NCBI GenBank assembly: GCA_963965975.1
Contig: OZ014416.1
Location: forward strand, 7,192,001 to 7,256,000
Length of the DNA: 64,000 bases
From: Xestospongia bergquistia
Taxonomy: Eukaryota > Porifera > Demospongiae > Haplosclerida > Petrosiidae
Direction: 5' to 3'
The notes under the pieces are model-generated. The model was not told the origin of the DNA and did no database searches. It was given only the letters and a program-made list of their open reading frames with translations. Shown here one piece after another: positions 1-64,000 of this stretch. Position numbers and translations under genes: made by a program. Each line of letters opens with the position of its first letter. Positions within the stretch are counted from its first letter, which is position 1.

Positions 1-2295
1 TAAGTTATTCCCTTTTTATTTTTTTATTTTTATCAGAAGATGATGGTGATGATAAGCTGATCTTTCTATGCTTGTTTCTCTTGTTTCTTATTTAATCAGC
101 TGATTAGATAACCCTGGACTTAAAACAGGTAACATCATCATAATATAACAGGTAACATCATGATATCAAGTCCTACTATTCTGTTGTACATGTAAACTAC
201 ACAGTGATTAAACCTGGTAGACAAATTATTTGAATATAAGAGTGGAATGTGGATGTTTAATGTTTGATGATATAAGGCTAGCTAAGGATGCACTTTAGAT
301 AGTGCACTTTTAAGTCATAACCTTTTTATAGTTGTAAGAATTTTAGTGACAGATTTATCTGTGTAAATCATGAATCAGCAAAATCCCTTCTAGTTTAATT
401 AACTTACATATAGGAGCAAGTATTCCATAAAAAGGTGGACTTCAACATTATAATGAAAACCTAAAACATATCTACTTTACACAGTTGTCATAATCTATCC
501 CATTTGTGTAATTGTGTCACATTTTAAAAGCTGTTGATTAGGTAAACATAACAATGCACTTTATTATAATATAACAACTATGAAATGATTAATTAATAGA
601 GAGGAGGATGTTGTCACATTCTTTATTACTAGTACTTGTTAAGTTTGTTATCTTCATTTGGAGTACTTACTTTCATTACATTACAAAGCAGTATTTTATA
701 GGAAATAAGTGAAGTGATACTATAACTTCAGAATAATATATTTTTTTAAAAACAGAGTCAGAGCAACTATAGGATTAACAATGTTTCAAATTAGTACATG
801 TAACATCAAAGTGTCAAAGACAAGGTTATTCCATTGTATCATTATGGAAGTCATAAAGATAGTGATTTGGCTGTTAGAAAAGTAACAACACTTAATTATA
901 ATATTTAGTAACTTGTAACTATTGATAGTTGCTACTGTTAATGGAACACATGTACAACATCACATGAACATGACTTCTAAGAAACAATGCTATGTGTTTA
1001 AAAAGACTATAACTAATTTTACAACTTATAGACCATATTACATATAGTCAATATACTCATCTTATAAATCAATGACTTGTCCAGTGCATGTTCATGTTGT
1101 TTGCTCTTTAGGACCCAAGTGAAAACTTTTAATTTTAGTTATGAATTTATTGTTTTGTGTCAATTGGGTACTAGATTCCACAGAACACTCAATTGAGAGA
1201 ATTGAACTTTTTGCCATTAATTTAGATGAATTATTTCTAAATTAATAGCAATAAAATTAAAATCACTTTTTTGGTCCTAAAGTGTGTTCTAAATTCAACC
1301 AGGACCACACTCATAGCTGTAGAATACACTGAGACTTGTCAATGACCATTTATCAAACTTAACATCACATCATAATATATTGACAAATGCTATGATGATG
1401 AGTGTCTGTGTGTCATATGTCCAAGTAATCATACATAGATCTATAATTATAAATATTGACTTAACATCTAACTAGATGACAACTATCTATTTATCTATCT
1501 ATCTATCTCTCTCTCTAATTGATGACTATAACAGACTATGTATGACTAAGACCATGCACTGTTATAAATTTAGATATTTGTATTCTATGAATTATATTAC
1601 AGTTATATTGTTTGCCTTGTTAATTATCAAAATAATAGATAATAAATCTCTCTTTTCTTTTGTCTTTTTTGTTATATTGTCTTTTATCTCTAATAATAAC
1701 AAGTAAATAACAAAATTTTCTAATCCTCTTAGATACCAAAATAACATCAATCAAGTCACTTATTAAACATATCAGTGATACAATGTTAATATTGAGTCCT
1801 ACTATTCTGTTGTACATGTTGGCTACACAGAAGAAGATTTCTCTTCATTCGGTGACTAAACCTTACAGAGATATAATGAAAGCAAAAAAGTTAGTTTTAC
1901 AACTTATAGATTACATTTACATAGTAGCAAACAGAACCACCTTACTACTAATCAATGGTATATCCCAATGTTTATTATTACAGTGTGATCTTTATCACAC
2001 AAAGTGAAAATTTTAATTTTATATCTATGAATATAAAAAATAATCAATTATTTTAGTGCCAAATAGGTGATAGATTTCACCAGAGACAATTCTATTTTAT
2101 TTTAGATAAGGTTTATTCGTAGTAATAAAATCAAAGCCACATTGGTATAAGTTTGTTCTAAATTCAACCAGGTCCACACTCATAGCTGTAGTATGAATCA
2201 TGTGGATTGAGACATGCCATTGATTTTCTATAAACCTTAGCATCACATCATAACATACTGACAAACACTAGGATGATGTGTGTGTGTGACTGATC

Positions 2296-2356
2296 ATCTC
2301 TCTCTGTCTCTCTCTTTCTCTCTCTGTCTCTTTCTGTCTCTCTGTCTCTGTCTCTG

Positions 2357-2420
<64 letters not shown>
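2296..2420. repeat. (CT)n microsatellite
   Basis: Imperfect CT/TCTG repeats pass into an uninterrupted CT run. The run is essentially absent from the aligned region of copy B near 35,000, where only a short ctctctctttctctt remains. The expansion is therefore specific to copy A. Confidence 0.9.
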
Positions 2421-2424
<4 letters not shown>

Positions 2425-2893
2425 GATACTCTGAACTTTCAAAGGTTTGCAATGATGGCTATAATTAGCAGAGACCATGTATTATAATTATTACAAATTA
2501 AATAAACATTGAACTTGAAATATCTTTAGTACTGTTATTGTGTGTGTTGTTAATTATCAAGACAATACATAATTGACCTTATTTTTCCTTTATTCATTTT
2601 TTTAATACCGACTCATCTCTTTAATAATAGTAATAATAAAGATAACAAAAAAGGTCAAATAAGGAGGTTCTAATCAGCAACTATTTGTGTTAATATGTTC
2701 TAAAATTATATTTTGCTAATTAAAATAGATCTTAATAAATATTTTTTATGCATTTTTTTATTCCAATCATTATCACTTTTAAAAGAAAAAGTGTGTCATA
2801 TGTTCAAAGGTATTAATCCTAAACTAGTAGTCTTGATATTATCTTAGGTAACTGTGTTAATATTAAGAAAGATTATAGTATGACACATGTATT

Positions 2894-3240
2894 TGTAACA
2901 CCTCTGTAAGGAGGATATTACTACCATACGATAATTGGTGTGAATAGATACCACCACTTTATAAACAGCCCATGACACATGTCATGAATTTATTCACTTG
3001 TATTATTATGTAAATGAAGTGAGGAAGACCCGATATTTTGAGATCATCAAGTCCCACCCATATTACATCATGATATCATGTGATAACAAGTTACATACTA
3101 TAAAAGGAATACATTTACAAAGACATTGATAAAGAAGACTTTGAATTGAACAGTGTCTGTGATCTAGTGGACTGTAAGCAAATAAAGTACTATTTGTTAT
3201 TGTTAACTATGTTGCTACTTGGAAAACTATAAATTATAAT
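2894..3240 (+). mobile_element. Possible solo LTR relic
   Basis: Starts with TGTAACACC, contains a TATA-like box (actataaaagg near 3100) and, downstream, an AATAAA followed by a T-rich tract, in the order of U3-R-U5. No internal retroelement genes adjoin it. The matching piece in copy B (about 35,587-35,920) shows it predates the tandem duplication. The right end is uncertain, and a Ty3/gypsy-like assignment is only a guess. Confidence 0.25.
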
Positions 3241-3354
3241 ATTATGTTATATACTGACGTGCACATATGTATCAGCATTAAAGTGCTTCTTTGTGTACTC
3301 AGCCCCTCCTCCCAGTGATAATAAGTGGATGGTGCATAAGCATTTTCTTTGCAG

Positions 3355-3470
3355 TAAAAGAAATTAGCTATGCTTTTAAATTGTCTACAATGCACAGCAA
3401 TATGGAAACTCATGATCAATGGGACCTTCCAAGCAGTGAAACAACGGAAACCTTAGGCCACACACTTTAA
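3355..3470 (+). CDS. Exon-like ORF, unknown
   Basis: A strong 3' splice site (cattttctttgcag) is followed by an open frame of 38 codons ending in TAA, with residues such as SYAFKLSTMHSNMETHD. The same ORF is at 36028-36143 with almost no changes, and the flanks to about 3620 are also nearly identical. The identity could reflect recent gene conversion rather than selection. I do not recognise the peptide; it may be the last exon of an unseen gene or part of a repeat. Confidence 0.25.
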
Positions 3471-4100
3471 TGCCAAAATTTAAAGTTTAGTATTTAGGTG
3501 GTAGATATTGCAGTCACTAGTTCATTGACTGCATGGACCTGACCTAACCCTAGCAGTGATGCTATATAGTTGCAGCTTCTGTAAGTAAATTGAGCTTACC
3601 GTGATAATTAGTGATTGCTATCAATCCCGGGCTCACCATAATTTTGACTGTTCCATTAATTAATTATAAGCTGCAGTAAGACAAAGCTATACCTTCGTAT
3701 CCTGTCAACTGACGAGTCGACATGGGGAGAGAAGCTAGCTGTGTCTAAGTAGCTAGTACCAGCATCGGTTTTTTACTGAAGGTAGTCGCTACATTAATAA
3801 ATAAAACAACAGAATCTGTTTCCTAAGTGGCCCTAAAGCGTTCGTACCGTAGGACTAACATAGTCGTAAAAGAAATAAAAAATAAAATTTATAAAACATG
3901 AAAAGCAGAGTAATAAATGTATCAGCAACTTTTATCTCCGTTCAACGCAGGTCCTTTACTATGCCAACCAAAATTACTTTCAGTTTTGGTATTTATAACA
4001 GTTAAAATGTGTCTTCCAGCCAGAAAGAGTTTAGAATGACCAATAACTTTCATGTCACTTTGTATATTTAACACTACAGGACTGGAAAGAGGCTATTCCA

Positions 4101-4446
4101 TACGGAAGCTTCAGACGATTTCAATATAACGGGGTTATACGGAGTTTTAATGTCCGTTCTCGGCCTCTCTGAATAATCGAACTACAATATACAACCAAAG
4201 TCAGGGACCCAACCTAACTGGAAATATCTCGCTGACGCTCGATTCTAAGAGACGGCACGTGGTACTCGCGCTCCGCGTTTTATTAAGTAACAAGAAAAGC
4301 CTAGAAATGGCGCACATGCCAAAATTGGAATTAGGAATGAAAAACTGTACTCATCAACTGGATCGTTAATTGGAATTTTTAAATACGCCAAGATTCGCGG
4401 AAGAAATAAGAAAAAGGAATTGGAATGTCCGTCTGCGGCTTCCGTA
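4101..4446. mobile_element. MITE with terminal inverted repeats, copy A only
   Basis: Both ends carry tacggaagc in inverted orientation, and the repeat extends imperfectly for about 16 bases. The flanks attcca and attgca look like an imperfect 6-base target duplication; the empty site in copy B (near 37,255) has a single attcca. The interior is less AT-rich than its surroundings and has no meaningful ORF. A related copy lies at 10846-11052. The insertion postdates the split of the two gene copies, or copy B lost it precisely. Confidence 0.75.
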
Positions 4447-5277
4447 ATTGCAAGACTACAATGTCTGTTTCTAGATTTAACGCTACGATTACCGAGGCAA
4501 CTGATTCGCTTTGCTTTTTCAAATTGGGCTATACTTTTGACCCAAGGATAAGCCAGGTAAAAGCTGTTCATGCAGTAATTTGTATGTGAGAGAATTTTTT
4601 AGTGTGTTTACCAACCACTGTAGAAATAAATTTCTTCTTGCTTTTGTTGTTCTTCCAAACAATGAACGTCTATCACAAATATCAAGGTTAGAGAACATCC
4701 GTTTTAATACTTCCTCAAGAATGATCCAAGAGTATCAGACTACGTGACACTCTGTGTGTGCCAACTGACAGTAAATTGTTCCAGCAATATATAACCTGTG
4801 CAGGGGTAATTCTCTTTTAGTCATCATGAAAGTTGAATTTCATTAAAATATTGACTCAATGTTACTCCCATGCTTAAGGAACAATTTTAGTTAAGACCAA
4901 TAGAAACTATTCTCTATACACTATAACCTAAACTCTTAAATGTAGGTCTAACATAGTTTGGATCATGTCAATAGCACATTCACTCCAAATAATCATGGTG
5001 CCATTCATTTCTAGCAAAATATTGTAAATCCATCATTGCTGAAGCCATATTGTTCAACCTTTAAACTAGAAAGAATATATACTTGAGATTATGTTGTCAT
5101 TAATAATAATGTACTCATTTTACAGTAGTCATAAGTGAAGAATGTACACTTCATTCTCTTCATTATATATAGTAATATATGTATAAGAATTATGTCATAA
5201 TAGTATAACTAATATATGTACATTTATATCTAATGTTTATTAGAGATCAAGTCATTAGTATTGACCCTATTGTGGCA

Positions 5278-8200
5278 ATGGCGACTCAGCTTTCAAAAGA
5301 TGAGCAGGAAAAGATTGTAAGTTTATTAATAAATATTATACTGTGTTAGAATAAAATTATAACATTATATTGTTAAGTATGTAGACATAGGCATATTTTG
5401 CATTCAATCTATTACACTATGTTTTGAAATAACTGTTAAAGTCTCCTCATTATTATTTCATCATCTACTATCTGTGCTTCACACTATTAACATTCATTAG
5501 TTGACATGCTTATTACCACATGGTAAATACTATTAGCTATGTATTGTATGCTGTTATTAACATAAAGCAACCAGAATGCCTGTGCATAGAGGTTTAGGCA
5601 TGTCCTTTATAATTTAGGGTTTAGGGTCTAGCTATGAATATGGTTAGCTATACTGTGGGTTTGCACTAATGATTAAAGTTTGCAAAGTATACCTTAATAC
5701 ACATTCTGCTTACTACTTAGTTGTTACTAATGGCATGCCATAGTTATGTAGACAATGGTTGTATCTACTTTAATTCTATTACCTGTCTCTATTTGTTCCT
5801 TGTACTCAATATAATACTTGAATAGTATCCAGTTATTACTATTACTAGAAGACAGCACATGTGAAATAAAGAATAGCAACAAAACAAATGGAAAGAAGAT
5901 CATTTAATTCATTGTTATTAGTTAATGTATAGTCTTGTATTTGTAATATAGTCTAACTGTCTCTGTTAGTTATATACATAATACTAATTACATCATGTTC
6001 TTTTTATATAAATATTATCACTTTGTGTATTGTGTATTTGACCTGTCCTATAGTTTTATTAGTCTCATATAATACATGTAGTTGTGTATGATTTACTATT
6101 TTTAAATGTAATGACTTGTTTTATTATTATATAGGACGAGGAACTTTGGGAGTCTGCTAGAAATGGAAATTTAGAGAATGCAAAACAAGCCATTCAGAAA
6201 GGAGCAAACTTGAAACATCATAATTTGGTAAGATTGTATTAATTTCCCTTTAATCTACTGTTATTATTTGTGTCTACTAATGTAAATAATTAATTCAAAA
6301 TATTTAGATTTAATGAGTAATAATTTATTTTATCCACACCTAAATTTTAATTAAAAACTTCAACAATTACACAATTTATTAATTATTATAAAGTTACTAA
6401 ATTAGTATCCACAATTAATAACATACATGATCTTTACATGTAGTATTTTTAATATTGTCTTATAAATTAATTGAATAAAATCCATTATATTGTGTGATAG
6501 TAATGTCTTAACTAATGATACATGTCAATATAAAGTAATAGCTTGTATTGTGTATATACAATATATGTAATTGCATTTTATTTCACAAATATTTTTTTAA
6601 TTTTATAGGTTTGTTATAGTGGAGGACGTTATACAACGAGAACAACACCTCATACTATAGCTTACGTCAATGGTCATAACACAATAGTAGAGTTCTTGGG
6701 AAGTATTGGGGCTACTCCTAATTATGTAAGTGTATACATGTATGTAGTTCAGGTCATATTTAGCATAGCTCAAGTGTTTGATTGTTACATTAATATTATG
6801 TATATACTTATATTAAAATGTCTCCTATTTATTGGCCAAGTCCTTATACACATAATAATTCATTTAATGGATAATTGTTATGACATTTACTGATATAATT
6901 GTTGTGTACTTATGTGTTTTTCTCCACACTACCTTTCTTTTAATATTGATTTCTATAGCTATCTAATTATCATTACATCACTATTTTAAAACGTATCATG
7001 TAACACTAAGATACAGTGGTATTACTAATTGACTTCATATAACATTTACAAAGAAATTTTGATGGATTGATTAAATTATTATATTACACTGCAGTCATAT
7101 CCAGATTTATTTACTCACAAGTGTCAAAATTAAAAATTATTTCTGACAGTAATGCTATTAGCTTTGATGGAAGCATCCTTTGTTACCTTATCTTACACCT
7201 GGTTAGAAGGTTGAATTAAACCACATCAATATTAGGAGCTGTTTATATAACAGACAAAGTATTCATTTAGATAGAGATGCAATACCTTTCTATATTTAGA
7301 ATAATGTGGAGCTATATGTGTGATATAGAAGAAATATTCTTCTTCAAAGTTTATTAGTATTTATATAGTAAATACTAGAGCAGCTATTATAAAGTACATG
7401 TATTTAAAAGCTGAGGAATTATGATATTTGTTGTGTTTGTTACAATTACATTAAAGTCAACACATATTGCTTAGTGTCTTAACACTAAGCATTTAATCCT
7501 GCATGGATCAGTTTTTGTTTTAGGCTGACCTACTAGGAAATGTTTGTAAGCAATTAATTGGTTTTCTGAAAATATAACCACAGGAATATTTTTCATGTTT
7601 AATAAAATTTAATAGGCCTTATGCAACTGGTAGTAAAATGGCTTAGTAAGTATTTCATATTTACCAGGCTTATAGTTAATCTTTGGTTTTCATGCTAATT
7701 GATTTGTAAGGCCTTTTGAGAAGAAAACTGAATTACTAAATTGTCTTTGACTAGTACCCATATTAATCCTAGGGTAGCACTGCAAATCTTCCATTGTAAA
7801 GGAGATCATTATCTATTTTTAGAATATTATTATTAAAGTTATGAAATCACTTCAGTTTACTTTCATATGTGGGGGATAAAGTTATATAACCTGCACATAG
7901 CAATGTACTTTATACATAGTTAATGGAGTTTCTGGTTCATGACATCTGGGCCATGTGGCATTAATGTACATGTCTATTCCTAGTATATACTGTAGTATTT
8001 ATTGTATGTAATCTGTGTTTACTTATTTTCATAGGATGAGATTATGTTAGCAGCTGCTGTAAGAGGACAAGTAGATATAGTGAAAGAAGCTATTGATAAA
8101 AAAGCAAATGTAAATGATCAACATTTAGATAGAGTAAGTTATGCATTACTATAATTATTGATGTGTTCTTATAAAAAAGTAGCTAATCACTTTCACAATT

Positions 8201-8641
8201 ATAAGGTTATTTATAAACAATATAATATTTTCATAAGAAATCAGATACACAAGTCTTAGTGGTTTGAAAAGTAAAAACCTTGATTACCATAAAATACTCA
8301 AAACCTAAGGAGCTACACTGTATAGGTAATGACAATGTAATACAGGATTCCATATAATGATTATTAAAACGTTAGGATGTTGAAATAGCTTGTATAGATA
8401 CTACCAATTGAAAACCAGAGTATGATACTTAAAGCCACTGTGTAGTATAAAATCCTCTATGTAATTTATATTTTACTTGCATTAAAAAAAAAGAGCAAAC
8501 AAATAATATAGTAATAAATAGTGAATTAATGTCTTCTTATTATAATAACTGACTCAATTTAACATCTTGTTATGTCAGTTAAGATATCAAATGCCTCCAA
8601 TAATGCTATTTTACTGACAGTCAATATATTTATTTTACTGT

Positions 8642-8683
<42 letters not shown>

Positions 8684-11600
8684 GCTCTAGTCAATTTTTA
8701 TTAACATTTTTTATTGTTTTATTATTAGGACAATGATACAGCTTTGCATTTAGCCTCAGGTAATGGTCACACTGAGACAGTCAGATGTCTCTTATTATCA
8801 AATGCAGATCCTAATATTTCTAACAAGGTCAGTGTGTATTGTGTATAATTTATATTTCATTTGTTGTCTCTACTGCAAGTACATTTTTATAGTAATACAG
8901 TTATAGTAGTTTGCACTGACTTATGACCCTAAAAAACATAAATAAATAATTATGTTGTCTTATAAGATAATGAATTACATCATCAACACTTCTATTTAGT
9001 TTGTTTCTGTTTTTTTTGTTGCATTGGTCAGATTTGATGTGGTAATACAACAGCAATGATTATCTGAAATGCGTGATAGTTGTTACATTGACTATATAGT
9101 TTATTGTCTGATAGCTCATATGATTTTTGTAAATAAATAACTTTTCCTCTTTTGTTTTCTAGTATGGAAAATCACCAGCACATACTGCTATAAATGAGGG
9201 TCATACTGATGTTCTAAAGTTATTAATTGAAGTGGGACACATAAACGTAAATGCTACAGACAATGTAAGTCATATTATAGTTACTTATGAAGTTCTTAAA
9301 TTTTGATACCAACCCCTCACATGCCCAAACTGTTCACTAATTCAAATGTTTTGATAACACATTTTGCAAAAATGTTGATAGAACTTTATAAAGCTAGTAA
9401 GAATTTGGCCTTTTGCGGCAAAACAGAAATTTAGAGTGTTGAAAGCAATTAATAAAATGTTAGTCCTCAAAGTAGGAGCAGGAAATTTTAAAAAGTATGT
9501 CCTCTATTATCAACAGATTGTATTATTAATACATATCATAGTTAAATTTTTCCTATGGTACAGATTTTATCACTTAAATTGATTTTTCATACTTTTTCAA
9601 CTGTGAATGATTTTGGATTATTGCTACATAAATAACTTGCTCATCTTTTAAAATGATGAGATGGGGCTTCCATACAAAATCAGCTTCTTGATCAAGTAGA
9701 ATAAGTATTAAACCAAAAACTTTTATACAATGTCAATGATACACCTTACAAATTCCAGAATCATCAAGCTAGCTATTATCACAATAAAGTAGTTTTTGTA
9801 GTTGCCAAAGAGCTGGATAAAAGGCTAGGAATTATTAACCTTGCTCCCTACAATCATTATCAATAAAGACCTAAAAGAATAGTGTGTTGCAATTTGTTTA
9901 AATTTTATGTGATTAACAAATATTGTCAGTAGCAACTATTAGTAGGTGTGACCTGTTATGATAGAACCTATTCCATACTAATTTTATTTTATGGATTTGT
10001 CAATTGATAGACAGCATTGACAAAGGAGTAGTTATATTCTCTTACTGTAGTATTTCAAAATTGTAGTAGTCGTATTTTCATTTACATTCTTTGTTGTCTT
10101 ATTATTAGGACAATAATACAGCTTTGCATTTAGCCTCAGGTAATGGTTACCTTGAGACAGTCCAATTTCTTCTACAATCAAATGTAGATCCTAATATTGA
10201 TAACAAGGTCAGTGTGTATTGTGTATAATTTATATTTCATTTATTATCTCTACTACATGTACATATATGTAGTACTACCTGTATAGTAGGACAGGATATA
10301 GATCATAGCCAATGTAATGAGTATAATTAAATTAACCTTATCACAGCATGCAATTGGTGTTTTGATGATTTCAGTTAATGAAGCAAAAGCAGCTCTTACT
10401 TGTTGTGTTAGATCTTTTACTTCTATGATATATAAACAATATGACTGAAAAATACAATCACAGTTATGTCATAAAGGAATATAGACTTCCTGTTTTTACT
10501 TTAAGGATTAACATTACCTTTAATTGCTTTTCATCAATCTTATTTTCTACTTTTACCTGCAACATGTAAAATTGTTGCTAGCTTTATCAACTTTTCTAAC
10601 TCTAGATTTCCTTATAGACCATATAGTGTTGCTATCTCCATATCCTCTCTTTTCTTGATCTACAGCAGCATTCTCTCCACAAATTAAATAATCCTGTCTT
10701 TGATGCTATATCATCTTTTCCATTGAGAAAGCCAATCACTAGAGAAGGTTCACTCACTGTAGAGTCACTTGCTTCTGGGGCACCGTCTGTGTCAAAATTG
10801 GAAAATTTTCATGATATAATAAATAAGTCATTATTTATTAAAATATACGGAAGCCTCAGACTGACATTCCAATTTCAATATAACAGGGTTATAAGGAGTT
10901 TTAATATCTATCCTCAACTTCCCTAAATAATAGACCTACAATATACAACCAAAGTCAGGGACCCAACCTAACTGGAAACATCTTGCTGACCCTCGATTCT
11001 AAGAGACGCCTCATGGTACCTGCGCTCCTCGTTTTATTAAGTAACAATAAAAAGGAAATCATAACATGTTAAATGTACCATTGAATGCATTTAATTCAAC
11101 ACAAATGGTGCTTCATAAATAAAAAAATAAATCAACAAGAATTTGATAAATAATGACTTATTTATTATATCATGATAATTTTTTCAATTTTGACATAAAC
11201 GGCGAACCATACTTACTTCTTTAGCTTTGGCTTCAGTACCCAACCACTGATGGGAATTATGAAAGCTCCAGGTGGTGTGAACCAACCAAACAAAGTGGCA
11301 TCAATGTCAACATGAATAGGATCTGACACTTATATCAGCATCCAATATCATGATTTCCTCGTAGAACACTTTTGTTCTTTTGAATAGTCCTACAACTGCC
11401 TGGGAAGAATATCATATTCATAATCAGTATCTTTCTTCTTCTTAAGTTTCCCACTATAATTAGGATCTCAATGTTATGGCTTTTTGTGAATATGATGTAC
11501 CTCATTTCGCATTAGAACTTTGTTTTGTCAACTGAAAAAAATAAGTATCATGTGTTACTGAATCAGTGAATTTGTTAGGTTTTCATAAAATCTGTATGCT

Positions 11601-12543
11601 TAAAATTAAATAATGCAGTTTACACAATTTGATACTAGAACTTGGTTACAAAGCAAGGACCAAAAGCATAAAGTATTTCTTCTTTTTTGAATTGGATCTT
11701 TAACTTCTATTTTATATAGCCATTTATTAATATGATTGGAAAAGAAAACACAGTGATGCTAAAAATATCCTTTTTTGAATGTAGCAAAAAATAGTAATCT
11801 AATTTATGATATATATAATTATATTATACATAAATGTTGGACCTCCATGCTAATTTTAATGGCTTCAAATTTAATTTTTTATAAAGTAGTCTTTTACTGT
11901 TTTTACGTGCAGTTTATAGTAACAGTAATAGTTATGATATACTTTTATTATTGATGTAAGTAGCCTTGTAATATCACGTAAGCATTTATATAGTAGGTAT
12001 ACTATGCCTATGTAAAACATTAATAATGTGTTCTTACATGAAATAAAACTGATCAGTACTAAGATTGTTTTGGACCATGTGTGTATGTATATTTTTGTAT
12101 ATGTCCACTTTAACAAGTTTAATCTATTGTTATTATTTAAAAAATTATTTCATTTTAGTGGTAACAAACTCCACTTCATTTAGCATATTAGAGTAGTTAT
12201 GATAGCATTGTTAAGCTGTTATGTTGTTATATAATGACATTGTTCATAATAAACTGACACCCATTTAATATCTTAGATAATTTCTCTGTTTTTTGTGTCC
12301 CTGTCATTGGTCAGGTTTGGCATGATAACACAATAGCTATGATTATCTGTATTGATAGCTGTTATATTGACTATATAGTTTATTGTATGATAGTTCCTGT
12401 GCTTCTTATAAATGAGTAATATTTTCTCGTTTGTTTTCTAGGCTGGAAGAACACCAGCACATTGTGCAGCACAGGAGGGTCATGTTGATGTTCTAAAGTT
12501 ATTAATTGAAATGGGACAAGCTGACATAAATGTTACAGATAAA
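5278..12543 (+). CDS. Gene A ankyrin-repeat exons 1-8
   Basis: Exon 1 encodes the start (MATQLSKDEQEKI). Exons 2-8 are 93-117 bases, all phase 0 to phase 0, and each encodes about one ankyrin repeat. Two exon types recur: a D-N-[DN]-T-A-L-H-L-A-S-G-N-G type ending P-N-I-x-N-K (8729-8827, 10109-10207), and a S/T-P-A-H type ending V-N-A-T-D (9163-9264, 12442-12543). Compared with gene B, one exon of the first type, three middle exons and three exons of the second type are absent. Introns reach 2.2 kb; the larger ones (6726-8034, 10208-12441, 12544-14381) hold repeats and relics listed separately but no further intact exon. Confidence 0.85.
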
Positions 12544-15500
12544 GTAAGTCATATCATAATTACTTATGAGTTATTCCCTTTGAAATATGACATTTAATAT
12601 TGTCTTCAATATTGACACCTCACTCATATCCAGACTGTGCAATATTTAATAATACATTTTTACCAAACAATTTTTCAAGAACAATAATCAAAAATTAAAT
12701 TTTGATTTTTGCCTGCAATGTGTTAAACATAAGCTATTATCATTATATCAAGCAAATACAATATTTATTAATAGATCAATTTATTAATGGTCATGAACAA
12801 TTAATATATAAAATTTTGAATGCTCTTCGTAACCTTTATTAATCTTCCCCTCCCACATATATACACATGCACATAAAACTTGTCTATACTCTTGTGATTT
12901 ACCTGTCTGTTTACTTTTTGAATAGTTTTTAAGTCTCTTTTTGTAACACACTTCTGCATTGATGTTCCTTTAATTAGACAATAACATTCTTACGAATTTC
13001 AAATGGATCATTAGCTTCAGGTGGCAGTATATTGACAAATTGACAAGCAATTTTGTTCATTTCTATGTAAACCATAGTTCACATGATCTATTGTATTTAG
13101 TCATATCTGATTCCTTGAAAAGTATCCTACTGTGTAAAAATCTGCAAAAATTATGTAACATGGATTGATGTTTCCATAATATTAGACTTTGTCTACATTA
13201 TATGTATTATTAGCATAAACGACAAATTGTGTACATAAATTAATGATTTAATTATGCTCTGTCAGTGACTGTCAGTGATAGATCTGGTTTTTTTTACATA
13301 AGATTAGATTTATTCATAAACTAAATGTAAAGTAAAGGCATTCCTTTCATTTTTAAAGACCTGGCTATGAGGCTAAAAATTAACAATGGTTTTACCTATC
13401 AGTATAAGTGTAATACGAGGAGTAATGGGTCTGGTTATTAGAAATTTCGATGTTGATTTGTCCTTTACGTTTTTACACAAGTAAAGGATTAATTAGGATA
13501 GTTATTTGCAGCTATAAGTAGGTGTGGCCTGTTATCAATTGATAGACATTACTGAAGAGCATTGACATTATAATAATTGTTGTGAAAACAACTATTACTA
13601 TGATATAATACTATTGATAATTTTAATTATTTTAATTATAAACAGATAAGTTATGTTTATTTGTATGTTTAAATACAGAGACACAATTATTAATATTATT
13701 AGTTTGTTATCACTAACAATATTCATAATGTGTGATGTGCCTCTCTTATTCACCTTCACAACTCACTGCATGGGGAAGTGTTGCTTTGCAGTCTGTCTAT
13801 CATTATGTCTGTCTGTTTCAAAAGTACCAGCAATTATATAGTAGAGTTTATCCCTTTCAAATATTACTGTGTGTATAATGTGTAATTATCTACATTTTCA
13901 ATGTGGACATTGTTCTGAGAATGCTTCATTCTCAAGTTATGACAATTTTACTTATCTTGCTCTGTTAAGATTTTTGTTTCCATGCCTATTTGAAAAGTAA
14001 TAATTGTTATCATGTCATCAAATAACTTGCACATTCAAGTAACTTGGTTGAGGAGTTTTCTTAAGTTTCTTCTGTCCACTTGCACATTTTGGTTTAATGA
14101 AGATTTTAGTAAGTGTTATAAAATCTGAGTCTACAAAATCTACAACTTAGCAAAGAACAGAGTCTCAATGAATTGCTACTTGCAAAACATTACATAATAA
14201 GTAAATAATAACCAACTACATCACTGACATTTGGGCACGTTGTGTATGTGTAGTAAGTTAAAAACATTTTTGTAACTTATGAACTTTTAAACATTAACAT
14301 TTAAACATTATGATACATGTATAATTTAGATTGCATTAATAATAAATATAATTGTATTTCTTTATTCTTTTTTTTTTACAGAGTGGAGACACTCTATTAC
14401 ATCTTGCTTGTGCAAATTGTAAAGTAGACATGATTTCATATCTACTTCACACTGGAAAAGTCAATCCACTTGCTCATAACTATCGTCAGAATACACCACT
14501 AGAGGAAGTCCGACTGAATGATAAAAACAGACTTGAAATATTGAAGATGTTTGAGCCATTTGAGAAAAGTCGTCAAGACTCTCCAGTTGATTCTTACAGA
14601 AAAGTATTTTTTTGTGGAAACATGGCAGCTGGGAAGAGTTCATTAGCCCAATGCATTATATATCGTGCTGATAAACCTCCTGATTATCACTACAACCCTT
14701 CTCAATGTGTTGAAGGTGTGCAATTGGAAACTGCTGGTATTAACTATCATAATGTTCGTAGTCATGAAGTTGGCAATATTATTCTTTATGATTTTGCTGG
14801 TCATCAAGAATATTATAGTAGTCATGCAGCTGTGCTGGAGAATCTTATGTTGAGAACTCCTGCAGTTTTTACAATAGTGATAGATTCAACAAAAGGTTTT
14901 GACTACTTCAAGAAGCAGTTGTATTACTGGTTTAATTTTATTGAAAATGTTTGTGCTAATTTAACTAAACCTTCTCAAGTTATTGTCATTGGAAGCTATG
15001 CAGATCAATTTACCAACAGTTATGATGAATTGAAGTTGCATGTTGATTATGTTGTTAAAGATGCCATTCGTAAACAAGAGTATAGAGGTTTTGTTGCAAT
15101 GGAGTGTCATCGCCCAGGTGGAAAAGGTTTTCCTGAATTCATTGTTCACCTTTGTGAAAGTTGTAAAGGTATTCTTGATAAGTCTGATAGCATTAGTTAT
15201 TATTGCCATGTCCATTATGCCTACCTCCAAAAGCTACAGAAAGTAGCTATTAGCATTAATGAGCTTATTGAAAGTCTAAAAGCTCTTGGTGATCCATCTC
15301 TCCCTTCAGATGAAACAGTTTTGCTTGACTACTTATCAATTCTCAGTGACAAAGGTCTTGTTCTGTTTCTGAGAAAAGAAATAATGTCCAATAGTTGGAT
15401 TGTAATCAACAAATCAAGCCTCCTTGCTGATGTTAATGGTGTTCTTTTTAATCAGAACATCAAGCGTCTTCCTATACCAATCTCTAGCAACACTGGTATT

Positions 15501-18500
15501 GTCCATGTTACTGTTTTGCAAGAGCTCTTTCCAACATATGATACAAATGTGCTTATTGATTTTTTAATAAGTATGGAATTTTGTCATGTTATCGATTCAG
15601 ACACACTGAATGCTATTAATACCAACTTGTCTTCATCTGATCACATTTCTAATATTGAGGTTCTTTTCTTTCCAGCTCTCATCACTGCTGAGCCTCCTTT
15701 AGATTTAAATGATCATTCAAAGAGTGGATTTGGTTGGTGTTTGTATTGTCCTAATCCAATTCAATTTCTTTCTGTTCGCTTCCTTCATGTTCTTTTGCTT
15801 CGATTAGCATATTCCAAATATTGCCCTCTTCGTCACCTTAAAGCTGGTGAAATAGACAAAAAGTCTCCTACACAGCAGTTGAATCGTCATTGTACAGTTT
15901 GGAAGAATGGTATTTATTGGAAACATACCAATGAGGTACTAGTAGAAGTGACAGATCATAATAGATGTGTCACTGTATTTGTTTCCAATGACAAAGGTGT
16001 TGAAAGTCAAAAAATATGTTGCTCTATTATAAAACTGGTTCTTTCTCTTCAAAAGCAGTTTTGTCCATGTGAAATCAATGAGTACATCATTTCTTCTGGA
16101 TCTTTAGCTGACATTCGTAGTAAGGCCATTTCTGAACGAATACTCTACAGAGTAAATGAAGTAGCTCGAGGAATGCTAGTTAATGAGGAAATATTTGATC
16201 ATCATAAAGCTCAAGACAGTCCAATCAATGTCAAACACATTTGTCCACATGAGCCATACATCTCCCTTGCACCAGCAGTCATCCATGCCTTATTCTCTAT
16301 TAGTAAAGCTAATCAAGTTATTCCAGAGAGATTTCTTCAACACATAAAAGACTTTGCTCCAAGTATAATGTCATGTTATAATACATCCAAAGAATACACC
16401 TATTCTAATGTCGCCAGTCATCTCAATGACTATAGCTTTTTTACTGGACAAAATCTTTTGGTAAGTTACAGTACTATATTAAACCTAATACATGTCTTCA
16501 TTATTATATGATATATGAGACTATATATCTTTATATATGAACATAATTAATTACTTTAATTGATATGTTATGATTATCCTACAGTCTATTCACTAATATG
16601 TATTTATTTGAATTTTAGGATCTATTAACACAACTTTTATCACATGATGAGATACTAAGTATCTCAAAAGATCATCTTCAATCTACAAATATTTCAACTT
16701 TAAAAGGTTTGATTTTCATGTTTATTTGTATACCTAAGAGCATTAGATAGACTGTTTTCTGTCCTTATGTTTTTCTTTTTAATCATTTTTAATTCATTAG
16801 AAAAAACTCCCACGAAAGCTCTCCTCCTAAATCATATGTCAAAGATTTATTATCAATGGTACACTATTGGTGAATGTCTTGGAATTGAAAATGGAGACCT
16901 TAATTCTTTGAAAAGCTCCAATCAGAATGACTATTTCAACCTTTCCCAAATACTACAACTTTGGATGGATAGAATGACTAAACCTGTTACTTGGAATACC
17001 ATTTTAGAAGTAATAGGAAGTCCACCTATCCAAAATAAATGTGTTGTGATAGAGATAGAGAAGTTTTTAGAATGTGAGTACTTATACAATATTCTCAGTA
17101 ATTGTACTTTTGTTTAACTTTGCATGTATGGCTTCACTTAAAATGCATTGATATTTTACATAGGAAAACACAACTTTTATGATAGCTAACAAGAGAAATT
17201 GATTAATAGTGATAGATTACTTATCATTACCTTTGTAAATTAGTAATCATCATAGTTATTGTATACTACTATTTATGTAGCCCAAACAAAGGGAAGTAGT
17301 GACATTTGTGATGATGATATATTGGAGCTATTGACCACTACTGGTAAGATATTAAAATATACTTGTTCAATATAGATCTTACACATATAGTGATAACTTA
17401 GCAATTACACTCTACCAACATACTTTAGCTAATAAATGCATCTACTTCAAATATATAATGTATTTAGTAGTTGGTTTATTAATAAAACAATATATTCTTT
17501 TATACTAATGATTGTCTACAACATTTTAAGTTTAAAATTAGTTATTAGATGTAGTATATTAAGTTTGTCAATTTTCTAATCCACTCTAGTGTCAACATAA
17601 TAATAGTACATATATATACACTAATATATTCTATATTTATTTTATGTTATAATTTATAGAAGATGTAACACAAACAGACAAAAACACAATTAAGCCACAA
17701 AGTGATGGTAAGTTAATATTACTTAACCTGTACATGATTACATAATCATTATTAAATAACTAATTAAAATATTTTATATCCTACACAATACAGATGTTGA
17801 TAAAAGTGTTAATGAGTCTATTACTGAGGACAATAACACTGTTAGTGGTAAGTTTATCATGACTATAATTAGTAGAAGATGATATACATTATTAATTCTA
17901 TCAAGTTTGTGCATATTTCATTCTAATATAGTGACTATTATTAAGTTTAGCAATTTTCTGAGCCACACCCAAATTAACTAGACAGTTTTATTCATAGCAT
18001 TAAAAATATTAGAGATTATTACAATAGTTATTAAATTACTAGTTTCCTTATTATAGCAGTTGACTTTCCAGCTGACAAATTCAAAAGTAAAACTATCAGG
18101 CCCGTAGCCAGGATTTTCTTAAGGGGGGGAGGGGGTGGAGGCTTGTTTGTAAAAAAATTAAACCACACCCTTAATCAGTGACTATCCATATCCATACCCA
18201 TGACTTGACTTTGTCATATTAAAGAAAGAAAGAGATTCATACCATGCAGAGTTAAAACATGTATAATACTAACTGTTAATAATGGTCTCAAGTTGCAAGC
18301 AACGTGGATGGCTCCTAGCAAACTCATCTATAACCTGGTCAATGTCTATATCGCGATGAACATGAACAAGAGACAAAGAAGACAATCAGTTGTTTCCCAT
18401 CGTTGATCTAAGTGAACTCTTAATTCGTTTGAGGGCACTAAATGATCGTTCAGCCGTACATGATGTAACTGCTAATGAACACAAGATGAGCAGTAACTTC

Positions 18501-21500
18501 CAGTAAGGTCTTTATGTTTGGAAACATCTGTGAAACTTGTGGGAGTGTGTGATGCAAAGATGATGGAAGAGAAGCAGCTCCATGTTCTGTTGCCTGGTCT
18601 CACCATTTAATATACCAGCTGAGTCCCTCACTTATCAGGCTTGAGACGTATGGAAGATCAGACGAGTACATGTTTCCTAGCTCAACAAGTTTGGAAAGAA
18701 CAATTTCCAAATCCATTAAAACCATTATTGACGGAATGAGACATAATCCTTGGAGAGTTGTTCTTTGAGAGTCATCAAACCTTGTCTCAAGCTCTTGTAA
18801 AAGATGGTCTAACATTGGAATTGAAATAGTTCTGAGAAAGTACTAAATGGTGTTGATGCAGGGGTGTATGATCTGTCAGCCACTAAGTCTAGGCAATGAT
18901 GGACTAATAGCCACTTTGGAACACATTGCTTCAATTTCATCAAACCATTTTCTGTGGTGATCGTCAACTTTCTCTCTGACTTCCTTCAGAGTTGAAATGA
19001 GATGGTTTACTTCAGTTGAAGCTTGGAGAATATCTTTAGCTTCAGCTTGTAAACTGCAAGTTAGCCCAAGGAGAAACATCATCAATTTTGAAGCAATAAC
19101 AAGAGAGGAAATGAACTCAGTTGTTGTGATTTCTGATTTGAGAGTGACAGCATCAGTGATTGAATCCTGCTAAATAAAAATTCTATATAATATATAGTTA
19201 CAAAATAAGAAAAAAGTATAAAACTAAACCTTCCATGATGTTTATATGTTCACATTATTTAATATAAATAGAATTATGTTAATGATCTAAAACCCACAAA
19301 ACTAATAAATATAAATATATAAAAATTAAACATGTGAAAATTCACAAACAGATATTTCATATTTACTGTACATATACTAGTATATACTATGTTCATTGTT
19401 ATATTATAATTATGTAGGAGGTGTGGCACAAATAGACAAGAACACGTTTGATAATCAAAGTGATGGTAAGTTACTTTATCCATATCATTTAACCTGTACA
19501 TGATTACACAATAAGTCCTAATGATAATTGTTATATGCCCTTCACAATATAGGTGTTAATAAAAGTGTTAGTAAGTCTATTACTGACGACGGTCACAGAG
19601 CTAGTAGTAAGTTTATTATTACTATAATTCATAAAAAGTGGTTCATTACATCATTGTATATATACAATTTTAAAGAACAGATACCTTCTAATAAATATTA
19701 AATATATTATATTTTACTGATTTTTCTAACTGTTCATGTATTATATATAGTTTAATGTACATGTTATATAACAATTATATTGAAAAGTAATGTAACCATT
19801 AATATATAATTGTCACTTTGTTCTACTCAATATTCTATAGAATGTACTAAGGAATCAAGTGCTGCTGATTCAACTCAAGGGTCTATTACTGATGACTTAT
19901 CCGTAGAACATCTGGTATGATTTATTCTCTTAAATAGTAACTTGTATTAATTGTAGCCATTAGCAAGTTCAATTTATTAAAGAGATTAGTATTATGCCCA
20001 GATGCTTAATAGCTTAATGTGAGAAAGAGCATTTGGTATATTCACAGTAAGATAGGAGATTTCGGAGACTTGCTCCAGATAATGCAAGAGTAGTTAAGCA
20101 AGTTGGTGTCTGAGCCTGTGACTAAGTGAACTGAACAGCCATATCACTATATGTAGCCACACCCACGAAACATTCTTGGTGGTTGTGGGTTCTGAGAAGG
20201 ATTCCTAAGTTTGACTTAAATTAGTTTCACTATGTGACAATGATTACTACTAACAAATACATTGTAATTCCTCACCTTCAGTCTTAGTAATAATATAAAC
20301 AATAGGTACATTATTAATATTGTGTATTATAAAACTAAAATACTATATACCTCATACATTATCACTTATATCCTGTATCCAATAGCAACATTCTACTAAT
20401 GAACTATCAAGTGAACACAAAGCAGATACTCTCCCTAGTAATACTACACAACAAGGTAATATAAGAAACCTAACACTACATATAATGTATGTGATGATTT
20501 CAATTGTGTTTATATAGAGTTATTTTATAGTCTATCTTGTTATAATTGACATAAGTAGTTTATATATGTTAATAAATAGTCTATTTAGAGTTGTATTTGA
20601 TTACTGAGATCATGAGAAATTAAGATACATTAATTCTTAGACATTTTACAAAATCACTAATATCATATTATCTTTAGTTGTCATCAAACAGGACAGCATA
20701 GATGTTTCTACATATTAGTAGCCCATAGTCATGCAATAGAGGGAAGAGCATGCAACTTCCACTTGAAAGGTGGTACTTTGAAAGTTAAATAAATCAAGTT
20801 GAGATTGCATAGAATGTGCACATAATACTACACTTTATGGTTTTGCAATGTTTTGGGGTGTGGTCTAGGACAAGTACCTATATATTACAGAAAGGGATAC
20901 ATTATAATCATATCATTTGTAATTTACATATATTCATGTCCTAACAACAATAACTACATATTATGAAATTTAGCAATTTTTACTGAATAGGTAGTGAATA
21001 TCCTTTATTCTTATTATGACATCACAGTGTTACATAAACCTTTATTTTTGTTTAATCAATGACATGATTTTTATTTATACTCAGCTCCTGCTAAGCGTAA
21101 GAGATCCTTTTCCCATTCGACGTCAAAGAAGCTCAAACAATCTGATAACACAGATAATGATCAATTAGGTGGATTATTTAAAGTGTCACACACACAGTTG
21201 TTAAATTATTATCTACATTTACAGATAACTTTATATATCATTTTAACTCACTTTATACTTTATACTTGTATTTGGAGTTATGATATGTTATGTTATCTGT
21301 TTTTATAGAAACCAATCCTGGCTCTCTTAAACGCAAGCATAGTAGTAACTTTAATTCAGGTAATAACAACAAAGTAGTTGTTCTTTTATTAGGTAAAAAT
21401 AATTATTTTCTATGTACATGCTATGTTTCTAACATTATAACATGAGGAATTTTTTTTCAATTGATAACACAGACAATGCTATATAATTATCTTAAACATG

Positions 21501-22400
21501 AACAAATATTTTATCAATTATCTGTCTACTTTGGAAAGTAAAGGAAACTAATGTAGTTTAATTATGTTCATAACAAAGTGTTAGGGAATACATATTATGT
21601 GTGATTTCTATGTATCTAATATTTAACTTATTTGAATATAGTTCTTTTATTTTACACAATATTAGATGATTTGCCTAAAGCTAAGAAGTATGTTCAAGAA
21701 CAACAAGAGAGTAATGTCAGAGGTATATTATTATAAATACATGTGTATGTAGATTTGAGTTAAATGATAATGATACTTAATTAGTTAATAATCTTAAAGA
21801 AAATTAAAAATATAGGGACACCTGTATCCTTAGTTATAATTACAATGACTTAGCTGTTCATCGAGTTAAGGAATAGCTTACAAGTAATAGTTTATAATAT
21901 AATAATAATGTTGCCTTAATAGCTGCTACTGTTATATTAAAATACTTTAATTAATTGTTATATATTGTTATTATAGGATGTGTGACACAAGCAGACAAAA
22001 ACAGAAGTGATGAGCAAACTGATGGTAAGTTACTTTATGCTGACCTGTACATGAGGATACAATGATTCCTCCTCAATATAGATATCAATGAAAGTGTTAG
22101 TAAGTCTATCACAGAGGACAATAACACTGTTAGTGGTAAGTTTATCATTTAGTAAAGATAGATAATGTATATTATTAATTACATCATACAGGTAAATGTA
22201 ATCCATCTGAAGTTTTTCAAAAACATTCTGCTGATCTCTGTGACGTGGTTGTAGCTAATCCACTTCATATGGCTAACCATCTGGTTTCTGCTAATTTGCT
22301 TCCATCATGTATTAAGAAAGATGTTAGGAGTATAAATGATGCATATGAGAAGGCTGACAAAATTGTTGATGAGCTACAGAGCCAGATAGATAATGATTAA
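5278..22400 (+). CDS. Gene A: ANK-Roc-COR-Death-CARD-like protein
   Basis: Spliced model of 24 coding exons, 1367 codons plus stop, all junction phases consistent: 5278-5316, 6135-6227, 6609-6725, 8035-8133, 8729-8827, 9163-9264, 10109-10207, 12442-12543, 14382-16460, 16619-16706, 16801-17073, 17281-17343, 17660-17707, 17794-17847, 19418-19465, 19553-19606, 19841-19914, 20386-20455, 21085-21168, 21309-21359, 21666-21722, 21977-22024, 22082-22135, 22192-22400. Order of domains: ankyrin repeats (about residues 14-285), Roc GTPase (about 320-480), COR-like (about 500-900), Death (973-1063), low-complexity linker, CARD-like (1299-1367, truncated). It is the shorter paralogue of gene B and resembles DAPK1 without the kinase. 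The start has a G at -3 and at +4. The frame is also open upstream to the splice site at 5241, so an earlier start is possible. Probable role: cytosolic GTPase scaffold in death or innate-immune signalling (inference). Confidence 0.85.
8645..8682. repeat. (TA)n microsatellite
   Basis: Uninterrupted AT run of about 38 bases in an intron of gene A. It is missing from the aligned intron of gene B, which instead carries about 250 bases of other sequence (about 41,925-42,180). Confidence 0.9.
9379..9625 (-). other. Micro-inverted intron segment
   Basis: Read on the minus strand, this segment aligns along its whole length with gene B intron positions 42904-43149 on the plus strand (shared words include tagaggacata and actttgagga). 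Sequence to the left aligns in direct orientation with 42,780-42,900. Sequence to the right aligns with about 44,475 onward. The inversion therefore sits at the edge of a deletion that removed the gene B-type exon 44260-44358. Confidence 0.8.
10791..11194. repeat. Long inverted repeat around a MITE copy
   Basis: Arms at about 10791-10838 and 11146-11194 are inverted copies of each other over about 48 bases (shared core atcatgatataataaataa). The interval has no counterpart at the aligned site in gene B (near 43,320). It looks like a second non-autonomous element or a fold-back element that contains the smaller MITE. Confidence 0.7.
10846..11052. mobile_element. Second copy of the 4.1-kb-position MITE, one end missing
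   Basis: Starts with tacggaagcctcagactgac, matching the inverted right end of the element at 4101-4446, then follows that element's interior (cagggacccaacctaactgg) to gtaacaa. The right terminal repeat is not present. At its left end this copy keeps bases next to the terminal repeat that the left end of the other copy has lost. Confidence 0.7.
12159..12230 (+). pseudogene. Decayed ankyrin exon of gene A
   Basis: A cattttag splice site followed by sequence closely matching gene B exon 46521-46622 (shared: ccacttcatt, agcatatt, ttatgat, cattgttaagct). The second codon is TAA, a further in-frame stop follows, and the 3' third is lost. Right after it the sequence matches the gene B intron near 49,500. 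This marks a deletion that removed the counterparts of gene B exons 46763-46861 and 47702-47800. The relic cannot be spliced into the frame, and gene A reads through by joining exon 10109-10207 to 12442-12543. Confidence 0.8.
14382..16460 (+). CDS. Gene A giant exon: ankyrin repeat, Roc GTPase, COR-like
   Basis: 693 codons with no intron, in a gene whose other exons average under 100 bases. Begins with a last ankyrin repeat (SGDTLLHLACANCKVDMISY). The Roc-type GTPase follows. P-loop GNMAAGKS (protein residues 329-336) binds nucleotide phosphates. The G3 motif DFAGH (387-391) is followed by the Roc-typical QEYYSSHAAVLE. The G4 position reads GSYAD (454-458), keeping the aspartate but not the usual T/S-H-x-D histidine. 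The remainder resembles the COR region (winged-helix-like LLADVNGVLF, then LFP and FFPALITAEPP) of DAPK1/ROCO proteins. The N-terminal border is the acceptor tttttttacag in phase 0, and the donor is ctttTG|gtaagt. Confidence 0.85.
16619..17073 (+). CDS. Gene A Death domain (2 exons)
   Basis: Exon 16619-16706 is a short connector (phase 0 to 1). Exon 16801-17073 encodes a Death-fold helix bundle with the family pattern W-Y-T-I-G-E-C-L-G-I, then L-Q-L-W-M-D-R near the middle, TWNTILEVIG, and a final amphipathic helix ending EIEKFLE. Death domains bind other Death domains in apoptosis and innate-immune complexes. The order Roc-COR-Death is that of DAPK1. The matching exon in gene B is 56076-56384. 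Confidence 0.8.
17281..22135 (+). CDS. Gene A linker of symmetric micro-exons
   Basis: Twelve exons of 48-84 bases; ten are phase 1-1, so each of those can be skipped or added without breaking the frame. Three pairs repeat: 17660-17707 with 17794-17847, 19418-19465 with 19553-19606, and 21977-22024 with 22082-22135. Typical text is a T-Q-x-D-K-N exon followed by a S-V-x-[KE]-S-I-T-[ED]-D exon. Exons 19841-19914 and 20386-20455 have close counterparts in gene B. Exons 21085-21168 and 21309-21359 are basic and serine-rich (PAKRKRSFSHSTSKKLK), like a bipartite nuclear localisation signal. The product is acidic, polar and probably disordered. Confidence 0.7.
18057..18096 (+). pseudogene. Possible linker exon cut by hAT insertion
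   Basis: A ttatag acceptor is followed by an open phase-1 frame (AVDFPADKFKSKTI) that runs straight into the transposon end at 18097. No donor remains. It may have been a further linker exon before the insertion, or chance open intron sequence. Confidence 0.35.
18097..19172 (-). mobile_element. hAT-superfamily DNA transposon remnant
   Basis: Minus-strand reading gives pieces of a hAT/DUF4371-type transposase: LQAEAKDILQASTEVNHLIS and WFDEIEAMCSKVAISPSLPR at about 18880-19085, a middle piece at 18600-18815, and the C-terminal dimerisation motif AERSFSALKRIKSSLRSTMG at about 18395-18456. The pieces lie in more than one frame and the N-terminal half is missing, so it is inactive. The left border looks like a hAT terminus (caggcccgtagccagg, then a G-rich run). 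I could not find the matching right terminus or an 8-base target duplication. It lies in the linker intron of gene A and is absent from gene B. Confidence 0.75.
22192..22400 (+). CDS. Gene A last exon, truncated CARD-like domain
   Basis: Enters in phase 1 and encodes 69 residues of a helical domain paralogous to gene B exon 57864-58166 (PSEVF, ADLCD, then YEKADKIVDELQSQ). The pattern L-x-x-x-N-L-L-P, then Y-[ED]-[KR]-A-x-x-[IV]-V-x-x-L-Q, fits CARD-like Death-fold domains of NLR-type proteins. An in-frame TAA at 22398-22400 stops it before the last two helices, so the domain as encoded is incomplete. Confidence 0.7.
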
Positions 22401-22499
22401 CATCCAATTGAGTTACTAAAGAAGATTTGTGATTTTCTTTTAGAACAAACTGACAAGACTTTAAAGGACATTGGTACTAAAATGATGAGTCAACTATAG
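22401..22499 (+). pseudogene. Remainder of the gene A CARD-like exon after the stop
   Basis: After the TAA the same frame stays open for 32 codons and still matches gene B (FLLEQTDKTLKDIGTKMMSQ against FLLKQNNELKDIGTRMKSQ), ending at TAG 22497-22499 where gene B has its splice donor. The truncating stop therefore looks recent, or is read through or polymorphic. No counterparts of gene B's coiled coil, ZU5 or second Death domain were found downstream. Confidence 0.7.
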
Positions 22500-23985
22500 A
22501 GTGTAAGTTGAAAATATTATATGAACACACATAACATCTGTAATGTTTAAAGTAGATTAAATAATTAAATTTATAATAATTACTTACTTGATTGTGTATT
22601 GAGTTAATAACTAAAATGTACTAGAAATAGCTGACATGTGGTTTTTCTATTAAATGAATTAACTGATCATAATCTTGTAATAATACTAATAATACTAGTG
22701 TATTATTATATACAATAATACTAACAATACTAGTGTATTATTATATACAATAATACTAACAATACTAGTGTATTATTATATACAATAATACTAACAATAC
22801 TAGTGTATTATTATATACAATAATACTCAAAGAGACAAAGACTATATAAATAACAAACTCTTTAATGTGAAATAAGTTGTAATAACTACATGTTCTTTTC
22901 TATTGTAGGTTACATGTTCTTTGGGTAGAGTCCTCCCTTTTACATTTTGTTACATTTGTTATTATCTAATACTTTATTTAGTAGACTGTATCAGTGTTTG
23001 TTACTTGAACTATTAGGTTATAATATTTATTATATTTGTATTGTAGATTTCCCTCTATTTTTATATTTTTGATGTAATGCTGTATACAAAATAAAAAATA
23101 TTGTCTACAATTAATAAATGGAAATGAAGAGATAACAGAAGATAAAAAAATAACATTAATAGTACACCAAAATGGAAATCTGTTTTGATAATTTTCATAA
23201 CATAAATAAACACAATTGTAAACAGTCTACATAATGAGGCATCATTGTTGTCCACATCTGTTATCAATTCAAGCTATAACTATATTATCATTACCACTGT
23301 GGTATTTAAATATAAAGTGGACATGTTTTAACATGTCATCAACTGGAGGAAATTTGTGTTGATAATTAACAAGTTAATAATTATTATAATTTAATTATTA
23401 ACAAATTTCTCCATTAGAAGGAGAAATAGATACAAAAATGGAATTTTTATTTGTGCCAAATAATTTGATTAAAATGATTACAAAAGAAATGAAACACTTT
23501 TTGTTTAACAGAAGATATCAAACAAACTATGAAATGATTTTAGTAGACAATCTGTACCTGCTAGATGTCACACACACACATGTACATGTACATACAGACA
23601 TATATTCACACAACATATACAAGAACTACTAACACACATACAAACTTTAATAAATGTTAAACAAAAGAATATAGTAATAGAAAAAATAATATTATGAAAA
23701 CAAAAAAGAACATTATATTTGTTTTAATATGAAAAAAGGCTACATATTATATAATAAATATAATTTAATATACTGTGTTGTTTACATGTACATAATACAC
23801 ATAATATAGGACTAATATAAGTAGGTGGGGCTTCATTGACTGAGGGGAGTAGCAACACATGTGACCTAGTTATTTACAAGTAAATGGATCAAAATGGGAG
23901 CGGTCTTAGAAAAGGGGGTGTGGTCTGATTAGGGATGTTTAGATGTCATGTATACCAGAATCTTGAGAGCATTCAGTTAAGATAC
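22500..23985. other. 3' flank of gene A
   Basis: No exon could be supported. It holds a 36-base tandem repeat (next entry) and a possible AATAAA poly(A) signal for gene A at 23090-23095. The segment from about 23,565 belongs to the duplication that also covers 25,337-26,110. Confidence 0.5.
22678..22826. repeat. 36-base tandem repeat, about 4 copies
   Basis: Unit starts aataatactaacaatactag and ends ttatataca; about four near-perfect copies. Each unit contains self-complementary AATAC/GTATT words and could fold. It is absent from the gene B locus. Confidence 0.9.
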
Positions 23986-24198
23986 TCAGAGGAGTATGGG
24001 TGTGGTCTTGTAGGGAAGGGGTAGGAGATAAGGAGAGTAAAGGTGATGAGGAAAGAGAGGAAGAATGTGAGCATGAAGGTGATTCAAATAGAGAGGGTGA
24101 AGGAGTAGAATAAATGTTGTAGGAATTGATTGGAAAAAGGAGTCCTCTAGAACTTGATCAGCATTGATCCTTTTAGCAGATTGAAATATTAACATTTT
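23986..24198 (-). CDS. Last exon of a CDK4/6-like kinase gene
   Basis: Acceptor tttatag in phase 0, then KMLIFQSAKRINADQVLEDS, the end of the kinase C-lobe (family pattern L-x-F-x-P-x-K-R-I-[ST]-A with P changed to S). It joins in frame to exon 26200-26335 (…DAQDLLS|KML). After SFFQSIPT comes a low-complexity leucine/proline/histidine tail to the stop at 23986. The tail may come from repeat DNA, as its plus strand is a purine-rich minisatellite-like run. Confidence 0.6.
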   Translation of the reverse strand, partial: KMLIFQSAKRINADQVLEDSFFQSIPTTFILLLHPLYLNHLHAHILPLFPHHLYSPYLLPLPYKTTPILL

Positions 24199-25680
24199 CT
24201 ATAAAAGAGAGTAAAATAAATAAGTCACATTAAATACTACAAAATCATTAAACAACATTTTATGATTCAACTAATATTATGTGGACATGTAGTTACTGTT
24301 TATAGATAACAGAATGAGTTTAAAAACCATTTTTATACCTCAGACACAATAATTATTATATTTCATGTATAGTTCTAAAGAAAAGAAATACCCGAAGACG
24401 TAGTGCTTTTTGTATTGTCTTGTGATTATATTAATTGACTTCTGTTTTAAACTCAACTAGCTCTAGACAGTAACTATAATAACCAATAATAATATTTACA
24501 AAAGTTATACACAAGGTAGTCTCACATGACTTCACATGTAAATTTGTATGTTAAAAGAGATTAATTCAGATAACTTGTTCTAGAAAAATGTTTAATTGAA
24601 TTGAATTAATTAATTGTTTAATTAACAGAAATGTTTGATTGTTTTCACTGGGTGTACTGCCTCACATTTATTCTGAGGAAAATGAGGACTATTAGTAGTA
24701 TGGGTAAATCTATAATGCTTAGAAAGTGAATAAACAAATGGGATGAATACTGCAGTTCATTATTAGACTGTACTATCTCAGGAATGAGAAGTATTGCAAA
24801 TATACTCTTCAAGTTGGTATTCACATCTTCTGAGGTAGAATAAGTTAACTGAGATAGCTCTATATGTCTAGAGAAATAACCATTGACTTCTACATAATTG
24901 AACTTTGTCATTTTAAAAATATCAATATATACCAGCTTCCTACCTGAGGGTTCTGAGCATTAATACCAACCCTTAATACAAGTAGTAAACCCTTGCATCA
25001 TCTCAAATTCTTACCTCAATCCCGACCACCAAGAAGATTGACATGCCTATATCTCTCTACACATGACTATTCCTTGATGTCCTTTATGCAATTTCTGAAG
25101 TAAAAAATGAGTAGATGGTCAAAAACAATTAATAGCCATGAAGTAGCAGTCCATTTACCACTAACATTTCTTTAGCAAATAATGATAAGAAACAGCTAAG
25201 GTTTGAAATTATACAGAAGGGTATGTTTCTCTGGCCATCATTCATGACAATACTTCACTAGAGTCTTACTTGTCTCATCTACCAGTTATGGTTTATAAAT
25301 CTCATCTAAACATTGTAGTAGTTGTTAGATTTGATATATACACACACACACATGTACATGTACATACAGATATATTCATACAACATATACAAGAACTACT
25401 AACACACATACAAACTTTACTAAATGATAAACAAAAGAATATAGTAATAGAAAAAATAATATTATGAAAACAAAAAAGATAATATATTTGTTTTAATATG
25501 AAAAAACTCTATATATTATATAATAAATATACTTTAATATACTGTGTTGTTTACATGTACATAATACACATAATATAAGACTAATATAAGTAGGTGGAGC
25601 TTCATTGACTGAGGGGGAGTAGCAATACATATGACCTGATGTTTAGCTATTTACAAGCAATAGATCAAAGTGAATGGTTT

Positions 25681-25947
25681 TTAAAAGGGGTGTGGCTTGA
25701 TTAGAGAATGTTTTGATTCAGAATCTTGACAGCATTCAGTTGAGACACTCAGAGGAGTGTGGGTGTGGTCTTGTAGGGAAGGGGTTGAAGTTAAAGGAGT
25801 GAAGGTGATAGGGAAAGAGAGGGAGATGGTTAGCCTGAAGGTGATTGGGATGGTGAGGGAGAGGGTGTATGACAGTAAATATTGTAGGAATTGATTGGAC
25901 AAAGCTAGGAATCCTCTAGACCTTAATCAGCATTGACACTTTTAGTA
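25681..25947 (-). pseudogene. Decayed duplicate of the kinase last exon
   Basis: Matches exon 23986-24198 along its length. The acceptor AG has become AT (tttatat), the frame meets TAA where the intact copy reads DQVLE, and the tail is shifted. It lies between exon 26200-26335 and the intact last exon, so splicing must skip it. Confidence 0.75.
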
Positions 25948-26199
25948 CAATGAAATATTAGCATTTTATATAAAAGAGAGTAAAATAAGTAAGTCACACT
26001 AAATACTACAAAATTGTTAAGCAAGATATATTTTATGGTTCAACTAATATTATGTGGACATGTAGTTAGATAACAAAATGAGTTTAAAACTATTATAAAA
26101 ATCTATTATTATATCTCAGACACATTAATTGGATATTAATATAAAAATACATGTACATAATTACTAAATAATAGATTGTACATGTACATGTATACTTAC

Positions 26200-26335
26200 T
26201 GATAATAGGTCTTGAGCATCTTGACTCATTCTAGGTAAAATATCTATCCATGATCTTGAAGGAACAACGTTGAAATGTTTGTGTGAAATTAGTGTCTCTG
26301 GTGGCCAGTCTTTAAATGAAGGAGTACCTATTGTA
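26200..26335 (-). CDS. CDK4/6-like kinase exon, C-lobe
   Basis: Acceptor tctctctctag, 136 bases, ends phase 0 before gtaagt. Encodes TIGTPSFKDWPPE, then SRSWIDILPRMSQDAQDLLS, which corresponds to the C-lobe of CDK4/CDK6 between the substrate region and the last helices (G-T/L-P-x-x-x-D-W-P; D-x-x-G/A-x-D-L-L). Splices to 23986-24198. The exons for the HRD catalytic loop, DFG and activation segment, expected between 26336 and 26872, are not present. Confidence 0.65.
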
Positions 26336-26872
26336 CTAGAGAGAGAGAGACCAAGTAAGTTATTAAACAGGAATAAACTCTTACTAATAAATGTGTATAT
26401 TACTTTGCTAGAATAAAATACGACAAATGATTTATCAAATAATGTTTAATATATTAATAATTTGTCAATCTGATAATATTCTCATAAAAATTTAGCTAAT
26501 GTGATTTTATTTAAAAATTATCAACTCCAATAGAATATCATACAACAACAGTTCATATAACACTGTCATTTCCTATAACTTAGTATGTTAAATCCTTCTC
26601 TCTAAAGTCTGATACAACTAGCTTTACTTTTTATAAACTATATCATACTTGTTACTAAGTCTTCTTTAAAAGAATGGATACTTTAGTTATAATTACATAA
26701 TCCACCAAAAGAAGTAACAGTAAAAAGTTACATACATTGCAAATAACATTACATGTACATGTAGTCTCAAAGCTAAAAGGAGAGGTAACATTTGGACAAA
26801 CTCACATTCAAAGCAACTATGAATGTTATTATAATAGAAGATCATATGACTTCCTGTTATGAATGCACTTAC

Positions 26873-26961
26873 TTTAATTGTTTGTTCATCTAGTCCTCTA
26901 GGTAATGAGTGTCTAATAGAGCTATCTAAGTCTTGATCCATATATTCAAATACTAAATGTA
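26873..26961 (-). CDS. CDK4/6-like kinase exon, hinge region
   Basis: 89 bases, donor gtaagtg. Encodes HLVFEYMDQDL and RGLDEQTIK, very close to the CDK4/6 hinge and helix D (L-V-F-E-H-V-D-Q-D-L … E-T-I-K). Upstream on the same strand, up to 27058, the frame reads RPRCIIDLYHV, which may be the preceding β4 segment (family V-x-L-x-D/E-V), possibly separated by a very short intron. No N-lobe with the glycine loop or catalytic lysine is visible. With the core also missing, this locus cannot encode an active kinase as it stands. Confidence 0.6.
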
Positions 26962-27344
26962 CTATGAGCAGCAGACACAGCATATCTAATATTAGAAGTA
27001 AAATGAAGCAATCTGATTGGTCAACATGATACAAGTCAATGATACACCTTGGTCTCATTAGCTATGTGTTAATATACCTCTGATCTACTGACATCAGTGT
27101 ATAAATCATATATCTACCTCAATCTCAGTATATAATATATACATATACTACTAGAATATGTGAACATGATAATATAACAGTATATGTGTGTTTACTATTT
27201 AGAATATTCTATAACAATAATATATATATCAATGAAATCAAAGGACATGATGTATGTAACTTTAACAATGAAACACAAATCATCAGTTACTTTAAAGACA
27301 AAGTTATTATAACTTGTAGAGATTATTGTAAACATGTAATAAAA

Positions 27345-27774
27345 TGTGACCAGATATGCAAAAAAGGGACCACTTGAGTCATTTCTGTCATTTTCACATT
27401 TTCATACCATTTTAAAGTATAGATAATGCTGAATTGTTTGATACCTTGGATAAATGTATGTATTGCTAAAGAAACAAGATATAAATGGAAATACAGTGGC
27501 TGCTACCAAAAATAAGATTCATTTTGAGAAAAGTCGAATTTAATTATCCACCCCCGCATACCGTACACTAATATATGAGAACGCGAATGCTTCTCCGTGC
27601 TAATCTAGAAAGAACTTTGGCTTTATAGACACTTCAAATAATTGTCAGGTACTATTGTCTTTGTTTTTCGGTTGAACTCAAATTCCCCAAAATATTGAAA
27701 TCATCACTTTTTCTGTCCATACTGAGATTTTTTTATTTGACAGAAGTGGTCCCTTTTTGCAAATTAGGTCACAA
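27345..27774. mobile_element. MITE, about 430 bases, with 30-base inverted ends
   Basis: Left end tgtgaccagatatgcaaaaa continuing to gggaccactt; the right end is its inverted copy (aagtggtccc … ggtcaca). The interior has a GC-richer patch (ccacccccgcataccg) unlike the surroundings and no ORF. A target duplication is not clear. Family unassigned. Confidence 0.7.
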
Positions 27775-28341
27775 ATATAGAAATTGTTATTATCAAGACA
27801 TCATAGACTCCAGAGTTTATGTCACATATTAATTTCACAATATATTGTAACATTTGTTACAATAGAACATCCAGGTCAATTTGCAATTACTCTAATCAAC
27901 TGATTGAGGAATGCAATTAGTACTAATTGAAATAGGGGCATGGTTAAACAGAAACCACATGGAACACAACCAAACATAATATTAAAATTAATACTAGAGC
28001 AATCATAGTGAGAGAGAACAAGACATGTACACATGATAAGTTACTATCATATTAAGTTTATTATATCATTAAAGGTCATGTCTAGAGTACCAGTAACAGA
28101 TGTTATACTTTAATGGAAAATTAATACTATACTCTAGATACTAATATTTAAATATTTGAACAAAAATAAATTTGGTAGATAAGATTCAGTTATATTTGAT
28201 TTAAACCCAAAAACTACCAGCTCTATTCATTGTGTATTAAACTGATCCACACTATTTAAACTATTAATATTAACTATAGACAGCAAAATATGAAATATTG
28301 ACTACCTAAGTTATATAGCTGTGTTAACATAGTTCAATTAC

Positions 28342-28504
28342 CTCAATCAATTTCACTCTAACTTCCTTGCCTTTGACTTGACATATATAATCATATGGTT
28401 CTCGTAATATCTATTAACAATACACAATAACACATAACAAAGAACTATATTAATAAACATACTCGTTCATAGTCATCTGCTTTCCTTATTGGACCTACAG
28501 CCAT
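28342..28504 (-). CDS. Geranylgeranyl diphosphate synthase-like, first two exons
   Basis: Exon 28463-28504 starts MAVGPIRKADDYER and ends before gtatgt. Exon 28342-28410 (acceptor ttgttaatag) encodes ILREPYDYICQVKGKEVRVK and three more residues before gtaatt. Both junctions are phase 0. This closely matches the N-terminus of animal GGPS1 (I-L-x-E-P-Y-x-Y-x-x-Q-x-x-G-K-x-V-R-x-K-L). GGPS1 condenses isoprenyl diphosphates to make geranylgeranyl diphosphate. No exon with the aspartate-rich DDxxD motif follows before the kinase exons, so this is an incomplete gene unless its remaining exons lie far away. Confidence 0.65.
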
Positions 28505-29310
28505 ATTCCACGTGTACTACAACGCCAACTAAAATAATGAGCTCCGCCTTTTAATTATCTTTATGAGCCCCACCTCTCAAATACAAACTTACCAGATCGA
28601 TCTATTCTCTCCATGACGTTTTCAAGATGAGTGATATCTACTTGAAGTGAAAGTAAGTAAAGTTATTAACTGCTGTTGTCAAATTATCTAGTTTAGTCCC
28701 TTGTTATGTAATATTACATATAATATATTAAATTAAAGTAAAGTAAGTCACATTATCAAAAGTATATGTATATCTATTTACATATCACAATAAAACATAA
28801 CTTTTAGGATATTAATAGTTATTTTGTTATTAATGTTGGTAAAATCAGTTGTATTGACTTTAAACGTCATTTACACTTTTTAAGTTACACATATTCATAA
28901 TTCATATTATATATTAACATATTAACATTCAAACATACAATTACACTATTATAATTTATATAGTTGCTTTGGTCACTAAACCATACATGACACAGAGATA
29001 AACGTTTACTGTAAAGCTACATTTCAGACTATATCTGACATAATAGAGATTATATTGTTCTCATTACATTGCATAGGATAGAATAGAATACCCATGTGTG
29101 TATTGGACTAGTGGTAGACTCCTTATTGCATGTATAGTAAAAGCCAAATGAGTGATCTGATATGAATGAACATATATAACTGGTAACTGTCCTGTCCAAT
29201 GTGTCATACATTGAGTAATACAGTGTATAAGTGAATATAGACACTACCTCATATACTCAGTACCATCTCAAGAAACTGTAAGAAGCTAATATAACCTAAT
29301 AACTTGAATT
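28505..29310. other. Region upstream of the GGPS-like exons
   Basis: No gene recognised. On the minus strand a possible 5' exon ends at a gtaagt at about 28590 and contains ATGGAGAGAATAGATCGATC, but joining it to the GGPS-like exon does not keep the frame. GC-richer words near 28,530-28,580 may be promoter-like. Confidence 0.35.
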
Positions 29311-32300
29311 CTATCTCTACTGATTTGCCAATAAGAACTGTACTTGTACATTTAGTTTCCATGGCAACCAAGACACAAATGTAACTAGTTTTTTATTTTA
29401 TTTAAAATATACATGTATATATCTATTACATGTGTATATCTTCAGAGTACATTATATGTATGATGATCAGATGATATACATTCTATTGACTTCTTGTAGA
29501 CTCAATTAGAGGAGGAAGGACAATAACTTTGATAAATGACTAGTTGAATATTTATCAGACTAGTTTGAAAAACAAGTCAAAGACCAAGTATTATTTTACT
29601 CTAATCTGGAGAAATGATATAAACATCAATTTGAGAGTTTACATAGTAAGTTGAGATAGATTAATATAATGTACAAGAACACACAAATAGTTGCTAAGAA
29701 TATTATTGTTAAGTTAATGTTGACTATTATGTGTTTACTTAAGTATAGGAGTTAGAGCCTCTTAGATACCATATATAGCATAGGTCAAGTCACTTATTAG
29801 ACATATCAGTGCTACAATGTTAATATTAAGTCCTACTATTCTGTTGTACATGTAGACTACACATACGAGGATTTCTCTTTATACAGTGACTAAACCTGAC
29901 AGATATTTATTGAAAACCAAAAAGTTAGCGAAGATAAAAAACTTCCCTTTTTATTTTTATCGGAAGATGAGAGTAATCATGAGCTGATCTTTCTATCCTT
30001 GTTTCTCTTGCTTCTTATTTAATCAGCTGATACAGAACTTAACCCTGGACTTAAAGCAGGTAACATCATCATAATATATATAACAGATAACATCATGATA
30101 TCAAGTCCTACTATTCTGTTATACATGTAGACTACACACTAAACCTGGTAGAGATTTAATGTAAACAAAGCATTTGAATATAAGAGTGGAATGTAGATGT
30201 TTAATGTTTGATGATATAAGGCTAGCTAAGGATGCACTTTAGAGAGTGCACTTATGTCATAACATTTTTATAGTTGTAAGAATTTTAGTGACAGAGTTAG
30301 CTGTGTAAATCATGAATCAACAAAATCCCTTCTAGTTTAGATCACTTACATATAGGAGCAAGTGGTCCATGAAAAGGTGGACTTCAATATTAAAATAAAA
30401 ACCTGAAATATATCAACTTCACAGTTATCATAATCTATCCCTATTAGTCTCTAATTGTGTCATATTTGAAAAGTGTTGATTATAAGTTAACATAACAATA
30501 CACTTTATTATAATATAACAACTATGATTAATAGAGAAGAAGATGTTGTCACATACTTTATTACTTATTTACTTATCTTCATCTGGAGTACTTGCTTTCA
30601 AATAATAAAACTGATAGACAGAATCAGAGCAAGTAACATAACCTTTGTCCACATAAAGTTATAGGTGAGGATTAACAATAGTACATGTATCATAAAAGTG
30701 ACAAAGACAAGGTTATTCTATTGTATCATTACAGAAGTCATAATGATAGTGATAAGACTGTTAGAATAGCAACAACACTTAATTGTAAGATAGTAACTTG
30801 TAAGTATTGATAATTGGTAATATTAATGGATGATATATACAAACTCGCATGAACATGACTTGTAAGAAACTATGCTGTTAGTGCCAAGTTTAAAAAGACT
30901 ATAACTAATTGTACAACTTATAGACACATTACATATAGTCAATACACTCATCTTATTATAAATCAATAACATATTCTAGTGCATCTTCATGTTGTGTGGT
31001 CAAGTGAAACTTTTAATTTTTAGTTATGAATTTATTATTGTTTTGCGTCAATTAGGTACTAGATTCCACTTTGCACCCAACTGAGAGAATTGGATTTTTT
31101 GCTATTAATTTAGATGAGTTATTTTTAAATTCATAGCAATAAAATTAAAATCACTTTTTTGGTCTCAAAGCATGTTCTAAATTCAACCAGGACCACACTC
31201 ATAACTATAGGATGAATCATATGTATACTGAGACATGTCATTGACTTTTTATCAAACTTAGCATCACATCATAATATACTGACAAATTCTAGAATGACGA
31301 GTGTCAGTTTGTCATATGTCTATAGCTAAGTAATCATACATTGATCTATAATTAGAAGTATTGACTTAACAACTAAACTAGATGATTACTATATATATAT
31401 ATATATATCTATCCCTAATTGATGACTATAACAGACTATATAAACTAAGACCATGCACTGTTATAAATTTAGATATTCTTATAGTAATGCTTTACTATGA
31501 ATTATCTTACAGTAATTGTTTGTGTTGTTATGTATCAAGATCATAAATAATAAATCTCTCTTTTCTTTTCTAATCCTCTTAGATACCAAATATAATATTA
31601 GTCAATTCACATATTAAACATATCAGTGCTACAATGTTAATATTGTGTCCTACTATTCTGTTGTACATGTTGGCTACATAGTAGAGGATTTCTCTTCATT
31701 CAGTGACTAAACCTTACAGAGATTTAATGAAAAAAAAGTAAGTTATAAAACTTGTAGACTGTATTTACATATTAGCAAACAGAACCACCTTACTACAAAT
31801 CAATGGTACATCCCAATTGTGTGGCCTTTATCACACAAAGTGAAAAATTTAATCTTATACTTTAAAAAATCAATTGTTTTAGTGCCAAATGGGTGCTAGA
31901 TTCCCCCAGAGACAATTTTATTTCACATGAGTTCTTGGTAAATTCATAGTAACGAAATTAAAGTCACTTTGGTATAAGTAGGTTCTAAATTCAACCAGGA
32001 CCACACTCATAGCTATAGGATAAATCATGTGCACTGAGACATGTCATTGTTTTTCTATTAAAATAATAATAATAATAATAATCTATCTCTACTGATTTGC
32101 CAATAAGAACTGTACTTGTACATTTAGTTTCCATGGAAACCAAGGCACAAATGTAACTAGTTTTTTTTCATTTAAAATATACATGTATCTATCTATTACA
32201 TGTGTATATCTTCAGTGTACATTATATGTATGATGATCAGATGATATACATTCTATTGACTTCTTGTAGACTCAATTAGGGGAGGAAGGCCAATAACTTT

Positions 32301-34885
32301 GATAAATCACTAGTTGAATATCTATCAGACTAGTTTGAAAAACAAGTCAAAGACCAAGTATTATTTTACTCTGATCTGGAGAAATAATATAAAACATCAA
32401 TTTGAGAGTTACATAGTAATTTTACATAGATTAATATAATGTACAAGAACACACAGATAGTTACTAATAATATTATGGTTAAGTTAATATTGACTATTAT
32501 GTGTTTATTTAAGTATAGGAGTTAGAGCCTCTTAGATACCATATATAGCATAGGTCAAGTCACTTATTAGACATATCAGTACTACAATGTTATTATTGAG
32601 TCCTACTAATCTGTTGTACTTGTAGACTATACAGATGAGAATTTCTCTTCATTCAGTGACTAAACCTGACAGATATTTATTGAAAACCAAAAAGTTAGCA
32701 AAGATAAAAAACTTCCCTTTTTATTTTTATCAGAAGATGAGGGTAGTGATAAGATGATCTTTCTATTCTTGTTTCTCTTGCTTCTTATCTAATCAGCTGA
32801 TACAGAACTTAACCCTGGACTTAAAACAGGTAACATCATCATAATATAACTGGTAACATCATGATATCAAGTCCTACTATTCTGTTGTACATTTACACTA
32901 CACAGTGACTAAACCTGGTAGAGATTTAATGTAAACAAAACATTTAACTATAAGAGTGGAATGTGGATGTTTAATATCTGATGCTATAAGGCTAGCTAAG
33001 GATGCACTATAGACAGTGCACTTATGTCATAACATTTTTATAGTTGTAAGAATTTTAGTGAGAGATTTAGCTGTTTAAATCATGAATCAGCAAAATGCCT
33101 TCTAGTTTAGATCACTTACACATAGGAGCAAGTGGTCCATAAAAAGGTGGACTTCAATATTACAATAAAAACCTGAAACATATCTACTTCACAGTTATCA
33201 TAATCTATCTCCATTAGTGTAATTGTGTCACATTTGAAAAGTGTTGATTAGGCTAACATAACAATACACTTTGTTATAATATAACAACTATGATTAATAG
33301 AGAAGAAGATGTTGTCACATTCTTTATTACTTGTTTACTTATCTTCATTTGGAGTACTTGCTTTCATTACAATTACAAAGCAGTATTTTATAGAAAATAA
33401 GTGAAATGATACTATAACTTCAGAGTAAAACTGATAGACAGAATCAGAGAAAGTAATATAAACTTTGTCCACATAAAGTTATAGGTGAGGATTAACAATA
33501 GTACATGTATCATAAAAGTGACAAAGACAATGTTATTCCATTGTATCATTATAGATGTCATAAAGGTAGTGATAAGACTGTTAGAAAAGCAATAACACTT
33601 AATTATAAGATTTAATAACTTGTAACTATAGATAGTTGCTATTGTTAATGGAATGCATGTACAAACTAACACAAACATGACTTGTAAGAAACTATGCTAT
33701 GAGTGCCAAGTTAAACAAGACTATAACTAATTGTACTACTTATAGACCACATTACATATAGTCAATAGACTCATCTTATTATAAATCAATGACATATTCC
33801 AGTGCATCTTCATGTTGTGTGGTCAAGTGAAACTTCTAATTTTTAGTTATGAATTTATTATTGTTTTGTGTCAATTAGGTACTAGATTCCACTTTGCACC
33901 CAACTGAGAGAATTGGATTTTTTGCTATTAATTTAGATGAGTTATTTTTAAATTCATAGCAATAAAATTAAAATCACTTTTTTGGTCTCGATGTGTGTTC
34001 TAAATTCAAACAGGACCACACTCATAACTATAAGATGAATCATGTGTATACTGAGACATGTCATTGACTTTTTATCAAACTTAGCATCACATCATAATAT
34101 ACTGACAAATTCTAGAATGACGAGTGTCAGTTTGTCATATGTCTATAGCTAAGTAATCATACATTGATCTATAATTAGAAATATTGACTTAACAACTAAA
34201 CTTGATGATTACTATATATATATATATATATCTATCCCTAATTGATGACTATAACAGACTATATAAACTAAGACCATGCACTGTTATAAATTTAGATATT
34301 CTTATAGTAATGCTTTACTATGAATTATCTTACATTAATTGTTTGTGTTGTTATGTATCAAGATCATAAATAATAAATCTCTCTTTTCTTTTCTAATCGT
34401 CTTAGATACCAAATATAATATTAGTCAAGTCACATATTAAACGTATCAGTGCTACAATGTTAATATTGAGTCCTACTATTCTGTTGTACATGTTGGCTAC
34501 ATAGTAGAGGATTTCTCTTCATTCAGTGACTAAACCTTACAGAGATTTAATGAAAAAAAAGTAAGTTATACAACTTGTAGACTGTATTTACATATTAGCA
34601 AACAGAGCCACCTTACTACAAATCAATGGTACATCCCAATTGTGTGGCCTTTATCACACAAAGTGAAAAATTTAATCTTATACTTTAAAAAATCAATTGT
34701 TTTAGTGCCAAATGGGTGCTAGATTCCCCCAGAGACAATTGTATTTTATTTCACATGAGTTCTTGGTAAATTCATAGTAACGAAATTAAAGTCACTTTGG
34801 TATAAGTAGGTTCTAAATTCAACCAGGACCACACTCATAGCTATAGGATAAATCATGTGCACTGAGACATGTCATTGTTTTTCTA
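29311..34885. repeat. Tandem pair of about 2.8 kb units upstream of gene B
   Basis: Copy 1 runs from about 29311 to 32060 and copy 2 from about 32083 to 34885, separated by a short AAT repeat (32062-32082). Both start ctatctctactgatttgcca and end gtcattgtttttctat. Each also contains (TA)n at 31390-31408 and 34211-34231. The last 2.2 kb of the unit is the sequence also found at 1-2,240 upstream of gene A. Copy 1 and copy 2 are more alike than either is to the gene A copy, so this duplication is younger. No coding exon was seen. Confidence 0.85.
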
Positions 34886-35586
34886 TAAACCTTAGCATCA
34901 CATCAAAATATACTGACAAAACACTAGGGTGATGTGTGTGTGACCTCTGTGTGACTAATTATGTATAGATTTACAATAATAAACACAGCTTACTTAAATA
35001 TTAGTTCTCTCTCTTTCTCTTGTTAGATATAAAGGTTACCAATGATGGCTATAATTAATAGAGACCATGTAGTATTACAAAATTATCGTGGAACTTATTT
35101 TGTTTTACTGAGAAATATCTTTTGTACAGCTATTGTGTGTGTTGTTAAGTATCAAGACAATACATAATAAATCTCTTTCTTCCTTTATTCATCTCATCTC
35201 TCTAATAATAGTAATAATAAGGAAAACAAAAAGCTCAAATAATAAAGTAGTGATCAATAACTACTTTAATAATCCTTTTTTTTCATTTTCCTTTATTAAA
35301 CTTATTTTTTTAAGTTTCAGGAAACACAATAGATAATTTTATGAATATTATCAATTGATGTACCAGATAACACTTCTCTTTCAGTTAATATGTTCTGAAA
35401 TTATGTTGTACCAATTAAAACAGATCCTAAAAATTATTTTTTGGTATCTTTCTATTGTAATCATTATCATTTTTAACGGAAAATTGTGTCAAGTGTTCAA
35501 AGGTATCAATCCTAAACTAGTAGTCTTGATATTATCTTAGGTAACTGAGTTATTATTAAAAATGTTTATAGCATGACATGTGTGCT

Positions 35587-35920
35587 TGTAACACCTCTAT
35601 GGGGATTGGCGAGGGTATTACACCACTTTATAAACAGTCCATTGATAAATGTCATGAATGTATTCACTTGTATTATTATAAAACGAAGTGAGGAAGACCC
35701 GGTATTTTGATATCATTTAAGTCCCACCCATATTACACCATGATATCATGTGATAACAAATTATATACTATAAAAAGAATACTTTTACGAAGACATTGTT
35801 GACAAGGAAGAGTTTGGATCGAACAGTGTCTGTGATCTAATAGACTGTAAGCAAATAAAGTACTATTTGTTATTGTTAACTGTGTTGCTATTTAGACAAA
35901 ACTATAAATTATAATATTAC
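35587..35920 (+). mobile_element. Possible solo LTR relic, copy B
   Basis: Counterpart of 2894-3240: TGTAACACC start, ctataaaaag box and AATAAA in the same order. Shared position in both copies means insertion before the tandem duplication. Right end uncertain. Confidence 0.25.
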
Positions 35921-36027
35921 GTTATACTGATGTACACATATGTATCACCATGTAAGTGCTTCTTTGTGTAGTCAGCCCCTCCTCCCAGTGATAATGAGTG
36001 GTTGGTGCATAAGCATTTTCTTTGCAG

Positions 36028-36143
36028 TAAATGAAATTAGCTATGCTTTTAAATTGTCTACAATGCACAGCAATATGGAAACTCATGATCAATGGGACCT
36101 TCCAAGCAGTGAAACAACTGAAACCTTAGGCCACACACTTTAA
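36028..36143 (+). CDS. Exon-like ORF, unknown, copy B
   Basis: Counterpart of 3355-3470, with the same cattttctttgcag acceptor and the same C-terminus (SSETTETLGHTL then TAA). The two copies differ by only a few bases, far less than the neighbouring upstream sequence. No start codon or partner exon was found. Confidence 0.25.
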
Positions 36144-36300
36144 TGCCAAAATTTAAAGTTTAGTATTTAGGTGGTAGATATCGCAGTCACTAGTTCATTG
36201 ACTGCATGGACCTGACCTAACCCTAGCAGTGGATGCTATATAGTTGCAGCTTCTGTAAGTAAATTGAGCTTACCTTGATAATTTAATTGTGATTGCTATC

Positions 36301-36725
36301 CCCTGTAGATATATACAAACTAAATTTAAAACCATAAGACAATAAAGCGTTTGAGTAAGTTTTAAATATGTCGTTTATTATAAGTCCAGTCTTGTAAGTG
36401 AATAAGAGATCAGTGTATGGTGCTCTGTTACTGTTAGTAACGCCACACTGCGAGAGTGAAGTGGCGTTAGCAAACATTTATAGGCCCAGTAGTCCATATG
36501 CGGCGTAGTATGACAAGTAATCTGTAAATGTCATATTCTGGCTTTTAAATACATACTAACAACGCGCCATACATCAAACTGTCCCACTATAGCTGTACGA
36601 CAGGCTACACATACTTTGTCTCTTGTCGCCTTACGTTTCGATTCTGTATACGTATGGAGAGGATTGTTGATATACATACATACATATGCATATATATATA
36701 TATATATATAAGATTTGTTACTAAC
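36301..36725. other. 425-base insertion specific to copy B
   Basis: Interrupts the alignment with copy A between gattgctatc and ggctcaccat. The interior is GC-richer and contains a perfect 9-base hairpin, taacgccac at 36438-36446 and gtggcgtta at 36461-36469, with a 14-base loop. It ends with a (TA)n run at 36690-36711, as the tail of a short interspersed element might. No convincing A or B box and no clear target duplication. Confidence 0.6.
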
Positions 36726-38260
36726 GGGCTCACCATAATTTTGACTGTCTCATTAATTAAGCTGCAGTACGACAAAGCTATACCTTTATATCTTCTCACC
36801 TGACGAATTGACATGAGGAGAGAAGCTGGCTGTGTCTAAGTAGCTAGTACCAGCATCGTTTTTTTTTGACTGAAGGTAGTCGCTAAATTAATAAATAAAA
36901 CAACAGAAACTGTTTCCTAAGTGCCCCTAAAGCGTTCGTATCGTAGGACTAACATAGTCGGTAAAGAAAAAAAAAATAAAATTTATAAAACATGAAAAAC
37001 AGAGTAATAAATGTATCAGCAACTTTTATCTCCGTTCAAAGCAGGTCCTTTACTATGCCAACCAAAATTACTTTCGGCGTTGGTATTTATAGCAGTTAAA
37101 ATGTGTGGTTGTGTAGTAACTAACCCATTGTCTCATCCTCAGCCACCCACTCGATAATGGCTTGGCACCGGATGCTTCCAGAGTTTCGAATGACCAATAA
37201 CTTTCATGTCACTTTGTATATTTAACACCACAGGACTGGAAACAAGGACGGAGCTATTCCAAGACTACAATGTCTGTTTCTAGATCTATTACACTACGAT
37301 TATACCGAGGCAACTGATTGCTTTTTCAAATTGGGCTATACGTTTGACCCAAGGATAAGTCAAATAAAGCAGTTCATGCAGTAAATTTTATGTGAAAGAA
37401 TTGTTTCGTGTGTTTACCAACCACTGTAGAAATAAATCTCTTCTTGCTTGCAAATATCAAGGTTAGAGAACATCCTTTTTAATACTTCCTCAAGAAAGTG
37501 ATCCAAGAGTATCAGACTACGTGACACTCTGTGTGTGTCAACTGACAGTAAATTGTTTCAGCAATAATCTGTGCAGGGGTAATTCTCTTTTAGTCATCAT
37601 GAAACAATTATTTGAAATAAACACTCCTGAATGAAGATCCTATGCTAATAGATGATATGAACCCTATATTGATGTGCTTTTTTACAAAAGTATTGGTTGT
37701 AATTGGTATTGGTTCAAGCAAAGAACCAATGTAATTTTTTGGCCCAACTAGCAGTTCAAACGTCGACTTGGTTTTCAGTAAATCTTGACTTGATTTTTGT
37801 CAATCAAATTATTGACTTGAATTTCATTAAAATATTGACTCAATGTTACTCCCATGCTTAAGAGTTTAAGGAACAATTTTAGTTAAGAACAATAGAAACT
37901 ATTCTCTATACACTATAACCTAAACTCTTAAATGTAGGTCTAACATAGTTTGGATCATGTCAATAGCACATTCACTCCAAATAATCAAGGTGCCATTCAT
38001 TTCTAGGATAATGTTGTAAATCTATCATTGCTGAAGCCATATTGTTCAACCTTTAAACTATATACTTGAGATTATGTTGTCATTAATAATAATGTACTCA
38101 TTTTACAGTAGTCATAAGTGAAGAATGTACACTTCATTCTATTCATTATATATAGCAATATATGTATAAGAATTATGTCATAATAGTATAACTAATATAT
38201 GTACATTTATATCTAATGTTTATTAGAGATCAAGTCATTAGTATTGACCCTATTGTGGCA

Positions 38261-41200
38261 ATGGCGACTCAGCTTTCAAAAGATGAGCAGGAAAAGATTG
38301 TAAGTTTATTAATGAATATTATACTGTGTTAGAATAAAATTATAACATTATATTGTTAAGTATGTGTATATGTAGATGTAAGCACATTTTGCATTCAATC
38401 TATTACAGTATGTTTTGAAGTAACTATTAAAGTTTCCTCATAGATTTATTTCAGCAACTACTTACCATTATTGATTATTTTATAACTTGTAATATAAGTT
38501 ATTTGGCTATATTATAAAAGTACAAAATATATAAAATATAAATATATAAAATAATAATTATGTAAAATATGATAGGAAAGAGTACTTGGAAGCAGACTTC
38601 ACAGTTCCTAAATAAATCAAGTTGTTCATCAATTGATAGGTTCTTACAAGCTATAGTCTTTTAATTGGTTTTATCTGAGTATCTGTACTATTTATTCACA
38701 CTATTTACATTCATTATTCTACATGCTTATTACCACATGGTAAATACTATTAGTTATGTATTACATGCTGTTATTAACATATAAGCAGCAAGCAGAATGC
38801 ATGTGTATAGAGGTGTAGGCATGTCCTTTATTATTTAGGGTTTAGGGTTTAGGGTCTAGCTATGGATATGGTTAGCTATATTGTGTACATGCACTAATGG
38901 TTGAGGTTTGCAAAGTATACCGAGATACACATTTAACTTGCTACTTAGTTGTTACTAATGGCACACCATAGTTATGTAAACAATGGCTGTATCTACTATC
39001 ATTCTATTAACCCGTCTCTATTTGTTCCTGGTATATACTCACTTTAATACTTGAATAGTATCCACTTATTGCTATTACTAGAAGACAGCACATGTGAAAT
39101 AAAGAGTAGCAACAAACAAATGGAAAGAAGATCATTGAATTTTTTGATATTAGTTGATGTAGTCTTGTATTTGTAGTATAGTCTAATTGTCTCTGTTAGT
39201 TATATATATATAATATTAATTACATCATGTTCTTTTTATATAATTATTATCACTTTTTGTATTGTGTATTAGACCTGTCCTATAGTTTTATTAGTCTCAT
39301 ATAATACATGTAGTTGTGTATGATTTACTATTTTTAAATGTAATAACTTGTTTTATTATTATATAGGACAATGAACTTTGGGAGTCTGCTAGAAATGGAC
39401 ATTTAGAGAAAGCAAAACAAGCTCTTCAGAGAGGAGCAAACATTAAATGTCGTTTTCATGTAAGATCTTATTAATTTACCTTATAATCTACTGTTATTAT
39501 TTGTGTCTACTAAGTTATGTAATTAATTCAAAATATGTCAATTTAATGAGTATTAATTTTTTTATTCACACCTAAATATTAATTAACAACTTCAACACTT
39601 ACACAATTTATTAATTATTATTCTATTTGTTAAAGTTACTGAATTAGTATTCACAATTAATAACATACATGATCTTTACATGTAGCATTTTAATATTTTC
39701 TTATAATTAATTTAATTGAATAAAATCCATTATATTGTGTAATAGTAATGTCTTAATTAATCATACATGTCAATGTAAAGTAATAGCTTGTATTGTTGTA
39801 TACACAATATATGTAATTGGATTTTATTTCATATATTAATGCATCTTTGTTTATTATATAGATTCGTTATAGTGGAGCAAATTATGTAACACGAACAACA
39901 CCTTATACTATAGCTTACATTAATGGTCATAACACAATAGTAGAGTTCTTAGAAAATGCAGGTGCTACTCCTGATTATGTAAGTGTATACATGTATGTAA
40001 TTCAGGTCAATATTTTGTATATCTCAAGTGTTTGATTGTTACATTAATATTATGTACATGTACATACTTGTATTAAAATGTCTCCTATTAAATGTATTAT
40101 TATACAGATAATAATACATTTAATGGATAATTATAATGACCTTTACTAACATAATTGTTGTGTACTTATGTGTTTTTCTCCACACTACCTTTCTTTTAAT
40201 ACTGATTTCTATAGCTATCTAATTATCATTACATCATTAGTTTAAAGCATATCATGTAACACTAAGGTTCAATAGTGTTACAAATTGACATCATATAACA
40301 TTTACAAAGAAATTTGATGGATTGATTAAATTATTATATTACACAACAATCGTATCCAGATTTTTTTTACTCAAAGTGTCAGGATTGAAATTAATTATGA
40401 CAGTAATGCTATTAGCTTTGATGGAGTGGACAGTAAGCATGCTTTGTTACCTTATCTTACACATGATTAAAAGGCTAAATTGAACAATATCAATATAAGG
40501 AGCTGTTTATATAACAGACATAGAGTTCATTTAGATAGAGATGCAATGCCTTTCTATATTCAGAATAATGTGGAGCCATTTGTGTGATATAGAACAAATA
40601 TCCTTCTTCAAAGTTTATAAATATTTATAGAGTAACTACTAGAGAAGATGTTATAAAGTACATATATTTAAAAGCTGAGAAATTATGAGATTTGTTGTAC
40701 TTGTTACAATTACATTAAAGTTAACACATATTGCTAAGTGTCTTAACACTAGGCATTTAATCCTGCATGGATCAGTCTCTGTCTTAGGCTGACCTGTATT
40801 TCCGTCATGTTTAGACCACGGGAATGTTTATTCATGATTAATAAAATTTAATAGGCCTTATGCAATGATTACTGCCCACTCCACCTGGTAGTAAAATGGC
40901 TTAGTAAGTTGATTTAAGTATTTCATTTTTTACCAGGCTTATAGTTAATATTTGGTTTTCATGTTAATTGATTTGTAAGACTTTTTGAGAAGAAGACTGA
41001 ACTGGATTGATTATATCAATTACTAAATTGTCTTTGACTAGCTACCTATCTTAATCCTAGGATAGCACTACAAATCTTTCATCGTAAGATCTTTATCTAT
41101 TTTTTGAATATTAGTATTAAAGTTATGAAATTACTTCATATAAAGAAGTTTACTTTCATATGTGGGGGATATAGTTGTATAACACTGCACATAGTAATGA

Positions 41201-44200
41201 CTTTATACATAGTTAATGGAGCTTCTGGTTCATGAAATCTGGGCCATGTGGCATTAATGTACATGTCTATTTCTAGTATATACTGTAGTATTTATTGTGT
41301 ATAATCTGTGTTTACTTATTGTAATTTCATAGGATGAGATAATGTTGGCAGCTGCTGTAAGAGGACAAGTAGATATAGTGAAAGAAGCTATTGAAAAGGA
41401 AGCAAATGTAAATGATCAACATTCAGATAGAGTAAGTTATACTTTATTATAATAATTGATGTGTTCTTATAAAGAATAGCTAATCACTTTCACAATTATA
41501 AGTTTACTTATAAACAATATAATATTTTCATGAGAAATCAGATATACAAGTCTTAGTGTTTTGAAAAGTAATTTTTTTGATTATCATAAAATACTCAAAA
41601 CCTAAGGAGCTATACTGTTTATGTAACGACAATGTAATACAGGATTCCATATGATGATTATGAAAACATTAGGACATTGAAATAGCTTGTATAGATACTA
41701 CCAATTGAAAGCAAAGTATGATACTCAAAGTCACAGCGTAGTAGAAGAATCCTCTATGTAATTTATATTTTACTTGCATTAAAAAAAGAGCAAACAAAAA
41801 ATATAGTAATAAATATTGAATTAATGTCTTCTTATTATAATAACTGACTCAATTTAACATCTTGTTATGTCAGTTAAGATATCAAATGCCTCCAATAATG
41901 CTATTCTATTGACAGTCAATATATCAAAACTACAGGTCATCCTTACAGTCATACATTGTTAGCATTCTGAACTAGTTACACAATATCTAAATAAACTATC
42001 TTGTTGTATTACTATAATAGACAAGGAATTAAACTACTAAGTCTACATTGAACAAAGTCACTTCTCTACCTAGGCCTGTGTATACATATTTTAAACTGTT
42101 ACTAACTACATAGTATGATGTCAAACATTGCTGTGATATTATAGTGTAACATATTATCAGACTTAGTTATATTCTCTTGCTGTAGTTTTTTAAAAAATGC
42201 TGTAGTCAATTTTTTATTAACATTTATTATTGTTTTATTATTAGGACAATGATACAGCTTTGCATGTAGCCTCAGGTAATGGTCACACTGAGACAGTCAG
42301 ATTTCTCTTATTATCAAATGCAGATCCTAATGTTTCTAACAAGGTCAGTGTGTATTGTGTATAATTTATATTGTCTCTACTCCAAGCACATTTTTATAGT
42401 AATACATAGTTTGCACTGACTTATGACCCTAAAAAACGTAAATAAATAATTTTGTTATAAGATAATGAATTACATCATCAACACTTCTATTTAGTTATTT
42501 TCTGTGTTTTTGTGTCATTGGTCAGATTTGATGTGGTAATACAACAGCTATGATTATCTGAAATACGTGATAGTTGTTAGATTGACTATATAGTTTATTG
42601 TCTGATAGCTCATATGATTTTTATAAATAAATAACTTTTCCTCTTTTGTTTTCTAGTATGGACAATCACCAGCACATATTGCTATAAATGAGAGTCGTCC
42701 TGATGTTCTAAAGTTATTAATTGAAGTGGGACACATAGACGTAAATGCTACAGACAATGTAAGTCATATTATAGTTACTTATGAGTTAATCCCTTTGAAT
42801 TATGACATTCAATGTTGTCTTCAATTTTGATACCAACCCCTCACATGCCCAAACTGTTCACCACTTTAAATGTTTTGATAACACATTTTGACAAATGTTC
42901 AAAGAGCAATATTCCAAAATCATTCACAGTTGGAAAAATGCGAAAAACCAATTTAAGTGACAAAATCTGTACCATGGTAACAATTTAACTATGATCTGTA
43001 TTGATAATACAATCCATTGATAATAGAGGACATATTTTTAAATTTCCTGTTCTTACTTTGAGGATTGATATTTTCATTAATTGCTTTCAGCACCCTAATT
43101 TTTGGTTTTTACCTGCAACATGCCAAATTGTTACTAGCTTTATCAAGTTCTAATTCTAGATTTAGTTATTGACCATAAGATGTTGCTATCCCCACATCCA
43201 GAGTCCTCTCTTTTCTTGATCTACAGCAGCATTCTCTCCACAAACAACGTTATACTTGATGTTATGTTATCTTTTCCATTGAGAAACCCAGCCATTAGAG
43301 CAGGTTCATCCACTGTGGATTCAAACTTTTTAAATGTGAATGAACCAAACAAAAGCAGCATCAACCTCAACATAAGTAGGATCCTTCTGAAGCTTCTTTT
43401 TTTGCTTACAACTACATAATTTGCTTGTAGAAGACTTTTGTCCTTTAGAATTGAACCATTTACAAAGTTTGAATTTTTTGTATTGGCCCTATTGAAATGT
43501 GTTTGAATTCATGTATCATGTAAAGGATATTTGGACTGCACTGTATAATTAATTAACAAATTTTAAAGATTTTTCCTCCTGGGACACATAGCATGCAAGG
43601 CAGTCCTAAAATTTTTTTACCATATATATATATAAGAGGGTATGTTTGTTTTAGCAATTTATTGTATTGTTTTATAGGACAACAAATGAAATTAACCCAC
43701 ATACAGTAACTATGATGCACATAGAATATAATTACTTTATCACAACACTTTGAATTCAGTGTGACTAATCAAAGCTTCTGAGTTCTATTACTTGAGAAAA
43801 AATCTTTGACCAGTTCCATAGCTTCTGCCAATTCTCCAATCTTCAAAGTTAGTAATAATCCTATCCCTTACAACAACAAAATAGTGCAGACCACCAAAGG
43901 ACAATTTTTATGATTATATTCTTGTTACTATCTGAAAGAGATAAATAAACAAACTTGTTATAATAGAAAAGGAATGAGACATACTATATCTAGATACCTC
44001 AATAAACAATCTTGTTGTATTGCTGTAATAGACTACAAATTAGACCGAGTCTATCATCAACAAAGTCACTACTTCATCTGTGTACACATATATTTTTATA
44101 CTGTTACTAACTCTATAGTATGATGTCAAACATTGGTGCGATATCTTCACTATATACTGTAACTGATTATTACCAAACTTAGGTAGATTCTCTTACCATA

Positions 44201-47200
44201 GTATTTTAAAAGTTGTGATAGTCATATTTTATTCACATTCTTTGTTGTTTTATTATTAGTATCAGAATACAGCTTTGTCTTTAGCCTCAAGTAATGGTCA
44301 CATTGAGACAGTTCAATTTCTCCTATTATTAAATGCAGATCCTAATATTTATAACAAGGTCAGTATGTATTGTGTATAGTTTGTATTCATTTGTTGTCTT
44401 TACTACATGTACATGCATTAAGTACTACCTGTCTATAGTATGTTTGTACTGATTTAGAACCCTATACAATGTAAATAACTTGGTCATCTTTTAAAATGAT
44501 GAGATGGGGCTTTGACAAAAAATCAGTTTCTCTGCAAGTAGAATAGGTATTAAACTAATACAAAGACAATGACATACCTTACAAATTCCTGAAACAAGAA
44601 AGCTAGCTATTATCATAATAAAGTAGTAGGCTTTTGTAGTAGCCAAAGACTGGATACAAGGCTAGGAATTAACATTGATCCCTCTCATCACTATCAATGA
44701 AGACCTAAAAGAATACTCTGTGCAAATTGTTTAAATTTTATGTGATAAACAAGTATTGTCAGTAGCACCTATTAGTAGGTATGGCCTGTTATGATAGAAC
44801 ATATTCCTTACTAATTATATTTTACTAATTTGTCAATCGGTGGACATTAATAAACAGCATTGACAAAGAAATAGTTGTATTCTCTTGCTGTAGTATTTTA
44901 AAAATTGTAGTAGTCATATTTTCCTTCACATGCTTTGCTTTTCATTATTAGGACAATAATACAGCTTTGCATTTAGCCTCAAGTAATGGTTACCTTGAGA
45001 CAGTCCAATTTCTTCTACAATCGAAGGCAGATCCTAATATTGATAACAAGGTCAGTGTGTATTGTGTATAGTTTATATTTCATTTATTATCTCTACTACA
45101 TGTACATATATGTAGTACTACTTGTCTAGTAGGACAGGATATAGATCAAAGCCAATGTAATGAGTATAATTATATTAACCTTATCACAGCATGCAATTGG
45201 TGTTTTGATGATTTCAGTTAATGGAGCAAAAGCAGTTCTTACTTGTTATGTTAGATCTTTTACTTCTATGATATATAAACAATATGACTGGAAAATACAA
45301 TCACAGTTATGTCATAAAGGAATATAGACTTCATGTTTTTACTTTAAGGATTAACATTATCTTTAATTGCTTTTCATCAATCTAATTTCTACTTTTAAGT
45401 TTCCCACTATCTCAACTATAATTTGGATCTCAACTTTAAATTATGCTTTTTTGTGAATAAAAAAATTGAAAAAAATTAGCACCACATGTTACAGAATCAG
45501 TGAATTTGTTAGGTTTTCATAAAAGTCTGTATGCTTAAAATTAAATAATGCAATTTACACAATTTGACATTAAAACTTGGTTACAAAAGAAGGACCAAAA
45601 AGCAAAAAGTATTTCTTCTTTCTTACATTGCATCTTTAACATTTATTGTTTATTGTTAATATGATTGGAAAAGAAAACACAGCTATGCTAAAAAATATCC
45701 TTTTTTGGAATGTAGCAAACTTTAAAAAAATAGTTCAAAGAGTCACAACCAAACTTTTTCTACCATTGACCAGTTTCTTCCAAACCTATTTGATTATATG
45801 TTTGGATTGACTTACCAAATATTCACCATCTTTTATCTTATTATTGCTACATCTATTGAGCCATAATAATTATGATACTATAAATATTGCTCCTGTTTGC
45901 TCAGAGATGAGGTCACATTCAATTTATCACCTCCTCTTGCATATCATATTATATGTATAATATATTCTACAAGCTCTAGCTTAATTAAGTTAGCTATGAT
46001 AAAACAATATATTATACAATATCCTTAGTCTAATAAACTGTTTTATGAACACACAGACAACAGTAGTCTAATTTATGATATGTATAATTATATTATACAT
46101 AAATGTTGGACCTCCATCCTAATTATAATGGCTTCAAATTTCATTTTACTGTTTTTAAGTGCAGTTTATAGTAACAGTAATAGTTATGATATTTTTTTAA
46201 TTAGTGTAAGTAGCCATGTAATAACACATGAGATATATATACATAGTATGTATATTAACGTATACCTAGTGTAGAGTAGATCAGGTGGACGTCACTGATG
46301 TTTGAATTATACATTAGTTTGTAGATCAAAATTTTAACATAATTGTTTTCATGACAAATTTGTCACTTCTGTAGAAGTTTAACATTGCAATATGTAAAAC
46401 ATCATCTATGTGTTCTTACATATATGAACACCTAAGATCATGTGTGTATGTATATATTATTTGTCTACTTAAACAAATTTAATCTATTGGTATTATTAAA
46501 CAATTTATTTCATTTTATAGTGGGGACATAGTCCACTTCATTCAGCATATTGGAACGGTTATGATGACATTGTTAAGCTCTTGTGTTCTTTTGGAGCAAG
46601 AGATATGGACCAAGTTAGAAATGTAAGTGATAAATATAATAATATATTTACTGTATATGATGATATGGACATAGTGATCTTACATGTTATGATATATTAT
46701 AAACATGACCTAATTATATGTGGGTACATGTCACAGTTATAATATATTATTTATTTTAACAGGATGACTTACTTTTGACTTCAGCTGAAAATGGTGATAT
46801 AGAAAATGTAACTCAAGCAATTACATCAGGTGCTAATGTCAATGTTCATAATCCTAAAAAGGTTAATACACTAATTAAATAATAATAAATTAATGTTGTT
46901 TGTTAGTGTTTACTTTTTAAAGAAATATATTCTATAACAAAAGAGATACAGCATTTAAATTGTAGACATTGTTTTATTGAGAAGCAGTTTAGTCTATCTT
47001 TTCCTATTTCTATAAGACTTCTTTATTATATTATTCTATTGACGTTGTCATGCAACATTTTGAATGAGGAATTGTTTGATCCAAACCTTTCATTAATATT
47101 CCTATTTGGACATTTTGGAAAATTCCTTCTAGCCTTGCACAATCTGTACAACCGTTTGCTAAATTCAAATTTAGAAAAGACTATTATTTTATTTGTAAAC

Positions 47201-50200
47201 TAATAGATATATATTGATATAATATTGATATAATTTTGTCTTTTGGTAAAGAATATTCATGATCAGTGAATGTCAGCCTACAAATGACATGAACATTTCT
47301 AACAAATCTTTAAAGTCTATTTAGTTTGCAAACTAAAATTACACGTGGTAGTCCTTAAAAGAATTCTGATATTCATGTAAAAATTTGATGTTTGTTATCT
47401 GTTAACAATTTTGCATGAGAATGACTACTCAAAGACAAAGTATTAAACAATTAACCTGAAAAAAGGAAATGTTTCTTACAATTGTAGCCTCTTCAACTCA
47501 TAATATTAAGACTTCTCCATTATTCTATGATAATTACTTCATAATAGAATAAACAACTACAATACAAATACAACCAAAAGCATCTTAGGACAATTTTTAT
47601 GATGTTTAAATTTAATATGTGGTCCATTTTATTATTGGAATATATTCTATAAAATTTGATGCTATTATAATTAACAATAAATACTTGTGTAATTCCTCTA
47701 GGATCAGCAAACAGCTCTACATTTCACATCAAAAGGGGGTTACTGTGATATCGTACAGCTACTGTTAAACTCAAGTACAGATCCCAATATTTGTGACAAG
47801 GTCAGTGTATATTGTTTGTAGAGATAAACATCACTACATCCAATCTCAAAATGTAGTAATTGTGGTAATGTAATACTACAGTTAAGCTAAGATGTGTAAA
47901 TCAAGTACAAACTTGATGCTATATGGATATTATTAAGAGAAGATGCAAGAAAATGGTTTAATAATACTATTAGTCATGATTCAAATATAAAGTATTACTC
48001 ATTCTTAGTTTTGGAACAGATGTCAAAATTACTATACTAATACTTGTTGTCCGTGGTTTGTTTTTTTTCACTTATCACGCTTTACATGCTAGACAGTTAT
48101 AAGGTGGTTTTGGACTATGTTTGTATGTTTTTATAAAATTTCTGTTTTTATACATTATTCTATAGATATATGTGAGTATTGGAAGTGGTGAATGAGATTT
48201 AACTGAATATAACAACTGCCAATGCCCTTAGTAACCAATGAATTTAATTTACTCTTCTTGTCAGTAATTCAGCTTCAAAGACAAGTGATAAGTAATTTCA
48301 CCTGAATGAGAAAATCCTTCAATGTAGCCTCTTTAACATTTAATATTAAGACTATTTAATTCCAATGTAAATCTCAATATTTGTGACAAATGTCAGATTA
48401 CTACATGTTAAATCAGTATTTAATAAATATAGAATGTTTTGGTGTGGCTGCTAGAATTTTCTACATCAAATTCTTATAATTTTGTGAGTAAAGGTTAACA
48501 AACATAGTCAGTGCTAGCTATCAGTAGGTGTGGCCTGTTATAATAGTACATATACTTGAAAGCATATTGGTATTCACAGAGGTATCATTAATATCCTATG
48601 CCACTTATATCAAATGTTAAAATGATTGTAGTAGTGACATCATCAGCATTATACTATTCTTTTATACTGGTACTAGATCCCCAAACCAAAACCTAAATAC
48701 TGAATGCTTGAACATAGGAAGAACAGCCAGTAGGTACCTCTGTTATTTTAATTTTTTTCATTACATATACTTCATAGTGATAATAGGAAGGATGGTATGG
48801 TACATACCTTGCAGATGTTGAATATGTTTATGTCATCCATGATTTTATGTTATTCCCTAGACATTAAACCTACGTAAACTCTGAATATATTAACAAGTGA
48901 TGGGCATTACGTACTACTTTAATAAACTTGTGATTGCGTTGAAAAGACACAGTTATTCATTAATTCCTATAGACAAGGAATAATTTCATAAAGTAATATA
49001 CCTTATCTGGGACTGTCCTTACCACACATCTAAATTACCTTTTTTTAATAATATAACTAATCCCTCCACTTAAGCATTAACTCTTAGCAGTGCTGATATA
49101 TTAAAAATATATTGTGCCAGCAGCTTGAAATTATTGAAAAATATTTTCTATGCTTGTAACTATAATTATAATTATAGTTATTGTTTTACTATGTTTACAA
49201 AGTTCACTTCATTCTATTGCAGCAATAACAAACAAATATATATATATATATATATAAATTCCATAATATACTTCAATAAAACATTCATTAACAAAAAATC
49301 CCCGTAGTGTACATCTTAGTCTACAAAGTACTCAAAGCTCAGAACAGAACATCTCAGTCATTATAATACTTTGAAACCCTATACCTTTAATTGTAGTCAT
49401 AAAGTTCAGTTTGAATATTTATATCAAGATAACAGTGTTGATAATAATTATACGTGTGTTAGATATGCTACATTTGTGACCTAAATGATCTAGTTTATCA
49501 TTAATAGCAAAATTTATAATAAACTGATATTCATTTAATATCTTAATCAGTTAGTCATTTTATGTCCCTGTCATTGGTCAGGTTTGGCATATAATACAAT
49601 AGTTATGATTCTCTGTATTAATGACTGTTATATTGACTATATAGTTTATTGAATGATAGTTACTATACTTATTGTAATTGAATTAATTTTCCTCTTTTGT
49701 TTTCTAGAAAGGACAAACACCAGCACATTATGCAGCACAGAAGGATCATGTTGATGTTCTAAAGTTATTAATTGAAGTGGGACAAGTCAATATAAATGCT
49801 ACAGATAAAGTAAGTCATATTATAGTTACTTGTGAATTATACATTTTTCAATATTGATTATGGTATTCTATAAACTTTTTACCCTGTTTCTTTGTTTGTA
49901 ATGTTTTTGTCATTGGTCAGATTTCATGTCATTACAATAAAATTAATAAATGTAAAATTGTATTGCAATCATTAATGACTGCTCTGTCAGTGACTGCCAT
50001 TCATAGATCTGTTTATATGGGATAAAACTGTACATAACTAAATTTAAAATGTAGAACCTTGTTGTTATGGGGTGTAGTCACAATCATTGATCAGATTTGT
50101 CATAGTAAAACAATAACTATAGTTAGTATAATTATTGTAAATTAATAATTTTTCCTCTATTCTTTCTAGAGTGGACAAACACCAGCACATCATGCAGTAA

Positions 50201-52169
50201 AGGAGGGTCATGTTGATGTTCTAAAGCTATTAATTGAAGTGGGACAAGTTGATGTAAATGCTACAGACAAAGTAAGTCATATTATAATTACTTATGAATT
50301 ATTCCTTTTAATGTAATCACTATTGATTATGGTATTTTATAAACATTTTAGTCTGTTTCTTTGTTTTTTTTTATGTCTCTGTCATTGGTTAGATTTGACA
50401 TCATTAGAACAAATGATGATTTGTATTGCATGGATTAATGACTTAGTTCTACTTGACTATGATCTATCAGTGACTGTAACTCATAGATCTGTTTACATGA
50501 GATAAAATTTGTACATACTGTTATGTAGTATAATCACAATCATTGGCCAGATTTGACATAGTAATACAATAACTATAGTTAGTGTGTTTTTGCCCTTAGT
50601 AACCAATGAATTTAATTTACTCTTCTTGTCAGTAATTCAGCTTCAAAGACAAAGTGATAAGTAATTTCACTTGAATGAGAAAATCCTTCAATGTAGCCTC
50701 TTTAACATTTAATATTAAGACTATTTAATTCCAATGCAAATCTCAATATTTGTGACAATGTCAGAGATTACTACATGTTACTAGATTTAAATCAGTATTT
50801 AATAAATATAGAATGTTATGGTGTGGCTGCTAGAATTTTCTACATCAAATTCTTAGAATTTTGTGAGTAAAGGTTAACAAACATAGCCAGTGCTAGCTAT
50901 CAATAGGTGTGGCCTGTTATAATAGTACATATAGCATATTGGTATTCACAGAGGTATCACTAATATGGTATGCCACTTATATCAAATGTTAAAATGATTG
51001 TAGTAGTGATATCATCAGCATTATACTATACTTTTATACTGGTACTAGATCCCCAAACCAAAACCTAAATACTGAATGCTTGAACATAGGAAGAACAGCC
51101 AGTAGGTACCTCTGTTATTTTAATTTTTTTCATTACATATACTTAAAGTAATATACCTTATCTGGGACTGTCCTTACCACACATCTAAATTACCTTTTTT
51201 TAATAATATAACTAATCCCTCCACTTAAGCATTAACTCTTAGCAGTGCTGATATATTTAAAATATATTGTGCCAGCAGCTTGAAATTATTGAAAAATATT
51301 TTCTATGCTTGTAACTATAATTATAATTATAGTTATTGTTTTACTATGTTTACAAAGTTCACTTCATTCTATTGCAGCAATAACAAACAAACATATATTA
51401 TATAAATTCCACAATATTCTTCAATGAAACATTCATTAACAGGCAATCCCTGTGGTGTACATCTTAGTCTACAAAGTACTCAAAGCTCAATACAATAGTT
51501 ATGATTGTCTGTATTAATGACTATTATATTGACTATATAGTTTATTGAATGATAGTTACTATACTTATTGTAATTGAATTAATTTTCTTCTCTAGAAAGG
51601 ACAAACACCAGCACATTATGCAGCACAGAAGAATCATATTGATGTTCTAAAGTTATTAATTGAAGTGGGACAAGTCAATATAAATGCTACAGATAAAGTA
51701 AGTCATATTATAGTTACTTGTGAATTATACATCTTAATATTATTTCAGTATTGATTATGATATTCTATAAACGTTTTAGCCTGTTTATTTGTTTGCAATG
51801 TTTTTGTCATTGGTCAGATTTCATGTCATAACAATAAAATTAATAAATGTAAAATTGTATTGCAATCATTAATGACTGCTCTGTCAGTGACTGCCATTCA
51901 TAGATCTGTTTATATGGGATAAAACTGTACATAACTAAATTTAAAATCTAGAACCTTATTGTTATGTGGTGTAGTCACAATCATTGATCTCATTTGACAT
52001 AGTAAAACAATAACTATAGTTAGTATAAGTATTGTAATTTAATAATTTTTCCTCTATCCTTTTCTAGAGTGGACAAACACCAGCACATCATGCAGCAGAG
52101 AAGGGTCATGTTGATATTCTAAAGCTATTAATTGAAAAGGGACAAGTTGATGTAAATGCTACAGACAGA
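38261..52169 (+). CDS. Gene B ankyrin-repeat exons 1-15
   Basis: Start exon (MATQLSKDEQEKI, identical to gene A) plus 14 exons of 93-117 bases, all phase 0-0, about one ankyrin repeat each. Exon types alternate: D-x-x-T-A-L-x-[LV]-A-S type, then [SK]-G-Q-T-P-A-H-[YH]-A type. Exons 12-15 are two copies of a two-exon unit. Uniform phase means any exon can be gained or lost without a frameshift, and the two paralogues show this. Introns carry duplicated non-coding sequence that travelled with the exons. Confidence 0.85.
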
Positions 52170-55100
52170 GTAAGTCCTGTTAAAATTCTTAAAATGAATT
52201 ATTCCTTTGATGCTCGACATTTTATGTTGTCTTCAATCATGGTATCAACCACTATCATACCCAGTCTCTCCATTAATTCAAGTATTTTATAAAATGTTTT
52301 AATTTGACAAAAATGTTCCAAGACCAATCATTGAAATTATTGAAAATTGGAAAAGTACTAAAGCAATTTAAATGACAAATCCCTCCCATAGGAACATTTT
52401 AACTATGATGCATGTTGATAGTACAACCTATTAGTAAGAGAGGATATACTTTTCCAGATTTCTTATTCTGATGTAAATGCTACTGACCTTGACTATTGAC
52501 ATTCTCTTTAGTTGCTTTCATCACCCTAAATTTCATTTTCACCAGCATTGTGTCAACATAGCCTTTTTTGCTATATTGATCGATGATAACATTCATAAAT
52601 GGATCCATTAATATATAGTCATGAATAATTAATAAGTTATCTGAATTTAGGGTTCTATGTGTCTTTTATTAACCCTTCCTTTCACATACACACACATAAA
52701 AAGTTCTCTATGCCCTTGTAATTTACCTGTCTGTAGTTTTGATAGTTTTTGAGCCTCTGTTATAATGTCTTCTACATTGATTTTCTTATAATTAGGCAAT
52801 AGCATTCTTAGGAACTTCATATAGTTTGAACAGATCACCAGCTTCATGTAGAAGTACATTGACTCGGGAACAAGCCATTTTGTTGATTTGTATATAAAAC
52901 CATAATTCACATGATCTACTGGACAAATAGTGAATTTGGTTATATCTGGTTCCTTCAAAAATATCCTACTGTGTAAAACCTTCAAAAATTAAGTAATTTG
53001 GATTGATGTTTTCATGGTATTACTCCATGTCTCTTCTATATGGCTCTCATTAGATATAAATAACAAATTGAATCATATGGATTAATGACTTAGTTCTATT
53101 GAAATATGTTCTGTCATCTGTTTATATGAGATAAAATTTACAAATAAACTAAATCTAAAGACTAGAACCTCATTCCTAAGTTATCATGGAATATAGAAAG
53201 TGTTAGAGCAATTGCTGAGTTAAGATATATTTGTTCTGATTGTTAAAGTGAAAGACTAAGTTATGAAATTGAATAAATGTAAAAAGAAGGAAGAAATTAA
53301 ATAGACCTTAGAAAATAACAAACTTTCAGTGTTTCACTTCTAGTGTCATTATGGATGGTTAGACAGATACTTTAATCTACAAAGGTAGTTATATTCAATA
53401 TTTCTTCTTCATATAAATACAGAACCCAAATACATCAATATTTAAAAACTAATGAATTTTTAAAATGGTAATTTTTAAAATCTTTTCTTTTATTCATTTT
53501 AGAATGGCAATAATCTACTACATTTAGCCTGTGCAAGTGGCAATGAAGAAACCATACACTACCTTTTACATAAAGTCCGACTAGATCCAGATTATCTAGT
53601 AGCTCTAAACAATCATCAACAAATGCCATTGGATCGTATTCGAACTTCTAGGAGAAATAAATTTCAATTACTAAAGTTGTTTCAACAATTCAAACAATGT
53701 CACAGAGACTACCTCACTGAATCATATGCTAAATTATTTCTCTGCGGAAAGACAGCAGCTGGTAAAAGCTCATTGGCTGCTGTTATCTCTTATCGTGCTG
53801 AAATGGGACCATATCATTACTATGATCCAGAAGAATGTGTTGAAGGTGTTGTATTACAAACCACTGGAATTGAGTACCACAATGTTCGTAGTGTAGAAAT
53901 AGGAAATGTTGTAATTTTTGATTTTGCCGGACATGCAGAATATTACAGTAGCCATGCTGCAGTACTGGAAACTCTCTTGTTGAGGTCACCAGCTGTCTTT
54001 GCGATTTTAAGCAACCTTACCAACGATGAGGAGACAATTAAGAAGGACCTGCTTTTCTGGTTTAACTTTGTTGAAAATGTTAGCATGAAGTTAATTAGCT
54101 CAAGTCAAGTACTTGTCCTTGGAAGTCACGTTGATGAGCTGCCTTGTGAAAAAGATTTCCAGCCTTTTGTAAATGAAGTAGCAGATCTGGCTTTTCGTTT
54201 TCAGAATTACAATGGATTTTTGCCAATAGACTGTCATAGACCAGGAGGAAAAGGTGTCAAAAAATTAATGAAGAAATTAAGAGAAAGCTGTGAAGCTGTT
54301 GTGAACAAAAATGATAAGATGAGCTACCACTGCCACTGTCTAAATTCTTATCTTCAACTGCTGGAGGTTGTTGCTATTAGCCTAGATGAGCTATGTTCCA
54401 AATTAATGGAACTAAATGAGCCTTGTCTTTTGACTGATCGATCAACAGTGTTAGAATTTTTGACCACTCTTGGAAGCAAGGGTCTCATTTTGTTTCTAGC
54501 TAACACATGGGTAATTATTGACAAAAATGCTCTCTTAAATGATGTAAATGGTGTCTTATTTAATAAACATATTGATCATGAGCGTAAACCAGTTGCCAGT
54601 AATACTGGTATAATGCCTGTCTCTACTCTAGCTAACCTTTTTCCTAAACACGACACAGATATGCTGATTCGTTTCTTAACAAGTCTACAATTTTGTCATC
54701 AAATGGACTCTTATGCTGTTTCTTGTATCACTAACAATATACCATCTGATGACTTCCTTATTAGTAAAGATGAGAAATTTTTATTTTTTCCTGCACTTAT
54801 TACAGCAGACAAGCCCACTTCAATCTTTGAAACAACAGATGGATTTGGTTGGTACTTATGGTGTCCGGAATCACATCAATTTCTCCCAATGCGTTTTCTC
54901 CATACTCTTCTTCATCACTTAGCTTATACTTGCTGTCCTCCTCTTCCTGAGGAAACTGATTATATTACTGATAATGCAACGATCCAAGAATTACACCGAG
55001 TCTGTACTATGTGGAAAAATGGTATTTATTGGAAAGAGGAGGAGAATAGTGTTGAAGTGATGGTTGAGGTTACTGAAGCCAACCGATGTGTTACAGTTCT

Positions 55101-58100
55101 TGTATCTCATAGCAGTTTAATAGAAAGTTATCGACTCCGTGCATCACTCATCAAAGAAGTTCTTAATCTTAAAAATGAATTATGTCCATGTACTTCAAAA
55201 CAGTTTATTATTCCACCTGGTAATGTTAAGGATGTCATGGAAAAGGAACAAAGAAATCGTTCTGTCTATGCTGTAAGAGAAGTTGCTAAAGGAGTACTAA
55301 TGAAAGGAACTGCTACTTCCACTAACAATGAAAGGGTTGTTGTCTCATTAGTAGTTGGTGAAAAGGAACCATACCTCTCTATTGCCCCTCTTGTGACCAA
55401 AGCTCTCTTTACTGACAGCAACAAAGATCTACCACTACCAGATCACTATGTCCAGCATATACATGAAGCATGTGGGGAGATCATGTTCCTCTATCCATCA
55501 TCAAATTTTACCCACCTCTCTGTAAGAGAACATCTCAACAAATATAGTATTTTTGCTGGACGTAGTCCTTTGGTAAGTTTACATTCACTTTCTCTTAACA
55601 GTGTGTCTATGAAATTGTTTTATCTTCTCTACATAGAGTATACCTTCTCCACCAATAAAAGATGAAGTAATACAAATATTATCAAAACATGTTCAGACAA
55701 GAACAACAAAAGGTTCTAATTATGTCAGTATTCTCTTGTATTGACTTAGTTATTATTACAGATTTTATTAACACTGTTACTAAACCTGACAAACAGATGT
55801 CATCATCTATTACATATAATGTTGGAGGTATGTCTACATGTCAAGAAAATGACATATTTCCAATAATTTAGTTTATTTATTAATAGTTTCCTTATTTTTA
55901 TATCTACTACATTTATATTTGATTACTTTCATTGTTATATATTGTTATATTACAGGTAGTAGTCAGGAGACAATGTTAACAAAGGATAGTTTAACTGATG
56001 AATTCAGTCATTTCCCTAAATTATGTATGTTAGACAATCTTATAATGACAGTTCTTTATCTTATTGTATTTACAGTTGAAAGACCTACAAGGTATGAAGT
56101 TTTAAACAAACTAGCTTCTATTGATGCTTCATGGCGTAGTATTGGAGAAGGTCTTCGAGTGAGTTATAATGTCATTAAAGGTTTGGATGAATCTAATAAG
56201 CCCAATCAAACACGACTCAGTGAAATTATTCAAAAGTGGTTGGACATGAATGGTCAAGGTGAAGGTGCTCCTGTCACATGGGTCTCCATTTTAGATGTCA
56301 TAAAGGGACCACTTGTTCAAAACAAATGTCTAGCTATGAAAATATATGAGAACTTGAAACGAAGTTCCATAGAAGAGAGTCAAAGTAAGTGGTCAAAATG
56401 ATCTTTAGTTGCTATAATTATATAGACTGCTTGTATTTTAATTCCATGGTCAGTAAACAATTATAATTGTCAGCTGTTACTTTAGGAGATATTCTGTTAT
56501 AGAATTGGCAAAATGTTGACTGTAAGATAATTAGAAAGTTTGACTGTAGTTAACGATAATAATTCCATGGTTACTAAGGAGGTAATTAATTTACTAATGT
56601 CAGCCATATTGGAGGTCACTTTAGCTGACATTTTGCCATGGCTTTGCAAGTATATTTAATTGTTATAGAACATGACAATAAAATGTTGACTATGAGATAA
56701 AAAGTGGTTCATTATATTATTGTACACATACACTTTAAAGAACAGATACCTCCAATAAAAATTGAATGTATTATAATATATCATTATCTTATTTTTTCTA
56801 ACTGTTCACATATTATATAGAGTTTAATGTACATGTTATATAACAATTATATTGAAAAGTAATGTAATTATTAATATATAATTGTTCTACTCAATATTCT
56901 ATAGAATGTGCTAATGAATCAAGTGGTCCTAATTCAACTGAAGGCTCTATTACTGACAACTTATCCATAAAACATCAGGTATGATTTATTCTCTTAAATA
57001 GTAGTTTATATTAATTGTAGTCATTAGCAAATTCAATTTGTAAAAGATATTAGGGGATATTCCTCTTGCCAGTGTGTAGCTATTAACATAATAGCTTCGG
57101 TAATGAGGATATATCAGGAGCTATTGCTGCTAATCAAATCATTTGTATTTTGTCAACTAAAATATTGTGCCCAGACACTCAATAGCTTAAGGCCATTAAG
57201 ATATCTGGTAATTCACAGGCAAGATGGCAGATCTCAGTGGTTTGCTTCAGATAATGCAAAAAGTAGTTTTTCGCATTAAACAATGGATGTCTGGGTCTGT
57301 GACTAAGTCAACTGTGTAACCACACCCATGAAATATCCTTTGTAGTTGTGGAGCATTCCTAAGCTTGACAAATATAGATTGATAGTTTCACTATGTAACA
57401 ATGATTACTATTAACAATTACATTGTATTTCCTTACCTCCAGTCTTATCAATAATATTATAGATAATAGTTACATCAATATTGTGTATTGTAAAACTAAA
57501 TTACCTCATATATTATCACTTATATCTTGTATCCAATAGCAACATTCTACTAACGAACTATCAAGTGAACACAAACCAGATACTCTCCCTAGTAATACTG
57601 CACAACAAGGTAATATAAGACATCTAAATAATAAACACTACATATAATGTATGTTATGATATTAATTGTGCTTATATAGAGTTATTTTATAGTCTATGTT
57701 GTTATAGTTGATATAAGTAGTTTATATATGTTGATAAATAGACTATTTAGAGTTGTATTTGATTACTGAGATCGTGAGAAATTAAGATATATTAATTAAC
57801 TACTTTTCTTCTAAATTGTTTACTACCTATTAATTTATTTTCTTTTCTTGTTGTATTGTATAGACACTATTGATCCATCAGAAATATTTCTGGATTATTT
57901 TGCTGATATTTGTGATGCCATTGAAGTTAAACCTCTTTCTATTGTTAATCGGCTCTTTACTGCTAGATTGATATCATTAAATTTAAAGAAAGTTGTAGAA
58001 AGTATGAGTGGTGATAATTATGACAGAGCAAATAAAGTAGTTAATGACCTACAACAACAGATTCAAGAAAAAGGAATCGAATTTTTAAAAGCTATTGGTG

Positions 58101-61100
58101 ACTTCCTTCTAAAGCAGAACAATGAGTTAAAAGACATTGGTACAAGAATGAAAAGTCAACTAGAAGGTGAAACATTTTATTATACAACACTATAATTATA
58201 CTAGATAATTACTATTTGTATAACTGAGTCTTTAATGATGTTATAATTGAGTAATTTACTGTATGTGACAAATTTGTTTACTTACTTCAAGCAAACTCCA
58301 CCTACTTAGTATCCAATCTTCTACATGCTTCAAAGCAAAAGTGCTATCAAAGCCAATAACATAAATTTAGGACTGCTTACCACATGACAGCATGTGTCAA
58401 CTCACAAATAACTAATAACTTGATGCCTTAGCCACATTAATGAGAAAGAATGTGCAAATCCCATTCTATAGTATTAGAAAAAATAATTTGTGATCGTATT
58501 TGAAAGTTTAACAATTGTGGTATGTGATTAACTATACTAGGAATACAATTAAACATTTCCTTATGTGGTCATTCTTAAAAAAATTGCTGGAAAGAAATAT
58601 TTGCGTCAATTATGTCAATATATGACCAGTTGGCACTTACAACATGCAGGTATATGCACAGGCAGCTTGTAGGCACAGCAGTCTATAATTGTTTCTTAGC
58701 AAAATGGCTTACAATAACAAATTCATTATGGTATATTTTTGCTTTCAATAAGTAGCTGTCTCACACACTATAAAGATTGTTTAGTAATTTTGATATGAAT
58801 AATCACAAAATGCGATAATATATATAAGCAATTAGTTTGGATACATGTGAAGTGCCTCTGATCATTTTTGTTTGGTCTGAGTATACAAATAATTCACACA
58901 ATTATCAAACACTCCCAAATAACAAGCAATTGTCATTATAGACAACATCCTTAACTTCAACAACTCAAATTATAGGATAAGGCTTGAAGATAGGGCTTTC
59001 TAATAAAAGTGGTAATGGATAATTCTAACTTAGTGTTGATTTACCTTCTCTCTGAATTATTTTTGATGGCACAGTACATGTATGTACTTTGTATGTTCAT
59101 GTGTGACAGTCCTTTATATTATATATTTGATAACTGCTATCAAATAGATTGATGAATACGATAAATCAATCACTTACTTTTTACACTTCATGCAAAGTAA
59201 TATGTTTGACTTCAAGTAATCTCATTAGTTAGATACTGGTAACTAGTTTTAAGTTACGTCATTCCTTTGAAGTACCTCATTGGTTTTCTTAGCTCCAATA
59301 AAGTTATCTGTTTAGTTATCTTGATAAATTGATTATAGTTTATAAATAGTTGGAAGCTATTGACTAAATTTGAAGATTGTTATCTCAATAAGTTATTGCC
59401 TATATACTATAGGTCATTGCCTTTATATATAGTGACTATTATTGAGACTATAATTTCTTTATAGTTTCCTTGACTCTAATCTATTATTAATTGATATTGT
59501 ACATTACATGAGCTGTGTAAATAGTCAAATCTGATCATGTTGCTAATGTTATTGTAATTGTAAACATTATCTTTTATCCTCTTAATTTGGTATATTATTA
59601 GTTACAGCAAAAATTATGAAAGAAAGTGAAACTAAAGATCTTTTGCTGGAAAATTTGCGACTAGTAAAGGAACAATCAACTCAACTCAAAGAAGGTATTA
59701 TTGGTAATCTTATTATGATATATGTTGTTGTTATTAAATAATCACTGTGACTATATGTATAATTATTATTACACAGGTCTATTTAAAGGAATGGTAATAG
59801 TAGGAAAGAACTATTCCAGTTTTAGTCCTGCTGAAGATCAACAGTTATCTGTTGATGAATGTGGGCTAAATATTTTAATACCTGCACAAGTAGTAGATGG
59901 TTCATATGAAATTACTGCTAATGGATTGTGGGGTGGGAAATTTGAACTTCCTGTAAATACCATACTTATCAGTGGAGTGTGTTATATATCAGTATCTAGT
60001 TCATCTCAGCTCAATAAACCAGTTACAATTCAACTAGAACATTGTGCTAATATTACAGATGAGAAACAAGCAGAATATCTCAGTTTTGTTGTTGCTAAAT
60101 CTGGTCCACCCTTCAAATTTGAATATCTACCAGGAGGATCATTTTGTCCTGGTTCACAATATGGCATTATACATCTCAAAGAATTTTCATTCCTAGCTAT
60201 AGTACTTTGTGCTGCAGTTGGTGGTGCCACGTTTGGTCTAGGAGGAGTAGCTCTAGGAGGTGCAGTTGGCAGTGCTATTGGATATCATTATGCAACTAGT
60301 AAGTATATACTGATCACTTATACACGTATGAGATAAAATGTTTAGAACATGCTGTTGAGTCAGTAATTGTATGTTTTGTGTTATAAAGTAAATCTTGAAT
60401 TAAAACCTAACATATTAATTATACGCAATACCTATTTATACAGATACAGAAGTTCCTAACTGCAATTATCGAGCTTATATCTTCTACAAGGTAGTGAATG
60501 GGGAAACATGGAACATGCGATTCACAGTTGTTCAAGATACCATATATTCTTATGTAATAATGTTCAATGCTTTAAATAATTATTTTAATCATTAATTTCT
60601 CTTATATAGGTAATTCTAAAACTAACGTCTAAGTTTGGTGACGAAGAAGACAGCTTTCGATTTTGTTTTGCTACTAATGTATCTTTATCACCAGAACAGG
60701 GTGATAGAGAAGAGAGTTCAAAGTTATTAGGATTCCCTGATGAAGCAGTTCATGGGTGGGAAATAACACCTCTACGTAGACCAGTAGTAGTAAGTGATAT
60801 GTATTTTGTGAGTGAGTGCATGTGTGGGAGGGGGGATGTGGTATTTATGATAAAAATATATGTAAGCTACATGTACTTTAAGTTGTCTATTTTTTACATT
60901 TTAATTGCTCTGATATAGATTAACAGGAAAGATGTAGATGACTTTAATCAGTCATTGAGTTTTAATCCTCCTAATATTCCTGTGAAAGTATCTGCTAATC
61001 CTAGAAGGAGTGATTTCAGAAATAATCTCATACATTCTATAGCAATTGAAGGTATTCAAGTTACTGAGAGTCAAACATCATCTGGCAATAGACCTCAAAT

Positions 61101-63310
61101 TGTGATTACTAGATCATTGGCCAGTAATTTACAAAGTGAGTTTTTGTTTACTACTTGTTTTTGTAGTATCCAAATTATAACCTTATTCTGAGCGTTCCTA
61201 ATAATGTCATTGACAATATTATTTTTAAGTTAAGTGCTCAAGCACAGGGCAAATTTATTATGGTTGTTATGATTCTCAATTCTAATCCAGAATACATATA
61301 TTATATATGTGTACCTTCAGCAAATTCAGTAATGTTTGTGTTATATAAGTTTTGTAGGTCATTATAATAACAAATATATATCTAAAGGACCATACTTATA
61401 ATATGCACAAACCACAATTAAAGAACTCATCAAGGCTTTAGAAACAAATTTAAAGCAAATGAATTTTATTCCAATTTATGAAATGTATGCCTGCATTCAG
61501 TAATACACTTATCAATGTTCAGGAATGCAATTATAAGTGTATGATGAAAAATATCAAGGAGTGTAGGATGAAGGGTGATAGACAATGAAAGATTCTAGTT
61601 TGTCAGATATGAGACAATTCAAATGTCCAGTCACAATAAGACAGAGGTCAAGAAAATGCAAACACAAGTACAGTTTTATTCAGTAGAGTAGATTTCCCCA
61701 TTAAAATAAAGGCATGTTCAACTTTTTAATAGGAGAGAGTTTCTTAACAACACCTTAGATCTAAGAATTTGACCAAGACTTATAATGTTCAACAGGACAC
61801 TTCTGTTTAAGCCATAACTATCTATAGTACTTACATGTGGCTCAAGACATAACTGTGTATACATATATATACCTATTTCATAATAATGATACGGATATAT
61901 AGTGTTAGAGAGTCATGTCCATGTACATTGTATGCTTACTTACATGCAAATGCATTTTGTTGTAGAAGTTCCTTTACAAAAGAAGAATAGGCCTGTATCT
62001 TGTATACTTTCCCAGACACAAGTATGTTGACCATATCTTGAGATTTAGAGATTATTTTCTTAGACTAACAAATTAAATTATTAGTAAACCTCCTTTTTAT
62101 AATAACAAGCTATTAACACACTTAATGAAGCCTATTTAACATTCTACCATTTTCATTGAAGAGGTGTGATATAGTAACTACTACAAATATGCATACATGA
62201 CTCTTATCTTACTTACCTTTCATTTTATAACAATCAGCTCAATTCTTACATATTTTAGAAAATGCAGTGCTCTAAAACATCAATAAGTATAGACAATTCT
62301 CTCAATAGACAACACCTGTCACAAAACACAGATTTTAGCTAACATTAAAGACCACAAATAATGCAATCTGATGACTAATTACATGTACATATAACAGTTG
62401 ACAGTTGGTTTATTAAAGCAATAATGATTTTTTTAAAATTTCTTTTAGGTATAATCATTTCTGTGACTACTTAATACTTGAGACTTTAGCAATTATATAA
62501 CTATATTAAATAAAATAAATCCAAAAGTACAAACTTCCTGTTCATAGCCACTGCCAACTATGAATATTGTGTTTGTATTTTAATTTGTATTTTGAATTAT
62601 TGCCAGTTTTTTAACTGTTTAACTTGTTACATCATCTATACATGTGTTAATCTATCAACAACTTAATTACACTTATTATATTGTTTAACAAAGAAAAAAT
62701 CATTTTCTTAAATCAATATTAAATTATATATTATTCCATTTCATATTAGGTAATATGGTTGAAGGAGGTGTACATGTATCTACTTTACCAGATGATCTCT
62801 TGGATCAACAACCTACAATTCAAGAAGTGACTAGATATGCTACAACTGCAAACTATAATCTGTTGGGTGTACAACTAGAGCTGAACCGGGTAGCACTAGC
62901 TGGATGTCGTGACTGTACCAGTATGTATCAGTTATGGATTGACGAAAAAGCAAGAGGAGCAACAAGGAGGAACTTATTAGTTGCTTTAAGAGCTATTAGG
63001 CAGAATAATGAAGCAAGAGAGTATGAAGAATATTTAGAAACGATTGTAAGTTACATTGTCCACACATTAAAGTATACATGTACATAGAGTGGACCCCTTA
63101 GCTAAGAATAGCCCCATATTATTACATGACATTGATCTATATTAAACTTTGATACTATAACTTGGTTAATTTTAGTTGCAATATTAGTGTACTGGCTGTT
63201 AGTTTTTATATTGTTTTTATAATATTGGCTTATTGACTATGTAAACAACTTATGACCACAAACAAATTAATTTTCTAATTTTGTAGGTGGAAAATAATGT
63301 GAGTGTTTAA
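38261..63310 (+). CDS. Gene B: ANK-Roc-COR-Death-CARD-ZU5-UPA-Death protein
   Basis: Spliced model of 30 coding exons, 1977 codons plus TAA, all phases consistent: 38261-38299, 39367-39459, 39862-39978, 41333-41431, 42245-42343, 42657-42758, 44260-44358, 44952-45050, 46521-46622, 46763-46861, 47702-47800, 49708-49809, 50170-50271, 51596-51697, 52068-52169, 53503-55572, 55637-55712, 55762-55827, 55956-56024, 56076-56384, 56905-56978, 57540-57609, 57864-58166, 59602-59694, 59777-60298, 60444-60553, 60610-60789, 60919-61135, 62750-63045, 63287-63310. Domains by residue: ankyrin 14-520, Roc about 560-720, COR-like about 740-1150, Death 1246-1348, CARD-like 1397-1497, coiled coil 1498-1528, ZU5-like 1529-1666, glycine zipper 1667-1702, UPA-like about 1703-1800, Death 1872-1970. 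The front half is DAPK1-like, the tail PIDD/UNC5-like. Probably a cytosolic signalling scaffold (inference). I know no characterised protein with this order. Confidence 0.85.
38834..38854 (+). repeat. (TTTAGGG)3 telomere-like run
   Basis: Three perfect heptamers in the first intron of gene B; the same place in gene A (5613-5626) has two. The unit differs from the usual animal TTAGGG. It is probably a simple repeat that varies in copy number. Confidence 0.8.
48225..52170. repeat. Tandem duplication of a two-exon ankyrin unit
   Basis: About 48,225-50,590 and 50,590-52,170 are copies: the intron word cccttagtaaccaatgaatt recurs at 48,233 and 50,594, and ccttatctgggactgtcctt at about 49,000 and 51,160. 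Exon pair 49708-49809/50170-50271 equals 51596-51697/52068-52169 with few changes. The second copy has lost several hundred bases of intron. Introns are still easily aligned, so the duplication is recent and gene A lacks it. Confidence 0.9.
52647..52985 (-). pseudogene. Unrecognised minus-strand coding relic in an intron
   Basis: A 112-codon open frame (for example FLKEPDITKFTICPVDHVNY, WLVPESMYFYMKLVICSN) on the strand opposite gene B, with a possible donor after KLSKLQT. The matching stretch in gene A (about 12,830-13,160) has the same sequence but broken frames. Similar minus-strand fragments occur in other introns (10,640-11,480 and 43,180-43,440, with words such as GFLNGKD). It looks like an old gene or DNA-transposon ORF copied along with the ankyrin units. 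Family unknown. Confidence 0.4.
53503..55572 (+). CDS. Gene B giant exon: ankyrin repeat, Roc GTPase, COR-like
   Basis: 690 codons in one exon, colinear with gene A 14382-16460. Opens with a last ankyrin repeat (NGNNLLHLACASGNEETIHY). Roc GTPase: P-loop GKTAAGKS (residues 567-574), G3 DFAGH (625-629) followed by AEYYSSHAAVLE, G4 GSHVD (692-696), matching the T/S-H-x-D form of Roc domains. Nucleotide binding should be intact. The COR-like part contains LLNDVNGVLF, NLFP and FFPALITADKP, then MWKNGIYWKEEENSVEVMVE. Roc-COR modules act as GTP-dependent dimerising switches (LRRK2, DAPK1, MFHAS1). Acceptor cattttag, donor TTTG|gtaagt. Confidence 0.88.
55637..56024 (+). CDS. Gene B connector exons before the Death domain
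   Basis: Exon 55637-55712 (phase 0-1) corresponds to gene A 16619-16706. Exons 55762-55827 and 55956-56024 are symmetric phase 1-1 inserts with no gene A counterpart and polar sequence (VTKPDKQMSSS; LTDEFSHFPK). They could be skipped as cassettes. The first two introns are only 49 and 127 bases. Confidence 0.7.
56076..56384 (+). CDS. Gene B first Death domain
   Basis: 103 codons. Family features: helix 2 with W-R-S-I-G-E-G-L-R-V, a central L-S-E-I-I-Q-K-W-L-D-M, then P-V-T-W-V-S-I-L-D-V-I, and a last helix KCLAMKIYENLKR. Clearly paralogous to gene A 16801-17073 (both end V/L-Q-N-K-C). Phase 1-1, so the whole domain is a movable exon. Confidence 0.82.
56905..57609 (+). CDS. Gene B linker exons shared with gene A
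   Basis: Exons 56905-56978 and 57540-57609 match gene A 19841-19914 and 20386-20455 closely (STNELSSEHK and DTLPSNT in both). Gene A has ten more linker exons that gene B lacks. The introns also align (GC-richer words near 57,240 and 20,060). Polar, serine/threonine-rich, probably disordered. Confidence 0.75.
57864..58166 (+). CDS. Gene B CARD-like domain
   Basis: One phase 1-1 exon, 101 codons, all-helical. Pattern: PSEIFLDYFADICDAIEV, then NRLFTARLIS, a break, YDRANKVVNDLQQQI, then EFLKAIGDFLLKQNNELKDI. The order LxxxL, Y-[DE]-[KR]-A, hydrophobic heptads and a final L-x-x-I-x-D-x-L fits the CARD-like helical domains of invertebrate NLR and Death-superfamily proteins. It could be another Death-fold subfamily. 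Complete here, truncated in gene A. Confidence 0.6.
59602..59694 (+). CDS. Gene B coiled-coil exon
   Basis: 31 codons, phase 1-1, highly charged with leucines in heptad spacing (ETKDLLLENLRLVKEQSTQL). Probably a short coiled coil for self-association. The intron before it (58167-59601, 1.4 kb) holds nothing I recognise. Confidence 0.65.
59777..60298 (+). CDS. Gene B ZU5-like domain plus glycine zipper
   Basis: 174 codons, phase 1-1. ZU5-like β-sheet pattern: D-E-C-G-L-N-I-L-I-P-A early (family G-V-x-L-x-I-P-x-G), later KPVTIQLEHCANI (family K-P-V-x-L-x-L-x-H-C), then LPGGSFCPGSQYGIIHLKEF. The last ZU5 strand reads E-F-S at residues 1664-1666, the site where PIDD and NLRP1-type ZU5-UPA modules cut themselves between F and S. 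Directly after it comes a hydrophobic stretch with G at 1685, 1689, 1693 and 1697, a perfect GxxxGxxxGxxxG zipper that could insert in membranes or oligomerise. That stretch is not part of known ZU5 domains. Confidence 0.72.
60444..61135 (+). CDS. Gene B UPA-like region, exons 26-28
   Basis: Exons 60444-60553 (phase 1-0), 60610-60789 (0-0) and 60919-61135 (0-1). Sequence such as NYRAYIFYKVVNGETWNMRF, then FRFCFATNVSL and HGWEITPLRRPVV suggests β-strands in the position of the UPA domain, which follows ZU5 in UNC5, PIDD and ankyrins. The third exon is polar (NPPNIPVKVSANPRRSDF). The assignment rests mainly on position. The first intron is 145 bases and the second is only 56. The intron after exon 28 (61136-62749, 1.6 kb) holds nothing I recognise. 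Confidence 0.55.
62750..63310 (+). CDS. Gene B second Death domain and C-terminus
   Basis: Exon 62750-63045 encodes a Death domain: helices LLDQQPTIQEVTRYATTANY, then LLGVQLELN, then MYQLWIDEKARGATRRNLLV with the central W and the R-x-N-L-L-x-A-L-R helix typical of the family. The last exon 63287-63310 adds VENNVSV and TAA. ZU5-UPA-Death at a C-terminus is the arrangement of UNC5, PIDD and ankyrins. Gene A lacks it. Confidence 0.75.
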
Positions 63311-64000
63311 TATACATAAATGTTGTCAACAAATACACTAGTAAGTATACTAGTTACCTTAATACAAGTATGTACATATTATGCGCATATATGCATGTAT
63401 ACATGTAATGATAGTTCATTTGAGCTATTAAAAAATGAATGATTTGTGGCCAATGCTTTGTATTCAAAGATTGTCTCTTTTCTAGATAAGTCAGTTCCAC
63501 TACATGTATAGGACTAAGTTCATAATTATAGAAAAGTCAAAAGAGAGAAGAATGTGAACCTCCTACACAAATAATTTAAATCCTCCCTCATTGGTTATTG
63601 TAACTGATGAATTTACATCTAGTTTTATATTGGAGATATCTATGCTATAGGCTTAAGTGTATTTTCTCTCTGTTGCTATTTTTATGTACTAAAAGCCTTT
63701 GTACTATCTTAGACTGTTGTTATTCATAGCCTACATGTTGTTATTACGAGATATATAAGGCAAGAATAAAGTGAATCTGAATAACAAACTATAGTTTAGT
63801 AAGTCATCACTCTTCTTGCTTAAGCTTTTTGTCTAAAAATAGTAACATGACTACATGGGAAGATCTAACATTTTAATCATTTACATAGGAGCTATACTCT
63901 AATTAACTTTATTATATTGATAGTTAGATACATAATGTATATTCTGTAATTATTATACATAATTATTGTCTATTAATTCCACAGATACATACCTCAATAT
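63311..64000. other. 3' flank of gene B
   Basis: Contains the best poly(A) signal for gene B, AATAAA at 63765-63770, 455 bases after the stop. No further exon was found before the window end. Confidence 0.45.
63765..63770 (+). terminator. Candidate poly(A) signal of gene B
   Basis: Canonical AATAAA (aagaataaagtgaatc), preceded by a compact 3' UTR-length stretch. Chosen because it is the first clear hexamer downstream of the stop. Confidence 0.4.

Follow-up and report, generated by a model that had tools for sequence, protein, structure and literature searches.

In DAPK1, a protein kinase is followed by ankyrin (ANK) repeats, a Roc-COR unit and a Death domain. Vertebrate ankyrins, whose genes are few, have ANK, ZU5, UPA and Death domains in that order. 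A third point of reference is the triplet His-Phe-Ser, which is used by PIDD and Nup98.

According to the parts of two reports drawn on here, the UPA domain is named for UNC5, PIDD and ankyrins, and NLRP1 and CARD8 self-cleave at a Phe-Ser bond that ends their ZU5 domain, a reaction that requires a His (PMC8081665, PMC3210808). In rat NLRP1 the catalytic pair is H942-S969, with the His 27 residues before the Ser (PMC8081665). In brown algae, the main passages of a 2024 study describe an expanded ROCO family with one repeat per exon and shuffling of these exons, and its authors propose that the proteins are immune receptors (PMC11378527). Among sponges, Amphimedon has 357 TRADD-N proteins, mostly with Death-like domains and often with ankyrin repeats; as far as the passages of that report go, mosaic Death families in a sponge are thus known in kind (PMC8195603). 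In the titles and text passages of the literature considered, no description of Roc-COR together with ZU5 was found.

The window examined here, a 64,000-nucleotide stretch of the genome of the demosponge Xestospongia bergquistia, contains such a combination. Gene B (38261..63310; all features of the window given below lie on the + strand) encodes, in this order, about 15 ankyrin repeats, Roc-COR, a Death domain, a helical domain, a coil, ZU5, a segment of 168 residues and a second Death domain. A sequence-only reading of the same DNA had proposed one mosaic ANK-GTPase-Death-ZU5 gene. That observation is confirmed; the interpretation attached to it is partly supported.

The exons of gene B were refined by hand, using the reading frame and GT-AG borders. 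The resulting 30 exons form one continuous frame from the ATG at 38261 to the stop at 63310, with no internal stops and no frameshifts; its 1977 residues are the length originally proposed. The single frame therefore stands, while the count of 30 in-phase junctions becomes 29, from 30 exons. The first exon (38261..38299), which carries the start MATQLSKDEQEKI, has an exact letter-for-letter counterpart in gene A (5278-5316). Gene A (window positions 5278-17117, +) is a paralogue of gene B with the same first exon, ankyrin repeats, Roc-COR and Death. The first three exons of the two genes are 100, 78 and 72% identical, although their Roc-COR exons share only 44.6% identity (over 707 aa), which makes the start of gene B credible. 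The last coding exon, including the stop, is placed at 63287..63310 by the splice model.

For a dynamic-programming gene model, the Roc exons of two paralogues served as training data, the ATG was fixed and the end was forced past 60000. The resulting path ran from this ATG to the same stop, with 29 exons and a length of 2047 aa. It erred in adding a spurious exon (43138-43375) and in missing the small conserved exon E2. When the end was left free, the best path still included the last Death exon and stopped at 63310 or, depending on the intron penalty, at 63087, where the donor of the Death exon is read through. The best path ending before 59602 scored 48-71 units lower, in a model that has no two-gene state.

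The presence of ankyrin repeats is beyond doubt. The array spans 39367..52169 and comprises 14 exons (exons 2-15) of about one repeat each, all of which start and end in phase 0 (Pfam Ank_2, 8e-92). Within it, two ankyrin exons are present twice through a direct duplication (48223..52191; 48223-50294 versus 50591-52191, in blocks of 93-95% DNA identity), which by eye also contains remains of other ankyrin exons, bearing stops, near 48.3 and 50.7 kb.

The next exon (53503..55572) encodes the last ankyrin repeat, the Roc GTPase and the COR region, with Pfam E-values of 0.00067 for Ank, 0.004 for Roc and 0.051 for COR-B, the latter under the cut-off. The Roc match of gene B is weak (17.0 bits against a cut-off of 27); that of gene A, at 30.3 bits, is above it. 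Against PDB profiles, the gene B Roc gave six matches, all to LRRK2 Roc, the best with E 0.011. By eye, a P-loop (GKTAAGKS) and a DxxG motif (DFAGH) can be read. The small exon E2 (55637..55712) follows and exits in phase 1.

Single sequences score poorly, and for this reason sets of paralogous exons from the same genome were run against Pfam besides the single window copies. The alignment sets were hand-picked and comprised 12 of 24 helical, nine of 23 Death 1, six of seven Death 2 and nine of 13 ZU5 rows. Death domain 1 (56076..56384, phase 1-1) was matched in six of nine paralogues, at best with 9.2e-5 (window copy 0.0039). Death domain 2 (62750..63045), which is entered in phase 1, was matched in all six, at best with 2.3e-5; the window copy alone gave 0.016 and 15.8 bits, under the Pfam cut-off of 22.6. 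Two Death domains in one chain, as originally proposed, are hence supported on paralogue sets. The window's own ZU5 and Death copies lie just or well under the Pfam cut-offs. Against PDB profiles, the Death 1, helical and Death 2 sets gave no convincing match; the NRADD Death domain came last among 14 matches of the Death 2 set (E 1.4).

The domain between Death 1 and the coil (57864..58166, phase 1-1) had been called CARD-like, which would have given the chain three Death-fold adaptors. It is better described as an unclassified helical domain, leaving two. The Pfam CARD profile matched one of 12 members, at E 0.051, and none of 19 matches of a genome-wide CARD search falls on a listed helical-exon copy (by eye). 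A single-sequence AF2 model has three helices, the last one of 50 residues (pLDDT 83.7), where a CARD fold has six, and a Foldseek search of this model against the PDB found no fold match at E<=0.001. A subthreshold CARD match at C11:6406834 lies about 10 kb past the end of a run of helical-exon copies; its similarity to the helical set is weak (hhalign P 0.012, probability 3.7%). The CARD label is accordingly set aside as unsupported.

The tail beyond the helical domain begins with a coil exon (59602..59694, phase 1-1), whose acceptor is possibly 6 bases later, and continues with the ZU5 exon (59777..60298, phase 1-1), which ends in a hydrophobic stretch resembling a glycine zipper. ZU5 modules of this type also occur in inflammasome and axon-guidance proteins. 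Pfam ZU5 was matched by nine of nine paralogous sequences (best 4.1e-7); the window copy, at 6.5e-4 and 20.4 bits, narrowly misses the cut-off of 21. No PDB profile was matched by the ZU5 set, phmmer with the spliced gene B tail returned chance matches only, and AF2 on the ZU5 exon alone gave an unusable model (pLDDT 31.9).

Three exons occupy the position of UPA (60444-60553, 60610-60789 and 60919-61135; span 60444..61135). Their spliced segment of 168 residues matched no Pfam family at E<=1. A genome-wide UPA search had no match anywhere, its controls included, and says little. Of the proposed ZU5-UPA-Death tail, ZU5 and Death are thus retained and the UPA label is dropped as unsupported; taking all profile searches of the gene together, ZU5 and Death hold on paralogue sets, CARD and UPA do not, and Roc and COR match weakly. 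While the segment at the UPA position is unclassified, gene B is not proven to be a ZU5-UPA-Death protein.

At the end of the ZU5 exon, a Phe-Ser site and the zipper-like segment together occupy 60186..60295 (limits approximate; from sequence and hydropathy). Phe-Ser is present in eight of ten distinct ZU5 sequences, the window included, and is Phe-Cys in two from C7. At -27 from the Ser or Cys, all ten distinct sequences have Pro or Leu and none has His, nor is there a His between -8 and -42 in the ten sequences compared; a His at about -49 may be the counterpart of the structural His-252 of CARD8. The suggestion of a possibly self-cleaving module is therefore upheld for the mostly conserved Phe-Ser and fails for the catalytic His position of NLRP1 and CARD8. 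The His-Phe-Ser of PIDD and Nup98 means that this FIIND test leaves cleavage possible.

Directly after Phe-Ser follows FLAIVLCAAVGGATFGLGGVALGGAVGSAIGYHYAT, which has no charged residue among 32, a hydropathy of 1.84, 53% Gly/Ala/Ser and four GxxxG pairs. The stretch recurs in the inspected ZU5 copies of C2, C4, C5, C6 and C13, more weakly in one C4 type, and is absent from the C7 and C3 types inspected; 46 of 51 ZU5 matches at E<=1e-40 reach it (past query residue 160). That this segment might act on membranes is a guess from its composition.

Like DAPK1, gene B has the order ANK-Roc-COR-Death, with Roc and COR weak. It differs in having no kinase match (Pfam, residues 1-1348) and in its additional helical domain, coil, ZU5 and second Death domain. 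A frame on C10 scores better than gene B for both Death (54.6 bits) and COR-B (19.1 bits, cut-off 27), and a Roc lies about 2 kb from it on the same strand; gene B has no significant alignment with this COR-Death frame (best E 0.34). The description of a DAPK1-like front is accordingly apt for the domain order and too close otherwise. An identity with DAPK1 was rejected, given the missing kinase match and the lack of significant similarity to the C10 frame.

With the C-terminal parts of PIDD1, UNC5 and ankyrins, gene B shares a ZU5, a further segment and a Death domain, and with PIDD and CARD8 also Phe-Ser at the corresponding position. Unlike these tails, it has a single ZU5, no UPA match, a zipper-like insert and Roc-COR in the same chain. 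The FIIND of NLRP1 and CARD8 is similar in its Phe-Ser at the ZU5 end and a Death-fold domain downstream, whereas the gene B family has no His at -27 (10/10) and ends in Death rather than CARD; the His test excludes gene B as a FIIND protein. Brown-algal ROCO proteins resemble it as an expanded family with one repeat per exon and exon shuffling, but their repeats are LRRs instead of ankyrin, and the passages of that study used here do not mention Death or ZU5 (PMC11378527). Sponge Death/TRADD-N and NACHT-ZU5 mosaics are likewise lineage-specific Death-fold mosaics of demosponges, partly with ankyrin repeats; Roc-COR joined to ZU5 is not mentioned in the corresponding passages (PMC8195603, PMC12909245).

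Considered as a whole, gene B probably represents a single gene of the ROCO type, a member of a large family, that couples an ankyrin sensor and a Roc-COR switch to a Death output held by ZU5 and that has diversified by exon swapping in two zones; we put this reading somewhat above even. Weighing against it are the low Pfam scores of Roc and COR in gene B itself, the unsupported CARD and UPA labels and, as set out below, the modest constraint, the stops in part of the Roc matches and the reduced module set of the distant locus L040. Most plausibly it would work like a ROCO receptor with a Death output, and its most likely role is that of an innate-immune or cell-death receptor-scaffold. Gene structure, domain order, loss of cassettes and a block of raised identity are observed directly, whereas sensing, GTP switching, assembly and the immune role are what we infer. 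In the proposed mechanism, the ankyrin array would read a ligand or partner, and Roc-COR would serve as a dimer switch gated by nucleotide. The Death domains might then nucleate Death-fold signalling assemblies, with an immune or cell-death output. Until its release, the last Death domain would be kept inactive by ZU5 and the segment after it; release would come through an opening like that of UNC5 or through Phe-Ser cleavage like that of PIDD and CARD8.

An unlikely elaboration would make the family a GTPase-gated, exon-shuffled receptor class with a membrane-active zipper. Activation would open the chain or cleave it at Phe-Ser, giving a fragment with the zipper at its start and Death at its end, which could enter a membrane and at the same time attract a death complex. 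Recognition, carried by the phase-0 ankyrin exons, and output, carried by the phase-1 cassettes, would evolve independently through exon exchange among dozens of loci.

Of the competing explanations, the most durable, itself improbable, is that gene B is not an immune or death protein and instead a structural scaffold, linking membrane and cytoskeleton as ankyrins do. The order of its domains does resemble the ANK-ZU5-UPA-Death of vertebrate ankyrins; its Roc-COR unit, its second Death domain and its many clustered, reshuffled copies are unlike them.

The search for these copies covered the window's own genome (146 Mb, 21 contigs). For the Roc-COR exon, 62 of 249 candidates were scored; at least 58 are near full length and four are broken. 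A stop is present in 24 of the 58, and some of these stops may be intronic, the query having extended 30 codons beyond the end of the exon. The ZU5 exon is found at no fewer than 150 places listed of 155 matches, and Death 2 and the helical exon at a minimum of 150 places each. Downstream of Roc, E2 and the helical exon are present with their order kept in all 20 best-ranking loci, and Death 1 in 16 of them (the window included). Three further Roc loci were inspected: L035 has all modules; L041 has Death 1 plus the helical exon; and at L040, a more distant locus on C1, Death 1 was found, with helical exon, ZU5 and Death 2 absent within 7 kb. Gene B is one member of a large multigene family of ROCO type and no isolated fusion. 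As side observations, a helical-exon copy near gene A (22200-22496) contains one TAA, and L018 (C6:7720207-7730206) has two Roc-to-helical-exon tails, head to tail, within 10 kb.

The genome comparison also bears on the view that two neighbours have been merged, one with ANK-Roc-COR-Death and an end at about 58.2 kb, the other with ZU5-Death and a start within the coil exon. The proximity counts used all 62 scored Roc places, 150 of 155 ZU5 places and 46 of 150 Death 2 places, the last being the 43 best and three on C4 picked for their nearness to ZU5. A ZU5 lies downstream of Roc, on the same strand and within 15 kb, at eight of 62 Roc places (6.1-10 kb between starts), which represent four distinct loci: the window, C6:8.1 Mb, C13 (four copies) and C7 (two). 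In other orientations there is one case upstream, and there are four with the two modules on opposite strands; these four are inverted, broken copies of the C13 Roc next to ZU5s already counted. Death 2 follows ZU5 within 15 kb at 16 of 150 ZU5 places, a count that is not unbiased, as the Death 2 places were selected.

On C13 (L035) the full order Roc-E2-Death 1-helical-coil-ZU5-UPA position-Death 2 recurs. At C6:8.09-8.10 Mb (L017, L010, L037) the same tail is found, with the coil-ZU5 block doubled before Death 2. On C7 the same front leads to a different ZU5 (34% identical) and, at the end, to a different, Death 1-like domain. The C13 arrangement occurs as four near-identical sets of Roc, helical exon, ZU5 and Death 2 about 0.2 Mb apart (3.41, 3.63, 3.82 and 4.03 Mb), and every set is followed by an inverted, broken copy of Roc; this reflects repeated segmental duplication or an assembly effect. 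The C7 loci (L028, L030) are a second type of Roc-to-ZU5 gene, in which the ZU5 ends in His-His-Phe-Cys and the zipper is absent.

Four paralogues (L020, L022, L024, L026) have kept Death 2 and lack ZU5; Death 1 was also not found in them. Relative to the window, 59636 is followed directly by 62582 in L020 and L026, and L022 has the junction letters of L020. L024 jumps from about 59787 to 62516, and since the ZU5 acceptor is still there together with the initial 7-11 bases of its exon, the direction of change in L024 was loss and not later gain. The Death 2 exon is open in all four (dN/dS versus the window 0.31-0.64), and joining the helical exon straight to Death 2 preserves the frame, both borders being phase 1. 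Such an open, in-phase Death 2 would not be expected of a separate downstream gene deprived of its start or most of its body.

The two-gene view can point to an in-frame Met that all seven copies inspected have early in the coil exon, and to nine ZU5-to-Death 2 pairs on C4 with no Roc nearby among the 62 scored places; for one of these pairs (L036), Roc was not found in the 6 kb upstream. Against it, the coil exon still has its splice acceptor and is in phase 1; C13, C6 and, with another ZU5, C7 show the same order and spacing; and where deletions have removed the supposed start or the ZU5, Death 2 is still open and in phase with the Roc gene. On these grounds it was rejected as very unlikely, and the proposal of one chain uniting ANK-Roc-COR-Death with a ZU5-to-Death tail is well supported at the genome level, as judged by the C13 and C6 tails, the C7 analogue and the four deletion paralogues.

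For the favoured reading, that of a single, reshuffled receptor gene, exon phase provides a basis for module exchange. Phase 1 is found at both borders of the Death 1, helical, coil and ZU5 exons and of the block from ZU5 to the UPA position; set against the phase 0 of the ankyrin exons, this defines two shuffling zones, and the family would diversify by swapping ankyrin exons in one and adaptor cassettes in the other. These two zones and the zipper-like stretch are additions to the original sequence-only reading. Between the window and C13, 200-base bins from 58800 to 60800, introns included, are 90-98% identical, as against 72-89% (one 93%) in flanking alignable bins; 56400-57000 aligns poorly. 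The dS of the ZU5 exon is 0.037, compared with 0.34 for the helical exon and 0.49 for Death 1. Raised identity and low dS together point to gene conversion or cassette exchange.

Constraint on the tail and Roc end of gene B appears modest, with dN/dS estimated on short exons by a simple counting method. Values are 0.55-1.64 for the Roc end, 1.07 for ZU5 versus C13, 1.27 for Death 1 versus L016, 2.15 for the third UPA-position exon versus L017 (few changes) and 1.17 for Death 2 of L022 versus L035; they are 0.35-0.42 for ZU5 against more distant copies and 0.36-0.89 for the helical exon. That gene B is a decaying or chimeric, non-functional product of tandem duplication, as the stops in many relatives and several dN/dS near or above 1 might suggest, is highly improbable given its 30 exons free of stops and frameshifts and the lower of these ratios (ZU5 against distant copies, helical exon).

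If the favoured reading is true, an early-branching animal would have a Roc-COR switch and, further along the same chain, a PIDD/CARD8-like output module. A large repertoire of immune-like character would then have arisen from ROCO proteins in an animal genome, as a parallel to brown algae. The family looks like a large, fast-reshuffling set of early-animal immune receptors. Its natural deletion series, with and without ZU5 and with and without Death 1, provides ready comparisons of each module's role.

Related modules were also noticed elsewhere in the genome. At L039 (C1:5998800-6004800), Kelch repeats (5.5e-17) are followed by a Death domain (7.8e-10), with a ZU5 just downstream at C1:6004753; this Kelch-Death unit may serve the same ZU5 cassette as an alternative front, and by eye a similar order is present on C5. 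On C8, four Death-domain frames of 261 aa (6621565, 6626117, 6630669 and 6635221, +) follow one another at an exact spacing of 4552 bases.
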